Shown one piece after another: positions 1 through 64,000 of a DNA stretch of 64,000 nucleotides. Below the pieces are notes generated by a model that saw only the letters and a list, made by a program, of their open reading frames with translations, ran no database searches and was not told where the DNA came from. Numbering within the stretch: the first letter of the stretch is position 1; each line of letters starts with the position of its first letter. The DNA is from Novosphingobium sp. 28-62-57 (GTDB taxonomy: Bacteria > Pseudomonadota > Alphaproteobacteria > Sphingomonadales > Sphingomonadaceae). The translations under genes and the position numbers were made by a program. The stretch spans positions 806,001 through 870,000 of the forward strand of contig NCGO01000001.1 in assembly GCA_002256985.1 (NCBI GenBank). The letters are read 5' to 3'.

Positions 1-2024
1 TGGCAGACCTGCTGCGCGAGGTCCAGTCGAACGAGGATCGTGCTCGGCTGTCTCAAATATGGTCGGATTCGTCGCCAATCGATAACCAAGGTACCAACTC
101 TGTTCTTGACCGCATCCCGGAATACTCCGGCCGCTCCTGCAACAAACAGGGCCTTGCTCGCCTGCGTGGGAGTAATTCCGGTGGGCGTGTGTCGGAAGTG
201 CAGACCTCATCGCATGCCTTTGAGGCTGCCTTTTTCACGATTGCCCTGGGGGGCGACCAACACCCCGTGCCTGCCGGACTCAGCCTTCTGATCTTACCTG
301 AACGCAACAATCCCAACGACCAGATCGGCCAGGTTGCGATCGATTTCGGCACGACCAATACGGTCGCCTGCCTCAACGATACCAATCCGATCCGGTTTAA
401 GTCGCGTTTGGTACACCCGATAAATGGTGCGCAGGAACTGGCTGGAGCGCGGGCATTCGAACTGACCCAGAAATTCCGTGATTTCATGCCGTGCGATCAG
501 CGGGAATTGCCTAGCCCCAGCGTGGTGATCAGCCGCCAGCTGGATACGCTTGGCCGGGAACTGCTGGAATCGGATCGTGACTTGAATGACGTGCTGATGA
601 TGCGGCACCTCGTTTATTTCCAGCCTGATTTCGCTGAAGACGGCACGATCTCGGCCGTGCCGATCCAAGAATGGTCGTCGCTGCTCAACAGCATCAAGTA
701 CAATCTGAAGTGGTCGCGTTCTCCCGAAATGCGCGACATCAGCCGGCGGTATCTGAGACAACTGATGCTGATGATCGCCTGCGAATGGGTGGACCAGAAT
801 GGACACCCATCAAACTTGCGCTGGAACTTCTCGCGTCCAAAGGACATGGGCGACAACAGTGATTTTATGGCGGAACTGGAGGGGGCACTGCGCGGCACCG
901 TGTCCAATGCAGATCCGAAGTGGATCCAGCCGATTGTCTTCGAAGGAGATGCTGCGGCGGCATACATCCTCGACGAGAAGATCAAGGGCGCTGGCACTCG
1001 TGGTGCAGTAAACATCATCCTAGATATCGGCGGCGGCACAACCGACATCGCGGTTTGGGACAACAGCAGCGAACCGAAGCAGCTGCTCTCCACGTCGATG
1101 CGCCTCGCAGGTGGTGATTTTTTCACCAGCCACATCATGGCAAATCCCGAGATCCTCGACGATTTCGGATTGCGTGCCTGGGCGGGGGTAATTTCGCAAC
1201 TCAACCAGCAGCCCAATGGCGATCTGCGCGATAACTTGCGTTACATCGGCGAGCTTTTGTTCAGCGGGAAGACACTGGACAATGCCATTGAACGCGAATG
1301 GAGCCGGGTTTCCGGAACTGACAATGTCCGCGTGCTGAAGGAAACCGCCTTCGTGTTCCTGGGCGGTCTTGCCTGGTTTGTCGGCCGCCATTTGCGCAAC
1401 CTCATCAACGATGGCAAGATCAAGCAGGATACGCTCGGCGATATTGCCGCAGCATTCTGCGGTCGTGGTTCGGGCCTGTTCGCTCGTCTCCATGGCAAGG
1501 ATCCCCGCGCACAGACGGCGATCAGCAAAATCATGTTGCTGATCGCGGTTGCCGCTGGCGATACCCGTCCTAAGTTCCCTCAGGTCCAAGTGTCTCCCGT
1601 ACCAAAGATTGAAGTGGCGGCCGGCATGATTATTGCCAATGGCCGCCGCACGAGCGCTGAACCCACTAGCCCGATGGCAAACGAAAGTGGGATAGACTTC
1701 GGCGATCTCGGTGTAGGCGGGTCGACGGATCTTGGTCCCGATCGACCGGCACATGCCGAATTCACCTCGGTTAAGCTCGATGTCGGGATCGAGGATCTCG
1801 ACAGTTTTCTGTCTGCCTTCGCCAAGGTCGCTGGCTTCTCCGTTGCACTTGACGAGGCTCAGAGGGCAAAGTTGCTGAACGGTATTGCCGACATAGATCG
1901 AGCCGACATCCGCGATGGACGGGTCCAGCAATCAGAATTTTCAGCGATGCTTAAGGTGCTGGTCGGCTTCATGCGGCTGCGGCCTGGCGACCCGCTGCGC
2001 CCAAAGACGGTCTGGAATGGCTAG
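1..2024 (+). CDS. Actin/Hsp70-superfamily ATPase-like protein, 5'-truncated by the window edge
   Basis: The frame is open from base 3 to the stop at 2022-2024, so the GTG at 189 is probably internal and the gene starts left of the window. The product has an actin-fold phosphate-1 motif (AIDFGTTNT, near base 340) and a phosphate-2 motif (ILDIGGGTTDIAVW, near base 1020), with an EGDAAAAYIL segment between them as in Hsp70/FtsA/SrfB-like ATPases. The last third (after about base 1600) looks linker-like, then helical. No signal peptide is visible. It is followed after 90 bp by a membrane-anchored protein on the same strand, which may be a partner. The exact family is not recognised and its function is unknown. 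A chaperone-like or filament-forming ATPase is the safest statement. Confidence 0.8.
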   Translation, partial: ADLLREVQSNEDRARLSQIWSDSSPIDNQGTNSVLDRIPEYSGRSCNKQGLARLRGSNSGGRVSEVQTSSHAFEAAFFTIALGGDQHPVPAGLSLLILPERNNPNDQIGQVAIDFGTTNTVACLNDTNPIRFKSRLVHPINGAQELAGARAFELTQKFRDFMPCDQRELPSPSVVISRQLDTLGRELLESDRDLNDVLMMRHLVYFQPDFAEDGTISAVPIQEWSSLLNSIKYNLKWSRSPEMRDISRRYLRQLMLMIACEWVDQNGHPSNLRWNFSRPKDMGDNSDFMAELEGALRGTVSNADPKWIQPIVFEGDAAAAYILDEKIKGAGTRGAVNIILDIGGGTTDIAVWDNSSEPKQLLSTSMRLAGGDFFTSHIMANPEILDDFGLRAWAGVISQLNQQPNGDLRDNLRYIGELLFSGKTLDNAIEREWSRVSGTDNVRVLKETAFVFLGGLAWFVGRHLRNLINDGKIKQDTLGDIAAAFCGRGSGLFARLHGKDPRAQTAISKIMLLIAVAAGDTRPKFPQVQVSPVPKIEVAAGMIIANGRRTSAEPTSPMANESGIDFGDLGVGGSTDLGPDRPAHAEFTSVKLDVGIEDLDSFLSAFAKVAGFSVALDEAQRAKLLNGIADIDRADIRDGRVQQSEFSAMLKVLVGFMRLRPGDPLRPKTVWNG

Positions 2025-2071
2025 TTGGATTCCCATGACCGCTTCGGGCACAATGGCCAAAGATGAGTTAA

Positions 2072-2095
2072 CTTAAAAACGATCTTAAAAACGAT
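2072..2095 (+). repeat. Two tandem 12-bp direct repeats upstream of the 2115 gene
   Basis: CTTAAAAACGAT occurs twice head to tail (2072-2083 and 2084-2095). It is AT-rich, about 20 bp before the ATG at 2115 and next to a weak Shine-Dalgarno (AAAGG near 2100). It could be an operator for the downstream gene or a slippage duplication. Confidence 0.7.
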
Positions 2096-2114
2096 AGCGA
2101 AAGGCGAAACTGCA

Positions 2115-2930
2115 ATGTCAGGCTCTGTCACTGAAATCCTTGCGATTGCGACAGTGCTTTTGCAGTTGGTGCTGATTGGGATCGTTGTGCTGCAGCGGAG
2201 CGCGATGAAAGGCATTGTCGAAAGTATCGAGACGCTTTCGCGTCGCAAGCCTGCCGATGGTAGCATGGGCGACGATAAGGCCCTTCTACCGGAAATCGGC
2301 AAGTCCCTGCTAAAGACCAATTCCGATATTGCGAGATTTGAAATTGTCCTTTCGGGGATATTGAACCAACTGGAGACCATCAAGAACGGTTTGCAAGACC
2401 TGCGCGAGGTCCGTTCCGGGACCTCTGAAGGACCTTTCCCGGCAGTACCTGTTGCACCTGCGGCCCAGGAGCAGCCAAATTGGGCACCGACTTTGCCAGA
2501 GCTCGAGCCTCAGGTTAATCCCGAACCGCGAGCGGCAGTTGGCGTTTCCGTGCTTGATAACTATCGCAAACTTATTGCTGAGCCGCGCAAGGCTGAAATC
2601 AACCGCTGGGCAGATGAGTGTGGCGGCATCAGTTGCGCCGTCAACGAGGACGGCTCCATATCGGCTTTGCCGCGCGAAGCCGGCGGTGTACTGGTGATTG
2701 TGAGTGACGCCGACGGCGCGTTACTGTTGCTGCCAGGCGGGCGGATGGTGGTCGAATTTGCCACTAGCTTCGCAAGCATGATGTCGATGCGCAGCGTGAC
2801 GCGAGATTGTTATGAACTAAGCGGAGACGGCAGCGGCTTGCTGCGCCTTCTTGAGCCGGCAAGGGTTTCCGGCGGGAGCGGGTTTTGGAGCTTGATTTCG
2901 CCTGGAAAGCTGTCTGGCTTTACTGGGTGA
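2115..2930 (+). CDS. Membrane-anchored protein of unknown function
   Basis: 271 aa. One hydrophobic helix at residues 8-26 (ILAIATVLLQLVLIGIVVL) is followed by a basic stretch and a probably helical segment (residues 45-100), a Pro/Ala/Glu-rich linker (about 105-145) and a compact C-terminal domain. The topology suggests an inner-membrane protein with a cytoplasmic globular part. It lies 90 bp after the actin-like ATPase gene in the same orientation, so the two may be co-transcribed and act together. No family is recognised. The ATG at 2115 is preceded by AAAGGCG at 2100-2106. Confidence 0.75.
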   Translation: MSGSVTEILAIATVLLQLVLIGIVVLQRSAMKGIVESIETLSRRKPADGSMGDDKALLPEIGKSLLKTNSDIARFEIVLSGILNQLETIKNGLQDLREVRSGTSEGPFPAVPVAPAAQEQPNWAPTLPELEPQVNPEPRAAVGVSVLDNYRKLIAEPRKAEINRWADECGGISCAVNEDGSISALPREAGGVLVIVSDADGALLLLPGGRMVVEFATSFASMMSMRSVTRDCYELSGDGSGLLRLLEPARVSGGSGFWSLISPGKLSGFTG

Positions 2931-3295
2931 GCGAGGCTCAGAAACATCAAGTCGCGCAACTGAAGCACCGAAACTTTGTCTCCTATTTTGTCCATTCTTC
3001 TAGGTGCATTTGTGGATTGGACAGGCGGTATCCGAACCGCAGATGCTGGTTGGCGAACTCGAGAATACAGATGTGGGCTTTAGATGCGGCCAATCAGCAA
3101 CCTATGTTGCGATGCATCAACCAATGCAGCAAGACGCCTCACAAGTCCGTAGTTGGTTCATCTCGTGAACCTTTCATACGTGAAACACCCCCTGCCACTC
3201 GGTGCAAAGTGTTGTCCGTTTTTGCACCTGTCATTGCGCATGGCTCCGAATTACAACTCGTCGGACAATACGCCCTTCGACAGCGAGTTCCACCG
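2931..3295. other. 365-bp non-coding gap between convergent operons
   Basis: This lies between the stop of the 2115 gene and the stop of hxsC. Open frames cross it but none has a credible start or composition. No clear intrinsic terminator is seen. Confidence 0.5.
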
Positions 3296-4459
3296 TTAGG
3301 AAGCACCTACAATCGGACGAATTGCCCGGCTCCGACCGTGGGTAACGCTAGCAAAGAAACCTGCGCATTCCCGCTTCGCCTCGCAGCCCTCACATTCAGG
3401 CAAGTAAGTCTGCTTCCAGTCGCTAATCGATCTACGCGCGTACGGCCGGATGTCGGCCGGAACGACGCAGAGCTGGCTGTTGTAGATCGAGGTCCTTATC
3501 CCGGCACCGGACAGTGTTTTAACGGCAGCACTAAGCTGGTGAGCATAATCAACTGGATCGCACCAAATGCTTTCCATGTTTGCGCGAGCGAACCCTGTCG
3601 GCTCAAGGCCCATCAAAGCGACATGATCGACAAAAAGGAGGTTCCGCGCAATGAACTGTGCAAGGTGAGGCAAACGACCAACCGTTTGGGCTTGCAGTAC
3701 AACTCGGATCTCCACCCGGACACCGCTGGCCTTTAGCGCAAGAATGCCGCGGATTGTCTCGTCATAAGCACCATCTGCCTGGACGACATGGTCGTGAAGA
3801 TGCGCAAGATCGGAGTATACCGGAATGCCCATCATCAGATCGTGATGGCCGATAGCACCAAGTTTGGCCGCAAATTCGCCGTCAGAAAATCGTCGTCCAT
3901 TCGATAATATGTGGAGCGCCGTTCCAGGAAGGTGGGATGCTGCTGCCTGCACTAGTTCAAAGAAGCGCTCGCCAAGCAGCGTCGGCTCACCACCTGTGAA
4001 ACCAATTTCCACGGCATCGCGCCTAACTAGCTGGATTGCGCGCAGCACCTCGTCGACGATCCAATTGTCGTCGACATCCCGCGGCGGCTGCGAGCACATC
4101 AGGCAATAATTGTTGCATCGCTCAGTGAGCAGAAAATGGTTGTAAGGCGAATTGCCCCGATAGAGCACCCGGATCGCCTTGCGCAGCGGATCGACAGCAA
4201 TGACGTCCCCTTGGCCCAGAAACATGGTCTGAGCCGGCGCAATCACCGCACGCGCGTCGATGGGGAGGCGTTGAAAGTCGTCAACCGATCCAAGAAGATA
4301 CCAAGCGAAGCCTTCAGGGACCGGACCCGTTCCAACGACAAACCCTTCCTGGGCCTTGATGATGGCAGGTCGGTCCGCCGACAGCGAAACCCGGATGACC
4401 TCCGCAGAAGCGGGTGATGCACCTCGAAATTCAAGCGCTCGGGCACGAAGCGGGATCAT
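3296..4459 (-). CDS. hxsC: HxsC, His-Xaa-Ser system radical SAM maturase
   Basis: 387 aa radical SAM enzyme, the second maturase of the His-Xaa-Ser peptide system. The 4Fe-4S/SAM motif CxxxCxxC is at residues 115-122 (CNNYCLMC), followed by GFTGGEPTL (the GGE SAM-amine motif). A C-terminal cysteine group CEGCEAKREC near residue 360 could bind an auxiliary cluster. The start ATG overlaps the hxsB stop by four bases (ATGA), so translation is probably coupled. It is the last gene of the operon hxsA-hxsD-hxsB-hxsC. The family is defined by co-occurrence with HxsB, HxsD and HxsA; the chemistry done on the peptide cannot be read from this sequence. Confidence 0.95.
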   Translation of the reverse strand: MIPLRARALEFRGASPASAEVIRVSLSADRPAIIKAQEGFVVGTGPVPEGFAWYLLGSVDDFQRLPIDARAVIAPAQTMFLGQGDVIAVDPLRKAIRVLYRGNSPYNHFLLTERCNNYCLMCSQPPRDVDDNWIVDEVLRAIQLVRRDAVEIGFTGGEPTLLGERFFELVQAAASHLPGTALHILSNGRRFSDGEFAAKLGAIGHHDLMMGIPVYSDLAHLHDHVVQADGAYDETIRGILALKASGVRVEIRVVLQAQTVGRLPHLAQFIARNLLFVDHVALMGLEPTGFARANMESIWCDPVDYAHQLSAAVKTLSGAGIRTSIYNSQLCVVPADIRPYARRSISDWKQTYLPECEGCEAKRECAGFFASVTHGRSRAIRPIVGAS

Positions 4460-5922
4460 GCTCGATTAGCCCATTTTTCGAACAAGGCCCGGACATCGTC
4501 ATCGGCCTCCATTCGGGTGATCAGTCCGCGAAAAAGGGCCATACTGCGGGTACAGAACGCCGAGAGCGGCTTCTTGCCCACAGGGTCACCCTGGGTGGCG
4601 TGGTGAAACACGGGATCCGCTCCGCACCATGGCTCGAAAGCACAAGAAGAGCATCCAGGTACGGAGCCCGCGAATGACTGCGTCAGCGGCTCAAGCAGCG
4701 CATCACCGAGCATGATGTCCTCGAAGGAATCACGATGGACGTTGCCAAGCGCAAATGTCTGATCGCCCATCTCAGCGAGCATGCGACTTTCATCCGAGGC
4801 GTAGACTGTACCATCGTAATTGTAGACGATGGCGGCGATGCCAATGCCCGCAGGGCTCATTAGGTCGACATAGCTTGTCTGCAGCGGGGTCAGCATCTTC
4901 TTGAGGACCATGGCAGCATAGTGCTCAATAAAATCGAAGCCCTGCCGATTCAGCGAAATGATATAGTCGAGACCCTCAAAGTAGAATTCCAACCAGCGCT
5001 CGCGGCTGTAAGCGGCATAGGACTTGGTCTTGATGGCGAACCCGTAGGGGGACAACGGGCGAAGAAAGATGCCGCCAAAGTCCAACCGAAGGTACTCGTC
5101 GATGATAGCCTTGACCTGGTTCAGGCTGGCTGAGGTCGTCGTCATTAGTGCACCGACATTGTAATGCCCAAGGACGCCTCGAGCCCGATGTATACCATCG
5201 ACGGCGCGCTCATGAGAATCTCGGCCAGGCCGCGGCCGGTTCGCATTGTGAAGTTCTGCTGGCCCATCAAGCGATGTGGAAACCAGGATGTTTTCAGCTT
5301 TACAGAAGGCGAGCGCTTCATCGTCCAGGACAGCAAGATTGGTTGCCACGACGAAGGCGAGCTCGCGCCGGGCTGTCTCGTTGCGGCGTTTGGCTTCTTC
5401 AACGATCAGCTTGATCAGGGGAAGATTGAGCAAGGACTCCCCGCCCTGGAATTCGATCTTGAGCGCCGGTGACGGTGAACGGAAAACGAGGTCTAGGGAT
5501 TTAAGTGCGGTCTCGCGCGACATGTCGAACTCGCCGCGATCATTGTTTGCGCGGGAGACCTGACAATACGGGCAGCTGTGCTCGCAGCGCAGGGTAACGA
5601 CGAAGATGTGAAGCGCGGTAAAGTTTGCGAGTGGTGCCAGCTTGGTCCTGACCTTGAGTGCAAGCAGATCAACCGCCACATTTGTGTCGTCGTCGATGAG
5701 AAAATGGCGAGCCTTCAACTCGTCGTAGGCGGGGTCTGCCGGAGCCAACTCCTGTCGCGCAAACTTTCCGATAGTCTCGCGGTCAAGGACCAGATGTTCG
5801 CCGACGAGGTTGGTCGCAACATAGCGATCATTCCCATCCAACGCTGTGAATCGCCAAGGCAGCATCGTGTAAGCTGCGTTGGCTGAGCTATCAAACGCTT
5901 CAGCCTCACGAAACTTAGCCAC
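4456..5922 (-). CDS. hxsB: HxsB, His-Xaa-Ser system radical SAM/SPASM-like maturase
   Basis: 488 aa from the GTG at 5922. A longer start at GTG 5967 is open but would overlap hxsD by 53 bp. From 5922 the protein begins MAKFREAEAF, which matches the usual start of the family, and the gene overlaps the hxsD stop by 8 bp. CxxxCxxC is at residues 113-120 (CEHSCPYC), followed by EFQGGESLLN. The C-terminal CSSCAFEPWCGAD and the downstream AFC give a SPASM-like cysteine pattern for auxiliary Fe-S clusters. It is expected to modify residues of the HxsA His-Xaa-Ser repeat together with HxsC. Like the rest of the cluster it is encoded on the mobile element. Confidence 0.95.
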   Translation of the reverse strand: MAKFREAEAFDSSANAAYTMLPWRFTALDGNDRYVATNLVGEHLVLDRETIGKFARQELAPADPAYDELKARHFLIDDDTNVAVDLLALKVRTKLAPLANFTALHIFVVTLRCEHSCPYCQVSRANNDRGEFDMSRETALKSLDLVFRSPSPALKIEFQGGESLLNLPLIKLIVEEAKRRNETARRELAFVVATNLAVLDDEALAFCKAENILVSTSLDGPAELHNANRPRPGRDSHERAVDGIHRARGVLGHYNVGALMTTTSASLNQVKAIIDEYLRLDFGGIFLRPLSPYGFAIKTKSYAAYSRERWLEFYFEGLDYIISLNRQGFDFIEHYAAMVLKKMLTPLQTSYVDLMSPAGIGIAAIVYNYDGTVYASDESRMLAEMGDQTFALGNVHRDSFEDIMLGDALLEPLTQSFAGSVPGCSSCAFEPWCGADPVFHHATQGDPVGKKPLSAFCTRSMALFRGLITRMEADDDVRALFEKWANRA

Positions 5923-6241
5923 CCTGCAGACCGGTCTTTGAAAAGGCGAGGCCAAGGATAAGATCACGATACCCGCTCGTGCGCTCCTCGATCGCCATGC
6001 GTAACTGGTGATCGGTGACTTCTCGGCGGAACTTTAGGTCGGCGTCAGCCGCCTTCGTACCCTTATCCAGTGCGCGCAACTCGCACAAAATCTCCGGCTC
6101 AGTGGCCAGAATACGCACATCGACAGTGGCCATCAGGGCGTACGCAGCTCGATGAACTGCTTCGATCGAATATGCTGAAGCGCAAAGCGACACGTGTTGC
6201 GTGGCCTGTTCAACAGGCGTTGCGACCTTGTCCGATTGCAC
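5915..6241 (-). CDS. hxsD: HxsD, His-Xaa-Ser system protein
   Basis: 108 aa. The C-terminal half (FRREVTDHQLRMAIEE, then YRDLILGLAFS) matches the HxsD pattern of a DqqLR..i..eT..iRdLI..qAF block, and YSIEAVHRAAYAL near the N terminus matches the start of the family. HxsD is a small protein found only with HxsB and HxsC; by analogy with other RiPP systems it may present the peptide, but that is inference. The gene starts 3 bp after the hxsA stop and overlaps hxsB, so the four genes form one tight operon. Confidence 0.92.
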   Translation of the reverse strand: MQSDKVATPVEQATQHVSLCASAYSIEAVHRAAYALMATVDVRILATEPEILCELRALDKGTKAADADLKFRREVTDHQLRMAIEERTSGYRDLILGLAFSKTGLQGG

Positions 6242-6244
6242 AAC

Positions 6245-6502
6245 TCAGTAGGAGCTAGAGGAGTGTGAGCTATGGCTTGAATGGCTTGAATGGCTTGCAT
6301 GACTGGCATGCTGGGCATCAGCTGTCATCACGTCGGTCGAAGCAGCAAGTGTCAATTCTGCCATGTCGGTTGCCGCAGTAGCACGCGCGACCTGCTCAAC
6401 AGCGCTCGCAAACTGCGGATCAGACGCCGCCTGGACCTGCGTGGATGCGAGCAGGGTACTAACGGTAAGCGCAAATGGCTTGAGGAAATTCTTGCTCGAC
6501 AT
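6245..6502 (-). CDS. hxsA: HxsA-type precursor: exported peptide with six C-terminal His-Xaa-Ser repeats
   Basis: 85 aa. Residues 1-26 form a Sec signal peptide (KNFLKPFALTVSTLLAS, likely cleaved after QVQA). A short Ala/Asp/Thr-rich spacer follows, then the tail HAS-HAS-HSS-HSS-HSS-HSS-SSY before the stop. Six consecutive His-Xaa-Ser units are the hallmark of the substrate of the HxsB/HxsC maturases. The protein is short compared with the longer HxsA proteins I know of, so it may belong to one of the short HxsA subfamilies. The start is fixed by the ATG at 6502 with AGGGG upstream and a promoter 30 bp further up. After modification the product would act in the periplasm or outside the cell. 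The repeat codons are varied (CAT/CAC, AGT/AGC/TCA/TCC), so selection on the protein is likely. Confidence 0.93.
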   Translation of the reverse strand: MSSKNFLKPFALTVSTLLASTQVQAASDPQFASAVEQVARATAATDMAELTLAASTDVMTADAQHASHASHSSHSSHSSHSSSSY

Positions 6503-6530
6503 AAAGGCCCCTAAATGCAGATAGCGGTGT

Positions 6531-6559
6531 AATATCCCCCGTCAGCGGATGCGGGTCAA
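6531..6559 (-). promoter_or_regulatory. Sigma-70 promoter of the hxsADBC operon
   Basis: On the minus strand, TTGACC (6559-6554), a 17-bp spacer and GATATT (6536-6531) lie 29 bp upstream of the hxsA ATG. No SOS box is found here, so the cargo operon appears to be regulated separately from transfer. Confidence 0.65.
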
Positions 6560-6671
6560 GTGTTCATAGGATCGATGTATTACAAAACGTTGCTTTAAGG
6601 AGCCTGCGCATCATGCGTGGCGATTGCGTCGTCGATCACCTACTCACCCTGCTCGTGCGCGATCACTCTTT

Positions 6672-6887
6672 TCAATTGCGCGGAAATTGTCCTAGGCCAG
6701 CAGATGGGATCTCGGCAGCGACTTGGTTCAAATAGCTACGTAATCGGGCTTCTGTCTGCTGTCGCAATCGCCGTCCGGACTTGAGATCGGCAACGAGCCG
6801 TGGATCGCCTGCGGCCAGTCTGCCGAACCTGCTCGGCGGCACGTGGCTTTGCACCAGATAGGCCTCGATCTGCTCCAGTAGGTCCAT
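6672..6887 (-). CDS. Small conserved protein, probable HTH regulator divergent from the S24 repressor
   Basis: 71 aa, entirely helical in appearance: LLEQIEAYL, then VPPSRFGRLAAGDPRLV, DLKSGRRLRQQTEARLRSYL. The SRFGRLA...LVADLKSGR stretch resembles a Cro/CI-type helix-turn-helix. Proteins of this type occur in sphingomonads near LexA-like genes. It is transcribed divergently from the S24 repressor, sharing a 103-bp region with an SOS box and CTAGGAT repeats, which fits a Cro/CI-like switch. The function is inferred from context. Confidence 0.65.
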   Translation of the reverse strand: MDLLEQIEAYLVQSHVPPSRFGRLAAGDPRLVADLKSGRRLRQQTEARLRSYLNQVAAEIPSAGLGQFPRN

Positions 6888-6912
6888 CGCGTTCGACTCG
6901 CTTTGCGCTTGC

Positions 6913-6927
6913 GTTCTTGTTATGTTC
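6913..6927 (+). promoter_or_regulatory. LexA/SOS box 1 (GTTC-TTGTTAT-GTTC)
   Basis: Exact match to the alphaproteobacterial LexA operator GTTC-N7-GTTC, in the divergent region between the small regulator (start 6887) and the S24 repressor (start 6988/6991). It is oriented towards the repressor. Confidence 0.8.
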
Positions 6928-6930
6928 TTA

Positions 6931-6972
6931 CTAGGATCTCAACCTAGAGTCTAGGATGACTTTTCCTAGGAT
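6931..6972 (+). promoter_or_regulatory. Triple CTAGGAT operator-like repeats upstream of the S24 repressor
   Basis: CTAGGAT occurs at 6931-6937, 6951-6957 and 6966-6972, with an inverted half-copy (CCTAG) at 6944-6948. The set lies between SOS box 1 and the repressor start, as expected for an autoregulatory operator. This is a candidate target of the S24 protein rather than of LexA. Confidence 0.55.
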
Positions 6973-6990
6973 TCGTGACAGGACAGCGTG

Positions 6991-7638
6991 ATGGACGAAG
7001 CACGACAGGCTCTCGACGAGCTCATCTCATCCCGAAAGGGCTGCACCTACTCCGGGATATCGCGGCTGCTCGGCCGCAACGTTTCCTATATCCAGCAGTA
7101 CATCCGCAAAGGCAGCCCGCGCTATCTGGACGAGGGCGATCGCAACATTCTCGCGCGGTTCTTTGGCGTGGAAGAGCGCGTACTGGGCGGCCCCCCTCAC
7201 CGCAGCGCGCCGGTCGTCGAACTGGTGCAGATCCCCGTTCTCGATGTCGAAGCCTCCGCCGGGCACGGCGCGTTCGCAGAAATGGAACGCAAGAGCGGTC
7301 AATTCGGCTTCAACGAAACCTGGCTTCGCAAGCTGACCCCGAGCAAGGCTTCAAGCCTGTCGATCATCCATGTTAATGGCGATTCGATGGAACCCACGCT
7401 CAACGACGGTGACGAAGTCATGGTCGACCTTGGCGATGGCCAGTCGCGGCTTCGCGATGGCATCTATGTGCTGCGGATGGACGATGCACTCAATGTTAAA
7501 CGCGTTGCCATCGAGCCTCAGGGACGGAAGATTTCGGTACTGAGCGACAACCCGGCCTATCCCAGCTGGCGCGGCCTTGAGAGACGAGCGATCAATATCG
7601 TCGGCCGAGTCCTTTGGTTCGGCCGCAAGCTTCAGTAG
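6991..7638 (+). CDS. S24-family self-cleaving transcriptional repressor (CI/LexA-like)
   Basis: About 216 aa (GTG at 6988 and ATG at 6991 are adjacent; the ATG is used here). The N-terminal HTH is near residues 20-42 (YSGISRLLGRNVSYIQQYIR). The C-terminal S24 peptidase domain has the cleavage-site Ala-Gly at about 91-92 (EASAGHG), nucleophile Ser133 (in GDSMEPT) and general-base Lys171 (LNVKR), numbered from the GTG. The 38-residue Ser-Lys spacing is that of LexA/CI/UmuD. It is expected to repress element genes and to cleave itself when RecA is activated. It sits downstream of an SOS box and CTAGGAT repeats, and three small genes follow in line. It is the likely master switch of the element, though its DNA targets are unknown. 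Confidence 0.88.
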   Translation: MDEARQALDELISSRKGCTYSGISRLLGRNVSYIQQYIRKGSPRYLDEGDRNILARFFGVEERVLGGPPHRSAPVVELVQIPVLDVEASAGHGAFAEMERKSGQFGFNETWLRKLTPSKASSLSIIHVNGDSMEPTLNDGDEVMVDLGDGQSRLRDGIYVLRMDDALNVKRVAIEPQGRKISVLSDNPAYPSWRGLERRAINIVGRVLWFGRKLQ

Positions 7639-7651
7639 GATTGGCACCCAC

Positions 7652-8077
7652 ATGTTCTTAGTTCTCGCAGCTGCGGTCGTCTCGGCGGGTCAGACTTTCA
7701 CCTGCACCCCCACCCATGTCTATGATGGCGATGGGCCGGTCTGGTGCGCCGAAGGGCCGCACCTGCGCATTGGCGGCATTGCGGCCCGCGAGATGGACGG
7801 CACTTGCCGCTCCAACCAGCCTTGCCCCCGTGCATCGGCGATTGAAGCGCGTGATGCCCTTGTTCGCCTGTTCGGCGGACCTCGCGGAACTATCTCCACC
7901 GGTCACGTCATTGTCGCGGGCCCCCGGCTCACCTGTCAGTCGGAAGGATCAGCTGGGGGCAGCAGGACGGCGGCATGGTGCCGTTTCCCCTCAGGCGCAG
8001 ATCTGTCCTGTGCCATGATCAAGACTGGCACGGCTCTGCGCTGGGACCGCTATTGGAAAGGTCCTGCCTGCCGGTGA
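7652..8077 (+). CDS. Exported thermonuclease-like (SNase-fold) protein
   Basis: 141 aa from the ATG at 7652, 14 bp after the repressor stop. Starting there gives a clean signal peptide (MFLVLAAAVVSAGQTFTC). YDGDGPVWCAEG and LRIGGIAARE correspond to the DGD and L.GI.APE motifs of staphylococcal-nuclease-like proteins, but the usual catalytic Arg/Glu set is only partly recognisable, so activity is uncertain. Six or more cysteines suggest disulfides in the periplasm. Proteins of this type are frequent in alphaproteobacterial plasmids beside S24 genes. It overlaps the next gene by GTGA. Confidence 0.78.
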   Translation: MFLVLAAAVVSAGQTFTCTPTHVYDGDGPVWCAEGPHLRIGGIAAREMDGTCRSNQPCPRASAIEARDALVRLFGGPRGTISTGHVIVAGPRLTCQSEGSAGGSRTAAWCRFPSGADLSCAMIKTGTALRWDRYWKGPACR

Positions 8078-8379
8078 GCAGCGATGAACACCTTACAGGC
8101 ACGCTCGAGCAGAACCGCAACGGATTGGTCCTGCGAACCGATGGCGGCGGAACGTGGGAGCTCGAAAGCACCCGCGCAGCGCGCGAACTCATCGGCTCCC
8201 GCGTAGAGATCATCGGGCAACGCTCGGGGTTCAACGGGCTGGTGTGCGATCAGATCTGGCCTGCCGGGCAGCCTCGCCCGCAAGCCGTCAAACTGCGCCT
8301 CGAATTCCTGCTCACCGCAGCCCTGGTCGCCTACGGCCTCTATGCGACCATAGGCGCCGCAATCAGCACACTGCGCTAA
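8074..8379 (+). CDS. DUF5818-type protein with C-terminal membrane segment
   Basis: 101 aa from the GTG at 8074, overlapping the preceding stop (GTGA). The domain at residues 6-58 (LTGTLEQNRNGLVLRTDGG, then ARELIGSRVEIIGQRSGFNGLVCDQIW) has an OB-like beta pattern and matches proteins annotated DUF5818. A hydrophobic helix lies at about 75-95 (FLLTAALVAYGLYATIGAAI). A second, soluble paralogue is encoded at 36497-36706 near the other end of the visible element. Function unknown. Confidence 0.75.
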   Translation: MSSDEHLTGTLEQNRNGLVLRTDGGGTWELESTRAARELIGSRVEIIGQRSGFNGLVCDQIWPAGQPRPQAVKLRLEFLLTAALVAYGLYATIGAAISTLR

Positions 8380-8576
8380 TGCTGAGCGACTGGGAACTCT
8401 GGGCCTGCGCCAACCAGGTCATCAAGGCGCAAGGCGACAAGGCTGCGCACTATGTCGCCGAACAGATCGGCGCGCTCGCGCTGGCCGGAGACGCGGAAGG
8501 CATCAAAATCTGGCAGGCCATTGCACACCGGATCACTGAACTCTCGGACCAAGTTGGGCCAACGACGCGGCAATGA
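8379..8576 (+). CDS. Small DUF6961-type protein
   Basis: 65 aa. The ATG shares its A with the TAA of the preceding gene (TAATG), so the two are coupled. MLSDWELWACANQVIKAQGD and the following LALAGDAEGIKIWQAIAHRI match a short helical family of sphingomonads that I recognise as DUF6961. Function unknown. It is the last gene of the run S24 - SNase-like - DUF5818 - DUF6961. Confidence 0.72.
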   Translation: MLSDWELWACANQVIKAQGDKAAHYVAEQIGALALAGDAEGIKIWQAIAHRITELSDQVGPTTRQ

Positions 8577-8628
8577 CGGCTCTCGCGGCTACTCGAAGTC
8601 TGAGGCAACACAGCCAAATATCGGCCCT

Positions 8629-8868
8629 TCAACCGATGGGCGAATGGTCGCCGGGGAACAGGCAAGACTGATGGCCACCTGACCGGTAGACCTCTCCTGA
8701 AATCTCCAAACCACGCATCCGCTCGACCAGATGCTGCGCGAGATCCACGCGTGCGGTGCGCTGTGCGCGTGGATCAGCTGCATTCAGGCCGGCCAGAGTC
8801 ACCTCCGGCGCCATAGCCAGCGCCACTTCCAGATGGGTCAGCAGAATATCATCAGCGATTCGGCTCAT
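8629..8868 (-). CDS. Small orphan protein behind an SOS box
   Basis: 79 aa from the ATG at 8868 (MSRIADDILLTHLEVALAMAP). An ATG at 8895 is in frame but lies inside the SOS box. No family is recognised; the first 60 residues look helical. It stands alone between convergent and tail-to-head neighbours. The SOS box ends 11 bp before the start codon and no Shine-Dalgarno is visible, so a leaderless message is possible. Confidence 0.6.
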   Translation of the reverse strand: MSRIADDILLTHLEVALAMAPEVTLAGLNAADPRAQRTARVDLAQHLVERMRGLEISGEVYRSGGHQSCLFPGDHSPIG

Positions 8869-8878
8869 GGCAACTTGA

Positions 8879-8893
8879 GAACAAATATAGAAC
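8879..8893 (-). promoter_or_regulatory. LexA/SOS box 2 (GTTC-TATATTT-GTTC on minus strand)
   Basis: Exact GTTC-N7-GTTC on the minus strand, 11 bp upstream of the 79-aa gene. A TTGACA (8903-8898) lies just upstream of the box. Confidence 0.78.
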
Positions 8894-8959
8894 ATATTGT
8901 CAATTGAGGAGCTGCCAGTCTGCCCGGACCTGCGGTGGGCATCAGCGTCGGCATCGGCG

Positions 8960-11896
8960 TCAGAGCCCGATCTCGAACGGCTTGATAAGCGAGCGATCGA
9001 GCTCGGGCGGTTCTCGCACAGGCATGGCTTCCTTGCTCGCGCTCCGCCCTTTCTCCTGCCCCGTGGCGGCCGCTTCCCTTAGCAGACCGACGGCTTCGAG
9101 TGCCGAGCGTTTCATGCCAGGATTGCGTTCGACCGCAGCCTCCAGCTTGGCGGCATTGTCGACATAGAGGGTCAGCCCATCGCGCAGCCGCGTGATCGTG
9201 ACGAGGAAGGTCTGCTGGTTCGAAAGGTTGCGCTCACGGCTGTCCATGACCGCGATGCCGCGGTCGGAAGTTAGCCCCTGCGCCATATGGGCGTTGAGTG
9301 CATAGGCCAGATCGAGGCGCTGAAGCATCGGGTCACCAGGTTGCAATTGATGCTCGGCTCCGAGCGACGTCTTCACGGTCACCTGCTTTGCATCGATCGC
9401 CACGATCCTGGCCTGGTCGGCATTGAGCAGTCCGCGCTTGTGATCGGTCTCGGTCCAGCGAATGCGGTCGCCCGCATAGAGTTCGAGCGGCTTCACATCG
9501 AACAAGCGCAGAGGATCCATCTCTCCTTGCGGACGCAATTGCCCTGGCCGGAATTCGAAGCGGCGGCCCCGCTCGTTTTCAAGGGTCACGCGCCCCCGCG
9601 CCAGGTCGGTTTCCGCGACGCGATATTGCCCTGCAAGCAGCCCCTGTCCGCGCTGGCGTCGCTCAACGCTGACAATCATGCCAGGCTTGTAGGTGCGCGC
9701 GTAGCGCAGTTCCTCGCGTGTGACGTTCACGCGGGACAGCGGGTTCACGCGTAACGACGCAGGGCCGAGTTCGCCGTTGGCCTTGAGACCCGTTTGCACC
9801 GCCTCGTTGACCTGGCTGCGCAGCGCCCGACCCGACGCATAGATCGAAGTGTTCTCGCGCTCGGCAGGCGAACGAGCAAGCCAATCGGCAGCCGCCGCGA
9901 TCGCAGCGCCGTTGGCAACTTCGATCACTTGCGGACCAAGATGCCGCAAGGCTGCCTCGATATGGCCGCTTTGGGCCGCAAATTGTGCATCGCGCAGGGC
10001 CTTGTCTCGCGCCCGTATATTCACGTTCATGATGGCGGTTTCGGCGCCGGCCTGCTGCATGACATCGAAGGGTTTGCCCGCGTCGACGGCGCCGAGCTGC
10101 TTCTTGTCACCGATGCTCGCAAAACGTCCCAATTCAAGGACATTGGCAAGCCGGACCAGCTTTTCCTTGTCGGCATTGCCGACCATCGAGGCCTCGTCGA
10201 GCAGCACGACCGTGCCGCGCAACGCCATCCGTGCCTCGGCAAGTTTGGCCTTGTTTGCGCCTTCCAGCAGCTCGCTGTGCTGGCGCAGGAAGCGCGACAC
10301 GGTCATCGAGGGAATGCCGGTATCGCGCTCCAGCATCTGGACGAGCGTGTTCTGGACCGCGAGACCAAGCACGGCCCTGCCCTGCTCCGCGAGGATGTCG
10401 GCGACCGGCTTCAGAACGGTGCTCTTGCCTGCGCCGGCAACGCCCTGGATGGCGACGATCCGGTTGTTGGAGGCGAGCAGCAGCTGGCCCGCAGCTTCCT
10501 GCCCAGGGTTCAGGGTCATGCCGTATTTGAGCTGCGAGAGCGCCTGGAGCCGGTCTCCGGCAACCTCAGCAGGCAAGATCGCTGGTGCGGCCCCGCGCCC
10601 GTTTTCCACCGCTGCAATGATGCGCTGTTCGAGACTGATGGCATCGCGGGTGGTCACCAGGTCGCGATCAGCGCCCTTGCCCTTCACCAGGTGTCCCTGT
10701 CGCAGCAATTGATCGACCCGCTGTTCGATCGCGGCCATCGCGGTCGGCAAGCCAAACCCGAGTGCCGTGCGATAAATCTCGGGGCGCGAAAAGGCGGCTT
10801 CGCGCTCACCCAAATGCCGGATAGCCGAAGCCGCGGCATGAATTGCGGCCACTTGCTCGGCGCTGCGATTGCCCATCGTGCGCGGGACAAGCGGATCACC
10901 CTGGCGGAGGCCAAGACGTTCGGCGAAGGCAGAGGCAAGCGCGCGTCCCTGATCGACCAGACCGCGCACCGTGCCGACAAATCCCGGCACATTGCCAAGG
11001 TCGTTTGCCGCGCGCCCGTTGGCTCTGGCGATGACGGCCTTTGGGTCGAACCCAAGCCGTGAGGCAGTTTCTTGCCATTGCTGGGTCAGAGCGCTGCGAT
11101 CTTCGATTTTGGCTTTATCGGCCCGCGTCATGAGCGTTGCCATGTCGGTGACGCGCGGCCCGCGATGATCCATCTGTGCGACCGCCTCGAGGATCTCGGC
11201 GCGCCGGGTGCTGAAGGCCTCGCGTATGAATTTCGGGACACCAACCACCTCGAAATTGCCGTGCTTGCCGACTTCGCCGACCTCGTAGCCGAGCTTCTCG
11301 ACGGACAGACGAAACTGCGCCATCGTGATCGCATTGAGAAGCGTGTTGTGCTCCCAGAGCTTGTCATTGCGCAGCGCGCGCCATTTGCCATCGGGCCCCT
11401 GGGTGACATTGGCGACGACAGCGTGGAAGTGGGCATTGGGTTCCTGGTTGCGGTTCGTATCGTGCTGAAAAAGCCCGATGACGAGGTTCCCTGTGGCCAG
11501 GATGCGCTCCTTGCCTTTCACCTCCATGCGGGTTTCGGCGAGGTTCTTCTCGGCCCAGACCAGGGTCTCCTTGACCGCAGCGGCATAGGCATCAAGGATA
11601 CGCTTGTCGCCGCCCACGAGCGCGAGGATCGACCAGCTCTTAGGCATCGAGAAAGTAAGATCGGTGCCGGCACGGTGCGCGCGGTTGTCGCTTCCGACCC
11701 TGCTGCCATCGGGGAGCAAACCCTTGAGCACCGCTTCGAACTGCTTGGCATCGACCCTGCCGACGAGCCCCAGCTTTTCGGCCCCCTTGCCCAGCCATTC
11801 GCCCGATCGTTCGGCATCGGCGCGGGTGTAGTAATTGTCTGCGGCAAAGTAGTTGGCGGCGCCGCCCGCGGTGCGGACATTGGCTACCGAAAGCAT
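8960..11896 (-). CDS. traI: TraI/TrwC-type MobF conjugative relaxase-helicase
   Basis: 978 aa from the ATG at 11896; the frame is open further upstream, but the protein starting MLSVANVRTA begins exactly like MobF relaxases. Tyr16 and Tyr22/Tyr23 (NYYTRADAERSGEW) are the candidate nicking residues. Asp79 and the His triad 145/156/158 (HDTNRNQEPNAHFH) form the metal site, at positions close to those of TrwC. The RecD-like helicase has Walker A GVAGAGKST at 485-493 and Walker B VVLLDEAS at about 563-570. The C terminus carries the late helicase motif (AHMAQGLTSDRGIAVM). It nicks oriT and unwinds the transferred strand. It starts 37 bp after the traD stop, in the order RHH-traD-traI found in R388 (trwABC). 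Confidence 0.96.
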   Translation of the reverse strand: MLSVANVRTAGGAANYFAADNYYTRADAERSGEWLGKGAEKLGLVGRVDAKQFEAVLKGLLPDGSRVGSDNRAHRAGTDLTFSMPKSWSILALVGGDKRILDAYAAAVKETLVWAEKNLAETRMEVKGKERILATGNLVIGLFQHDTNRNQEPNAHFHAVVANVTQGPDGKWRALRNDKLWEHNTLLNAITMAQFRLSVEKLGYEVGEVGKHGNFEVVGVPKFIREAFSTRRAEILEAVAQMDHRGPRVTDMATLMTRADKAKIEDRSALTQQWQETASRLGFDPKAVIARANGRAANDLGNVPGFVGTVRGLVDQGRALASAFAERLGLRQGDPLVPRTMGNRSAEQVAAIHAAASAIRHLGEREAAFSRPEIYRTALGFGLPTAMAAIEQRVDQLLRQGHLVKGKGADRDLVTTRDAISLEQRIIAAVENGRGAAPAILPAEVAGDRLQALSQLKYGMTLNPGQEAAGQLLLASNNRIVAIQGVAGAGKSTVLKPVADILAEQGRAVLGLAVQNTLVQMLERDTGIPSMTVSRFLRQHSELLEGANKAKLAEARMALRGTVVLLDEASMVGNADKEKLVRLANVLELGRFASIGDKKQLGAVDAGKPFDVMQQAGAETAIMNVNIRARDKALRDAQFAAQSGHIEAALRHLGPQVIEVANGAAIAAAADWLARSPAERENTSIYASGRALRSQVNEAVQTGLKANGELGPASLRVNPLSRVNVTREELRYARTYKPGMIVSVERRQRGQGLLAGQYRVAETDLARGRVTLENERGRRFEFRPGQLRPQGEMDPLRLFDVKPLELYAGDRIRWTETDHKRGLLNADQARIVAIDAKQVTVKTSLGAEHQLQPGDPMLQRLDLAYALNAHMAQGLTSDRGIAVMDSRERNLSNQQTFLVTITRLRDGLTLYVDNAAKLEAAVERNPGMKRSALEAVGLLREAAATGQEKGRSASKEAMPVREPPELDRSLIKPFEIGL

Positions 11897-11933
11897 GGTC
11901 CACCTCGCAAGGCATAGGCGCCGCCAACCATCG

Positions 11934-14303
11934 TCACATCTCCAGATCGCCATAGCCCGGCCCATCGTGAGAAGGCGTGTCCTGCTCGGGCACGCCATCC
12001 TCGATCATGAGCTTGCGAGCCTCCGGGGCGCTTTGCGGGGCGGCAGCTTTGCCGGGCTTCTGCACCTGGTTCATCTGATCCTTGGCGGCAGGTACATCGG
12101 CCCGGCGCGCTTCGTCTTTGCCCTTTGCGGGATCATCCTCAGAAGGCTTATCGCCGCCGCGCAGGACAGCGTCTTTGGGGAGAGAGACGGATCCACGTCC
12201 CCGACCCGGCGATGCTTTCGCGGCTTTCGCTTGCTTGCCCGCTGTTCCTGTTGCGGAGGGCTTGTCCGCTTCCTCGGGAAGGCTCTTGCCTGCAACGGGC
12301 TCTTGGCGTTCCGGCACGGCGGATTTGTCATCAGGCCCGCGCTGCGTGAGCGAAAGTTCTCCCTGCTTGGGCACGACCGGTTTGCCCGCTCCGTCATCAT
12401 TGGACGCAGGATGCGCGGAGGGATCATTGGCGGTCGAAGCTGCTGCTGCGCGTTCGGCATCTGCTTTGACCGGCGGCCGACGCAATGGTGGATCCTTGGC
12501 GCGGCCGATGAAGGTTTCCGCGACTTTTGGACGGGTGACCGGCTTCAGCTTGATCGGAGCCGCCGGGAAACCATCCGGGAATTTGAGGTAGCCTGACAGG
12601 CGCGACAGGTTCATCAACTGGTCTGGCAAGAGCAGTGGTTCGATGTGCTTGCGCGGTGTCAGGCTGACCGCATCGCGGGCATTGTTGTACCCGTAAGTGT
12701 AGCCTTCATCCATGTCGCGGACCTGGCGATGGCCGATGAAGTCCGAGCACCAGGTCGCGGTCTCGCGGTCTGCCGTGCCGAGGATCAGCTTGGTCCGGGC
12801 GAGCGATGACAGGGTCATCGCCATGTTGTCGCCGTAGACCTCTTTGAGCTTGGCATAGGCATGGATCCCGGTGACGATTGCGCCGCCAAAATTGCGGGCG
12901 GTCTGGAGCCCCTTTTCAAGCGCTGGCAGCCGGTGCAGCGCGCCGAGTTCGTCGATGAAGAACCAGAACCGCAGGTCGCGAGTTCGCGGCCTCGTCATGA
13001 GCGTGTTCATCGCTGTATCGAGCCACAGCGTGAGCAGCTGCGCGCAAACGCTCATGTCGACATAGCGCGCCGATATGAACACGGCAGAGCCTTTGCCTTG
13101 GCTCCCATCGTCGTCGTCTTCGATCCATTGGCGGACCGAAAACGGCTTGCCAGACGCTGGCAACAGCTTGAGCGCTTTGGCGTTGACGTTGAACACGGCG
13201 CGGATCGATTCCGCCATGCGTGCGGCTTCCGGCGCGGTGAGCGGATCGGCGATCGTGCCGCGCATCATGGCATGGACCTCCGACAGGTCGGCGGTCATCA
13301 GCTTCTTGGCCAGCGCTTCGTTGGTTCCGTTGCCATCGGCGATCAGCTTGAGGCAGAATTCCACGAACAGCGCGCGCGCTGCGATGACCCAGAACTGCGC
13401 CTCGCCGCCCCCGTCGTGGGGGACGAGCGCTTCAGCAGCCGCCCAGAATTCGCCTTCGCTCCGGCATTCGTCGAACAGGCTCCACCTTGGACAGCGCGCA
13501 TCGAGCGGGTTGAGGATGACGTCGCGGCTGCTGTCGTAGAAATGCTCGATGAAGGCGCCGGTAAGATCGAAGATAACGATGCGCTGCCGCCGCGCACGCG
13601 CCTCGGCAATCATGTCCGACATGGCGACTGTCTTGCCCATACCGGTCGTACCGATCAGCATCGCGTGGCTTTGCTCGAGCCGCCAAGGGTAGGAGACCGT
13701 GGCCAGATGCGAGGGTTTGTACGGAAACGCGCTGGCCAGCTCGCCGGGGGTGCAAAGCCGCCATTTCCAACCCAGGACAGCCGACAGTTCGCGGGACCGT
13801 TCCACCCGGTTGTGGGCATGGAGTTCATCGACCAGTTCGGGAAGCGTGACGAGCATCGCGCCGCGCTCATGCTTGCGCTCCTTGGAGCGGCGACCGAAGC
13901 GCGCCGCAAACCAGTAGAAGACCACGAAGGCAGGTACGAGCAACAGAGCCGAGCGCAGGAGAGCATTGCCGAGCAGGCCAAGCATATGGTCCCACGCCCG
14001 GACCACGGGCGGAAAGGTTTCAAGCAACCTGATGGGGAACTGGACTGTGCCGCCGAAGGCCGTTTTGAGCTCGACCTCCGTGGCTGGATCGAATTCCATA
14101 AAGGCATAGATCTGCCCATAGACACGCATCCAGACCAGATAGACTTCATGGTCGCTGAGCCCGGCCGACAGCGTCCACCAGTTTGTCCACGAAATCACCA
14201 GCAGTGCGACAATGAGCGGTCCCTTGAGACCGGCGGCAAACATGAAGCTGAAATGGCCAAGGAGCTGGCTGCCGCGGGTGAAATTGACGAGGTTACGCTT
14301 CAT
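11934..14303 (-). CDS. traD: TraD/TrwB-type conjugative coupling ATPase (VirD4 family)
   Basis: 789 aa from the ATG at 14303, chosen because it begins MKRNLVNFTRGSQLLGH and overlaps the upstream gene by 11 bp; longer in-frame starts lack support. Two hydrophobic regions (about 22-40 and 106-132) anchor it in the inner membrane. Walker A GTTGMGKT is at 218-225 and Walker B is FWFFIDELGALH, followed by the family segment LEKGLQTARNFGG. The last 180 residues are Lys/Ala/Pro-rich and probably disordered. It links the relaxosome to the transfer channel, whose genes are not in this window. Confidence 0.95.
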   Translation of the reverse strand: MKRNLVNFTRGSQLLGHFSFMFAAGLKGPLIVALLVISWTNWWTLSAGLSDHEVYLVWMRVYGQIYAFMEFDPATEVELKTAFGGTVQFPIRLLETFPPVVRAWDHMLGLLGNALLRSALLLVPAFVVFYWFAARFGRRSKERKHERGAMLVTLPELVDELHAHNRVERSRELSAVLGWKWRLCTPGELASAFPYKPSHLATVSYPWRLEQSHAMLIGTTGMGKTVAMSDMIAEARARRQRIVIFDLTGAFIEHFYDSSRDVILNPLDARCPRWSLFDECRSEGEFWAAAEALVPHDGGGEAQFWVIAARALFVEFCLKLIADGNGTNEALAKKLMTADLSEVHAMMRGTIADPLTAPEAARMAESIRAVFNVNAKALKLLPASGKPFSVRQWIEDDDDGSQGKGSAVFISARYVDMSVCAQLLTLWLDTAMNTLMTRPRTRDLRFWFFIDELGALHRLPALEKGLQTARNFGGAIVTGIHAYAKLKEVYGDNMAMTLSSLARTKLILGTADRETATWCSDFIGHRQVRDMDEGYTYGYNNARDAVSLTPRKHIEPLLLPDQLMNLSRLSGYLKFPDGFPAAPIKLKPVTRPKVAETFIGRAKDPPLRRPPVKADAERAAAASTANDPSAHPASNDDGAGKPVVPKQGELSLTQRGPDDKSAVPERQEPVAGKSLPEEADKPSATGTAGKQAKAAKASPGRGRGSVSLPKDAVLRGGDKPSEDDPAKGKDEARRADVPAAKDQMNQVQKPGKAAAPQSAPEARKLMIEDGVPEQDTPSHDGPGYGDLEM

Positions 14304-14625
14304 TGGAGCCTCCCTCGTCGGTGGCTGCAACCAGACCCAGTTCCTTGCACTTGCGGCCGTAGGCCTGATGGGCGCGTTCGCGCAGACGGTTGTCCGGATG
14401 CCCTGCCAGGAGGGCATCGACGCCGACCATGATAAAGACCGACTGGCGTGCCATTCGTTCGACTTTGGTGTCGACGCGCGAGACGAGATCATCGTCGTCG
14501 CAGGCGCGCATCAGCAGCGATCTGATCCATTCGCTGAGGCTGAGATCGCGGCGCAAGGCAGCTGCGCGCACACGCGCAGCAAGGTCATCAGAAACGTGAA
14601 CCTGTAGGGATTTTGGCCGTGTCAT
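14293..14625 (-). CDS. Ribbon-helix-helix relaxosome accessory protein (TrwA/TraY-like position)
   Basis: 110 aa from the ATG at 14625, preceded by AGGAG; an in-frame ATG at 14661 has no good Shine-Dalgarno. SLQVHVSDDLAARVRAAALRR followed by SLSEWIRSLLMRA is a classic beta-strand/two-helix RHH DNA-binding fold. The rest is helical. First gene of the transfer operon, directly before traD. In R388 the equivalent TrwA binds oriT and autoregulates. SOS box 3 lies 73 bp upstream, so the whole RHH-traD-traI operon is probably under LexA. Confidence 0.82.
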   Translation of the reverse strand: MTRPKSLQVHVSDDLAARVRAAALRRDLSLSEWIRSLLMRACDDDDLVSRVDTKVERMARQSVFIMVGVDALLAGHPDNRLRERAHQAYGRKCKELGLVAATDEGGSNEA

Positions 14626-14697
14626 TTCCACGGACTCCTTGATTGCGGAGCCTGGATTCACACTGCGAAAGGCGTGTATGGGCTAACCCAGATTTGA

Positions 14698-14712
14698 GAA
14701 CATGTCAAGAAC
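14698..14712 (-). promoter_or_regulatory. LexA/SOS box 3 upstream of the RHH-traD-traI operon (GTTC-TTGACAT-GTTC)
   Basis: Exact GTTC-N7-GTTC on the minus strand. The spacer contains a perfect -35 hexamer TTGACA, so a bound repressor would cover the promoter. The -10 is weak. It is the only evident promoter element for the transfer operon. Confidence 0.82.
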
Positions 14713-15077
14713 ATCATAAAGCCGCAGAACTGTGAGGTTCCAGGAGGTGCGCATGCAAATCCGATTGGCTGTTTAGCGCCTATTCATTTTCAAATGGAAA
14801 GCTGCCATTTGCGCAATTTTGCCATATCCAATTGATATTGAAACAATATGTCCTGATTTCTCGTGCGAGTTCTCGCGTAGGGTGTGCCCCTTTGTTCCTA
14901 ACTTTGGAGGATGAGTCCAGGCCTTGAACCTGCATCGGATAGAAGGAATTGAACCCACCACCGGCTTGATAAACGGACGGCGATCCGGCGCCCGGAACCG
15001 GGAGATATTGGGATGGCAGAAACTGTGCCAGCATTTATATTCGCGCAGCACCTGCGGGACCGCGAGAGGACCAGACT
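14713..15077. other. Candidate origin of transfer (oriT) region
   Basis: AT-rich non-coding DNA next to the RHH gene, the position of oriT in trwABC-type plasmids. It has two inverted repeats: CAAATGG / CCATTTG (14791-14797, 14805-14811; 7-nt loop) and ATATTG / CAATAT (14835-14840, 14844-14849; 3-nt loop). The nic site is not identifiable by eye. The right part (14860-15077) shows nothing further. Confidence 0.4.
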
Positions 15078-15272
15078 ATGTCCAGCGTCACATTGAGCGC
15101 AACGCCAAAAGGGAACGGGTTTCAGGCGACCGTGACCTTCGCAAACGGTGTCTCGATCAGTTCTGCCGAGGCGTTTCCAACGAAGTCCGAGGCCATTTCC
15201 GCAGCGGCGTTGAAGTTGCTCGGCATGCCAGAACGCCTTGAGGGTATGGACGCTCCGGACGAGACGGAATGA
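15078..15272 (+). CDS. Small hypothetical protein
   Basis: 64 aa, ATG at 15078 with GAGAGGA upstream. The sequence suggests a beta hairpin (TLSATPKGNGFQATVTFANG) and one helix (SEAISAAALKLLGM). It ends in an acidic tail. It is plausible as a gene from its composition and Shine-Dalgarno. Function unknown. Confidence 0.55.
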   Translation: MSSVTLSATPKGNGFQATVTFANGVSISSAEAFPTKSEAISAAALKLLGMPERLEGMDAPDETE

Positions 15273-15336
15273 CAGCCTGGCCGTCCATGACTGCCGAGCA
15301 ATTCAGCGACCGCTGCTAAGGGAGCCGAGCAAAAAG

Positions 15337-15371
15337 AAAGGAGGAAGCCCGGTGCGGACTTCCTCCTCTTT
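15337..15371 (-). terminator. Intrinsic terminator of the 78-aa gene
   Basis: GGAGGAAG (15340-15347) pairs with CTTCCTCC (15359-15366). Read on the minus strand the stem is followed by a T-rich tract (complement of 15331-15339), just past the stop at 15379. Confidence 0.8.
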
Positions 15372-15378
15372 CACATGA

Positions 15379-15615
15379 TCAGAATTCGTCGTTCAGCTTG
15401 CCGGGCACCGTTTCGATGACCCGGTCAAGCAGCCCCGCCGGCAGCGCGCCATAATCCCCCTCGTCGACCGTTATGTAACCGGCCTTGTCATCGATCAGAA
15501 CGTACTGGGTGAAGTAGCTGTGAAAGGACCGGGCATGAGCTTGATCCAGTGCGGCGACAAAGGCTGCCTGATCGGCCTGGAAACCGCCCTGCGCGATGTT
15601 CAATGAAGCGTACAT
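15379..15615 (-). CDS. Small hypothetical protein with RNA-structured leader
   Basis: 78 aa, acidic (ends GKLNDEF). No family recognised. It has its own leader, in which CUCCUGA pairs perfectly with UCAGGAG, and its own terminator, so it is a self-contained unit. The AGGAGG Shine-Dalgarno is 7 bases from the ATG. The independent regulation and good codon usage argue that it is real. Confidence 0.72.
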   Translation of the reverse strand: MYASLNIAQGGFQADQAAFVAALDQAHARSFHSYFTQYVLIDDKAGYITVDEGDYGALPAGLLDRVIETVPGKLNDEF

Positions 15616-15622
15616 ATCTAAC

Positions 15623-15652
15623 CTCCTGAGTTTCGATGCTTCGCATCAGGAG
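15623..15652 (-). promoter_or_regulatory. SD-sequestering leader hairpin upstream of the 78-aa gene
   Basis: In the RNA, CUCCUGA (15652-15646) is perfectly complementary to UCAGGAG (15629-15623), which contains the Shine-Dalgarno. An inner hairpin GATGC/GCATC with a 3-nt loop lies between (15635-15647). It is the simplest copy of a leader design also found before DUF2493, ardC and parB. Confidence 0.65.
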
Positions 15653-15939
15653 ATCGAAGGATGTGGGCGACGGGCCGGGTCAGGGACCGCGCTCCGCGCG
15701 GCCGCGAAGCGGCGATGGGGGCAACGATTTTTTCCGGGCTTGCCCGGCAAAAATGGTGGGGCCCCGTCGTCCTTGACGCGGCCCCAAAGCCCGCATCAGA
15801 CTTGAAGTCTCTGCGAGAGAGACCTCTCCAACGCCTGCGAACGCGGTCAACAGCCTGCCCCACAAACGGTTTTCCTACACGCCGTCCCAGTGGCAGAAAC
15901 GTCTGCGGAGGGGACCAATGGCCAACGAAAGGAACCATC
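15653..15939. other. GC-rich non-coding region with terminator-like hairpins
   Basis: It holds a hairpin CCGGGC-TT-GCCCGG (15734-15747) flanked by T6 and A5, so it could terminate in both directions. A second imperfect stem GGGGCC...GGCCCC follows (about 15759-15786). No gene is supported. An ATG at 15918 behind GGAGGGG opens a short frame that overlaps the next gene and is not convincing. Confidence 0.5.
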
Positions 15940-16170
15940 ATGGCCAGGTCCAAAGCAAGCGCACGCGATGCGCTCATGAAAGTGCAACGTCAGCGCGAGG
16001 AACTCGCTGCCGAAGAAGCCAGATTGCGTGAAAGCGCAGCAGCCGAGCTTGGCAAGGTCATGCTCGACTGCGGCGCTGAAACCATTGAACCGGCACAGCT
16101 CCGACGCCTCATGCTGTCTGTCCAGAAGCTTGGGCTCGACGAGACCCTGAAGCGGATTTCGCGCGCATAA
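15940..16170 (+). CDS. Small coiled-coil protein, DUF6437-type
   Basis: 76 aa from the ATG at 15940 (GAAAGGA upstream). The N-terminal helix is heptad-like (DALMKVQRQREELAAEEARLRE), followed by AAAELGKVMLDCGAETIEPAQLRRL and a terminal helix. The pattern matches a family I know as DUF6437 from sphingomonad plasmids. Function unknown. Followed by two strong hairpins. Confidence 0.75.
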   Translation: MARSKASARDALMKVQRQREELAAEEARLRESAAAELGKVMLDCGAETIEPAQLRRLMLSVQKLGLDETLKRISRA

Positions 16171-16182
16171 AGATCGTTCCTG

Positions 16183-16216
16183 CGGCGGCGCGGGGCTCGA
16201 TGCCCCCGCGCCGCCG
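16183..16216 (+). other. Very stable GC hairpin
   Basis: CGGCGGCGCGGGG (16183-16195) pairs perfectly with CCCCGCGCCGCCG (16204-16216) around an 8-nt loop. There is no T-tract, so it may protect the 3' end rather than terminate. Confidence 0.6.
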
Positions 16217-16237
16217 ATTGCGGCCCAAGCACAAAGA

Positions 16238-16271
16238 AGGCCCCGGCAGATCGCTCTGCCGGGGCCTTTTT
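16238..16271 (+). terminator. Bidirectional intrinsic terminator between the DUF6437-type gene and ssb
   Basis: AAGGCCCCGGCAGA pairs with TCTGCCGGGGCCTT around TCGC, followed by a run of T on the plus strand. The flanking bases also give a short T-rich stretch on the minus strand. It lies between convergent genes. Confidence 0.88.
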
Positions 16272-16288
16272 CGACCGAGATGAGCTCT

Positions 16289-16678
16289 TCAATCCTCGTC
16301 GATATCGGGCGCGCTTTCGCCGGAGGTGCCACGGCCCTTGGTGAGAAAATCGACCTTGTCAGCGATGATCTCGCAGCCGTAGCGTTTGGTGCCGTCCTGG
16401 TCTTCCCACTGCGTGTAGTGGATGCGGCCCTCGACGGTGACCAGCTGGCCCTTGCTGCAGAACTTGGCGACGTTCTGGCCCAGACCATTGAAGCAGGTGA
16501 TCCGGTGGAACTCGCTGTCCTTGGCGGTGTAGCCGTTCTCGTCTTTGTAGGTCTTGCCGTCCTTGCGGGCGGGGCGGTCGGTCACGACCGAGAGGCTGGT
16601 GATGCTGGTTCCACCGGTGGTGGTGCGGGTTTCGGGATCGCGGGCGATGCGGCCGACGAGGATAACGAGATTGGTCAT
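16289..16678 (-). CDS. ssb: Single-stranded DNA-binding protein
   Basis: 129 aa OB-fold SSB: VILVGRIARDPETRTTTGGT at the N terminus, SEFHRITCFNGLGQNVAKFC, KGQLVTVEGRIHYTQWEDQDG, ending in an acidic tail (APDIDED). The final residues differ from the canonical DDIPF tip, as is common in element-borne SSBs. It protects transferred or replicating single strands. The gene has a 500-bp leader and intergenic region with a hairpin ending at its Shine-Dalgarno. Confidence 0.93.
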   Translation of the reverse strand: MTNLVILVGRIARDPETRTTTGGTSITSLSVVTDRPARKDGKTYKDENGYTAKDSEFHRITCFNGLGQNVAKFCSKGQLVTVEGRIHYTQWEDQDGTKRYGCEIIADKVDFLTKGRGTSGESAPDIDED

Positions 16679-16685
16679 GTGTTTT

Positions 16686-16735
16686 CTCCTGAACGCGCAG
16701 GTCCGGGGCCATCCCGGCTGCGAACTGACCGTCAG
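16686..16735 (-). promoter_or_regulatory. ssb leader hairpin at the Shine-Dalgarno (weaker copy)
   Basis: Hairpin CGCAG...CCGGG/CCCGG...CTGCG (16696-16722) directly abuts the UCAGGAG Shine-Dalgarno (16692-16686). The outer CCTGA partner is reduced to TCAG (16732-16735). It resembles the ardC, parB and DUF2493 leaders but with a weaker outer stem. Confidence 0.4.
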
Positions 16736-16784
16736 AAGGGGGCGGCAGACGCTCGCACCGGAGGGGAACCTCGATCAGGACGGG

Positions 16785-16840
16785 TGGTGCGGGCAGCCCG
16801 GCAAAGCCGGGCAACACGGCCGGCCGGATCGGGGTTGCGA
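16785..16840 (-). promoter_or_regulatory. GC-rich leader motif, copy 1 (upstream of ssb)
   Basis: Shares TGGTGCGGGCAG (16785-16796), CAACACGG (16812-16819) and GGGTTGCG, in the same order and similar spacing, with 18667-18731 upstream of the DUF2493 gene. A CCCGGC-AAA-GCCGGG hairpin lies inside. It lies about 110-160 nt before ssb. Promoter-linked repeat or structured RNA; unknown. Confidence 0.45.
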
Positions 16841-17206
16841 GGGGCTGACGGCACCTTCAGGGAGGGGTTCGCGAAGAGCCGGATGGCTCCGGACCTAAGC
16901 CGAACGGGTGTCCCGCCAACTCGTGGCAACTCGCGGCTGTGGTTTGCGCTGAACCTGCCCCCGTCGGACTTAGCGTCCTGCCTCGGCGATGCACCCGGCG
17001 CCCGCTCCGGTCATCGGACCGAAGACAGAACGTGTTCACTGCCTCGAGGGGCCGCCGTTCATCTCAATGGCCGTTCCGGTAGTTGCGATTTCAGCATTCG
17101 GACAACCAACTATCGGCCGGGCGGCCCTAACCTTCGGGAATTTCAGGGCAGCGCAAAGTGGTCGGACTGAACAGCAAACCTGAGAGGAGGTTGGGCGGCC
17201 TGGGCA
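16841..17206. other. Non-coding region between the AbrB-like gene and the ssb leader
   Basis: GC-rich DNA lying 3' of the 17207 gene. No supported gene and no clear terminator. Confidence 0.4.
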
Positions 17207-17602
17207 TCAATCATCCGAGCGATCAGCTGCTTCGTGAACTATCGCCGCATGCATATCCTCGACCGACAACGCGTGCCCAGCATGGCGCAATGAGCCGAAC
17301 AGGGTATCGACAGCGGAAGGGGCAAATGCTGGCGCTTCTTTGAGAAGAAGGCCCCCGCGCGCATATCCGATCGCGAGGCGCGTTCCAGGTACCCACCCCA
17401 ACGTGTCGCAGATCGCATTGGGCAGTATGATATGCCCTTCCTTCGATACGATGGCGGTCGATTTGATGGGATCGCCTACAGCGCGAACTCCGACTGGAAC
17501 TGTGGCCGACGATCGGCCTTTGGACGCCCGTCGGCAAGCGCAGATTGCCAGCGCCCGATAGGACGCTGGCAAGATCGAGGGTCTTTCAGCCCGGCGCTCC
17601 AT
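17207..17602 (-). CDS. AbrB/MazE-type (SpoVT-AbrB fold) DNA-binding protein
   Basis: 131 aa if started at the ATG at 17602, which overlaps the end of the DUF2493 gene by 17 bp. The C-terminal half KSTAIVSKEGHIILPNAICD followed by LGWVPGTRLAIGYARGGLLL is a swapped-hairpin AbrB domain, as in MazE/VapB antitoxins. The 48 residues before it look unlike a folded domain, and no ATG or GTG lies nearer, so the true start is uncertain. No toxin gene follows. It may be a solitary transcription factor of the element. Confidence 0.65.
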   Translation of the reverse strand: MERRAERPSILPASYRALAICACRRASKGRSSATVPVGVRAVGDPIKSTAIVSKEGHIILPNAICDTLGWVPGTRLAIGYARGGLLLKEAPAFAPSAVDTLFGSLRHAGHALSVEDMHAAIVHEAADRSDD

Positions 17603-18542
17603 TGGCTGGCGCTTTGGGGCACGTACCCAGCGGCCCTCGCCGGTCGACCACGGTAACCCGGCGGCCCTTGGCGTCGATCACGAGGCGTTCGAGCACGCCA
17701 TTACCGGGGAACGCGACAACGTAGCGCGGATCGAGGCTGAGCATGCGCTCGTTGCGATGGAACCCGGCGCGGCTGCCGAGCCGCAGATCGAGCGCGAAGA
17801 CCACTTGCGGGATCTTGTGCCGTTCGGCCCATGACGATGCGAGGCGGTCGACGCCTTTGGTGTCGCCGCCGTGGACGAGGACCATGTCGGGAACCCGGTC
17901 CCGAACCTTGTCGAGCGTGGCCCAGATGTTGTTCGCAAACGTAAGCCCTTCGGCTTCAGTGCCGGGCTTCATGCGCCCGCCAGCGAACACGACAGGCGTG
18001 CCCTCGGGCATCGCCGCGCGGCGCTTGGCCTCGGCCCGGGCGCGCAGGAAGTCGCGGCCCTGAACTAGCGCAGAGGTAAAGCTCGCACCGTGATTGAAGC
18101 GCGAGCTGGAGACAGGTTTCCAGGACGAGCCAAACTCATTGAGATAGAGTGCTGCGGCGATCTCGCGCATACCTTCGAAAGCCAGCATGGCCTGCTCGGC
18201 GCACTGTGCGCGTTCGACCTGGTTTTCAAGATCATGGGTGTGAACCTCGGAGCCATCGCCGCTCGCCACGAGCGCGCGAACTTCGTCGGTTGCCCGGTCG
18301 AGAGCGCCGGACTTGCGCTCGGCAGCGCGGTGGAAAATGTTGACGAACGCCCAGCCCAAATCCTCGGCATCGGCCTCGAGCGCGGTGCCGGTCACCATTG
18401 CAAAGAGGTCGGACCAGACCGCCTCGATCGTTTGCGAAGCCGCTTCGTTCGACGGAAAATCGGTCGTGGAAAGCGGCGCAGGGCCAATCGAGAAGCCGGA
18501 TAAATCGAGGCCGGAAAGTTGGTCGGCAAAAGATGTATGCAT
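17586..18542 (-). CDS. DUF2493-domain protein (SLOG-like nucleotide-binding fold)
   Basis: 318 aa. The N-terminal half is helical. The C-terminal domain (from about residue 190: TPVVFAGGRMKPG ... VLVHGGDTKGVDRLASSWAE ... ERLVIDAKG) matches DUF2493, a Rossmann-like SLOG relative thought to bind a nucleotide-derived ligand. Such proteins are common on alphaproteobacterial plasmids; their role is unknown. The leader contains a three-stem structure (18551-18611) whose base includes the Shine-Dalgarno. Confidence 0.82.
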   Translation of the reverse strand: MHTSFADQLSGLDLSGFSIGPAPLSTTDFPSNEAASQTIEAVWSDLFAMVTGTALEADAEDLGWAFVNIFHRAAERKSGALDRATDEVRALVASGDGSEVHTHDLENQVERAQCAEQAMLAFEGMREIAAALYLNEFGSSWKPVSSSRFNHGASFTSALVQGRDFLRARAEAKRRAAMPEGTPVVFAGGRMKPGTEAEGLTFANNIWATLDKVRDRVPDMVLVHGGDTKGVDRLASSWAERHKIPQVVFALDLRLGSRAGFHRNERMLSLDPRYVVAFPGNGVLERLVIDAKGRRVTVVDRRGPLGTCPKAPANGAPG

Positions 18543-18550
18543 GGGTTCCT

Positions 18551-18611
18551 CCTGACGGTGTGAGACCGGCGGGGAGCATCATGCTCCTTGCGCCGGCGAG
18601 AGCCCGTCAGG
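18551..18611 (-). promoter_or_regulatory. Three-stem SD-sequestering leader before DUF2493
   Basis: Nested perfect stems: CCTGACGG (18551-18558)/CCGTCAGG (18604-18611); CCGGCG (18566-18571)/CGCCGG (18591-18596); GGAGCAT (18573-18579)/ATGCTCC (18581-18587). In the RNA the 3' arm of the outer stem runs into AGGAGG, so half the Shine-Dalgarno is paired. It is the most elaborate copy of the leader family. Confidence 0.7.
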
Positions 18612-18666
18612 GCCGGTCGATCCCGCGCCCCGCACGCCTGCAGGGCGGAAACCCGCTTGGTCAGGC

Positions 18667-18731
18667 TGGTGCGGGCAGGCGGGCCGCAGGCACGCCAACA
18701 CGGGCCTGTCCAAGCCGGGTTGCGGGGCGTG
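18667..18731 (-). promoter_or_regulatory. GC-rich leader motif, copy 2 (upstream of DUF2493)
   Basis: Contains TGGTGCGGGCAG (18667-18678), CAACACGG (18696-18703) and CGGGTTGCG in the same order as copy 1 at 16785-16840. It lies 125-190 nt before the DUF2493 start. The whole 18543-18923 gap is otherwise free of genes. Confidence 0.45.
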
Positions 18732-18923
18732 GGTGACCGGCCCAGGGCCTCTCTCGCCGCGGCGCCAAGGGGCTGAAGCGATGACGCACGAACCTCTGCT
18801 GGAGGGCCATCTGGGAATGCTGCCGATAGGCTGCAGCCTCATCGTCCGTATCGGTTAGCCCGGCTATTGCACACCAAGTGGTGCCTGCACGAGGAGGCCA
18901 CCTGACGCTGCGGACAAAGCCGA

Positions 18924-19346
18924 TCAAGCAGCACGCTTGCGGTAGACACCCTCCCCGTTCGACATGTGGCCAAGGCATTCGTATTGACCAAACAGCGCGT
19001 CGAAACGCGGGGTGATCTGCGACAACCAGCGCCGCGCCCGCGCAGTGCGGGGATGGCGCCAGTCACTCTCCCAATAAGGTCCATCCTCGCGCTCGGCCAT
19101 CCACACGGCGACGAGACTGCCGTACATCGACATCCCGAAATCCGCATAGGCGTTGCGCAGCAGAATGCGGTCTTCACGGCCGCGCCATCCTTGCTGGGGT
19201 TCCAGCGACGGAAACGCTGCCCTTGCGCGCTCGACAAGGTCATCGCGCAGCCATTCGAGTTCGAAATCCCAGTCGCCGTCATCGTCGATGTCGAGCACCT
19301 GAAATGCGACGACCGCACCGGCGGGATAGCTGACAGAACGTCCCAT
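18924..19346 (-). CDS. Conserved hypothetical plasmid protein downstream of ardC
   Basis: 140 aa from the ATG at 19346, 13 bp after the ardC stop, so co-transcribed. Acidic and Trp-rich (DIDDDGDWDFELEWLRDD, RILLRNAYADFGMSMYG, RWLSQITPRFDALFGQYECLGHMSNGEGVYRKR). I have seen similar proteins beside ardC in sphingomonad plasmids but know no function. No signal peptide or membrane segment. Confidence 0.75.
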   Translation of the reverse strand: MGRSVSYPAGAVVAFQVLDIDDDGDWDFELEWLRDDLVERARAAFPSLEPQQGWRGREDRILLRNAYADFGMSMYGSLVAVWMAEREDGPYWESDWRHPRTARARRWLSQITPRFDALFGQYECLGHMSNGEGVYRKRAA

Positions 19347-19359
19347 CAATCCTCTCCCC

Positions 19360-20325
19360 TCAGGCGGCCAGCGCGTCGGCGGCGTCATCGCCGAGCGCAT
19401 CGCTGATGTCGTCGCCGTCGTCAGCGAGGGTGGTTCGGCCGCCAAGCTTCAGCAGCAGACTGGCCGCCTCCTCTGCACGCGCCGCTGCGGTCAGGATCGC
19501 GCGGTCGTCGTCCTTCAGGAGTTTGAGCCAGTGTTCGATGTAGCTGGCATGACTGTCGAGATGCGCCACCGGAAGGCCGAGTTCGGCTCCGAGCATCGCG
19601 CTCGACAGCTCGGCGATCAGCTCCTCGGCGGCATAGGCCGCGCTGCCGAAGCGGTTCTTGAGATCGCGGCCCAGACGGCTGTGGTGCCCGGTCCAGTGCG
19701 ACATCTCGTGTGCGAGCGTCGCGTAGTAGTGGTCGAAGCCCGTGAACAGGCTTGCCGGCGGCATCGTGATCCGGTCGATGCCGGGCTCGTAGTAGGCCTC
19801 TGAGCCAGCGTTGCGGAGGTTTGCCGGGATTGCCGCGAAGAACCGGTCGAGGTCGTCCTCGCGGCCCTCCGGCTCAACGAGCTCGAGCGATGCGACGGGA
19901 CGAAAGTAGGTCGGCAGGCCTTCCACCTGATCGGCATTGAAGACCGGGTAAGATTTGAGCACGCGGCGGGCTTCCTCACTGCGCTCGCCGGTATCCGGTG
20001 CCTCGACCTCCTTGGTGTAGCTCTTGTAGAAAATCGCGATCGTCGACTTCTCGCCCTTGCGGACTTGTCCGCCGAGTTCCTGCGCCTGGCGATAGGTCAT
20101 CCAGAACGGAGAGGCGTAACCGCACATGTCGGCGACCATCCAGAGCCAGAAGCAATTCATGCCACGATAGGGAATCCCGCAGGCCCGCAAGGGCCGCGAG
20201 ACCGGCACACCGCGCCATGGCTGGACCCAGGGCTTGGTGCCGGCTTCGAGCCGGGCGATGATTTCCTGGGTGATACGAGCGGCGGGCGAGATGGCACTGC
20301 GCTCGCGAGAACGGAACTTGGACAT
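19360..20325 (-). CDS. ardC: ArdC-type antirestriction protein/zincin-like metallopeptidase
   Basis: 321 aa. The N-terminal ssDNA-binding domain of the ArdC type (TQEIIARLEAGTKPWVQPWR, YRGMNCFWLW, WMTYRQAQELGGQVRKGEKS) is followed by a zincin domain with HEMSH (HExxH) near residue 210 and AEELIAELSSAMLGAELGL. Such proteins protect incoming single-stranded plasmid DNA. The leader has a terminator (20405-20450) followed by an SD-pairing hairpin. Confidence 0.93.
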   Translation of the reverse strand: MSKFRSRERSAISPAARITQEIIARLEAGTKPWVQPWRGVPVSRPLRACGIPYRGMNCFWLWMVADMCGYASPFWMTYRQAQELGGQVRKGEKSTIAIFYKSYTKEVEAPDTGERSEEARRVLKSYPVFNADQVEGLPTYFRPVASLELVEPEGREDDLDRFFAAIPANLRNAGSEAYYEPGIDRITMPPASLFTGFDHYYATLAHEMSHWTGHHSRLGRDLKNRFGSAAYAAEELIAELSSAMLGAELGLPVAHLDSHASYIEHWLKLLKDDDRAILTAAARAEEAASLLLKLGGRTTLADDGDDISDALGDDAADALAA

Positions 20326-20332
20326 GGGGCTT

Positions 20333-20384
20333 CTCCTGATCGGTATCCCCGTGGGCGCTCCTGCCCACGGCTTCCGCCCTCAGG
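20333..20384 (-). promoter_or_regulatory. SD-sequestering leader hairpin before ardC
   Basis: CCTGA (20335-20339), part of the Shine-Dalgarno complement CTCCTGA, pairs with TCAGG (20380-20384). Inside is an 8-bp hairpin CCGTGGGC/GCCCACGG (20349-20356, 20363-20370). Same design as before parB, DUF2493 and the 78-aa gene. Confidence 0.62.
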
Positions 20385-20404
20385 GGCGCCTCCTCTCCTC
20401 TGGC

Positions 20405-20450
20405 CAAAAAAGAGAAGCCGCCCCTCGGGATGTGCCCGAGGGACGGCTTC
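20405..20450 (-). terminator. Intrinsic terminator/attenuator between parB and ardC
   Basis: GAAGCCG/CGGCTTC (20414-20420, 20444-20450) enclosing CTCGGG/CCCGAG, followed on the minus strand by TCTTTTTT. It ends the parB transcript, or attenuates read-through into ardC, since little room for a promoter remains before ardC. Confidence 0.82.
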
Positions 20451-20483
20451 GAGGTTCGCGACCATCAGCCTGTCAGGAGGAGG

Positions 20484-22502
20484 TCAGGCTGCCAGATCGC
20501 GGGGGGACTCATCGGCTTGTTGGAGTTCGGGTTCGGCGTCCGGACTAACGCTGAGCGGTTCACCGGACAGCAGTTCGGACGAAGCGACCTGTTCGTCGCC
20601 GGCAGCAAGGCTGGGGAACCGCATGACATCGGGCACCCAGGCCAGCGCGCGTTCCCGTTCCGCGACTTCGGCAATCGTCGCTCCGGCAAAGATGCGCTCG
20701 GCGCTTGCTGCAAGATCCGCCTTTTTGACCGAGACATAGCGCGCCGCGAGCTCCGCGCCGCCGACTTCGCCCAGCGCCTCGAGAATGACCTGCTTCGGCA
20801 CGCGGTCGAAGAAGTTTGCCGCCGTCGGCCGCCACCACTGCGCGATGTCGATGCCGATCAACGCGCCGAGATGATCCTGGAACGGAATCCGGCGTTCGCC
20901 GCTCATGTTGAGGCTGGCTTCCAGTGATCGGGCGACAACGTGCCCAAGCCAAGCCGCACGGGCCTGGTCACCGAGCGCCCGGAACCGGTCGAAGCGCTCA
21001 AGCTGATCGGACCCGGCACGCCAGCTTTCATCCAAGGCCGACCGGAGTTCTGCAAGTGCGCCGGTCGCAGCCGCGTCGGCAGGCTCGAACCCGACCAGCG
21101 GACCACTGGGGACACCGCCACGGATGGTCGACGCGCTGCGCGCCTGCCAGTCGTGGAAGTCGGCATCGGCGAGCGTGAAGACCATCACGTCGAGTGCAAG
21201 CGCCGGGTCCGATGCCAGGTGCAGCGCAAGCACGTCGCGGCGCTGCATGGCAAGTTCGTCCACGAGACGCCGCGAGAGCGTCGCGCGGCGCGGTCCCGCC
21301 TCACCCTCGGAGCTGACCACTTCGATGCCATCGCCATCGCCTTGTGCCGATTGCTCCCGCTCGCCGTAGAAGACCGGCTGCAGCACGGGCGTGCCGTCGC
21401 GCGACAGCGTGAGGATCATGCCTGCCGAACCCTTCTGCTCCTCAGGCAGGACCGGCTTGCGACTGCGGATGTCCTGCGTCTCGCGTTCGATCGCCGCGAT
21501 GGCCGCTTCCGCGGCTTCGACCGCTTCGGGCGCGCTCTGCTCATCCTCGAGGATCGCGGCGTGTTCGTCCCACGAAGCATCGAGCTCTTCCAACCGGGTC
21601 ACTTCAGCTTCGCTGAGCGGCGCAGGCTCCGCTGGCAGCCGCACCAGACCCTCGACAAGATCATGGCTGGCGTAGGGATCGAGCGTCGGCTTGACCCAGG
21701 CCACGCCGTGCTCAGCGGCGAGCGCGCGGGCTTCCTCTTCCATCTTCGCCGCAGCCAGTGTCTCCAACAGGGTGACATCGACCCATGTCTCGGTGTCGGC
21801 ATCGTCGAAGAGTTCGCGCTCGATCCGGCCGCCCGCCGCAAGGTAGGCGTCGCGTCCGACAAGCTTCGCCCGCGGATCACTGCCGCGCACTGTGCCGGTA
21901 AGCACCATGCGCCGGATGCTGTCGGCGTTCGACGCGTAGTAGGCACCTGACACCTCCGAGAAGACGCGTGCCTGGATCTGCTGGTCCGATGTGGCGCCGT
22001 AGGCTTTGGCCATGTCGAGCGTGATCTCACCGGCGGCGAGCGCCTCGAACACTACCGGTGCCAGCGTCGCAAGCCGCAGGCGGCCCTCAACGAAGCGCAC
22101 AGTGAGGCCAAAACGGCGGGCGACCTGTTCGGTCGACGCCCCGCCCTCGACGAGCGCGGCGAAGGCCTGCGCTTCGTCGGCGGGGTTCATGGCGAGACGG
22201 TGGAAGTTCTCCGCCAGGCTCGCTTCGGGTGCGGTTTCGTTGTCGGCGCTGAGCACGAGGCACGTGACCTGATGGTCGCGGGGGAGGACCTTGTCATCGA
22301 CCAGCGCGAGCATTGCGCGGCGGCGGCGCTCACCGGCTTCGACTTCGAATCTGCCCTTGGGCGCGGCTCGAACCACGAGGTTCTGCAGCAAGCCGTGCGC
22401 CGCAATGCTGGCCTTGAGTTCGGCATCTGCGGCCGGATCGCTATGACGGCGGACATTGCGGGGGGAGGCAACTAGCTTGCCGAGAGGAATTGTCTGGAAC
22501 AT
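20484..22502 (-). CDS. parB: Large ParB/Spo0J-family protein
   Basis: 672 aa from the ATG at 22502 (8 bases after CAGGAG); a GTG at 22511 sits inside the Shine-Dalgarno. ParB N-domain: IPLGKLVASPRNVRRHSDP, GLLQNLVVRA, GERRRRAM, and the HTH segment EQVARRFGLTVRFVEGRLRLA. A 450-residue C-terminal extension, including an acidic Ala/Glu coiled region near 300-345, is typical of the long ParB-like proteins of alphaproteobacterial plasmids and ICEs. No ParA partner is present, so it may act in regulation or maintenance rather than classical partition. Confidence 0.88.
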   Translation of the reverse strand: MFQTIPLGKLVASPRNVRRHSDPAADAELKASIAAHGLLQNLVVRAAPKGRFEVEAGERRRRAMLALVDDKVLPRDHQVTCLVLSADNETAPEASLAENFHRLAMNPADEAQAFAALVEGGASTEQVARRFGLTVRFVEGRLRLATLAPVVFEALAAGEITLDMAKAYGATSDQQIQARVFSEVSGAYYASNADSIRRMVLTGTVRGSDPRAKLVGRDAYLAAGGRIERELFDDADTETWVDVTLLETLAAAKMEEEARALAAEHGVAWVKPTLDPYASHDLVEGLVRLPAEPAPLSEAEVTRLEELDASWDEHAAILEDEQSAPEAVEAAEAAIAAIERETQDIRSRKPVLPEEQKGSAGMILTLSRDGTPVLQPVFYGEREQSAQGDGDGIEVVSSEGEAGPRRATLSRRLVDELAMQRRDVLALHLASDPALALDVMVFTLADADFHDWQARSASTIRGGVPSGPLVGFEPADAAATGALAELRSALDESWRAGSDQLERFDRFRALGDQARAAWLGHVVARSLEASLNMSGERRIPFQDHLGALIGIDIAQWWRPTAANFFDRVPKQVILEALGEVGGAELAARYVSVKKADLAASAERIFAGATIAEVAERERALAWVPDVMRFPSLAAGDEQVASSELLSGEPLSVSPDAEPELQQADESPRDLAA

Positions 22503-22510
22503 CGGTTTCA

Positions 22511-22569
22511 CTCCTGAAAACGAGCCGCTCGCGTGCGCCGACTATCGACGCCTGACAGGCTCAATCAGG
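22511..22569 (-). promoter_or_regulatory. SD-sequestering leader hairpin before parB
   Basis: CCTGA (22513-22517) pairs with TCAGG (22565-22569). Just inside, GAGCC (22522-22526) pairs with GGCTC (22558-22562). The outer arm contains the Shine-Dalgarno UCAGGAG. Fourth clear member of the leader family. Confidence 0.62.
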
Positions 22570-22818
22570 GCAAAGCCCCCTCCCCTCTTCGATCAAAGCA
22601 GAGCGGTCTCAGATTTCAGTTTTGGCCAATGACTATATTGGCGGCCGATCAGGACCGGCGGCTTCGAAAACGCTGCTACCGGGGAAGCCGACATTCGGAT
22701 GGATCAGGGCGCGCTCCTGGATCCGACCGAGGCTGGGTACAGATGCACCTAGGCGATAGCGGCAAATTCTGGTGGAATGGGTGGATGGGGCCCATTTTGC
22801 CGAAGGCTTAGGCCGCGA

Positions 22819-22920
22819 TCAGGTGCGGATCGCTGCAATGAGTGGCCGAATGGCCATGAACTTGATCATCCCCTTCATGTTGTAGGCCACTTCTCTCATA
22901 GGTGGCCTGGCCAATCTGCA
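22819..22920 (-). pseudogene. 3' remnant of an IS transposase
   Basis: The last codons of this minus frame read REVAYNMKGMIKFMAIRPLI and then AAIRT before a stop. This closely resembles the C terminus of IS5/IS1182-type transposases (lAYNlKR.i.ilG...l..ir). The upstream frame does not continue as a transposase, so only a decayed tail is left within a 592-bp gap (22503-23094) that is otherwise empty apart from the parB leader. Confidence 0.5.
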
Positions 22921-23094
22921 CAGGGTGATAAGTGGATATTCTGCCTGACGGTGGCCACTGTGGCCGCATCGCATCGAAGTGTTCAAACTTGAAAACTCAA
23001 CTCTCGCCAAATCTGCGGCGACCGTCCTTGACTTGACGGTGCTTGGCGGGCAGCCGCACACATCGATAACGACAGAAACCTCGGGGGCAAATTT

Positions 23095-23742
23095 ATGAAG
23101 TTTTTGACGAGCGGACCCGTCGCGTTTTTGTTGCTCACGACTGGTGCGCAAGCCCAGGTCTCGCCAGCGCCTGCGCAAGCCATGACCGTCGCGCCGGTTG
23201 CCGACAATGTCCTTCGAACCGGAACAGAAGTTCAGCTGAAGCTGAGCGAGCCGCTTTCGACAAAAGGGAAGAAACTGCGCGTCGGACAGCATTTTCAGTT
23301 GTCGGTCATGGAAGCCGTGTCTGTTGGCGGCAATGTCGTGATCCCGGTGGGATCGCCAGCCGTTGGGGAAATCACCGAGGTCCGAAACAAGGGAATGTGG
23401 GGCAAGTCCGGCCACCTGACCGCAAGTCTCCTCCACGTAAGCGTGAATGGCCGCCAAATTCGGCTCAACGGTACGTTTGACGATAAGGGCGTTACAGGGA
23501 CTGCTGGCGTCGTTGCGGCTGTAGCTTTCGTGCCAGTCGTTGGCTTCTTCACCACCGGCACCAGCGCCCAAATCGATGCTGGAACGCAGATCAAGGGTTT
23601 CGTCGGCGAGGACGTGCCGTTGGTTTTTGCTGCTGCCCAATCTCCCAAACCGCTTGAAGTGCCGGTTGCAGTTCCGGCCGTTCAAGTGGCTGCCCCGTCA
23701 GCCGCTACGCCGACTAGCGGCTCTGCCCCAAACCAAAACTAG
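23095..23742 (+). CDS. Exported protein, first of two paralogues in an operon
   Basis: 215 aa with a Sec signal peptide (MKFLTSGPVAFLLLTTGAQA). The core domain has GTEVQLKLSEPLSTKGKKLRVG, GNVVIPVGSPAVGEITEV and a Gly/Ala/Val-rich hydrophobic stretch near residues 140-165 (GTAGVVAAVAFVPVVGFF). The tail is Pro/Ala-rich. The same layout is seen in the 24202 gene. Predicted periplasmic or envelope protein of unknown function; the IPVG-GEI pattern suggests a small beta domain. Confidence 0.75.
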   Translation: MKFLTSGPVAFLLLTTGAQAQVSPAPAQAMTVAPVADNVLRTGTEVQLKLSEPLSTKGKKLRVGQHFQLSVMEAVSVGGNVVIPVGSPAVGEITEVRNKGMWGKSGHLTASLLHVSVNGRQIRLNGTFDDKGVTGTAGVVAAVAFVPVVGFFTTGTSAQIDAGTQIKGFVGEDVPLVFAAAQSPKPLEVPVAVPAVQVAAPSAATPTSGSAPNQN

Positions 23743-23790
23743 GGCCAGCGCGAGCACGAAAACCCCACGAAACGACAGGAACCTAAGCAA

Positions 23791-24192
23791 ATGCGTCTAG
23801 CCCTTTTCGTAGCAATGAGCCTCACCGCCACTTTCCCCGCTTACGCTGAGACAGCTCCAGCCGGACCGGCAGCTGCTGCTGCAACGGGCGAGTTCGGGGT
23901 GCCCGTCTATCCATATGATATCACTGACCGCGCTTACATCGTCGTCGGCGAGGTCCAGGCGGGCGTGCGCAAGGCCACGGTGTTCTCAAAATCGCCGTCA
24001 CAAGAAAAAATCTATCGGGAATTGTGGGAGCGCGCCAAGAAGCTCGGGGCAGACGCTGTCATCAAGGCCCAATACGGTGATGCTCATGTCTCTGCCATGA
24101 GTTGGGGTAAAACCAATGCAACTGGTGTTGCGATCAAGTTTACTTCTGCAGGCACAACCAGCGCATCACCCCAATCTGCTCCGGCGAATTGA
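23791..24192 (+). CDS. Exported YbjQ-like domain protein
   Basis: 133 aa; signal peptide MRLALFVAMSLTATFPAYA. YDITDRAYIVVGEVQAGVRK followed by IYRELWERAKKLGADAVIKAQYG resembles the YbjQ/UPF0145 and related heavy-metal-binding-like folds. Middle gene of a three-gene operon (48 bp after the first, 9 bp before the third). Probably an envelope stress or metal-related protein; function not established. Confidence 0.7.
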   Translation: MRLALFVAMSLTATFPAYAETAPAGPAAAAATGEFGVPVYPYDITDRAYIVVGEVQAGVRKATVFSKSPSQEKIYRELWERAKKLGADAVIKAQYGDAHVSAMSWGKTNATGVAIKFTSAGTTSASPQSAPAN

Positions 24193-24201
24193 TACAAGCC
24201 G

Positions 24202-24783
24202 ATGCGCACGACGACCTATCTGGTTGCCATGCTGGCGCTTTGCATAGCCGCGTCTACAAAAGCTCAGACTAGTAGTTCTTCTCCGGCACCGGTCGAGATT
24301 ACTGTTTCCAACGCCGCGCCACGCTGGATCAGAGGCACAGCGATCGAGCTGATGGTACTCAAGGAGGTCAACAGCCGGACTGCGAAGGCTGGAGACAGCG
24401 TAATCCTTCGCGTGAACGCGCCGGTTAAGATTGGTGGGGTGATTGTCATCCCGGTCGGCGCGGCAGCTCGCGCTGAGGTCATTGCTGTATCTGGAACCAG
24501 CGCAGCTGGCGGCAAAGGACAGCTTAGCCTTCGATTGAGCAGCGTCGAGACCCAATGGGGCTCAGTCAGGTTAGCTGGAACCAAAGGAACCCAAGGTGCA
24601 AGCAACTCGGGCGGAGTCGTTCTGGGTGTGCTTGGCTTTGGCTTGGCTGGCCTCCTGACTAAGGGCGGTAACGCCACCTTCAAAGGCGGCGAAATCATCA
24701 CAGGATTCATTGACGAAGGTGTAGATCCTATCGGCGAGCCGCTTCAGGTTCCGACGTCGAACCCACCGCCGCTATCAAACTGA
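24202..24783 (+). CDS. Exported protein, paralogue of the 23095 product
   Basis: 193 aa; signal peptide MRTTTYLVAMLALCIAASTKA. GTAIELMVLKEVNSRTAKAG, GGVIVIPVGAAARAEVIAV and a Gly/Leu-rich hydrophobic segment (VVLGVLGFGLAGLLTKGG) align in order with the 23095 protein. So the operon encodes two diverged copies around a YbjQ-like protein. Function unknown. Confidence 0.75.
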   Translation: MRTTTYLVAMLALCIAASTKAQTSSSSPAPVEITVSNAAPRWIRGTAIELMVLKEVNSRTAKAGDSVILRVNAPVKIGGVIVIPVGAAARAEVIAVSGTSAAGGKGQLSLRLSSVETQWGSVRLAGTKGTQGASNSGGVVLGVLGFGLAGLLTKGGNATFKGGEIITGFIDEGVDPIGEPLQVPTSNPPPLSN

Positions 24784-25134
24784 ATGGCATAGTCTGTTGA
24801 TGGCCGCGGACCTCAACGGTCGCCTCGTCCCACTACTGCCGATTCAAAGCAAACAGCAGTATGCGACCACAGTCGGTCGCAGAGCGCAGCCACCGTGGTC
24901 GTCCGCTTCAGACAATAGCTGCCCAAGGCGCGTCCCGAACCAGTCCGCCAAACTATGCCGTTTAGCTGTAAGGCCAGCTACTCAAAAAGCCGCCATCAGT
25001 GAAATTATCAATGGACGAGACTTGCGCGGCCCAGGATGGGCGCTTGGTTGCCATTCTTCGGCAGCGAACTCGAAAAGATGGGCTACTTGTCCGACCTTCA
25101 GGTGAGCTCCCTCTGTTTTGGCGCCGACGCATTG
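24784..25134. other. 351-bp region without a supported gene
   Basis: Lies between the exported-protein operon and the convergent porin gene. Short frames only, with no ribosome site or family match, and no obvious terminator. Confidence 0.45.
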
Positions 25135-26349
25135 CTAAAGCTGCCAGTCGACAGTCACGAGCACCTTGTCGGTGTTGGCTGAAAACGAGCGGCTTACATA
25201 ATGGGCGAGGCGCGCGGCCACCGTGTAGCCCTTGATCCGGGCCGAGGCGATCAAATCAAGCTCATCACCATAACGGCGGGCCAGCCGGTCGCTGGTCAGG
25301 CGGTGATAGGTTGCGCCGAGGCCATAGTTGCTGATCCATCCATCGTGCTTCCAGTTGGCGGCCAGCGTTGCATAGGCGTCCCGCACGCCGTCAGGAGGGG
25401 TAATTGTGAACTTGCTGGCCCAGCCCTGGAAGCGGAAGAAGGATGCAAGCGGCGTCTGAACACTGGTCAGCGGCGTGCCGCTGCCTGCGCCCAGCACCTC
25501 AAAACCGGCCGTGCCCGTAACCGCCTTGTGGCTCAGGTTCGCCTCCGCAAGCCCGTATGTCGCGGCATAGCGGTTCGGATTGCGCGCATAGGCGCTCTGC
25601 CGTGCGAGGCTCGCGGTGTAGCCGAGCTTCCAGCCACCGCCGAGCGGCTGCGTGCCGCTGAGACGCGCCCCATAGGTCTGGCTGGATAGACGGAAGCCGG
25701 AGAGCGCGGCCGAATCCTGATCCACCAGATAGGCAAAGCCCGAAAGCGTGCCGACCGGCGCGGCGTAGCTGACAATCACGAAAATATTGTCGCCATTGAT
25801 CGACTGCGGGCGCGCAGGCGTACCCTTGTTGCCGTTCACAGTCCGAACCGACCAGGCATACGTCGCATCCACGGTCAGCCGCTTCAAACCGGTCCATTGC
25901 AAGCGCGCCGCATCGAACGTCTGCTCGTTCTGGCGCCAGGCCGCTGGTCCGACAAAGCGCTGGTCGGCAAGTTCAAGTCGCTGGCGCCCGACGGTGAAGG
26001 CAAGCCCATGGTCGGTGTAGCGCAGCTGCGCGCGGTTGAGCTCGGCATTTCCCGGATCGGCCACCACCGGTCTCGCCAGTCCGTTGAAGCCGTCATTGTA
26101 GCGGTCGATCACCACCGCGGTCGCCTCCCCCTCGACGAGTAGCGAGAACGGGCCATGCCCGAGTTCCGCGCCGGCCCGCGTGCGGATCGTCAGCGCATCG
26201 GCGGGCATGGCAATCCCGTCCTGATCGATATGCTCGAAGTGAAGCCGCGCATCGATGATCGGCTTTACCGTCAACTCTTGCGCGTGGGCGGCGGGTAACG
26301 GCCACGCAGCGGCAAGTACCGCAAGCGCCGGGACTGACATTCGGCCCAT
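25135..26349 (-). CDS. Outer-membrane beta-barrel (alginate-export/porin-like)
   Basis: 404 aa, signal peptide to about residue 23 (LPAAHA), then repeated amphipathic strands typical of a 14-18-strand barrel (ELTVKPIIDARLHFEH, FTVGRQRLELADQRFVGP, RLTVDATYAWSV). The GRQ.L...QRFVG.. segment is characteristic of alginate-export-family porins. It ends TVDWQL, an acceptable barrel terminus. It lies 11 bp downstream of a CPA2 antiporter gene, in one operon. Confidence 0.85.
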   Translation of the reverse strand: MGRMSVPALAVLAAAWPLPAAHAQELTVKPIIDARLHFEHIDQDGIAMPADALTIRTRAGAELGHGPFSLLVEGEATAVVIDRYNDGFNGLARPVVADPGNAELNRAQLRYTDHGLAFTVGRQRLELADQRFVGPAAWRQNEQTFDAARLQWTGLKRLTVDATYAWSVRTVNGNKGTPARPQSINGDNIFVIVSYAAPVGTLSGFAYLVDQDSAALSGFRLSSQTYGARLSGTQPLGGGWKLGYTASLARQSAYARNPNRYAATYGLAEANLSHKAVTGTAGFEVLGAGSGTPLTSVQTPLASFFRFQGWASKFTITPPDGVRDAYATLAANWKHDGWISNYGLGATYHRLTSDRLARRYGDELDLIASARIKGYTVAARLAHYVSRSFSANTDKVLVTVDWQL

Positions 26350-26360
26350 CCGGCTATGCC

Positions 26361-27746
26361 TCAGGCCACTGCGGCGGCTTGCGGGCGCGGCGATTTGTCC
26401 AGAGCGCCAAGCTCACCGTCTGCGCGCGCGCGGCGGCCATAGACCAGCTCGAACAGCGGGCCGGCCATCATCGTGGTTACGATCGCCATCAGCACCAGCA
26501 TCGAGAACAGGGTCGGCCCGATGATCCCCTTCTGAAGGCCGATGTTGATGATGATCAGTTCCATCAGCCCGCGCGAGTTCATCAGCGCACCGATGCCGAG
26601 CGCGGTCCGGTTGTCTTCGCCCGAAAGGCGCGCCGCCGCCCAGCAAGCACCGAACTTCGCCAGAATCGAAATGGCCAGAATGGCGAGTGCGATAGCCAGC
26701 AAGGCGGGCGAGTTGACCATGTCGAGCCGGGTGTTGAGGCCCGAATAAGTGAAGAACATCGGCAGCAGAAGCACGACCGCCAGGGGTTCCGCCTTGCGCT
26801 GGATCTCGGTGACGAACAGCCCGCGTGGCATGCACACGCCAAGCAGGAAGCCGCCGAAAATCGCATGGATACCGACCGCGTCCATCACGAAGGCGGAGAT
26901 ACAGAACAGCGTGAGCGTGATGGCGAGCACGGTCGAGCTCATCTCGCCCTCGGCTTCCACCATACGGCCGAGCGGCGCGAGCAGACGGCGGCCAATCGTG
27001 AGCATGAACGCAGCATACAGCAGCGCCCCGCCGATCGCGAGGACCGCCACGCCGGGCCCGCCGCCGAAGGTGGCAAGCACCAGCGCGAGCACGCACCACG
27101 ATGCCGCATCGTCGAACGCGCCGGCGGTCAGCGAAAGTGTGCCGAGCGATGAATTGGCCAGACCGCGCTCGTTGATGATCCGCGCAAGCATCGGAAAGGC
27201 GGTGAGCGCGACGCAGGCACCGAAAAACAGCGTGGCATCCACCCGGCTGATCGCCGGTGCGAACAGCCCGTCGACCTGAAGCAGCCACGGCGTCGCGATG
27301 AAGGCGAGCAGGAACGGCACGATGATACCCGCCGCGGACACGGCGGCGGCATTTTTCGCTTTGGAACGGAAGTGATCGAGCCGCAGCGTCAACCCGACGA
27401 TGAACATGTAAAGACCCACGCCAAGCTGCGCGCCAGCATAAAGCACATTGCGAGTTTCCTTGGGAAACAGCGCAAGCTGGAAATCAGGGAAGAGCAGCCC
27501 GAGGAGCGACGGGCCGAGCACGACACCGGCGATCATCTCGCCCACCACCTGCGGTTGGCCGAGCAGCTTTTGCCCCAGCCAGCCAATCACGCGGCAAGCG
27601 ACGAGGATGATCGCCAGCTGCAGAAAGAAATGTACACTGAAATCGCCAGGCGTGTAGCTGTTGGCGGTCTGCACCGCCGGCCCGTGCGGCGACAGGATGC
27701 CGGCCAGCGTTGTGATTACGCTGTCAATGATCGTCTGGTTCGGCAT
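26361..27746 (-). CDS. CPA2-family cation:proton antiporter
   Basis: 461 aa from the ATG at 27746, preceded by GGAGGGGG; longer starts are unsupported. About twelve hydrophobic helices. Landmarks are GEMIAGVVLGPSLLG near residue 70, FDDAASWCVLAL (the ion-binding Asp pair region) and FLLGVCMPRG. It resembles KefB/NapA-type Na+(K+)/H+ antiporters but has no C-terminal TrkA/RCK domain. It sits upstream of the porin in one operon, so inner- and outer-membrane transport may be coupled cargo of the element. Confidence 0.88.
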   Translation of the reverse strand: MPNQTIIDSVITTLAGILSPHGPAVQTANSYTPGDFSVHFFLQLAIILVACRVIGWLGQKLLGQPQVVGEMIAGVVLGPSLLGLLFPDFQLALFPKETRNVLYAGAQLGVGLYMFIVGLTLRLDHFRSKAKNAAAVSAAGIIVPFLLAFIATPWLLQVDGLFAPAISRVDATLFFGACVALTAFPMLARIINERGLANSSLGTLSLTAGAFDDAASWCVLALVLATFGGGPGVAVLAIGGALLYAAFMLTIGRRLLAPLGRMVEAEGEMSSTVLAITLTLFCISAFVMDAVGIHAIFGGFLLGVCMPRGLFVTEIQRKAEPLAVVLLLPMFFTYSGLNTRLDMVNSPALLAIALAILAISILAKFGACWAAARLSGEDNRTALGIGALMNSRGLMELIIINIGLQKGIIGPTLFSMLVLMAIVTTMMAGPLFELVYGRRARADGELGALDKSPRPQAAAVA

Positions 27747-27937
27747 GTTTTCCCCCTCCAACCGCACTTGGCACGGCGCTTTGGAAAACCCGATCACGCG
27801 GCAGATCGACGCTGCAAACCCCAAAAGCACATCCGCAGCGGCGTTGGCTCACGATTTCGGGCGGCCAGGCCAAATTTGTTGCGCGCAAACCACGATGTAG
27901 TAACGTGCCTACAAACGTGTTGCCGATGGGAGGCGTG

Positions 27938-28189
27938 ATGAAGGCCGTCTCGAGCCGCGAGTTCAACCAGAACGTCAGCGAGGCAAAGCGCCTGGCACGA
28001 CTCGACCCGGTGTTCGTCACCGATCGCGGCAAACCGACACATGTCTTGCTTGGGATCGAAGCCTATCGCCGTCTTTCGGGCGAGACCGACAGCATTGTGG
28101 AACTGCTCGCCATGTCAGACCTTGACCTGCCCGAACCCGCACCGTCAGCTCAACCAGCTGTACGCACGCGCAAGTGGCGGGTGCGGTGA
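27938..28189 (+). CDS. Phd/YefM-type antitoxin
   Basis: 83 aa from the ATG at 27938 (GGGAGG upstream); GTG 27905 is an unlikely longer start. MKAVSSREFNQNVSEAKRLA and PVFVTDRGKPTHVLLGIEAY are the hallmark Phd N-terminal DNA-binding fold. The C terminus would wrap around the PIN toxin encoded next; the stop overlaps the toxin start (GTGA). Confidence 0.88.
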   Translation: MKAVSSREFNQNVSEAKRLARLDPVFVTDRGKPTHVLLGIEAYRRLSGETDSIVELLAMSDLDLPEPAPSAQPAVRTRKWRVR

Positions 28190-28677
28190 ACCTGATCGAT
28201 GCCCCAGTGGTGTTCGCGCTGCGCACCGCGCGAGCTGGGTTGGCCGAAGGCGGGCTGACTCGATGGGCACAGGCCGCAGCGCGCGAGAGCTTGTTTCTGT
28301 CCGCACTCAGCCTGCACGAGCTTGAGCAGCAGGCCGCCCGCGCTGAGCAGCAAGATAGCGGAGCGGGCAGGCGCTGGCGGCAATGGCTCGACGAGCACGT
28401 GCTGCGTGCTTTCAACGGACGAGTCCTACCCGTCGATGCAGCAGTCGCCCGCCGCGCCGCCGCGCTCGACTATGCCGACCCGCGCGACGCGCTGATCGCC
28501 GCGACAGCGCTCGAGCATGCGATGACTTTAGTGACCTTCCGGGCAGCCGCGTTCCGTGCTGGCAGGGTGAAGACCTTTGATCCCACCGGTTACGAGCCCA
28601 GCGCTACCACCGAGGACTGGCGGGAGGCAGCGCGCGCAACGCCGGTGTGGATCAAGAGCCTGTTCGTGCGCAGTTGA
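28186..28677 (+). CDS. PIN-domain toxin (VapC-like ribonuclease)
   Basis: 163 aa from the GTG at 28186, overlapping the antitoxin stop. Acidic PIN residues: Asp in NLIDAPVVFALR, Glu in LSLHELEQQ, Asp in DYADPRDALIAATALEH. TLVTFRAAAF matches the usual end of the domain. The C-terminal 30 residues (TTEDWREAARAT...) extend past it. Type II TA module with the preceding gene, plausibly stabilising the element. The halogenase gene follows after 18 bp. Confidence 0.88.
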   Translation: MNLIDAPVVFALRTARAGLAEGGLTRWAQAAARESLFLSALSLHELEQQAARAEQQDSGAGRRWRQWLDEHVLRAFNGRVLPVDAAVARRAAALDYADPRDALIAATALEHAMTLVTFRAAAFRAGRVKTFDPTGYEPSATTEDWREAARATPVWIKSLFVRS

Positions 28678-28695
28678 TCAGGGCATGAGAGCGGC

Positions 28696-30213
28696 ATGAC
28701 AGAATTGCGCAGCATCCTGATCATTGGCGGTGGCACTGCAGGGTGGCTGACCGCCTGCTATCTTGCGCGCTACCTCGATATCGCGCGGCGGCGCGATGTG
28801 ACGATTACCCTTGTCGAATCTCCCGCGATTGGCACCATCGGCGTGGGCGAAGGCGGTTTTCCGACGATGCGCACCACGCTGCAATTCCTCGGTATCGACG
28901 AGCATACCTTCATCCGCAAAACTGCTGCGACCTTCAAGCAGGGCATCCGCTTCGATCATTGGCTGAGCGCGCCGCGTGAGGGGCGGACGAGTAACTTCTT
29001 CCATCCGTTCGAAGCACCTCTCTATGCGCAGGACGAGAGCCTTGTCGCGCGCTGGCTGGCGCAGGACCCGGCAAAACGTCCGCCCTTTGCCGAGGCCGTG
29101 ACGATCCAGCAGCGGGTTGCTGCCGGCGCGCGCGGGCCGAAAGCGCCGGGCGATGGCGATTACGATGCCCCGCTCAGCTATGCCTATCATTTCGATGCAG
29201 AGCGACTGGCGGCGGTGCTCGCCGCGCGCGGAATCGAGCTTGGTGTCGAGCGCATCGACGACCGGCTGCTTGCGGCCGAAGCCGGTCCAGAGGGAATCGC
29301 GCACTTGCGGTTCGAGCGCACCGGCACACGCGAAGCAGATCTCTACATCGACTGCACCGGGCTCCATGCCGAACTGATCGGCGGCGCGCTGGCCGAGCCG
29401 TTCGTGTCGGTGCGGCGCTATCTGTTCACCGACCGGGCGCTGGCGTGCCGTGTGCCCTATGACCAGCCATCAGCCGAGCTGCCGAGCCATACCGTTGCCG
29501 CCGCGCACGAAGCGGGCTGGCTGTGGGATATCGCGCTCCGCGACCGGCGCGGGGTTGGATGTGTCTATTCCAGCGATCACCTTGATGACGCGCGCGCGCA
29601 TGCGATTCTGGCTGCGCATCCCGGCGTAGGCGCAGCGGGCGCTGATGATGCGCGATTGATCTGCTACGATCCGGGCTATCGCGCGCGGCACTGGGTTGGC
29701 AACTGCGTTGCCGTCGGGCTGGCAGCGGGCTTTGTCGAGCCGCTGGAGGCGACTGGCATCGTGATGATCGAGGCGGCGGCTGCGATGATCGCCGAATTCT
29801 GGACGCCGAACGGACCCAGCGATGCATCGGCCGCGCGTTTCAACGCGTTGATGATCGCGCGCTACGAGAATCTCCTCAATTTCCTGAAGCTGCATTACTG
29901 CCTGAGTCGGCGGGATGAGCCATTCTGGCGCACCAACACCGACCTTCAGTCAATCCCGCCCGCGCTTCAGGAGCTGCTCGAACGTTGGCGCTGGCGGGCA
30001 CCAAGCCGGTTCGACTTCGCGCTCGATTCCGAGACCTTTGCCTTCTTTAGCTACCAATACATTCTTTACGGCATGGGCTTCAAGACAAGGCTACCAGGTC
30101 CCCAAGCCGCCAAGATGACTGATCCCTTCGCCAAAGTCCGAGCTTATGGCGAGCAAGCTCTGCGCGATTTACCGCTTCATCGGGATCTTATAGATCGGAT
30201 CAATGCGACGTAG
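28696..30213 (+). CDS. Flavin-dependent tryptophan-halogenase-family protein
   Basis: 505 aa. FAD-binding IIGGGTAGWLTACYLARYL at 8-26, GVGEGGFPTMRTTLQFLGI, the catalytic lysine candidate in RKTAATFKQGI (near residue 83), and WLWDIA in place of the WxWxIP signature (Pro replaced by Ala). CYDPGYRARHWVGNCVAVGLAAGFVEPLE is a typical late motif. In sphingomonads these enzymes usually sit beside TonB receptors and sugar or aromatic uptake genes; here it follows a toxin-antitoxin pair by 18 bp. Substrate unknown; whether it halogenates is unproven. Confidence 0.88.
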   Translation: MTELRSILIIGGGTAGWLTACYLARYLDIARRRDVTITLVESPAIGTIGVGEGGFPTMRTTLQFLGIDEHTFIRKTAATFKQGIRFDHWLSAPREGRTSNFFHPFEAPLYAQDESLVARWLAQDPAKRPPFAEAVTIQQRVAAGARGPKAPGDGDYDAPLSYAYHFDAERLAAVLAARGIELGVERIDDRLLAAEAGPEGIAHLRFERTGTREADLYIDCTGLHAELIGGALAEPFVSVRRYLFTDRALACRVPYDQPSAELPSHTVAAAHEAGWLWDIALRDRRGVGCVYSSDHLDDARAHAILAAHPGVGAAGADDARLICYDPGYRARHWVGNCVAVGLAAGFVEPLEATGIVMIEAAAAMIAEFWTPNGPSDASAARFNALMIARYENLLNFLKLHYCLSRRDEPFWRTNTDLQSIPPALQELLERWRWRAPSRFDFALDSETFAFFSYQYILYGMGFKTRLPGPQAAKMTDPFAKVRAYGEQALRDLPLHRDLIDRINAT

Positions 30214-30489
30214 CTGCGATTTTGACCGTTCAAAGAGCCGTCATAAATTTTCTACGCCTCGCTCTTCAGGGCTCAAAATGTACTCGATGTCGAACCCAAA
30301 TTTTTACGCACCAGGTCGCCGTCAGCCCCGCTTTCGATAGGTGGATTGCCAGAACCCGATATTCAGCCTCGGGCCCGACCTCAGTCAGTCGACGATCGTG
30401 TCCGTGTCTGCCTTGAGAGTCCGCTCCTGACAGTAACTGCCGCCCGTAGTGTTGATCGGGAACGACGGCTTCGTCCCAAACCCGGTCGA
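30214..30489. other. 276-bp intergenic region, nothing recognised
   Basis: Between two convergent genes. Short frames without a ribosome site. The first part (30230-30300) is AT-richer than its surroundings; no terminator is clear. Confidence 0.4.
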
Positions 30490-33400
30490 TCAATGGCGCT
30501 CAATGCTCGCCACAACCTCAGCAGCACCCTCCAGCGGAACGAACAGACGCGTCTGGAACCGGATAATGTCCGTGAAGCAGCCCTGTGCCTTGTACCAGTC
30601 GAGGCGGCTTGCCGACCAACCGGTCAGTTCAAGCCGCTGCGCGCCGTTGACGAGGCTTCGCTTGAGCATTAGCGCCTCCCTAGCCCTTATCGGCATGGCA
30701 CGGCCGCTTGCCAGAACCGCCGCAATGAGGCTCTCAGGTGCAATCTCGGGCGCGGCCTCAAGACCCAAAGCGTTGCTGATCTGGCCGATAGCATGCAGCG
30801 GAACCTCACGCCCGAGGAGCGAGCGACCGTCCCTAGCGGAGATCCGGCTCACACGAACATAGTCGGTTGGCAGCTTATCCCAGACGGGTAGCAACAAGCC
30901 CGTGGCGAGATGCAAGCGTTCACGCTTGAGCGAGGACAGAGCTTCGTCGACTTCGCTTTGCCATGCATCGCGGAAAGCGGGCTCATCGACCGGCTCCCAG
31001 CTGCTCTCTGCCAGCTGATCGTCGGACAGGTATCCACGCTTCAACGGGCGCACCAGTTCGTGGCGCGTGATGCGGCTCCCGTCATCGGCAAGCAGGCTGC
31101 GCGCTGGCACCAGCAACGCCGCCCTGCCCGAGCGGGAATTACACATCAGCCGCCGACGGCTGCCGGACGTACCTTCGAGTTGACCAACCCGATCGAGCGT
31201 CAGAGGCTTGAGCGCACGCGCAATCTCCAGTTCCAGCAGGTGGGTTGTGGCACCAGACACGCTGTCGGTTCGCAGCCATGTGTCGGACAGGATCTCGAAG
31301 CTCTCGACAGCAATGGTCTCGAGTCCGAGATCGAGCGTCCCTGATGCGCGTGCCGCATCGATGCGCGCTTCGACCAGACCCAGGAACTCATCGAAGATCG
31401 CGTTCTGAAGGCCGATCGGCAAGGCGAGGATGCGGTTGAGCCAGCGCTGGATCGTGGGGAGGTCGTCGACCATTCCGCCATCGGCGCTCTCGATCCTGAG
31501 CCCGGTCAGGTCCTGAAATCGGGCCAGTCCGACCGCTTCGAGCTTGCCCATAAACAGCAGCCCGAACCAGCGGTTCAGCGCTTCCTTGGCATAGATGCTC
31601 TCCAGATTGTCGGCAGGATCAAACAGGTTCTGCCCGCCGGTCTGGCGCTGTCCTCGGGTCAAGGCCCCCAGGCTATCGAGCCGCCGGGCAATTGTCGAGA
31701 TGAAGCGGCGCTCGCCGCGCACGTCGGTTGTGACCGGCCGGAACAACGGTGCAGATGCCTGATTTGTGCGGTTGGTGCGGCCAAGGCCCTGGATCGCAGC
31801 ATCGGCTCGCCAGCCTGGCTCGAGCAGGAAGTGTACACGCCGGGCCTGGTTTCTGGTTGCAAGATCAGCATGGTAGCTGCGCCCGGTGCCGCCGGCATCC
31901 GAAAACACGAGGATACGCTTGTCTCCGTCCATGAACGCCTGAGTCTCGGCAAGGTTGGCGCGTTGAGTGCGCGACTGCAGCTTCTGGCGCCCGTCAGATC
32001 CGACGACGAGCCGCTTAGTGCGGCCGGTGACTTCAGCGACCTTGTCGGTGCCAAAGCGTTCGATGATCGCATCGAGCGCGGTGGCGATCGGCGGCAGCGC
32101 GCAGAGCTGCTCGACCATGCGCTCGCGCGCGGCGAGCGCTGACTGGCACAGCACGGGTGCGCCGTATTCATCACTCATCGGCTCGGAGCGAGGATTGCCG
32201 TTCTCGTCGGTGAAGACGGCCATCAGCCGCACGGGGAAGCTCTTCATGAGGTAGTCGACCACGTATTCACGGGGCGACAGGTCGATCTCCAGTGCTTCGC
32301 GTTCCTCATCGGACAGATCGGCGAGGCGGCGATCGAGCATAGCCTCGGCCGTGGAGACCAGTTGCACGACGACTGCGTGGCCTTCCTGCAGCGCCGCATC
32401 GATTGCCGGGAGCAAGCTCGGCAGCTTCATCGACAGCAGCAGTTGAGCGAAGAATCGTTGCTTGGTGCCTTCGAAGATCGAGAGCGCAGCCGATTTTGCT
32501 CCGCTGTTGAGCGTGCCGCCTGTTTCACAATCGACGATGCGCGTGGCCTCGAGCGCCTCGCGCAGATTGGCGTGGATGATCGCCCATGCATCGGCATAGG
32601 CATCATAGACCGCGATCTGATCTGCGCTGAGGTGATGCTCGAGGATCTCGTATTCGACGCCGGCGAACGAAAGTGCCCGCGCAGTGTAGAGCCCGAGTGC
32701 CTTCAGATCGCGGGCAACGAGTTCCATTGCAGCAATGCCGCCTGCGCGGATATCGGTCACGAACTCCTCGCGGTTGGCAAAGGCCGTTTCCGGTCCCCAG
32801 AGGCCGAGCCGTGTGGCGTAGGCGAGATTGTTGACGTCCGATGCACCGGTCGCCGAGGCGTAAAGCACGCGGGCCCGCGGAAGCAGGTTCTGGAGGCGCA
32901 CGCCGGCGACGCCTTGTTCCGAGCCCTTCGTCTTGCCGCGCGAACCTTCGCCGCCCGCGGCATTGGCCATGGCGTGTGCTTCATCGAAGACGATCACCCC
33001 GTCAAAGTCCTCGCCGGCCCAGGCGAGGATCTGATCCAGCCGGGTGGCATCAGCGCGTCCCGAGCGCAGCGTCGGGTAGGTCACGAACAGGATGCCCTCC
33101 TGCATGGTCACCTGGCTTCCGAGCTTCCATGTCGCGAGCGGCTGGATATCAATCGGCAAGCCGCCAAGCGCGGACCAGTCGCGGCGTGCGTCTTCGAGCA
33201 GGGCCTCGTTCTTGGATATCCAGATGTGGCGGCGCCCGCCCTGCACCCAGCGATCAAGAATGACGCTCGCGACTTGGCGTCCTTTGCCGGCGCCAGTGCC
33301 ATCGCCCAGGAAATAACCCATGCGGTAGGCCTTGCCTTCGACGCTGGCCTTGAGCGTGCAGCCCTTGTCCTCGGGCGCAAACAGGCCGGGCAAGTCGCGC

Positions 33401-34722
33401 GCATGGGCACTGACAGCGTAGACGAGGGTCTCGATCTGCGCGGCGGAGAGGAGCCCGCGCGCTACGACCCCGCCGGGCAGCTTTGGCACTATGTTGGGCA
33501 CTGGCGCGGTGATCGAGCCCATCGCAACCGATTCCACCAGCGGTGTGGGGTGATCAGCAGCGCCTGCGATCTCAATGCGGCTCGGCCGGTAGGGCAAATA
33601 GTGACCGACTTGCTCCGGCGACAGGGCTGGCACGTCGAGCGCTTCGTAGACAACCGATGCGGCCGATTCACGTGCGGCAGTTGGCCTTGCCACCACTGGT
33701 GACGGACGAAGCGCAGGTCGAAGCAGCGGAAGAGCCTTGAGGGAACGGAGCGGCGTTAGCACTGCAGTTGGAGCAGTGGTCCGAGCAGGCACCGTGTCGA
33801 CCAGCGCACAGACATCTGCAAAGTCCGCGGTCCGGGCGATGACCGGTTCGCTGGTCGCGTCGACTTTGTCGAGCACCAGCAACCGCGTGGTGATCGAGGT
33901 GCCCTGGGCCAAGAACCAGCGCTCGATAGCGACGTCGAGGCGCAGCGCCGCTGGGCTGGTCATGCGGCGCAAAGACCGGCTCATGTCGAACCACTCCGGC
34001 ATGATTGCGGTGAGCCGCCCGCCGGGAGCGAGGCGGTTCCATGCCGAACGCAAATGCCGCGCGGCTGTACGGCCATCGTGACCGCGCTCGGCGCCCCACG
34101 AATAAGGCGGGTTCATCAGGACAACGGCGGGCCGAGGCGCTGCGCGCAAAAGGTCGTCGATCAGCTCTGCATCGTGGCCCGTAATGCTGGCCACTGGGAA
34201 TAAGTGACCGAGGCAATCACGGCGCAGCGCGGAGATCTCGTTGATAGCAAGCCTTGCGCCCGCCTTGTCCGCCCATACCGCCAGCATGCCGGTTCCGGCG
34301 GAAGGCTCAAGCACGAGATCGCCGCGTGCGATGCAACAGGCCCGTGCCGCTAGCCAGGCAAGTCGCGGCGGGGTCGCGAACTGCTGGAGCTCGATCTGCT
34401 CTTCGCTGCGCGTGGTCTGACGCGGCACCAATGATTCTAGGTGGCCGAAGAATTCTGCGGCAGTAAGCGGGCTGGCGTCCAACCCGATTGCCGGCTGATC
34501 CTGCAACCAGATGACTTGCGCAATTTCGAGCGCGGCGTGGGCATCGCGCACAGACCAACGGCCAGTAGCATCGCTGCCACCGAACTGCGCGGATAGCTCA
34601 GCATTGAGGACCGGACGCGTAATGGCCTCGGATCGGCTAAACCGGGCTGCAACGGCATGCGCGACTGACATGACAAGGGGTTGCTCACCAAACGGCAAGG
34701 CGAGAACGGGGAAAGTGGACAT
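30490..34722 (-). CDS. Giant fusion: SAM-dependent methyltransferase + strawberry-notch DEAD/DEAH helicase
   Basis: 1410 aa. Methyltransferase domain: LEPSAGTGMLAVWA (motif I) at about 139-151 and NPPY at 204-207, as in N6-adenine/N4-cytosine methylases. Strawberry-notch ATPase: unusual Walker A GDGTGAGKGRQ at 473-483, DEAH at 580-583, YASATGASD motif III, and a C-terminal helicase half with VFSDAGGTGRSYHADL and IQGLGRTNRTNQ (Arg-finger motif VI). Such fusions are conserved on sphingomonad plasmids and ICEs and are thought to protect or process element DNA; the target is unknown. The leader has GUCAGGAGG plus a short bulged hairpin (34738-34760). It lies 73 bp before the Toprim gene, on the same strand. 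Confidence 0.93.
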   Translation of the reverse strand: MSTFPVLALPFGEQPLVMSVAHAVAARFSRSEAITRPVLNAELSAQFGGSDATGRWSVRDAHAALEIAQVIWLQDQPAIGLDASPLTAAEFFGHLESLVPRQTTRSEEQIELQQFATPPRLAWLAARACCIARGDLVLEPSAGTGMLAVWADKAGARLAINEISALRRDCLGHLFPVASITGHDAELIDDLLRAAPRPAVVLMNPPYSWGAERGHDGRTAARHLRSAWNRLAPGGRLTAIMPEWFDMSRSLRRMTSPAALRLDVAIERWFLAQGTSITTRLLVLDKVDATSEPVIARTADFADVCALVDTVPARTTAPTAVLTPLRSLKALPLLRPALRPSPVVARPTAARESAASVVYEALDVPALSPEQVGHYLPYRPSRIEIAGAADHPTPLVESVAMGSITAPVPNIVPKLPGGVVARGLLSAAQIETLVYAVSAHARDLPGLFAPEDKGCTLKASVEGKAYRMGYFLGDGTGAGKGRQVASVILDRWVQGGRRHIWISKNEALLEDARRDWSALGGLPIDIQPLATWKLGSQVTMQEGILFVTYPTLRSGRADATRLDQILAWAGEDFDGVIVFDEAHAMANAAGGEGSRGKTKGSEQGVAGVRLQNLLPRARVLYASATGASDVNNLAYATRLGLWGPETAFANREEFVTDIRAGGIAAMELVARDLKALGLYTARALSFAGVEYEILEHHLSADQIAVYDAYADAWAIIHANLREALEATRIVDCETGGTLNSGAKSAALSIFEGTKQRFFAQLLLSMKLPSLLPAIDAALQEGHAVVVQLVSTAEAMLDRRLADLSDEEREALEIDLSPREYVVDYLMKSFPVRLMAVFTDENGNPRSEPMSDEYGAPVLCQSALAARERMVEQLCALPPIATALDAIIERFGTDKVAEVTGRTKRLVVGSDGRQKLQSRTQRANLAETQAFMDGDKRILVFSDAGGTGRSYHADLATRNQARRVHFLLEPGWRADAAIQGLGRTNRTNQASAPLFRPVTTDVRGERRFISTIARRLDSLGALTRGQRQTGGQNLFDPADNLESIYAKEALNRWFGLLFMGKLEAVGLARFQDLTGLRIESADGGMVDDLPTIQRWLNRILALPIGLQNAIFDEFLGLVEARIDAARASGTLDLGLETIAVESFEILSDTWLRTDSVSGATTHLLELEIARALKPLTLDRVGQLEGTSGSRRRLMCNSRSGRAALLVPARSLLADDGSRITRHELVRPLKRGYLSDDQLAESSWEPVDEPAFRDAWQSEVDEALSSLKRERLHLATGLLLPVWDKLPTDYVRVSRISARDGRSLLGREVPLHAIGQISNALGLEAAPEIAPESLIAAVLASGRAMPIRAREALMLKRSLVNGAQRLELTGWSASRLDWYKAQGCFTDIIRFQTRLFVPLEGAAEVVASIERH

Positions 34723-34795
34723 GCGAAACCTCCTGACGAGACCCGCGCCATGCAGGGCTCAAAAGGCACCAAGCCACCTCTCCTCTCCGCGACGC

Positions 34796-35692
34796 TCAAA
34801 TCGCCGCGCGCAATCGCTGCATAAGCACGTCGTTCCAGTCCTCGTCGGCACGCTCAGGGCGCTGGGTCACGATCCGCCGATCCTTACGGGCATAGGCTTC
34901 GCGAGCGCGTTCTTCTGCGAGCAGACCGCCAGCATCGTTGTCGACGAACAGAATGAGTTCGCGCACCGATTCCGGTATCGTGACCAGTCCGAAACGCTCG
35001 TTGCCAAGAGTCGCCCAGCAGGGAGTTCCGAAGAGTTGCATTGCTGAAAGCGCGCTTTCGGTGCCTTCAGCGAGGCCGAGGCGCCCCGTTCGCGGGAACG
35101 CCAGGCGCACCGCGCCAGAACCGAGACTGCCCAGCGCGCGCTTGGGCTGTTCGAACGTCGCGAGACCGTTGCCATCGGGATTGAGGAAGGTGCGGTGCAG
35201 CGCCAGGATTCCGACATCATTGCGCACCGCCGCCACCATCGCCGGAAGGAACTGCACGGAGCCCTTGGGGCCAAGCGGCATACGCGGATGAAAGCGCAGC
35301 TCGGTCGATGCGACCGTGACACCTCTTGCCAAGAGGTATCGAGCGGCCGAGCTGCCTGCGAGGGGTGAGGCCTCGAGCCATAGCCTGAGTGCGTTGCGGT
35401 CGGCGATTTCGTGACGCGGCTTGGTTGCGATCGGGCCCCCTACCCCGTCGAACAGGTCCGAGATCCGCACCCCAAGCTTGGCCATGCCTCGTAAGACGGC
35501 CTCATTGGTGCAGCCGGCAAAGCAATGAACCAAGATCGCGCGCTTACCGAGTGTGATGCTGAGCGAGGGGGTACGATCAGCGTGGGCAGGGCAGCAACAC
35601 ATACCGCGCGAGCGGGACCATTTCCCGCTCAGTGCCTCGACGATCATGCGAGCGCGGGCTTCGAGCGTTTTGCGACTGTGAACTTGGGACAT
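34796..35692 (-). CDS. CHC2 zinc-finger/Toprim primase-like protein
   Basis: 298 aa from the ATG at 35692; an open extension to 35752 lacks support. N-terminal zinc ribbon CCCPAHADRTPSLSIT...HCFAGC as in DnaG-type primases. The Toprim domain has LGLAEGTESALSAM (Glu) and LILFVDNDAGG (DxD). It matches the DUF7146/Toprim proteins of alphaproteobacterial plasmids. It may prime complementary-strand synthesis after transfer. It is upstream of the giant methyltransferase/helicase and divergent from the lytic transglycosylase, sharing a region with SOS box 4. Confidence 0.9.
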   Translation of the reverse strand: MSQVHSRKTLEARARMIVEALSGKWSRSRGMCCCPAHADRTPSLSITLGKRAILVHCFAGCTNEAVLRGMAKLGVRISDLFDGVGGPIATKPRHEIADRNALRLWLEASPLAGSSAARYLLARGVTVASTELRFHPRMPLGPKGSVQFLPAMVAAVRNDVGILALHRTFLNPDGNGLATFEQPKRALGSLGSGAVRLAFPRTGRLGLAEGTESALSAMQLFGTPCWATLGNERFGLVTIPESVRELILFVDNDAGGLLAEERAREAYARKDRRIVTQRPERADEDWNDVLMQRLRAAI

Positions 35693-35772
35693 GGGACATC
35701 TCCATTCTGGCATGCCCCCACCCGCGCAGCCTCCGCTCTGCGCTGCCATCAATGCGTTTTCCTACACACCTT

Positions 35773-35787
35773 GTTCTTTATATGTTC
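35773..35787 (+). promoter_or_regulatory. LexA/SOS box 4 upstream of the lytic transglycosylase (GTTC-TTTATAT-GTTC)
   Basis: Exact GTTC-N7-GTTC, 32 bp before the ATG at 35820 and 80 bp before the divergent Toprim gene. It is oriented towards the transglycosylase. An AT-rich -10-like element overlaps the box. Confidence 0.8.
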
Positions 35788-35819
35788 CACACCGATTCGG
35801 CTATAGAAGGAATCGAGCC

Positions 35820-36482
35820 ATGAGATTGAGATGGGCAACGATTGCTGCGGCGGTCACTGGACTAGCGGTTATCGCCCCCGCTCAAGCGCGGGAGGAAGCG
35901 ATCACAGGAGTTGCCACTGCACCTGGTATTGGACCTCAGGGCTTCCGTGTGGCCGAGGCGTCAAACGGTTTCCAATTGGTCGAGCATGGTATCTGGAAAC
36001 GTCCCAAAGATACTACCTTGCCCGCCGCCGCTATCGTCGAAGCTGGCCGGATCCACCTTCCCTATCGCTATGCGAAATCTGAAAGCAGGAGGCCGTCAGG
36101 TTTTCGCAGGGCAAGCTACCTCCCCCATGTCTACGCTGCGGAGACGCAATATGCGTTACCGGCGGGCCTTCTCGACGCGTTGGTATGGACAGAGTCCCGG
36201 TATAATCCATTGGCGATTAGCAAGGCTGGTGCTGCTGGGTTGGGACAGCTAATGCCCGGAACCGCTCGCGATCTTGGCATTTCAAACCGCTTCGATCCAA
36301 TGCCCAACATCTTCGGCGCAGCGCGGTATCTGCGCCAAATGCTCGACAAGTTCGGGGTAGTGCATCTGGCTATCGCTGCCTACAATGCTGGTCCTGGCGC
36401 GGTGGAACGAGCTGGTGGTATCCCGCACAATGGCGAGACGCCGGCCTATGTGCGCAGTGTGCTGCGCCATTGGCGTTTCTGA
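35820..36482 (+). CDS. Lytic transglycosylase (SLT family), transfer-associated
   Basis: 220 aa from the ATG at 35820 (GAAGG upstream). Signal peptide MRLRWATIAAAVTGLAVIAPAQA. SLT domain at about 105-215: catalytic Glu125 in WTESRYNP, AGAAGLGQLMPGTARDLGI, AAYNAGPGAV. It acts in the periplasm to open peptidoglycan, as VirB1/TrbN-type enzymes do for conjugation. It is the only cell-envelope transfer function seen here and has its own SOS box. Confidence 0.92.
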   Translation: MRLRWATIAAAVTGLAVIAPAQAREEAITGVATAPGIGPQGFRVAEASNGFQLVEHGIWKRPKDTTLPAAAIVEAGRIHLPYRYAKSESRRPSGFRRASYLPHVYAAETQYALPAGLLDALVWTESRYNPLAISKAGAAGLGQLMPGTARDLGISNRFDPMPNIFGAARYLRQMLDKFGVVHLAIAAYNAGPGAVERAGGIPHNGETPAYVRSVLRHWRF

Positions 36483-36496
36483 AAAGGGGGTTGGTT

Positions 36497-36706
36497 GTGA
36501 GTTCCAGTCGAATACGCGTGTCTGGAATGTTAAGCCGCGGCAGGCGCGGGATGATCTTGACCACAAAAGCCGACGAAGTCTGGATCGTCGAGAGCCAGGA
36601 AGTTGCCGACGATCTCATTGGCTCAAGGGTGATCATTGAAGGTGTCGTTGCAGGGATGGATCGGTTACGTGCTGACTGGATTGGCGCGGACAGTCATTCT
36701 TCCTGA
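36497..36706 (+). CDS. Second DUF5818-type protein, soluble paralogue
   Basis: 69 aa from the GTG at 36497 (AAAAGGGGG upstream; an ATG at 36470 overlaps the previous gene). RIRVSGMLSRGRRGMILTTK followed by ADDLIGSRVIIEGVVAGMDR aligns along its length with the 8074 product (LTGTLEQNRNGLVLRT...ARELIGSRVEIIG), without the membrane helix. It follows the transglycosylase directly and overlaps the convergent integrase by 13 bp. Confidence 0.72.
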   Translation: MSSSRIRVSGMLSRGRRGMILTTKADEVWIVESQEVADDLIGSRVIIEGVVAGMDRLRADWIGADSHSS

Positions 36707-37968
36707 TTTTTCTGCGGCGGATATCTCGCGACGAGGTGAAGAACCTCCCTGCCCCATAGCGCGAGCGCCTCGCGCTTCTCATTGGTGTACTGATGCCGAT
36801 GATAAACCCCGGCGACACCAGCCATTGCTGACCCCGACTGATGATTGAGGACAGCTTCCGAGACGACCAATGGTATTCCGAGCCTTTGCAGGCCGGTTGC
36901 CACCGTCCGGCGAATATCATGCATGGTGAAATGCCCAGCTTCATAGCCGAGCTTCTCGTCCACGCTTGCCCGTATCCGCTTCCAAGCCTTGGACAGGCCA
37001 CTGACACTGTTCGTGTTGGTTACCTTGGATGCCAATAGAATTTGGGATTGTTTGTGAGCGTCGTCCGGAGTGATCCCCGAGGCCGCAAAAATCTCGGTGA
37101 CGACCGCAAGGGTCTGCGCTGACAGCGGCACCACATTCGCCTTTCCGTTTTTCGCTCTGTCCCCCGGCACCGTCCAAACCTTCGCTTTGAAGTCGAACTC
37201 ATCGCAAGTGGCGTCGAGCACCTCTCCCCTGCGTTGGGCTGTAAGAACAAGCATTTGCACAAGATGACCAAACGGAAAGCCGTCTTCGGCAGCAGCCTGC
37301 CACAATGCCGCGAGTTCACGATCGCTAAGTACGCGGTCGCGAGGCTCGCTCCGCTTCGGGCGCCAAGCATCCCTACACGGGTTTGCAGGCAAATGCTCGA
37401 GCCTGGTGAGCGCCCATGTGTAGAACGTAGAGAGATGGCGAAATACGATGCGCGCCATGGTCAGGGTCTCTTTGCCGCCCTCGAAGGCCACCTTCTCGAC
37501 GAAGCGGCTCACGTCGCTTCGAGTGATAGCATCGGCGAGGCGGTCGCCCAACTCAGGCTCAATGTACTTCCGGAAGACTCGGTCAAACTCTCGGGCGCTG
37601 CGCTTCTTCCCTTCGATCTGCTGGATGAGGTAGATTTCATAGAGCTCAGCAACAGTTCCAACCCCCTTGGTCCCCTTCCGCTTCGCCCCTTCTTTCCTTG
37701 CGATACTCTTGCCTTGCTCCACGTCGACAAGGAGATCGCGCGCCTTCCTTCGAGCATTGGCCAAAGTGAAACTCGGGCCATGGCGTCCAATCGTGATATT
37801 CAACCATTTCCCCTGCACCCGCTTGCGCAAAATGTATGTCTTGATACCACTCGCGCCGATGCGCAGGCGAAGGCCGTTGACGATGCCGTCCACGAGCTCA
37901 ATCTGTCCTGTCGCTGGGGCCTTCAGCCCTGCGATCCGCGCATCCGTCAATCCCACTTTGTTCGCCAT
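36694..37968 (-). CDS. int: P4-type tyrosine integrase of the element
   Basis: 424 aa. N-terminal DUF4102-like arm-binding domain (LTDARIAGLKAP, LRLRIGASGIKTYILR, KARDLLVDVEQGKS), core-binding domain and catalytic domain with Arg in LTAQRRGEVL, HDIRR (HxxR), LNHQSG (second His) and the nucleophile region VAGVYHRHQY. It faces away from the tRNA-Lys fragment that starts 131 bp from its start codon, the usual layout for elements that integrate in tRNA 3' ends. Its promoter is covered by SOS box 5. Confidence 0.96.
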   Translation of the reverse strand: MANKVGLTDARIAGLKAPATGQIELVDGIVNGLRLRIGASGIKTYILRKRVQGKWLNITIGRHGPSFTLANARRKARDLLVDVEQGKSIARKEGAKRKGTKGVGTVAELYEIYLIQQIEGKKRSAREFDRVFRKYIEPELGDRLADAITRSDVSRFVEKVAFEGGKETLTMARIVFRHLSTFYTWALTRLEHLPANPCRDAWRPKRSEPRDRVLSDRELAALWQAAAEDGFPFGHLVQMLVLTAQRRGEVLDATCDEFDFKAKVWTVPGDRAKNGKANVVPLSAQTLAVVTEIFAASGITPDDAHKQSQILLASKVTNTNSVSGLSKAWKRIRASVDEKLGYEAGHFTMHDIRRTVATGLQRLGIPLVVSEAVLNHQSGSAMAGVAGVYHRHQYTNEKREALALWGREVLHLVARYPPQKNQEE

Positions 37969-37993
37969 ATGTGCCTGCTACCTTAGGTAGCTT

Positions 37994-38026
37994 TTTGTAC
38001 TGGATACTCGCGAACATTTCAAGAAC
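37994..38026 (-). promoter_or_regulatory. int promoter with LexA/SOS box 5 (GTTC-TTGAAAT-GTTC)
   Basis: On the minus strand the box is 38026-38012. Its spacer provides the -35 TTGAAA (38022-38017), and 17 bp on is TACAAA (37999-37994), a good -10, 25 bp before the int ATG. A repressor on this box would block RNA polymerase directly. Confidence 0.85.
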
Positions 38027-38098
38027 AATTCGGACTATGAATCCCAGATTTCCGCCATTTTTGGACCCGTGCGGACACGCTAGGACCCTCTGATTTCA

Positions 38099-38144
38099 GC
38101 TCTTAATCAGCGGGTCCTTGGTTCGAGCCCAAGTGCGTCCACCA
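38099..38144 (+). other. Attachment site: 3' fragment of tRNA-Lys(CUU)
   Basis: From the anticodon loop (CTCTTAA, CTT anticodon) through TCAGC, the T-arm (CTTGG-TTCGAGC-CCAAG) and the acceptor strand TGCGTCC-A-CCA. The 5' half of a tRNA is absent upstream. This is the remnant left when an element integrates in the 3' half of a plus-strand tRNA gene; the intact gene should be at the left end. Confidence 0.85.
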
Positions 38145-38247
38145 CCATCACCCCCGTTTTCCCGCAAACCATGCGGTGGCCTCACGGCATGGACGCATGA
38201 AGGCTCCGGCGCTCAGTTGTTCGCGTCTGGTTGACGTCGAAGCTGGA

Positions 38248-41175
38248 CTAGAACTTGAACCCGGCGGCCACACCATAGCGGCGCGGTTCGAGGGTGAAGA
38301 TGTTGGTGAACAACCCGGAAGACTGGTCGGTCACATAAAGACCGGTCGTCGCGTTGTTGTTCCCAAGGTTCTGGATGTAACCCCTCAGGAACCAGCGATC
38401 ATCGCGCCCGTTCAGCTGAATCTGCGCGTTCATCACCTCGTAACCCTTGATCCGGTTGATGTTGCCGTTGAAGATCGTGCCGTAGCTTTCCCCGGTGTAG
38501 TTGATGTCAAAACGCGGGACGAGTGACATGTCGCCCAGTTCGAGCGTGTACTGGATGCCGGCAGACCATTTGAATTCTGGTGCCTGTGGCAACTCGTTGC
38601 CTCTGACATTCTTCTCGATACCAGAACTGACGCGGATGCCTCCGAACTGGTTGCCAATGGCTGCCGCCTGGCCCGCCAAAGCGCCGCAGATCGAGAAGGC
38701 ACCTGTGGTGTTCGTTCCCGGGATCGGAGTAGCAGGCTGCAGGCCGATGCCGCCGTTGATGGTGTTGACAAAGGCGTTGGCCGCCGTCGCGTTTGGACCT
38801 GTGACCGCGCAGATCGAGCCCAGCGTGATGTCCTTGATCAGAACGGTATCCGAACGGCCCGCCGAAGGATCACGCGTATCCACGAACAACTGGTCACCCA
38901 CCACCTTGGTCTTCAGGTAGCTGGCAGACATGTTGATCAACAGATTGCGGGTCGGCGCCACAATCGCTTCGGCCTCAACCCCGTAGATGTCGGCATTGAT
39001 GTTGTCGTTAACCGAAGTGCGTGCCGTGATGCGGCTGAGTTGCAGGTCCTTGTAGCGATAGTAGAAGCCCGAAAGGTTCAACTGCAGGGAACCGAAGCGG
39101 TTCTTTGAGCCGATTTCGAAGGAATCGACGCTTTCAGGCCTGAATGCGTCGTTCACCGATCCCACCGACAGCGGCGGGTTGATACCGCCAGACTTGTACC
39201 CGCGCGAATAGGACAGGTAGATCAGGTTGTCGGGCGTAAGCTGGACATCGAGCACGGCGCGGCCGGTAAAGCGACCGAAGCTGACCGAGCGCTCCTGGAA
39301 CGGCTGAACACCCGGAGTACCCTTGTCGAAATCGGCCGTGGCGAAGTTCAGCGCATTTTCGAGTGACGCTGCACCGACGAGGGCATAGATCGCATTGCCG
39401 CCTGCAAACTCGCTCGACAAACCGTCGCTCAACAGCGTGGTCCGGGCACGTGTGAACTTCTTGTCGTGGTTATAGCGCAGGCCCAGCGTGAGCTTCACCT
39501 TGTCGTTGAACTTGAAGTAGGTTTCACCAAAAATGCCGTAGCTGTCGAGAGTGCCCCGATCGGTGTTGCTGCGGAAGAACGGCGATGGGCGGAAGACCGC
39601 TTGCGGCCCGAATGCGCCCGAAGCAGCAGCAGCGGCCCCGAGGATGCCTGCCGCATAGTCCAGACCGAACGAGTTGACATAGTAGCTGTTGTTCGTGGTG
39701 ACGCCGCGCAGGTAATTGGCGCCAATCAGGAAATTGAACATGCCATCAAAGTCGGAATCGATGTGCGCTTCGGCAGCATATTGCTTGTACTCCTGGCTCG
39801 ATTCATCGAAATCGAGCGAGGTGTTGGCGCAAATCCGCTTGTTTTCAGCACCATAAACGCCAACGTTGTTGGGATCGATATCCGACTGGCAGACCTGACC
39901 AGTGGGACCATTGGGGATCAACCGCTGAGCAATTGGCGCAAAAGCAAAGCCAAGAGCCGGGTTCTGGGCAAAAGCAGCAAGCGCGAAGAGCCCCGGATTG
40001 CCAACAAGGCTGCGTTGACGCGCAAGGTTGTAGTCTGAGCGGCTGCGAACAGTATTGCGCGTGAATCCGGCTGTCACATTCAGCGTCAGGCTGTTGCCGA
40101 GCGCCTGCTGCAGCTTGCCCTGATAGACCTCTTCCTGCGCGAAGTAGGTTGGCAGGTAGTCGATGTCGACGGTGCGGACATCGGCAGGATTGACCACGCC
40201 GGAGTTTCCATCGCCGTCTGTTCCGTAGATGCTGCCAAGGCCCAGCGCTGCAAATGATGGGGAAACCGCGATCCCGAAGAATTCGCGCGAGGAGAGCAGC
40301 GAAGCGAGGGTTGAATCCGCGTTCGTGGTCTCGTTCGCCAGCTTGTCGGGCAAGCAGCCAAGGATGCCGGTAGGATCGCGATGGCAAAGCTGCTTCTGGA
40401 TGCGGCTGCGATTGTCGTTCTCGCGGAAATAGTACGCAGAAAGATCGACGGTCGTGTCTGAGCTTGGCTCCCACCGCAGCGAGCCGCGGAAGGCGTACAT
40501 GTCGCGCCCGTCGATACGGCTGTTGGTCGCAAGGTTGCGGGTGAAGCCATCGCGCTTGTTGTACATGCCCGCAAGGCGAATGCCGAGCGTTTCGCCAAGC
40601 GGCACGTTGACCATGCCGCGAGCGCGGACGGAGTTGTACTTGCCGTAATCAATATCGCCCGAAGCACCGAAGCCCGACAGGTCAGGCTTGGCGGTGATCA
40701 CGTTGACGACGCCGGACGTGGCATTGCGACCGAACAGCGTGCCTTGCGGACCGCGCAGCACTTCAATCCGTTCAAGATCGAAAAATTCGGTTTCGAACAG
40801 ACGGCTCTGCACCATCGGCATGTCGTTCAGGTGGATGCCGGTGGCCGCATCGCACGACACACCGACGCAAAGATCGCCGATACCGCGGATCGTGAAGCTG
40901 GAAGACGTGAAGTTGGTTTTGGTGAACGTCACGTTGGGAAGGGATAGCTGCAGGTCTGAGGGGTTCTGGATCTGCTGCTTTTCGAGGTTCTCGGCAGAAA
41001 ATGCCGAAACCGCAATCGGAACAGCCTGCAGCGATTGCGCCTGGCGCTGTGCTGTAACGATGATTTCTTGAAGACCGAAATTGTCATCGGCAGTTTGTGG
41101 CGCTTCTTGGGAAAACGCGGGTACGGAAACGGCTGCGGCGCAAACGCCAACAAGCAGGGAAAGCTTGCCCCTCAT
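38248..41175 (-). CDS. TonB-dependent outer-membrane receptor
   Basis: 975 aa: signal peptide (KLSLLVGVCAAAVSVPAFS), TonB box EIIVTAQR near residue 37, plug domain (VPIAVSAFSAENLEKQQIQN ... RIEVLRGPQGTLFGRNATSGVVNVIT) and a beta-barrel ending in VAAGFKF. Cysteine pairs in loops suggest disulfides. It resembles the large family of sphingomonad receptors for plant- or steroid-type compounds, but the substrate cannot be told. First chromosomal gene right of the element; its promoter region holds a perfect palindrome (41261-41280). Confidence 0.95.
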   Translation of the reverse strand: MRGKLSLLVGVCAAAVSVPAFSQEAPQTADDNFGLQEIIVTAQRQAQSLQAVPIAVSAFSAENLEKQQIQNPSDLQLSLPNVTFTKTNFTSSSFTIRGIGDLCVGVSCDAATGIHLNDMPMVQSRLFETEFFDLERIEVLRGPQGTLFGRNATSGVVNVITAKPDLSGFGASGDIDYGKYNSVRARGMVNVPLGETLGIRLAGMYNKRDGFTRNLATNSRIDGRDMYAFRGSLRWEPSSDTTVDLSAYYFRENDNRSRIQKQLCHRDPTGILGCLPDKLANETTNADSTLASLLSSREFFGIAVSPSFAALGLGSIYGTDGDGNSGVVNPADVRTVDIDYLPTYFAQEEVYQGKLQQALGNSLTLNVTAGFTRNTVRSRSDYNLARQRSLVGNPGLFALAAFAQNPALGFAFAPIAQRLIPNGPTGQVCQSDIDPNNVGVYGAENKRICANTSLDFDESSQEYKQYAAEAHIDSDFDGMFNFLIGANYLRGVTTNNSYYVNSFGLDYAAGILGAAAAASGAFGPQAVFRPSPFFRSNTDRGTLDSYGIFGETYFKFNDKVKLTLGLRYNHDKKFTRARTTLLSDGLSSEFAGGNAIYALVGAASLENALNFATADFDKGTPGVQPFQERSVSFGRFTGRAVLDVQLTPDNLIYLSYSRGYKSGGINPPLSVGSVNDAFRPESVDSFEIGSKNRFGSLQLNLSGFYYRYKDLQLSRITARTSVNDNINADIYGVEAEAIVAPTRNLLINMSASYLKTKVVGDQLFVDTRDPSAGRSDTVLIKDITLGSICAVTGPNATAANAFVNTINGGIGLQPATPIPGTNTTGAFSICGALAGQAAAIGNQFGGIRVSSGIEKNVRGNELPQAPEFKWSAGIQYTLELGDMSLVPRFDINYTGESYGTIFNGNINRIKGYEVMNAQIQLNGRDDRWFLRGYIQNLGNNNATTGLYVTDQSSGLFTNIFTLEPRRYGVAAGFKF

Positions 41176-41520
41176 AACTCAGACCTCTCTCTCCAGCGGC
41201 GCCCGTCGTTGTCAGCGGACTGCCTGCGCACAGGACATATCGGGGGGGAATCTTTGTCAACCGTATAATTAAAAATACGGGTTTCCGTAGGGGAATGCCG
41301 TTACAGTTGCGACCAATTCGGAGGGAAACAAACCGGAAATCATGATGTTCCTGTGTGATTTTACACATCCTCAAAAACATTTTAATGTGAAATGGGGGAA
41401 TCGGCTGTAATCTGCGCCCCGCATCAATGCCGCGTGCGACTCAATATCGTGGTCAAGCGCACCCCCTCACGGTAGGGCGGCCGCAACGCCTGACCCACAC
41501 TTTTGCAAGGACCGATTCCC
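41176..41520. other. 345-bp divergent region between the TonB receptor and ribH
   Basis: Contains a TTGACA (minus, near 41258-41253) for the receptor and the CCGTAT/ATACGG palindrome. No FMN riboswitch signature is seen before ribH. Confidence 0.55.
41261..41280 (-). promoter_or_regulatory. Perfect palindrome upstream of the TonB receptor promoter
   Basis: CCGTAT-AATTAAAA-ATACGG, a 6-bp inverted repeat around an AT-only centre, immediately upstream of the TTGACA on the minus strand. The position fits an activator or repressor site. Confidence 0.55.
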
Positions 41521-41940
41521 ATGGCCAAGTTCCTGATCGTCGAAGCCCGTTTCTACGACCATCTCAACGACATGCTGATCGAGGGTGCAAAGGCAGCGAT
41601 CAAGGCGGCTGGACACAAGGCCGAAGTGATCACCGTGCCCGGCGCGCTCGAAATCCCCGGTGCCATCGCGCTGGCCGATGAGTCCGGCGATTATGATGGC
41701 TTTGTCGCCATTGGCGTGGTCATCCGGGGTGAGACCTATCACTTTGAAATCGTGGCCGGTGAAAGCGCGCGCGGCATCATGGCGCTGACCATGGACGGCG
41801 TGGCTATCGGCAACGGCATCCTGACCGTGGAGAACGAGGCACAGGCGCTGGTGCGGGCCGATCCGGCGCAGAAGGACAAGGGCGGCGAAGCAGCCAAGGC
41901 CGCCATGGCGCTGCTGGCCTTGCGCGAACGCTGGAGCTGA
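41521..41940 (+). CDS. ribH: 6,7-dimethyl-8-ribityllumazine synthase
   Basis: 139 aa from the ATG at 41521 (AAGGA upstream). [57 protein letters not shown] and [14 protein letters not shown] are the substrate-binding motifs of lumazine synthase, including the catalytic His in the TYHFE loop. Penultimate step of riboflavin synthesis. It stands alone here, as a second or dispersed ribH is common in this group. Confidence 0.95.
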
Positions 41941-41962
41941 TCAGCCGCCTGAGGCTGACCGC

Positions 41963-43069
41963 TTACCCCGCATCGCGGTATTCGGTCAGCCCCCATGGCG
42001 CGTAGGGGCCGATCACAAGCTGTTCGAAACCACCGATCCCGATTTCGCCATCACTGGTGCTCACGCGCGAGATGATCTGCACATGCAGATTGTCGAGCGT
42101 GGGCGCCATGGGATCGAGATCTGCCAGCACCAGATCCTCGCGCTCTATCGCCAAGGACCCATGATAAACACCATGGCCCCACTTGGGGCTGGTGTAACCC
42201 AAACCGCGCATCTGAAAACGCTGGAGCGGCTCGAAGGTCAGCGTCAGCGGGCCTTCTGGTCGCTGGACCGTCAGCGTTCCTCCCGCCGGCCAGCGCGTGC
42301 CGGGCTGCATTGGTGATTGCAGGGTGGCAGATGGGGTTTCAAGGAAGCCTTCAATTCCATCCTGCGATTGTCCCGCGCCGTCGGGCACAATAACCGCGCG
42401 GGTGTTCCACGGCGCGCCGTGGCGGTCTGCGTTGATATGGAAGAACAGGCTGCGGTCAGGAAGGTTGACCGGGGTCCATTGCCAGAAGAATGCCGGAACC
42501 ACGCCGTGGCCATGGGGCTGGGCATCGGACGCTCCCACCGGCCGCACGCCCCAGCTGCGGTCGCGCGTTCCCACTGTGCCCTCGGCCAGATCGGTGCGCG
42601 CGCCATCGACCTCGATCCAGCCACTGTAGTGACCGTTTTGCGTCATGCGCGTGTAGTCCATGAAGGTGCGCGGGCCGATGCGATGGGTAAAGCGCGGCTC
42701 TTCAATAGGAAACGCGCGGCCGGTAAAGGTCAGCTCAGCGGCCAGCCCTTCCCCGTTCACGCGCACGCGCAAGCATTTCAGCGGTTCGATCACTTCGATC
42801 GAGATCGGGCCAACGACGAGATCCATACGCTCCATGCAAAGTTCACGTGATGCATGGAGATTGTATTGTATGCCATTGCGGATGCAGGAAAAATGTGCAT
42901 CTGCCACATTGAGATGCGGATAGATTCCCAACGCAACTGCAAAGAACCCCGAGCCATCGGGAGCATAACCGTTGAAGAAATAGCGATCATAGAAATTGCG
43001 GTCTGTCCCGGCATAGGCCACCGGTTCGGGGGTCTGGTGCAGCGGAAAATCATCGCCCTTGGTCAACAT
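41963..43069 (-). CDS. AttH/CrtC-like conserved protein (no enzymatic assignment)
   Basis: 368 aa, rich in beta strands and Trp/His/Tyr (DRNFYDRYFFNGYAPDGSGF, YTRMTQNGHYSGWIEVDG, RDRSWGVRPVG, WGHGVYHGSLAIERE). The two-halved strand pattern is reminiscent of the AttH/hydroxyneurosporene-synthase type lipocalin-like fold. It overlaps the upstream phosphotransferase by one base (TGATG), so the two are co-translated. Function unknown. Confidence 0.78.
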   Translation of the reverse strand: MLTKGDDFPLHQTPEPVAYAGTDRNFYDRYFFNGYAPDGSGFFAVALGIYPHLNVADAHFSCIRNGIQYNLHASRELCMERMDLVVGPISIEVIEPLKCLRVRVNGEGLAAELTFTGRAFPIEEPRFTHRIGPRTFMDYTRMTQNGHYSGWIEVDGARTDLAEGTVGTRDRSWGVRPVGASDAQPHGHGVVPAFFWQWTPVNLPDRSLFFHINADRHGAPWNTRAVIVPDGAGQSQDGIEGFLETPSATLQSPMQPGTRWPAGGTLTVQRPEGPLTLTFEPLQRFQMRGLGYTSPKWGHGVYHGSLAIEREDLVLADLDPMAPTLDNLHVQIISRVSTSDGEIGIGGFEQLVIGPYAPWGLTEYRDAG

Positions 43070-44157
43070 CAGACGTTCTCCATCCGGCGCTTCAATGCGC
43101 CGATGCTGTCATGCTCGAGCGCGAGTTCGCAAGCCCCGCGTGCCATCGACAGGAAGTTGGCATCGCCTCGCTCGGTACGAACGACAAAAGCTGCACTGAA
43201 TACCGCGGTTGATACGCCGTGCAGCGCGCCGATGCAGTAATCGTCCCAGATGCAGGCGCGCGTCAGCGGCACGCCCCGATCGGTCATTTCGGCGCAATAG
43301 AGGTCAAGCAGCGCCGCTTCATTGGGTCGGCGCAAGTCCGATCCTATTCCGCAGCCCAGAAGGTATCCGATGTCGGTCAGGCCGCAGCCGACAGAGCAGG
43401 TCTGCCAGTCGACCACGGCAATCGGCTCTGCGCCTGCGCGAATATCGAAAAGCAGGTTGTCGAGCCTGAAATCGCCGTGCAGCAGACTGCGGCGGCTATG
43501 CTTGCGATCAAGCCACAGGCCGAAATTCGCGTTCAATGCATCGCACACGGCCATCAGTTCGGGCGCGAGTTCGCCAGCGTAACGCTCCTTGAACGTCGCT
43601 TGGGCGCCGGGATAGAGCGAACGCAACATCGCGCTGGCTTGCGGATCGGGCTGCAGCCACGCCGCATCCAGCACGGGATGATCCAGCGTCGGCGCATGGA
43701 GCGCAGCTGCCTGCCGGATCGCGGCTTCGGCTTGCGCCAACGTGCAACCACTCAACTGGTTGCCTGCAATGCAGGGGCCGAGATCTTCGAACAGGAGCAC
43801 AAAATCAGCGCCTGTGGCATCAATCATGGCCGCGTAGACTTGTGGCACGCGCATCGTCGTCAGCTGTGCAGCCTGCTGATAAAACAGCACTTCCTTGCGA
43901 TAGAGCGAGAGCGCAGCGGCTGTCTGCCGACTTGTGGCATCGCCAGAGGGAAACTTGGCCGCAACCGTGCGCGGCGCATGGGGCGCGTCATCGACATAGC
44001 GCAACGTAAACCGCGCGGTATCGCCAACCTGCCCCGTACCGATGGATTGCCATTCAAGTGATGCAATGCGCGCGCCACCCAACACGCCTGCCTGCGCCAG
44101 TTGCGCCTCTATCCACGAAGGCGAAACCATGTCCGGTCGGGTCGGAAAATCTGCCAT
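43069..44157 (-). CDS. Aminoglycoside-phosphotransferase-like kinase (APH/choline-kinase fold)
   Basis: 362 aa. Brenner-type motif HGDFRLDNLLFD (catalytic Asp), AVVDWQTCSVG (Mg-binding Asp), and an N-terminal lobe with KEVLFYQQAAQLTTMRVPQVYAA and FVLLFEDLGP. It belongs to the broad phosphotransferase family often found in sphingomonad lipid or steroid catabolic clusters. Substrate unknown. First gene of a two-gene operon. Confidence 0.88.
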   Translation of the reverse strand: MADFPTRPDMVSPSWIEAQLAQAGVLGGARIASLEWQSIGTGQVGDTARFTLRYVDDAPHAPRTVAAKFPSGDATSRQTAAALSLYRKEVLFYQQAAQLTTMRVPQVYAAMIDATGADFVLLFEDLGPCIAGNQLSGCTLAQAEAAIRQAAALHAPTLDHPVLDAAWLQPDPQASAMLRSLYPGAQATFKERYAGELAPELMAVCDALNANFGLWLDRKHSRRSLLHGDFRLDNLLFDIRAGAEPIAVVDWQTCSVGCGLTDIGYLLGCGIGSDLRRPNEAALLDLYCAEMTDRGVPLTRACIWDDYCIGALHGVSTAVFSAAFVVRTERGDANFLSMARGACELALEHDSIGALKRRMENV

Positions 44158-44321
44158 CCCATGCTCTCCTCGAAACAGGCTGACAGAGACCTGCCTGAAT
44201 GGGAAGTGCAGTTCAATTGACCGGTTAAACTATTTCGCTCGGAACGGGTCGGTGCAAATCGGGTTTTTGTGACACGGTTTGGCAAGCATGGGCACAAGTC
44301 CCGTCAGGAGCGATGCAACAC

Positions 44322-44585
44322 ATGGATGGTATACTCGAATGGTTTGCAGCCCTTGGCACGATCGCTGCGGCGACGCTTGTGGCCATGGATCTGGGACGCC
44401 GCATAACCGGTTGGGGATTTGTCCTGTTCGTGCTCGTCTCGGTTTCGTGGATCATTTCGGGTATCGCCAATGATACGGGCGCCATCGTCTTGCAGAACGC
44501 CGCACTGGTGCTGATCAACATTTGGGGCGTCTGGCGCTATCTGTTAAATCCGGAACGGAGCCAACTTGATGGAAAGGCGGGGTAA
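44322..44585 (+). CDS. Small inner-membrane protein
   Basis: 87 aa from the ATG at 44322 (11 bases after AGGAG; an ATG at 44313 is too close). Two to three hydrophobic helices (WFAALGTIAAATLVAMDLG, WGFVLFVLVSVSWIISGIA, GAIVLQNAALVLINIWGVW). Resembles short sphingomonad membrane proteins of unknown function. Confidence 0.75.
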   Translation: MDGILEWFAALGTIAAATLVAMDLGRRITGWGFVLFVLVSVSWIISGIANDTGAIVLQNAALVLINIWGVWRYLLNPERSQLDGKAG

Positions 44586-44799
44586 TAACCACCGTTATGG
44601 TTATAGCAATCCGCAAAAGTTGGTCAAAAATTAATATAATGCACTGATTTTACTGAATTTAATTTGATTAATTGAGGGCAAGATAGGTCTCTCTACTTAG
44701 GTTTCTCCCGAATGGTTCAGGCGGTGCGGTTGATTGATGCCGTTGTTCCGGGCTGAAAACACGCCAGCCCACGATACCGCAACAGGGGGTTGCTAAGGG

Positions 44800-45327
44800 A
44801 TGGGCAAGGATCAACTTCGCACGAAAGCGCGGCGACTTATTGCTGCGGCCAATGAATTGCTGGCCATCGCGCATGAACTCGAAGCCACAGAGGGCGGCGT
44901 GCGGATCGATGATTTTGCCGCCAGCCACAGTGCCAAGGACAGCCCGATCTGGGCCGAGATCGCCCGCAACACCTACCGCGACCGCAGGCGACGTGCCGAT
45001 ATCTTCGCCGACCCGGCACTGTTCGGGGAGCCCGCGTGGGACATCCTGCTCGACCTGTTCATCGCCGCCAAGGAGCGCAAACGCCTGCCGGTAACCAGCG
45101 CCTGCATCGGTGCCGCTGTACCGGCGACCACCGCTTTGCGCTGGCTGACCGTGCTGGAGGAAAAAGGGCTGATCATGCGCGAGAATGATTCGAACGACGC
45201 GCGCCGGGTTTTCGTCCGCCTCTCTGCCGAAGGGTACGAAAAGATGGTGGCCTATTTCTCGGATGTGGCAGGCGATATGCGTAACGACGAGGGGATTGAC
45301 ACCCCTGCCCTGCGCATGGCGCAGTAG
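44800..45327 (+). CDS. MarR-like winged-helix regulator
   Basis: 175 aa; a stop codon two triplets upstream fixes the ATG at 44800. After an N-terminal helix and an acidic linker, a wHTH domain spans about 80-165: PAWDILLDLFIAAKERKRLP, ATTALRWLTVLEEKGLIMRE, DARRVFVRLSAEGYEKM. Fits the winged-helix regulators of the MarR superfamily. A 215-bp AT-rich region precedes it. Confidence 0.85.
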   Translation: MGKDQLRTKARRLIAAANELLAIAHELEATEGGVRIDDFAASHSAKDSPIWAEIARNTYRDRRRRADIFADPALFGEPAWDILLDLFIAAKERKRLPVTSACIGAAVPATTALRWLTVLEEKGLIMRENDSNDARRVFVRLSAEGYEKMVAYFSDVAGDMRNDEGIDTPALRMAQ

Positions 45328-45345
45328 GCTGAACTTATGCAGCTA

Positions 45346-45386
45346 CAAAAAAGGGGCCGCACCTAGAAGGCGCGGCCCCTTTTTTA
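45346..45386 (-). terminator. Bidirectional terminator between the regulator and eno
   Basis: AAAAAAGGGGCCGC pairs with GCGGCCCCTTTTTT around an 11-nt loop. T-runs are present on both strands, between convergent genes. Confidence 0.92.
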
Positions 45387-45402
45387 ACGGTGCAGCCGTC
45401 GC

Positions 45403-46749
<1,347 letters not shown>

Positions 46750-46944
46750 CTACGCTTTGGCGGGGCTCCTATCGGGTGGAACCATGGCAGGCAAGCCGCG
46801 TTTGCAGTGCAACATACCTATCCGGGCCGATCTATCGGCGCTTGCCTCTTGCAAACCGTCACACAGGTCTAGCAAGATGCGCTGTAAAGCCCATATCTGG
46901 ATAACAACAGAACACACGCGCGAACTGCCGAAGGGAAACGAGAC

Positions 46945-47538
46945 ATGGCCGACACTCCGATGACCCCCGCCGACGCTCCAATCGATGCGCCCAAGAAGCG
47001 CGCCGCCAAGAAAAAGATCGAAGAAGCCGTAGCCTCGATTGGCCCGGCGGTTGATGAAGCCAGCGAATCTGCCAAGGGCCGCTTCAACAAGGCCATCGAA
47101 GAAGCCAAGGCCGGAGCCGAGGCCCTGAAAGGCGAGGCCTTGGAAAAGGGCGCGGCCTATAAGGCCAAAGTCGCCGGCACCACGTCTGATTGGGTGGGCG
47201 AAGCCAAAGTCTATGCAGGGCAAGCCAAGGAAAAGGGCGCAGAGCTTGCCGTGGAAGGCAAGGCCCGCGCAAGCGATGCGCTGGCAACGCTGGGCAAGAC
47301 GATCTCTGACACCGCACCCACCATCGATGAAAAGCTGGGCGCGCAGTATGGCGATTATGCGCGTACCGCCGCCCGGACGATTCAGGAAACCGCCGCCAAG
47401 CTGGAAGCCAAGGATCTGGCCGAACTGGGCGATGATGTGAAGGAATTCGTGCGCAAAAGCCCGGGCGTGGCCATCGGTGTTGCAGCCGTTGCCGGCTTTG
47501 CCATCGCCAAGCTGCTTTCGGGCCGTTCGGACGATTGA
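46945..47538 (+). CDS. Lys/Ala/Glu-rich coiled-coil protein with C-terminal membrane segment
   Basis: 197 aa. Long amphipathic repeats (EEAKAGAEALKGEALEKGAA, YAGQAKEKGAELAVEGKARA) like LEA/apolipoprotein-type proteins, then KSPGVAIGVAAVAGFAIAKL, a ribosome/membrane-tethering tail as in the DUF883 (ElaB/YqjD) family. First of four consecutive small genes (46945-48747) all linked to the membrane. Confidence 0.75.
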   Translation: MADTPMTPADAPIDAPKKRAAKKKIEEAVASIGPAVDEASESAKGRFNKAIEEAKAGAEALKGEALEKGAAYKAKVAGTTSDWVGEAKVYAGQAKEKGAELAVEGKARASDALATLGKTISDTAPTIDEKLGAQYGDYARTAARTIQETAAKLEAKDLAELGDDVKEFVRKSPGVAIGVAAVAGFAIAKLLSGRSDD

Positions 47539-47571
47539 GGCCTCTCCTCTTGCAGGAGCGGCAGCAGCCTG

Positions 47572-47961
47572 ATGACCGACACTGAAAACACCAAGACGGC
47601 AGACCATTCGCCTGCGGATGAAGGCATCGGCAATGCCATCAAAGCCCTGATCGAAGACGGTCAGACCCTGCTGGAAGCGGAAGTCGCCTATCGCAAAGCC
47701 CAGGCCGCTTATGGCCTGGGCGAAGCGAAGGTAATTGGCCTGCTACTCCTACTGGGTCTGGCTTTTGCCTTCTTCACGCTGCTGGCGCTGGTTGTCGGCC
47801 TGCTTCTGGCCGTGGCGACATTGGTGGGGGTATGGGGCGCCTTGGCGATTGTGGGCGGCGCACTGGCGCTGCTCTCGATCGTGTGCCTGTGGTTGGCGGC
47901 CAGCCGCATCGGGCGCGCCAAATCCGAGCTCGGCAAAAGCAGCACCGGGAGCAGGTCATGA
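47572..47961 (+). CDS. Phage-holin-family-like membrane protein (holin-X type)
   Basis: 129 aa, two strong transmembrane helices (IGLLLLLGLAFAFFTLLALVVG and GVWGALAIVGGALALLSIVC) after a soluble helix. Matches the putative Actinobacterial Holin-X family, which in proteobacteria are not phage holins but envelope-stress genes next to DUF883/DUF3618 proteins. Overlaps the next gene by ATGA. Confidence 0.78.
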   Translation: MTDTENTKTADHSPADEGIGNAIKALIEDGQTLLEAEVAYRKAQAAYGLGEAKVIGLLLLLGLAFAFFTLLALVVGLLLAVATLVGVWGALAIVGGALALLSIVCLWLAASRIGRAKSELGKSSTGSRS

Positions 47962-48242
47962 GCGAGACTGATGGCCTTTCCAGTGCCCGCGCGCTGCGGG
48001 ATGAGGCTCTGGCCGTGTTCAAGGGCGATCTCGAAATCGTCAAAACGGAGATTTCTCCAGCCCGGATGAAGGAACGCGCGCTCGATGAAGCCGTTGAGAT
48101 GATCGATAGCGCCCGCGATATCGCGGGCGAAAACAAGGCCGTGATCGGCGCGGTATTGGCAGCGTTGTTCGCATGGCTTTTTCGCAAGCCATTGCAGCGC
48201 CTTGGCAATAGCGCCCTGAACATGGTTCGACGCGGAGATTGA
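47958..48242 (+). CDS. DUF3618-like small membrane-anchored protein
   Basis: 94 aa from the ATG at 47958, overlapping the previous stop. Helical with one hydrophobic stretch (VIGAVLAALFAWLFRKPL). The position and pattern match the small partner found with holin-X and DUF883-type genes. Function unknown. Confidence 0.72.
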   Translation: MSETDGLSSARALRDEALAVFKGDLEIVKTEISPARMKERALDEAVEMIDSARDIAGENKAVIGAVLAALFAWLFRKPLQRLGNSALNMVRRGD

Positions 48243-48243
48243 C

Positions 48244-48747
48244 ATGGAAGACGAACTGAACCCCACCGAACCGGCAACCCTTCGGGAAAAGGTCGATGCG
48301 GCCAAGAACCGGCTGGTTGAACGGACGTCTGCGGCAAAGCCGGTGCAGACGGTAAAAGGCCTGATCGAAGAGCATCCGGTGGCCTCTGTCGCAGCAGGCA
48401 TTCTGCTCGGTGCCTTGATTGCCAAGGCCCTTCCCTCCATCAGCCGCACATCTTCGGGCAAAGCCGACGTTTCAACCGGCAATCTGCGCAAGAGCGCCGC
48501 TGGTCTGGCCTCGGTGGCCGGCAAACTCGCGCTGGATTATGCCACGCGGGCGCGTGAAGCCGGGCGCGAAGGTTTGCACAAGGCCGAAGAAGTGGGCAGC
48601 ACGGTCAGCGAAAAGCTTGCCGATGGCAGCGACGAAGCGCGGCGCAAGGCCATCGACTTTGCCGAGATTGCCCGCACCGCCATACTCGAAGCCAGCGAGG
48701 CCGCATTGCAAAAGGTTTCGGAAATCGCATCCCGCAAAAAGGGCTGA
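48244..48747 (+). CDS. Ala-rich amphipathic protein with a membrane segment
   Basis: 167 aa, starts one base after the preceding stop. LIEEHPVASVAAGILLGALIAKAL is a DUF883-like membrane-associated motif; it is followed by heptad-like Ala/Glu/Lys/Arg repeats to the end. Last gene of the four-gene run. Confidence 0.72.
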   Translation: MEDELNPTEPATLREKVDAAKNRLVERTSAAKPVQTVKGLIEEHPVASVAAGILLGALIAKALPSISRTSSGKADVSTGNLRKSAAGLASVAGKLALDYATRAREAGREGLHKAEEVGSTVSEKLADGSDEARRKAIDFAEIARTAILEASEAALQKVSEIASRKKG

Positions 48748-48849
48748 TTTCCGGCGCGCGAAACCCTCGAATACGACTTTGGCCGACTTGCGCAGACCCC
48801 CACTTTTTGCAAGGGGCGACGGACCATCCTCCCCAATGGAAAGTCGCCA

Positions 48850-49071
48850 ATGCAAAAGCTGCACCTCGTAATGGGCGGTCGGGTCAAAGATCCGCAGGGC
48901 CTCGAATTCGTCGACCTCAACGCCATCGATCTGGTTGGCGTTTTCCCGGATTACGCCAGCGCCGAAGACGCATGGCGCAGCGCAGCCCAGCGCACGGTTG
49001 ACGATGCCGAAATGCGCTATGTGATCGTGCACATGCACCGGCTGCTTGAGCCGGAACTGCCCAAGGCCTGA
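48850..49071 (+). CDS. DUF4170-type protein
   Basis: 73 aa: KLHLVMGGRVKDPQGLEFVD, VGVFPDYASAEDAWRSAAQR, YVIVHMHRLLEPE. A compact alpha/beta protein matching the alphaproteobacterial DUF4170 family. Function unknown. Followed immediately by a terminator. Confidence 0.82.
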   Translation: MQKLHLVMGGRVKDPQGLEFVDLNAIDLVGVFPDYASAEDAWRSAAQRTVDDAEMRYVIVHMHRLLEPELPKA

Positions 49072-49077
49072 TCGAGC

Positions 49078-49111
49078 AAAAAAGGCCCCGGAGCGATCCG
49101 GGGCCTTTTTT
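49078..49111 (+). terminator. Intrinsic terminator after the DUF4170 gene
   Basis: AAAAAAGGCCCCGGA-GCGA-TCCGGGGCCTTTTTT, with T-runs usable in both directions. Confidence 0.92.
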
Positions 49112-49131
49112 GGTGTGCCTGCATGTGTTTC

Positions 49132-49290
49132 GACAGGCTGGAAGCCCACCCCGCCGCGACTAATTTCGCTATCGCTCAATAAGTCTCGCTCCCCTCCCGC
49201 AAGCGGGAGGGGCTGGGGTGGGCCTGCGATGGCTGTATTTGCACTTAAAACACCCTCCAACCCCGCTCATCCTGAGCCTGTCGAAGGATG
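49132..49290. repeat. Intergenic repeats: TTCGACAGGCT/AGCCTGTCGAA pair and a GGGAGG hairpin
   Basis: TTCGACAGGCT (near 49133) and AGCCTGTCGAA (near 49277) are inverted copies of a short repeat common between sphingomonad genes. Between them CCCCTCCCGCAAGCGGGAGGGG forms a tight hairpin (about 49191-49212). No gene is supported here. Confidence 0.65.
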
Positions 49291-49306
49291 CTGGCACCCA
49301 ACCGCG

Positions 49307-49783
49307 TCAGATGAATTCGATCTTCTTGACCAGATAGAACTTGTCGCCCGAAGGCACGGTCACTTCGATTTCCTCGTCAACCTTGCGGCCGATCAGCGCT
49401 TTGCCCAGAGGCGAGTTGTAGCTGATCATGCCTTTCTTGGCGTCCGCTTCATACGGCCCGACGATCTGGTATTTCACCGGCTTCTCGTCTTCGTCGAGCA
49501 GCGAAACGGTTGCACCAAAGATGATCTTGTCACCCGAAAGCGTGGTCGGATCGACGATCTGCGCTCGGCTGATCCGGTCTTCAAGATCGGCAATCGTCGC
49601 TTCGACCTGGCCCTGACGCTCCTTCGCCGCATGATATTCGGCGTTTTCAGACAGATCGCCATGGGCGCGCGCTTCCTCGATCGCATCCACGATCAGCGGA
49701 CGCTCATCGCGCAGCGCCTTCAGCTCTGCGGTCAGGCGTTCATAGCCTGCTGCAAGCATCGGCAGCTTTTCCACACTCGCCAT
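49307..49783 (-). CDS. greA: Transcription elongation factor GreA
   Basis: 158 aa: N-terminal coiled coil ([42 protein letters not shown] with the DLSEN acidic tip) and C-terminal FKBP-like domain ([20 protein letters not shown]). Stimulates cleavage of backtracked RNA by RNA polymerase. It lies downstream of carB on the same strand (gap 127 bp). Confidence 0.97.
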
Positions 49784-49910
49784 CCGTTACTCTCTTTCCT
49801 GTCATGCCCCGGTTGCCGTTACGGCCACCAAAGGAAAACCTGCCCCTACCGACCGACGCCGTGTGCGCCGAGCCGGACCATCATGGTAACGATGCCGGGA
49901 ATTAAAAGGT

Positions 49911-52900
49911 TCAGCTATAATAGTCCTGCAATGAACGCACTTCAAGTTCGGCAGTTCGCAAGGCTTCGATTGCCTCTACCGCGGCGACGGATGCGGCCGC
50001 TGTGGTGAAGTATGGCACACGCGATGCCAAGGCGGACGCGCGGATCGAGGCGGAGTCCTTGTGGCTCTGCCAGCCTTCGGTGGTGTTGAAGATCAGCGCG
50101 ATCTCGCCATCGATAATGCGATCCACAATGTGCGGACGCCCTTCGGCCACCTTGTTCACGCGTTCCACATTCACGCCGGCATCAGCCAGGTAACGCGCGG
50201 TGCCGCCCGTGGCGATGATCCTGAAGCCCAGTCCGTCCAGCTTGGTGACAGCAGGCAAGATCATCGCCTTGTCGCTGTCCTTCACCGACACGAACACCGT
50301 GCCGCCCTGTGGCAGCTTGGTCCCTGCCCCAAGTTGCGACTTGGCGAAGGCCACCGCAAAAGTGCTGTCGATGCCCATGACTTCGCCGGTGGACTTCATT
50401 TCGGGCGAGAGCACCGGATCGACGCCGGGGAAGCGCGCGAACGGGAACACCGCTTCCTTGACTGCCATGTAATCGATCTCGCGCTTGATCGGCGGCAGAT
50501 CGGCCAGCTTCTCGCCCGCCATCACGCGCGCGGCGAACTTGGCGATGGGCGTGCCCACGGCCTTGGCCACGAAGGGCACAGTGCGGCTGGCGCGGGGGTT
50601 CACCTCGATCAGGTAGACTTCATTGTTTTTGATCGCGAACTGGATGTTCATCAGCCCGCGCACGTTCAGGCCGCGCGCCAACAGCACGGCCTGCCGCTCC
50701 ATTTCGGCGATGATTTCGGGCGAGAGGCTGTAGGGCGGCAGCGTGCAGGCGCTGTCGCCCGAATGGATGCCTGCTTCCTCGATGTGCTGCATCACGCCTG
50801 CAACGGTCACATCAGTGCCATCGGCAAGTGCATCGACATCACATTCGATGGCATCGCGCAGATACTGGTCGATCAGCACGGGGCTGTCGCCAGAAACCTG
50901 CACGGCGGTGGTGATGTAATCATCAAGCTGCGCCTGGCTGTCGACGATCTCCATCGCGCGGCCACCCAGCACGTAGCTGGGGCGCATCAGCACCGGATAG
51001 CCGATGCGGTTGGCCACAGCGACCGCCTCGTCACGGCTGCGCGCAATGCCGTTCATCGGCTGCTTCAGGCCCAGCTTGGCCACCAGCGCGGCAAAGCGCT
51101 CGCGGTCTTCGGCAAGGTCGATGGAGTCTGGCGTGGTGCCAAGGATCGGAATGCCCGCATCCTGCAGCGCCTGCGCCAGCTTCAGCGGGGTCTGCCCGCC
51201 AAACTGCACGATCACGCCGACCAGTTCGCCGTTCGACTGTTCCAGCTCAAGAATTTCGAGCACGTCCTCGGCGGTCAGCGGTTCAAAATAGAGCCTGTCA
51301 GACGTGTCGTAGTCGGTCGAGACGGTTTCCGGGTTGCAGTTGACCATGATCGTCTCAAACCCGGCATCACCCAAAGCGTAGCAGGCGTGGCAGCAGCAGT
51401 AATCGAACTCGATCCCCTGCCCGATGCGGTTCGGCCCGCCGCCGAGGATGACGATCTTTTTCCGGTCGGTCGGCGCGGATTCGTTCTCCGGTTCACCAAA
51501 CAGGCCGCTTTCATAGGTCGAGTACATGTAGGGCGTCACCGCCTCGAACTCGGCCGCGCAGCTATCGATACGCTTGAATACCGGACGCACGCCCAGCTTG
51601 TGGCGTAGCGCGCGGACTTCGGCCTCGCTGGTGGCCCCGGCCATCGCGCTGAGCACATCATGCAGGAGGCCCGAGCGCTTGGCCTGCGTTTCGCCCATCC
51701 CGCCTGCAACGCCGATGCCGCGCACGGCCAGCGTGGCAAGGCGCTTGTCGGAAAAGCCCATGGCCTTCAACCGGCGCAAGCCAGCAGCATCGTTGGGCAA
51801 GCCGTCCTTCTGGATGGTCTGCTCTTCGGTGATGATCTCGGCGATCTGGCGCAGGAACCACGGTTCGTATTTGGTGATCGCGTTGACTTCATCCACCGTG
51901 AAGCCTTCGCGGAAGGCCTGCGCGATGGCGAGGATGCGGTCGGGCGTCGCCTTGCTCAGCGCGGCAGTGATCTGGTCGCGGCTTGCGCCTTCCAGTTCGA
52001 CCACGCGGTTGAAGCCGTCGAGGCCTGTTTCCAGCCCGCGCAAGGCCTTTTGCATCGATTCCTTGAAGTTGCGGCCAATCGCCATGACTTCGCCGACCGA
52101 TTTCATCGCGGTGCCAAGGTTGTTTTCCGCGCCCTTGAACTTTTCAAAGGCAAAGCGCGGGATCTTGGTCACGACGTAATCGAGCGTCGGTTCAAACGCG
52201 GCAGGCGTCGCCCCGGTGATGTCGTTCATGATCTCGTCGAGCGTGTAGCCCACGGCCAGCTTGGCCGCGACTTTGGCAATCGGGAAGCCGGTCGCCTTCG
52301 ATGCCAGCGCGGAGGAGCGCGACACGCGCGGGTTCATCTCGATCACGATCATGCGGCCATCGGCGGGGTTCACCGCGAACTGCACGTTCGAACCGCCAGT
52401 CTCCACGCCGATCTCGCGCAGCACAGCAATGCTGGCGTTGCGCATGATCTGGTATTCCTTGTCGGTCAGCGTCAGCGCTGGCGCAACAGTGATGGAATCC
52501 CCGGTGTGGACGCCCATCGGATCGACGTTTTCGATGGAGCAGATGATGATGCAGTTGTCGTTTTTATCGCGGACAACCTCCATCTCGTACTCTTTCCACC
52601 CGAGCAGCGATTCATCGATCAGCACTTCGGTGGTCGGGCTGGCTTCAAGCCCGCCCTTCACGATCTTGACGAATTCGTCCTTGTTATAGGCAATGCCGCC
52701 GCCGGTGCCGCCCATCGTAAAGCTGGGGCGGATGATGGCCGGAAGGCCGGTGCGCTCCAGCACGGCCAGCGCTTCCTCGACCGTATGGGCAATGCCCGAG
52801 CGTGCCGATTCCAGCCCGATCTTGTCCATCGCCTCGCGGAACCGCTGGCGGTCTTCGGCCTTGTCGATCGCATCGGCATTCGCGCCGATCATCTGCACGC

Positions 52901-53234
52901 CGTACTTTTCCAGCGTGCCATCATTGAACAGCGCCAGCGCGGTGTTCAGCGCGGTCTGCCCGCCCATCGTGGGCAGCAGCGCATCGGGCCGCTCCTTCTC
53001 GATGATCTTGGCGACGATTTCCGGCGTGATCGGCTCGACATAGGTCGCGTGCGCCATGTCCGGATCGGTCATAATCGTCGCGGGATTCGAGTTGACCAGA
53101 ATGATGCGATAGCCCTCTTCCTTGAGCGCTTTCACCGCCTGCGTGCCCGAATAATCGAACTCGCAAGCCTGGCCGATGATGATCGGCCCGGCGCCGATGA
53201 TCAGGATCGAGGAGATGTCAGTACGTTTGGGCAT
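49911..53234 (-). CDS. carB: Carbamoyl-phosphate synthase large subunit
   Basis: 1107 aa from the ATG at 53234 ([20 protein letters not shown]); a longer open frame to 53342 lies in the upstream lipoprotein gene. Two ATP-grasp halves, each with a GAGPIIIGQ / [10 protein letters not shown] start, [12 protein letters not shown] and [14 protein letters not shown] motifs, and a C-terminal MGS-like allosteric domain. Makes carbamoyl phosphate for pyrimidines and arginine with CarA, encoded 375 bp upstream beyond a lipoprotein gene. Confidence 0.98.
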
Positions 53235-53613
53235 GCTTAAGTTCGTCCGTGACTTGAGCCGTTTGTGATGTGCTGCCTGCAATGTTTGCGCCCACGCCTT
53301 GCTTTGCCAGTTCAGCTGCAAGGCACGCTTCCAATTGGGCAACTCGTTCCGAAATTCTTTCAGCGTCGGCCTCTGACTGGCCGGTTATGTCCAGCGAAAA
53401 TGCGATGCCTTTATTACCTCCATAGGCAGGCTCGCCATCCAAGGTGTAAATACCCGAAGTCCATTCCCAGGCAGGCAATTTACATGCTCGTGCTGCCAGC
53501 GCAGCTTGCTGTTCATTGGCTTCGGGAAGCTTGCTGACTTGACCGCAAGCACCGACGAATGCCGTAAGGAGGAAGGCAGCCAATCGTGCAGATTGGTGCG
53601 GCAAAATCCTCAC
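53218..53613 (-). CDS. Small predicted lipoprotein encoded between carA and carB
   Basis: 131 aa. Signal sequence [16 protein letters not shown] with a lipobox-like VGAC, then a soluble domain ([20 protein letters not shown]...[14 protein letters not shown]) and helices rich in Ala/Glu. It overlaps the carA stop and ends 17 bp into carB, so it is translationally embedded in the carAB operon. No family recognised; why it sits there is unclear. Confidence 0.68.
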
Positions 53614-54851
53614 CCCAACATCCCCACAAACTTCTCGAACAGGTAGAAGCTGTCCTGCGGTCCCGGCGAAGCCTCGGGATGATACTGCACCCCGAACGCC
53701 CGCTTGCCCTTCACCGCAATCCCGCAGTTCGAGCCATCGAACAGCGAAACGTGCGTTTCGATCACGTTGTCGCCCAGCGCGCCCGGTGCGTTGTCCACCG
53801 CGAAGCCGTGGTTCATCGAGGTGATCTCGACCACACCATCTTCCATCCGCTTGACCGGATGGTTCGCGCCGCGGTGGCCCTGGTGCATCTTTGTGGTGCG
53901 GGCACCAGCAGCGAGGCCCAGCATCTGGTGGCCGAGGCAGATGCCGAAGACCGGCATATCCATCTCCAGCAGCTTCTGGATCACCGGCACGGCATAGGCC
54001 CCCGTCGCCGCCGGATCGCCCGGACCGTTCGACAGGAACACGCCATCGGGCTTGAGTTCGAGGATGGTTTCCAGCGAAGTCTGCGCCGGAACCACCGTCA
54101 CGCTCGCGCCCGCTTTCACCAGATTGCGGAAGATATTGTCCTTCGCGCCGTAATCGATGGCCACCACGTGCGGGCGCTTATCCCCACCCCCGTTCGTGTC
54201 GAGCGAAGTCGAGACACCAGCTTGCGGCTTCTCGACTTCGCTCGAAGCGAACGGGACTTTTTCAAATCCTTCACCCAGTTTCCAGACCGAGCCTTCCCAC
54301 GCCTCCTGCCCCTCACGCGATACCACGCGGGCCAGGTCCATGCCTTCCAGCCCCGGCCACTCGCGCGCGCGGGCGACCAGCGCCGGAATATCGAACTCAC
54401 CCTTGGGATCATGCGCGATCACCGCGTTGGGCGCGCCGCTCATGCGGATGCGGCGAGTCAGCGCGCGGGTATCGAGGCCTGCGATGCCGATCTTGCCGTG
54501 CTTTTCCATCCACTGCTGGAATGCCCCGGCGGAGCGGAAGTTGGCAGGCGCGGTCACATCCTCACGCACCACGCAGCCCACAGCTCCGGGCACGTCATGG
54601 CTTTCCATGTCTTCATCGTTGGTGCCGACATTGCCGATATGCGGGAACGTGAATGTCACCACTTGGCCTGCATAGGACGGGTCGGTCATCACTTCCTGAT
54701 AGCCGGTCATCGCGGTGTTGAAGCACACTTCGCCCACCGCCGCGCCCGTTGCGCCGAAACCACGTCCCCACGCCACGGAACCATCCGCAAGAACAAGAAC
54801 TCCCGTAGCGCCGTCTGGCTTGGGCGCGTGCGAAAGTGCGGGGTCGGCCAT
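53610..54851 (-). CDS. carA: Carbamoyl-phosphate synthase small subunit (glutaminase), with a palindromic-repeat insertion
   Basis: 413 aa. N-terminal CPSase-small domain (GVLVLADGSVAWGRGFGATG, GYQEVMTDPSYAGQ) and class I glutamine amidotransferase with nucleophile Cys in PVFGICLGHQM and the His/Glu pair near VQYHPEASPGP. Between the domains there is an extra segment PFASSEVEKPQAGVSTSLDT that is the translation of a palindromic DNA repeat (54191-54253); it explains a length about 20-25 residues above usual. The frame is intact. Confidence 0.97.
   Translation of the reverse strand: MADPALSHAPKPDGATGVLVLADGSVAWGRGFGATGAAVGEVCFNTAMTGYQEVMTDPSYAGQVVTFTFPHIGNVGTNDEDMESHDVPGAVGCVVREDVTAPANFRSAGAFQQWMEKHGKIGIAGLDTRALTRRIRMSGAPNAVIAHDPKGEFDIPALVARAREWPGLEGMDLARVVSREGQEAWEGSVWKLGEGFEKVPFASSEVEKPQAGVSTSLDTNGGGDKRPHVVAIDYGAKDNIFRNLVKAGASVTVVPAQTSLETILELKPDGVFLSNGPGDPAATGAYAVPVIQKLLEMDMPVFGICLGHQMLGLAAGARTTKMHQGHRGANHPVKRMEDGVVEITSMNHGFAVDNAPGALGDNVIETHVSLFDGSNCGIAVKGKRAFGVQYHPEASPGPQDSFYLFEKFVGMLG
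54191..54253. repeat. Palindromic repeat copy A, in frame inside carA
   Basis: Arms 54191-54214 and 54230-54253 (CGTTCGTGTCGAGCGAAGTC...) are inverted with two or three mismatches around a 15-nt loop. The same arms occur at 55481-55564 and 55931-55993. Read on the minus strand it gives PFASSEVEK...VSTSLDTNG. Confidence 0.85.
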
Positions 54852-55012
54852 GATATGGGGCGCTCCGTAGGCAGGGGTTATGACGATGTCGCTAAGGGGC
54901 GGCGGTTAGACCTGCATCGCCGCAGCGTCAACCTAGCGATTCCCGAAAGTTTCGCTTACATGAAGTGTTTCCCGCCTTTACCGGCGGACAACTTCACAGG
55001 AAATACGAACCC

Positions 55013-55468
55013 ATGATCCGCGACACCATCAAGGCCGCGCAGATTTCTGCCATGAAATCGGGCGACAAACCCCGCCTTTCCGCCGTCCGCCTGATCCTTG
55101 CCAAGCTGAAGGACAAGGACATCGAACTGCGCACTGCCTCTGCCGTGCCCGAGGACGACTTGCTGGTCACCGACGTGCTGCAGAAAATGGCGAAGCAGCG
55201 CCGCGAATCGATCACCATGTTCGAACAGGGCGGACGTCAGGAACTGGCCGATGTGGAAAAGGCCGAACTGGCCGTGATCGAGGAATTCTTGCCGCAGCAG
55301 ATGGCGGAGGATGACGTGAAGGCCGCTATCGTGGCGCTGATTGCCGAGACGGGTGCTGCTGGCATGAAGGATATGGGCAAGGTTGTGGCGGCGCTGAAGG
55401 CCAAGCATGGCACGCAGCTGGATATGAGCAAGGCGAGTGGGTTGGTGAAAGCGGCGCTGGCGGGGTAA
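55013..55468 (+). CDS. GatB/YqeY-domain protein
   Basis: 151 aa from the ATG at 55013: IRDTIKAAQISAMKSGDKPR, LSAVRLILAKLKDKDIELRT, ITMFEQGGRQELADVEKAEL and the C-terminal MKDMGKVVAALKAKHG are the classic YqeY pattern (tRNA-amidotransferase tail-like helical domain). Divergent from carA; often adjacent to dnaG/rpoD in alphaproteobacteria, as here. Confidence 0.93.
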   Translation: MIRDTIKAAQISAMKSGDKPRLSAVRLILAKLKDKDIELRTASAVPEDDLLVTDVLQKMAKQRRESITMFEQGGRQELADVEKAELAVIEEFLPQQMAEDDVKAAIVALIAETGAAGMKDMGKVVAALKAKHGTQLDMSKASGLVKAALAG

Positions 55469-55480
55469 TTGGCGGCGCGG

Positions 55481-55564
55481 GTGTGTCTCGACTTCGCTCG
55501 ACACGAACGGACTTTTGGATAGACTGAGTCTACCTTCACCGTTCGTGTCGAGCGAAGTCGAGAC
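55481..55564. repeat. Palindromic repeat copy B (intergenic, perfect 28-bp arms)
   Basis: Arms 55481-55508 and 55537-55564 are perfect inverted repeats of GTGTCTCGACTTCGCTCGAC... around a loop that contains its own AGACT/AGTCT hairpin. It lies between the YqeY-like and GIY-YIG genes and could also stop transcription. Confidence 0.9.
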
Positions 55565-55584
55565 ACCCCACGCTGAGATCAACC

Positions 55585-56028
55585 ATGGCCTTCTGGACCT
55601 ACATCCTGCGCTGCGCTGACGGGAAATATTACACCGGCCATACAGATGATCTTGAGCGTCGGATGGCAGAGCATACGCACGGCGGATTCTGCAGCTTTAC
55701 CTCTAAGCGCAGGCCGGTCTCGTTGGTATGGTGCGAGACTTTTCAGACACGGTATGAAGCGCTGACTTGCGAAATGCAGGTTGGAAAATGGTCTCGCGCA
55801 AAGAAGGAAGCCTTGATCGCGCGCGATTGGGAGCGCGTTTCATTTTACGCCCGCCCCCCGCGCGAGCGTGTCGAAGGGCTCGATATGAACGGACATGAGA
55901 GTCCTGGGCATTCAACAAACGCCGCACCTCCGTTCGCTTCGAGCGAAGTCGAGAAGCTTGGCCTGAATGTCTCGACTTCGCTCGACACGAACGGGGTTGG
56001 GTGCAATGGGAACCCCTCATGTCCCTGA
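55585..56028 (+). CDS. GIY-YIG nuclease-domain protein with a repeat-derived tail
   Basis: 147 aa. GIY-YIG domain at about 1-90: TYILRCADGKYYTGHTDDLE, EHTHGGFCSFTSKRRPVSLV, EALTCEMQVGKWSRAKKEAL (Glu metal ligand and the UvrC-like lattice). Residues from about 115 (PPFASSEVEK...VSTSLDTNG) are encoded by palindromic repeat copy C, so the ancestral stop was probably lost when the repeat inserted. The stop overlaps the dnaG start region by 10 bp. Confidence 0.88.
   Translation: MAFWTYILRCADGKYYTGHTDDLERRMAEHTHGGFCSFTSKRRPVSLVWCETFQTRYEALTCEMQVGKWSRAKKEALIARDWERVSFYARPPRERVEGLDMNGHESPGHSTNAAPPFASSEVEKLGLNVSTSLDTNGVGCNGNPSCP
55931..55993. repeat. Palindromic repeat copy C, forming the 3' end of the GIY-YIG gene
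   Basis: Arms 55931-55954 and 55970-55993, 15-nt loop, the same sequence family as copies A and B. Translated on the plus strand in the frame that gives PFASSEVEK...VSTSLDTNG, the same peptide as in carA. Confidence 0.85.
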
Positions 56029-57884
56029 CCCCCCAATGGCTCGACGAACTGCGCACCCGCATCTCCCTTTCCGGGCTGATCGGGCGGTCGGTTCGCGTGA
56101 CCAAGGCGGGGCGGGAGTTCAAGGCGTGTTGCCCGTTCCATAACGAGAAGACCCCCAGCTTCACGATCAACGACGAGAAGGGCTTCTACCACTGCTTCGG
56201 CTGCGGAGCCCATGGCGATGCGATCCGGTGGATGACCGATCATCAGGGCCTGCCGTTCATGGACGCGGTGAAGGAATTGGCGGTGCAGGCCGGGATGGAG
56301 GTCCCCGCCCCCGATCCGCGTGCCGCCAAGAAGGCCGAGCAGCAAAAGTCCCTGCATGACGTCATGGCAGCAGCGCAGGACTTTTTTGTGCGCTCGCTGG
56401 CCGAAGAGAAAGGCGAACAGGCGCGCCGCTATCTTGCCTCGCGCGGGTTTCCGGCGCAGACCGTGCGCGATTTCGGCTTCGGCTATGCGCCAGACAGCCG
56501 CATCGCCCTGAAGGAAGCGCTGTCCGCGTTTCCGGACGAGATGCTGATCGAAGCGGGCCTGCGCATCGTGGTCGAAGGTAAAGAGCCCTACGACCGCTTC
56601 CGTGGCCGCCTGATGCTCCCCATCCTCGATCCACGCGGGCGGGTGATCGCGTTCGGCGGTCGCATCTTGAGCACTGAAAAGACCGATGCGCCAAAATACC
56701 TGAACTCGCCCGACACCCCGCTGTTCGACAAGGGCCGCACCGTTTACAACCTGCACCGCGCCGGGCCTGCCTCGCGACAGAGCGGCCGCGTGGTGGTGGT
56801 CGAAGGCTACATGGATGTGGTGGCTCTTGCTGCAGCAGGGATTGGTGAGGCCGTTGCCCCGCTCGGCACCGCGCTGACCGAACATCAGATCGAACGGCTC
56901 TGGCGGCTGGTGGAAACGCCAACGCTCTGCTTCGATGGCGATGCGGCGGGCCAGCGCGCGGCCATGCGCGCCATTACCCGCGCCCTGCCCCTGCTCCGCC
57001 CTGGCCATTCGTTGCGCATCGCTACCCTGCCCGCCGGCATGGACCCCGATGATGTGGTGAAAGCACAAGGCCCCGCCGCGATGGAAGCCCTGCTCGATCA
57101 GGCGCGCAGCCTGGTGGACGTGCTGTGGCAGGTCGAGCGCGATGCCGCGCCGCTCGCCACGCCCGAAGACAAGGCAGGCCTGAAGGCGCGATTGCTGCAG
57201 CACTGCGACACAATCCAGCACCCCGATATCAAGTCGCTCTACCGCCGCGAATTGACCGAGCGGTTTGGCGAACTTGCCTTTGCGCGCAAGGAACGCGCGC
57301 CGTTTCAGCCCCGGCAGGGCGGCACAGGCCCTCGCGGCAAGGGCCAACCATGGAAGCCCGCTCCGCTGCCGCTGGCCGAGGAAGACAGGGCCAGAATGCT
57401 GCGCATCGGCATTGGACCAAGCACGAACCTGCTCGCCGCCGTGCTCTCAGGCCTGATCCTCTATCCGCAGCATATCGTCCGCCACGCCAATGCTCTGGCG
57501 CGTCTGCATCCTGAAGACGCCGGGATGTCGGCACTGGTTGATGCCCTGCTGGTCGAGTCCGACAGCGTGCAAGCGCTTGAAAGCGAGGCTTTGCGCACCA
57601 TATTGCTGGAACGTGGGCTTCGGCTCCCGACGGCGCAGGATTACGCCGGGATGCGATTCGGCTTTCTGGCCGGGAGTGGTGATTCGGCAGGCGATGAACT
57701 TGCCGAGGCAGTTGCCCTTCTGGTCGAGTTGCCGGCCGTGGAAGAGGCGCTGGAACACGCAACGAAGCGCCACGAAACGGAGTTTTCCGACGAAACTTTC
57801 GCTGAACAGCAACGTTTGCGCAAACGAAGGGTGGATTTGTTTGCTCGTTTGGAGCAAATGAACCGCGCTCGTGCTGCGTTATAA
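56019..57884 (+). CDS. dnaG: DNA primase
   Basis: 621 aa from the ATG at 56019 (MSLTPQWLDELRTRISLSGL). CHC2 zinc finger CCPFHNEKTPSFTIND...YHCFGCG at 39-65, RNA-polymerase domain (YLASRGFPAQTVRDFGFGYA), Toprim (VVVVEGYMDVVALAAAG, CFDGDAAGQRAAMRA) and a C-terminal DnaB-binding helical domain (QQRLRKRRVDLFARLEQMNR). Makes replication primers. Upstream of rpoD, the conserved macromolecular-synthesis order. Confidence 0.97.
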   Translation: MSLTPQWLDELRTRISLSGLIGRSVRVTKAGREFKACCPFHNEKTPSFTINDEKGFYHCFGCGAHGDAIRWMTDHQGLPFMDAVKELAVQAGMEVPAPDPRAAKKAEQQKSLHDVMAAAQDFFVRSLAEEKGEQARRYLASRGFPAQTVRDFGFGYAPDSRIALKEALSAFPDEMLIEAGLRIVVEGKEPYDRFRGRLMLPILDPRGRVIAFGGRILSTEKTDAPKYLNSPDTPLFDKGRTVYNLHRAGPASRQSGRVVVVEGYMDVVALAAAGIGEAVAPLGTALTEHQIERLWRLVETPTLCFDGDAAGQRAAMRAITRALPLLRPGHSLRIATLPAGMDPDDVVKAQGPAAMEALLDQARSLVDVLWQVERDAAPLATPEDKAGLKARLLQHCDTIQHPDIKSLYRRELTERFGELAFARKERAPFQPRQGGTGPRGKGQPWKPAPLPLAEEDRARMLRIGIGPSTNLLAAVLSGLILYPQHIVRHANALARLHPEDAGMSALVDALLVESDSVQALESEALRTILLERGLRLPTAQDYAGMRFGFLAGSGDSAGDELAEAVALLVELPAVEEALEHATKRHETEFSDETFAEQQRLRKRRVDLFARLEQMNRARAAL

Positions 57885-57949
57885 TTATACGATCAAGCGC
57901 AACCCGGGTCGCCCAAGGCCCGGCTCTCATATGGTGGTACCGGGGTTAA

Positions 57950-59953
57950 ATGGCTTCGAACGACAAGACCGACAGCGGCGACGCTCCTCTGATCGACCTC
58001 AACGATGCATCGGTGAAGAAACTGATCGCCCGCGCCAAACGGCGCGGCATCATCACTTATGACGAACTGAACGAGGCCCTGCCGCAGGACCAGATGTCTT
58101 CCGAACAGATCGAAGACATCATGGCCGCGATCTCGGAAATGGGCGTCAACATCGTCGAAAGCGATGAAGACGCGGTTGATCCTGAGGAAAAGGCCCAGGA
58201 CGACGAGTTGGACGAGGCCGAAACGGTTGAAGACCGCCCGGATGTCATCAAGCGCAAGGAAACCATTGAACGCACCGATGATCCGGTGCGCATGTACTTG
58301 CGCGAAATGGGCGCAGTCGAACTGCTCAGCCGCGAGGGCGAAATCGCCATCGCCAAGCGCATCGAAGCCGGGCGCGACACGATGATCATGGGGCTGTGCG
58401 AAAGCCCGATCACCTTCCACGCGATCATCCAGTGGTCCGATGCGCTGAACGCCGGTGAAATGCAGCTGCGCGAGATTCTCGATCTCGATGCGATGCTTTC
58501 CAAGGAACCGCAGCCGGAAAACCTTTCCGAAGACGGCGACGATGCCGAGCCGGAAATCAGCGAAGCCACCGCCGGCCCGACCTTCAAGGAAGAAGAAGAC
58601 GTCGAGGAAGAAGCGCCTGCTGACGACGAGGACGACGAGCTGCGCGAACGCCGCGCCCGTCCGGCCGAGGAAGAGGAAGAGGACAACACCCTCAGCCTCG
58701 CGCAGATGGAAGCGCAGTTGAAGCCTGCCGCGCTTGAGCGTTTCGCAGAAATCACCTCGCTGTTCCGGCAGTTTGAAAAGATTCAGGCCGAGCGCCTGAA
58801 TGCCCTTGGCGTGGGCAACGATTTTTCGGTGGCCAAGGAAACGCAGTACCAGAAGCTGCGCGAAGACCTGACGGCGCAAGTGGAATCGGTGCAGTTCCAC
58901 GCCTCGAAGATCGAATATCTGGTCGACAATCTCTATGCCTTCAACCGCCGCCTGACCACGCTGGGCGGGCAGATGCTGCGCTTGGCAGAGCGTCACAAGG
59001 TGCCGCGCAAGGACTTCCTCGACATGTATGTCGGGCACGAGCTTGACGATGGCTGGCTGCAGAGCCTCGCCTCGCGTGACAAGAAGTGGGCAGCTTTTGC
59101 CGCCAACGAACTGGTCCCGGTTGAACGCATCCGTGCCGAAATCTCGGACATTGCTTCGGCCACCGGCATGTCGCTGGGCGAATTCCGCCGCATCGTGAAC
59201 ATGGTGCAAAAGGGTGAGCGCGAGGCGCGCATTGCCAAGAAGGAAATGGTCGAGGCCAACCTGCGCCTCGTGATCTCCATCGCCAAGAAGTACACGAACC
59301 GTGGCCTGCAATTCCTGGATCTCATTCAGGAAGGCAACATCGGCCTGATGAAGGCGGTCGACAAGTTCGAATACCGCCGCGGCTACAAGTTCAGCACCTA
59401 TGCCACATGGTGGATCCGGCAGGCGATCACGCGCTCGATCGCGGATCAGGCCCGCACGATCCGCATCCCGGTCCACATGATCGAAACGATCAACAAGCTG
59501 GTCCGCACAAGCCGCCAGTTCCTGCACGAACAGGGCCGCGAACCGACGCCGGAAGAAATGGCCGAGCGCCTTTCAATGCCGCTCGAAAAGGTTCGCAAGG
59601 TGATGAAGATCGCCAAGGAGCCGATCTCTCTCGAAACGCCGATTGGCGACGAGGAAGATTCGCACCTGGGCGATTTCATCGAAGACAAGAACGCGATCAT
59701 CCCGGTCGACGCAGCGATTCAGGCAAACCTCAAGGAAACGGTCACCCGCGTACTTGCCAGCCTGACCCCGCGCGAAGAACGCGTGCTGCGCATGCGCTTT
59801 GGCATCGGCATGAACACCGATCATACGCTCGAAGAAGTCGGCCAGCAGTTCTCGGTCACCCGCGAACGCATCCGCCAGATCGAAGCCAAGGCACTGCGCA
59901 AGCTCAAGCACCCATCGCGGTCGCGGAAAATGCGCTCGTTCCTCGATCAGTGA
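57950..59953 (+). CDS. rpoD: RNA polymerase primary sigma factor RpoD (sigma-70)
   Basis: 667 aa. Region 1.1 ([20 protein letters not shown]), 1.2 ([20 protein letters not shown]), a long acidic nonconserved region (about 165-245), region 2 ([40 protein letters not shown]), region 3, and region 4 with [20 protein letters not shown]. Directs housekeeping transcription. It lies 65 bp after dnaG and overlaps the next gene (GTGA). Confidence 0.98.
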
Positions 59954-60564
59954 GCAAGGCTCTAAGAAACTGGCAAGCCGTCGGCGCTGTGGCGCTGGCG
60001 GCTTTGCTGCATGCACCTGCCGCACATGCGCAAGCCACCGCGAATGCCCAGGGCCAAAGCGCGGTTGCCAGCGTCGATCCGGTAAGGCTGGTGATCGCGC
60101 GCGAAATCGTCGGCATCGCCTTCCCCACAGACAAGCGGGAAGCCATCTTCGGCGGTGCGATGGACGCGATGCTTGAACAGATGCGCGCCACGATGTTCAG
60201 TTCGATGAAGAACGATCCCGGCGCAGAAAAGATCGTCAACGGCAAGGTTGATGGGTTCGTGGCGGGAAGCAAGGTCATCCTGCGCCGCCACATCCCGTCC
60301 ATGCTTGATGCCGTGGCCGAGGCCTATACCCGCGAGTTCAGCGAAGCCGAATTGATCGAACTGCGCGCTTTCGCCCAAACCAACACCGGCACGCACTTTC
60401 TGCAACGCAGTTCAGCGGTGATGAGCGATCCCAGCTTCCGGGCCAGCAATGAGGCCTATATGCGCGATCTCATGCCTTCGATTGAAAAGATGCGCACCGA
60501 ACTGCTCGAAGACCTGACTCGCTATTTCATGGAACATCCGCCCAAAGCCAGCACAGACAGCTGA
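59950..60564 (+). CDS. DUF2059-type exported protein
   Basis: 204 aa from the GTG at 59950, overlapping the rpoD stop. Signal peptide ([24 protein letters not shown] cleavage). The helical domain near 100-185 ([40 protein letters not shown]) is typical of DUF2059. Periplasmic, function unknown. Co-transcribed with rpoD. Confidence 0.85.
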
Positions 60565-60577
60565 CCCTTAGCGCGGC

Positions 60578-61033
60578 TTAATCCACCCGCCAGACGCTCA
60601 ACCGCACTGTACTGCCCACCTTACCACCGGTTGCAAGGAACAGGGCGCGGTTCACCCAGTCATAGGAGGGGTGCCCGGTTTCAAGCCGGATCGATGTGCG
60701 CATGTAGTATTCGGCCGGGTCGACCTCCTCCCCACCCGCAATCCGCGCGTTGATCTCAAGCGAGGCATGGCGGATGCCTTGGCTGATCACTTCGATCACC
60801 GCGCCATCTTCGGTCTGGATCGCATAGCGCGCGTCAAGATCGGCAATTCCCCCCGCAAGCACGGTCTGCCAGTCCGCGCCAATGGGCAGGATCCGGCCCG
60901 AAAGCAGTGGCCCCGTCGCGCTGCCACCCACGATCGGGATGATCCTGCGCTTGCCGGCCGGGCTCTTCCCCATTTCGTGCGGGCGCGACAGTTCGACCAC
61001 CAGATCGGTCGCGTGGGTCAGCACAATCGTCAT
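60578..61033 (-). CDS. DUF3237-family protein
   Basis: 151 aa: GSATGPLLSGRILPIGADWQ, DARYAIQTEDGAVIEVISQG, EEVDPAEYYMRTSIRLETGH, YDWVNRALFLATGGK. Matches the small beta-barrel-like DUF3237 family often found beside FAD monooxygenases and other aromatic-catabolism genes. It overlaps the stop of the upstream monooxygenase (ATGA). Function unknown. Confidence 0.87.
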   Translation of the reverse strand: MTIVLTHATDLVVELSRPHEMGKSPAGKRRIIPIVGGSATGPLLSGRILPIGADWQTVLAGGIADLDARYAIQTEDGAVIEVISQGIRHASLEINARIAGGEEVDPAEYYMRTSIRLETGHPSYDWVNRALFLATGGKVGSTVRLSVWRVD

Positions 61034-62322
61034 GCCGGAACTTTCGCCACGCGCGCGCCGGCCGGGATCGTGGGCGGCGCTATGTTCAGCTGCTCTTTGG
61101 CAAAGCCCGCCGCCTTCTGATAGGCCAGCATGAAGGCCGCGCGTTCCTGCGCCGGGATTACATCGTCGATATCATCGAACGTGCCGCCGCAGCGTTCGTC
61201 CACCATGTTGAGCAGGCCGAACGGCCCTGCCCCCCGGTTGCGCATCGCCACCTGCCCGATGGGCCCGCAGAACGCTGCGTCAAATTCGGCCAGTGCCGCC
61301 GGGCTTACCCCCCGGTCCAGCATGATCCGCCCAATCTGCCGCGCATCCATGATCGCCTGCGAAGCGCCGTTCGATCCGGTCGGATACATCGGATGCGCCG
61401 CATCCCCGATCAGCGCCACCGGTCCGTCCACCCATGTGGGCAGGGGATCGCGGTCGATCATCGGGTTTTCATAGGCCAAATCGGATTTCGCCAGCAATTC
61501 CGGCAGGTTCAGCCAGTCATAGACGAACCCGTCAAACTCATGCGCGAATTCGGCCAGTTCCACCGGACGGAACCAGCCCGACTTGGTCCAGTCGTGATCG
61601 GTGTCATAGGTCTGCTCGGCGATCCAGTTGATATCGGCCAAGCCATCGGCATCGGGCTGCGAGATCGGATAGATCACCACGCGGTGGCGGCTCGTGCCCA
61701 GCCCCACGAACGATGATCCGCTGCGGATTGGCACGCCGCGCGCCGTGCCGCGCCACATGATTGTGCCGCCCCAGTGGATCGGCGGCTGATCGGGATGCAT
61801 CTGTGCACGGATCGCCGAATGGATGCCATCGGCCCCGAACAACAGCGTCCCCGCCACTTCTTCCACAGCGCCCTGACGGTCCTCGACCAGCGCGGTCACC
61901 GTGTCATCGGCTTCCTTGCGATAGCCGGTCACCTTGCTGCCCAGGCGCACCGCATCCGGACCCATCCGCTCCAGCACCTTGCGATAGAGCATCATGTGGA
62001 ATTCGCCGCGATGCACCGCATATTGGTGCCAGTTATAGCCCGCCAGCTTACCGCGCGGTTCGGAATAGATCTCGCGCCCGTTCAACCCCACCAGCGCCCA
62101 TTCGCGCGCGGCAAGGCCCACGCGGTCCATCTCATCCTCGCCAATGCCAAGGTCTTCGAGTTCGCGCACCGCATTGGGCTGAAGGTTGATCCCCACACCC
62201 AAAGGCTTCAGTTCGCGCACCGATTCAAACACCGTGCACGTCACGCCAATCTGGTGCAGCGTCAAGGCCAGAGCGAGTCCGCCAATGCCGCCGCCCGCTA
62301 TCAGCACGTGTTCCTGCGGCAT
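61030..62322 (-). CDS. FAD-dependent monooxygenase (class A hydroxylase-like)
   Basis: 430 aa. GxGxxG Rossmann motif VLIAGGGIGGLALALTLHQI at the N terminus, the second FAD motif VALIGDAAHPMYPTGSNGAS near residue 300 and an NAD(P)H/FAD DG motif in LLFGADGIHSAIRAQM. Resembles salicylate/3-hydroxybenzoate-type hydroxylases. The substrate is unknown; co-encoded with a DUF3237 protein. Confidence 0.93.
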   Translation of the reverse strand: MPQEHVLIAGGGIGGLALALTLHQIGVTCTVFESVRELKPLGVGINLQPNAVRELEDLGIGEDEMDRVGLAAREWALVGLNGREIYSEPRGKLAGYNWHQYAVHRGEFHMMLYRKVLERMGPDAVRLGSKVTGYRKEADDTVTALVEDRQGAVEEVAGTLLFGADGIHSAIRAQMHPDQPPIHWGGTIMWRGTARGVPIRSGSSFVGLGTSRHRVVIYPISQPDADGLADINWIAEQTYDTDHDWTKSGWFRPVELAEFAHEFDGFVYDWLNLPELLAKSDLAYENPMIDRDPLPTWVDGPVALIGDAAHPMYPTGSNGASQAIMDARQIGRIMLDRGVSPAALAEFDAAFCGPIGQVAMRNRGAGPFGLLNMVDERCGGTFDDIDDVIPAQERAAFMLAYQKAAGFAKEQLNIAPPTIPAGARVAKVPA

Positions 62323-62522
62323 GCCTTATCCCATCCCTCGCGTTTCAAACCGCGCGCGTCTACGCGGTGCAAGCGTTTACCGCAACCTTGGCAATCATCA
62401 CACCTGTTATGATGAGCCCCATCGGGCAGGATTCGCCCACCGATTTGCGGTGGCTTGTTGCCGCGCAAGGGCTTAAAGGGCCGCGAACGAGTCATTCAGA
62501 ACGAGTTCGAGAACACACCCTC

Positions 62523-62960
62523 ATGCGCATTGCCATCGCCTCTGATCATGCCGCCATCGACCTCAAGGCCGCGTTGCGCGAATACCTGATCGAGCTTGGC
62601 CATGAAGTGGCAGACCTCGGCCCCGAAACCGCAGACCGCGTTGATTATCCCGATTATGGCTACAAGCTGGCCAGCGTCGTGGCCGAAGGCATTGCCGAAC
62701 GCGGCGTGGCGCTGTGCGGGTCTGGCATCGGCATTTCCATTGCCGTCAATCGCCACCCGGCCTGCCGTTGCGCGCTGGTATCCGAACCGCTTTCCGCCGC
62801 CCTTGCCCGCGAACACAACGATGCCAATGTCATCGCCATGGGCGCACGCCTGACCGGTGAGGACATGGCCAAGGCCTGCCTCGATGCTTTCCTTTCCACC
62901 GATTTCGGCGAAGGCCGCCACACTGGCCGCGTCGAAAAGCTGTCCAATCCCGCCTGCTGA
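62523..62960 (+). CDS. rpiB: Ribose-5-phosphate isomerase B
   Basis: 145 aa from the ATG at 62523. [59 protein letters not shown] (active-site Cys) and [13 protein letters not shown] are the LacAB/RpiB signature. Interconverts ribose-5-P and ribulose-5-P. It is 14 bp upstream of glyA, in one operon. Confidence 0.95.
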
Positions 62961-62974
62961 AGGAGCCCAGAAAG

Positions 62975-64000
<1,026 letters not shown>

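Follow-up and report, generated by a model that had tools for sequence, protein, structure and literature searches.

Which repressor would hold the transfer genes of this locus silent, the LexA protein of the host or the CI-like S24-family regulator encoded beside them? The window, by which we mean the whole 64,000-nt stretch of DNA analysed, covers the right 38 kb of an integrative conjugative element (ICE) of about 98 kb (C1:746229-844198). The element is bounded by 99-bp direct repeats of a tRNA-Lys end, the copy at the left end lying at C1:746229-746327 with an intact tRNA-Lys(CTT), and it combines this site-specific integration with an integrase, a relaxase, a coupling protein and type IV secretion genes, the F-type genes (TraK, TrbI, TraC, TraU, TraN, TraF, TraH and TraG) being found left of the window. 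We infer from its sequence that the element would be able to excise and transfer, and its family was found to be spread across sphingomonad genera. The first-pass annotation of this DNA had assigned the interval 6913-38026 to one element; that interval does lie within the ICE, but the ICE is larger, with its secretion genes outside the window. A leftward run of genes at 15-35 kb was rejected as the secretion operon, as Pfam gave an ArdC-like protein, ParB domains, an antiporter, a SLOG protein and a helicase. An Rfam scan of the window gave zero matches at the gathering threshold.

Five GTTC-N7-GTTC sites had been proposed as LexA boxes, and on rescanning the positions and spacer letters of all five were correct (Table 1). 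A pattern scan of the window returned six exact matches, the sixth (38841-38855) lying inside an ORF (38248-41175) outside the element. The expectation of one or two chance matches per window, also put forward in the first-pass annotation, agreed with 100 dinucleotide shuffles (mean 1.98, sd 1.27, maximum 5), of which 0/100 gave six or more. Scanning of the host genome, proposed earlier as a check, gave a divided answer: the bare 8-base pattern was not enriched (116 matches against 139 for the backward-read pattern), so that the match count alone is modest evidence and the genome-wide tally of exact matches was dropped as an argument, whereas the form with an A/T-rich spacer end, GTTCNNNNWWTGTTC, was enriched (20 against 1, with 4 of the 20 inside the element). 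GTTCNNNNNWTGTTC was enriched in six relatives' genomes picked for carrying related elements (142 against 11, both strands summed). It is because the sites are conserved in relatives that they are clearly beyond chance. The argument that all the boxes point toward their gene has little weight, as the opposite orientation is seen at three boxes of the host, those of uvrA, of imuA and of a radical-SAM gene (named from our own gene calls, the box places coming from among the matches listed, which on C1 extend beyond the element); two of the five boxes, at 35773 (transglycosylase/primase) and 6913 (S24/71-aa ORF), lie between divergent ORFs, and box orientation was given no evidential use.

Table 1. 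Features of the element in the window (positions in the 64,000-nt stretch)
Feature	Position	Strand	Remarks
71-aa ORF, putative gene	6672..6887	-	divergent from S24; no Pfam match
LexA-type box GTTCTTGTTATGTTC	6913..6927	+	between S24 (+) and 71-aa ORF (-)
Candidate S24 operators	6931..6969	.	CTAGG/CCTAG half-sites, alternating orientation; related motif before chromosomal S24 paralogues
S24-family CI-like regulator	6988..7638	+	invariant Ala-Gly, Ser, Lys of self-cleaving repressors
79-aa protein, conserved	8629..8868	-	
LexA-type box GTTCTATATTTGTTC	8879..8893	-	10 bp before 79-aa gene, downstream of a TTGAC
TraI, MobF relaxase/helicase	8960..11998	-	start codon may be internal
TraD coupling protein	11934..14492	-	start codon may be internal
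Ribbon-helix-helix (RHH) protein, first gene of traD-traI operon	14293..14625	-	Pfam match just under cut-off
LexA-type box GTTCTTGACATGTTC before RHH-traD-traI	14698..14712	-	50/50 relatives
Toprim primase-like protein	34796..35692	-	opens leftward gene run
Candidate S24 half-site TTTTCCTA	35757..35764	+	adjoins box; TTTCCTA in 28/30 loci
LexA-type box GTTCTTTATATGTTC	35773..35787	+	between transglycosylase (+) and primase (-); 30/30 including own copy
Lytic transglycosylase, SLT domain	35820..36482	+	
Tyrosine integrase (int)	36694..37968	-	
Dyad GCTACCTAAGGTAGC	37977..37991	-	directly before int; 13/13 including own copy
LexA-type box GTTCTTGAAATGTTC before int	38012..38026	-	13/13 close integrases including own copy
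attR	38100..38198	.	99-bp direct repeat including tRNA-Lys(CTT) 3' end

The host recA and lexA promoters both contain a GTTC-N7-GTTC box, and the lexA product matches TIGR00498 above cut-off; the box also precedes host genes that were named uvrA, uvrD, imuA and radA from their translated starts. GTTCN7GTTC is given as the Caulobacter LexA box in the available part of PMC9578287, and co-induction of lexA, recA, radA and imuAB-dnaE2 is described for Sphingopyxis granuli TFA in that of PMC6472365.

Among relatives of the element the box was found upstream of S24 in 52/52 loci, with 22 different spacers, and upstream of the 79-aa gene in 31/31, the remainder of the 60 loci being without the gene or its upstream region. 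For the relaxase operon 60 loci were likewise fetched, and all 50 with an RHH match and at least 130 nt upstream have the box; including two loci with shorter upstream sequence the count is 51/52, the sole miss (L063) being near a contig end and having different sequence upstream. The RHH start at 14625 was taken from these relatives, the full ORF being 14293-14661. The primase set comprised 30 fetched loci, own copy included (matches in 133/397 genomes); its box, which is letter-identical in the window to a host box at C1:523120 (GTTCTTTATATGTTC), may serve the divergent primase equally with the transglycosylase. The 27 fetched integrase loci, all reported here, were split at 55% identity post hoc, after the loci had been inspected; the box is present at every one of the 13 close integrases, among them the own copy and a pair from a single genome, and at 1/14 distant ones. 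Both arms of the int dyad GCTACCTAAGGTAGC are altered in one locus, L130. The 79-aa protein was modelled with three predicted helices (mean pLDDT 55-75 over five models), and it gave no match in a fold comparison (best E 2.2) and only DUF6771, below threshold, against Pfam.

Several controls bear on these counts. GTTC repeats at spacings of 5, 6, 8 and 9, and the inverted form, occurred in only 0-3 loci per set. The backward control CTTG-N7-CTTG was found in 14/50 RHH upstream regions, where on visual inspection the two patterns overlap (CTTGACATGTTCTTG). A half-site frequency of 1.000 is true by construction, the rows being aligned on the box, and the informative quantity is the number of loci with a box; these locus counts are not independent, because the relatives share ancestry. 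The spacer of the relaxase-operon box contains TTGACA, the sigma-70 -35 consensus, and part of the conservation of this box is therefore possibly promoter conservation; at the 79-aa gene TTGAC lies outside the box.

The relatives also add to the five sites of the first-pass annotation, as in family copies the box precedes the pilin gene (27/30) and the divergent HTH gene (29/30, with 21 different spacers by hand count), which here is followed by an AlpA gene. These counts come from 30 fetched loci, own copy included (matches in 80/394 genomes), and the own copy alone lacks both boxes as exact matches.

Direct control by LexA is the best supported explanation, because host recA and lexA share the box and exact promoter boxes are kept throughout the family. 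We propose, with a probability of about 0.82, that host LexA directly represses the transfer modules and that S24 is a second, narrower switch. That LexA acts directly on int, the relaxase operon, the transglycosylase and S24 had been suggested before, and the host and family evidence supports it, but the scheme needs extension to the primase and the secretion boxes and correction for an apparently separate S24 operator. In this model the GTTC-N7-GTTC boxes of the int, transglycosylase/primase, RHH-traD-traI, 79-aa and S24 promoters would be bound by host LexA, as would those that relatives have before the pilin/type IV secretion operon and the divergent HTH gene; RecA filaments would lead to LexA cleavage and so to joint derepression of the box-bearing operons. 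The second regulator would be S24, CI-like and likewise sensitive to RecA; through a separate TCCTA/TAGGA operator it would control the S24 gene and probably the primase/transglycosylase and secretion promoters, and LexA control of S24 would help re-silencing after damage. LexA binding, S24 binding and its sign, cleavage, induction, excision and transfer are all steps that we infer from sequence. With less confidence, we lean toward a wider view in which this ICE family has ceded the master switch to its host. LexA would directly gate as many as seven promoter regions (those of int, transglycosylase/primase, the relaxase operon, the 79-aa gene, S24, the HTH gene with AlpA, and the pilin/secretion operon), S24 would be a second RecA sensor with a narrower range of targets, and ICE transfer would form a single regulon with SOS induction.

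In the S24 protein residues A90-G91, S132 and K170 are invariant among 18 sequences, and we take them to be the cleavage site and the catalytic Ser/Lys. Every one of the 52 element S24 genes has TCCTA upstream, which in 45/52 is part of a TCCTA/TAGGA dyad, and TCCTA-N6-TAGGA is upstream in 27/30 relatives of a chromosomal S24 paralogue (30 fetched loci, own copy included; matches in 106/119 genomes). The element S24 protein seems to use this separate operator, so that S24 is probably not the explanation of the GTTC boxes. It is conceivable that LexA binds the boxes with S24 as the main gate and LexA as a modulator, an arrangement that overlaps our proposal (the odds of the two are not exclusive) and that we regard as doubtful. 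The primase/transglycosylase and pilin promoters do carry both motifs, TTTCCTA being upstream of primase at the frequency given in Table 1 and of pilin in 30/30, and at 7/13 int genes bare TCCTA occurs no further than 130 nt from the start (relaxase 7/52, 79-aa 2/31). However, TTTCCTA, a form selected post hoc from the pilin and primase promoters, is absent upstream of int (0/13), the relaxase operon (0/52) and the 79-aa gene (0/31), and because of this S24 gating of excision and DNA processing via TTTCCTA is unsupported.

That the element S24 protein, and not LexA, binds the GTTC boxes as master repressor, like SetR in SXT, is unlikely. In its favour, the S24 gene and traI are no more than 10 kb apart in most loci, the S24 promoter has the box throughout, and the fold and invariant Ala-Gly/Ser/Lys of the protein are CI-like. 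GTTC boxes also precede relatives of the chromosomal paralogue in 5/30 cases within 110 bp and 6/30 within 120 bp, which leaves S24 binding to GTTC a small probability. Against this, the S24 genes of both kinds have the different TCCTA motif, the predicted N-terminal domain has five helices and is CI-like whereas that of LexA is a winged helix, and the GTTC-N7-GTTC sequence is the box before host recA and lexA. A GTTC match located 278 bp ahead of the chromosomal S24 gene's start was rejected as a promoter box, as on our own reading it falls inside a small ORF. We note that the 71-aa ORF is by eye similar to the ORF divergent from this paralogue. Finally, promoter elements or chance matches kept by descent, with no LexA function, would fit the bare pattern's lack of genome-wide enrichment, the TTGACA inside the relaxase box and the relatedness of the loci, but are highly improbable given that the box stays while spacers vary (22 at S24, 21 at the HTH gene), that TTGAC is outside the box at the 79-aa gene and that other spacings occur in so few loci per set.

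Direct repression by host LexA would set this element apart from the best-known SOS-inducible ICEs, in which the signal is routed through one element-encoded repressor. ICEBs1 (ImmR/ImmA), an integrated element induced by DNA damage, has an element-encoded repressor and protease, whereas the element here has LexA-type boxes. CTX phage is LexA-controlled; to our knowledge, LexA control of mobile genes involves one or few promoters and none of transfer operons, while here int, relaxase and primase/transglycosylase, with the secretion operon in relatives, are all covered. SXT/R391 ICEs, described in the available parts of PMC4542580 and PMC4344509 as SOS-inducible conjugative elements whose CI-like S24 regulator has a RecA-responsive cleavage site, have such a regulator in common with our element, but in SXT the damage signal acts through one element-encoded repressor on the activator SetCD, whereas here a LexA-type box precedes each module; the element proteins scanned, which represent part of its ORFs, included none resembling SetCD. 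Direct use of host LexA by mobile genes is described for integron integrases, GIL01 phage, colicins and rumAB of R391 (PMC9578287, PMC11841131, PMC4344509), and an effect of ICEBs1 on the host SOS response in PMC11841131, again in the available parts of these sources. A literature search in which subscription journals were thinly covered found no LexA-run ICE, relaxase or sphingomonad case.

The whole transfer programme appears to lie within the host LexA regulon, and DNA damage should free it all at once, not via one dedicated repressor. It becomes possible to ask whether the order of excision, DNA processing and pore building can be set by LexA affinity alone, how the element stays silent on entering a new host in which LexA is already present, and whether gene flow among soil and water sphingomonads is driven by stress and by pollutants that damage DNA. 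Sphingomonad plasmid MobF operons have the same traD-traI order; five of 97 records were examined, with relaxase identities of 44-46%. In 4/5 of these operons traD follows an RHH or small gene, and an exact box lies upstream of traD-traI in 0/5; in two of the five plasmid stretches a box starts 52 bp before umuD.

The element is bounded by a 99-bp direct repeat with the 3' part of tRNA-Lys(CTT), and as it comprises the ~98 kb between the two copies, the window holds its right 38 kb. A tyrosine integrase adjoins the right end, and a MobF relaxase, TraD, a lytic transglycosylase and a Toprim primase-like protein are encoded within it; the F-type secretion genes lie to the left of the window. Its cargo is listed with the other features in the table.

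Coordinates of features in the window, on the host contig (C1) and in fetched DNA stretches (L numbers)
Feature	Location	Remark
Left 99-bp repeat	C1:746229-746327	intact tRNA
Right 99-bp repeat	window 38100-38198	
HxsB/HxsC (His-Xaa-Ser radical SAM maturase pair)	window 3296-5967	cargo
ArdC-like antirestriction protein	window 19360-20325	cargo
Na/H exchanger	window 26361-27830	cargo
RND efflux pump	L178 10711-13800	cargo
Ter/StiP-type stress genes (TerD, ATP-grasp, PRTase, StiP)	L176 8436-18967	left part of element
Divergent HTH gene, then AlpA-family gene	L177 4716-5508	HTH gene divergent from the pilin
Dyad GCTACCTAAGGTAGC	window 37977-37991	directly before int
Sixth exact box	window 38841	within ORF, outside element
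Several inverted repeats, 26-39 nt, common GTTCGTGTCGAGCGAAGTCGAGA-like sequence	window 54179-56001	outside element
Box starting 52 bp before umuD	L180 13356; L182 12890	sphingomonad plasmids

The first-pass annotation had proposed that five exact GTTC-N7-GTTC boxes place modules of this element under direct LexA control, and all five were recovered with the same coordinates and spacers. Shuffled window sequence contained a mean of 1.98 boxes, and none of 100 shuffles reached the six found in the window. Across the whole host genome the bare box was not enriched (116 against 139 for the backward pattern), whereas boxes with a spacer ending in W-W-T were (20 against 1), and four of these 20 are in the element. 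No exact box occurs in the element's remaining 60 kb, outside the window.

The boxes are conserved in relatives, although the relatives counted are not independent of one another. Sixty relaxase relatives were fetched, and the box lies upstream of the ribbon-helix-helix (RHH) gene that heads traD-traI in each of the 50 loci whose upstream sequence spans 130 nt or more, 69-74 bp from the start; it also precedes the CI-like regulator S24 (52/52 loci, 50-63 bp) and the 79-aa gene (31/31, 10-11 bp). Primase relatives carry it in 30/30 fetched loci (75-98 bp) and, among integrase relatives drawn from 397 genomes, it is found in 13/13 of at least 59% identity (43-44 bp) and in 1/14 below 55%, the element's own copy being counted in the 30 and the 13. 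The majority base of the flanking columns is kept with an average frequency that ranges by set from 0.625 to 0.906. GTTC repeats with a different spacing, or in an inverted form, turned up in 0-3 loci of each set; the backward CTTG-N7-CTTG occurred in 14/50 RHH regions because, by eye, it overlaps the box. One relative's genome (G036) has the boxes of int, primase, relaxase operon, 79-aa gene, S24 and HTH gene inside 65 kb. The S24 box has 22 different spacers; that of the relaxase operon is near-invariant (TTGACAT in 48/50) and includes TTGACA, and this box probably sits on a -35 element. At the 79-aa gene, TTGAC lies upstream of the box and not within it.

Two further sites add to the five. 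A search of 394 genomes for pilin relatives supplied the 30 loci fetched (own copy counted), of which 27 have a box before the pilin and 29 have another before the HTH gene divergent from it. Both are absent only in the element's own copy, where the far site has one mismatch at an unchanged position (ATTC-N7-GTTC) and the near site appears degraded by eye; in this copy the secretion operon may be partly uncoupled. The HTH gene is followed in this element by an AlpA-family gene, whose product could be the excisionase.

The same box lies upstream of the host lexA (TIGR00498 match above cut-off) and recA, and precedes uvrA, uvrD, imuA, radA, parE and a radical-SAM gene, named by eye from translated starts; the box of the last is identical in sequence to that of the transglycosylase. 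GTTCN7GTTC is also the box published for Caulobacter (PMC9578287). Anoxia co-induces lexA, recA, radA and two imuAB-dnaE2 operons in Sphingopyxis granuli TFA (PMC6472365), which fits a shared regulon. On the two sphingomonad plasmids with a box before umuD, the relaxase operon a few kb away has none.

We propose that LexA would repress all modules of the element, and that on DNA damage LexA and S24 would be cleaved together; LexA control of S24 could then restore silence. As a new host already holds LexA, silence could be immediate on arrival.

The Ala-Gly, Ser and Lys of self-cleaving repressors are invariant in 18/18 S24 sequences. Structure prediction (mean pLDDT 78.5 for the best model and 53-70 for the other four) gives S24 a five-helix N-terminal domain, and the model's best fold matches are a lambda/186 hybrid repressor, 186 CI and LexA. 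The S24 promoter contains alternating CTAGG/CCTAG half-sites; TCCTA is present in 52/52 element S24 promoters and a TCCTA/TAGGA dyad in 45. Relatives of a chromosomal S24 paralogue have TCCTA-N6-TAGGA in 27/30 promoters and a GTTC box in 5/30 within 110 bp (6/30 within 120 bp). TTTCCTA, a motif picked after inspecting the pilin and primase promoters, is found in 30/30 and 28/30 of these, and in 0/52 relaxase, 0/31 79-aa gene and 0/13 int promoters, where bare TCCTA occurs in 7, 2 and 7 respectively. GTTC boxes are thus found at all modules, and the S24-type motif at S24, at the primase/transglycosylase pair and at the pilin. From these promoter patterns we infer that S24 binds a TCCTA/TAGGA-type motif.

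SXT/R391 relies on a single CI-like repressor together with the SetCD activator (PMC4344509, PMC4542580), whereas the element here has a LexA-type box at every module; mobile genes that use LexA directly have been reported in integrons, phages, colicins and rumAB (PMC9578287, PMC11841131, PMC4344509). A literature search, with most subscription journals outside its scope, found no ICE in which every transfer module has a LexA box. The accessible text of the S. granuli TFA genome paper mentions putative ICEs and contains no analysis of their control (PMC4741004).

The dyad before int, seen in the window, in L119-L130 and in L143, is kept in 13/13 close integrase loci (own copy counted), and in L130 both arms are altered (GTTACC...GGTAAC). 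It may serve as a site for a regulator or form an RNA hairpin covering the ribosome site.
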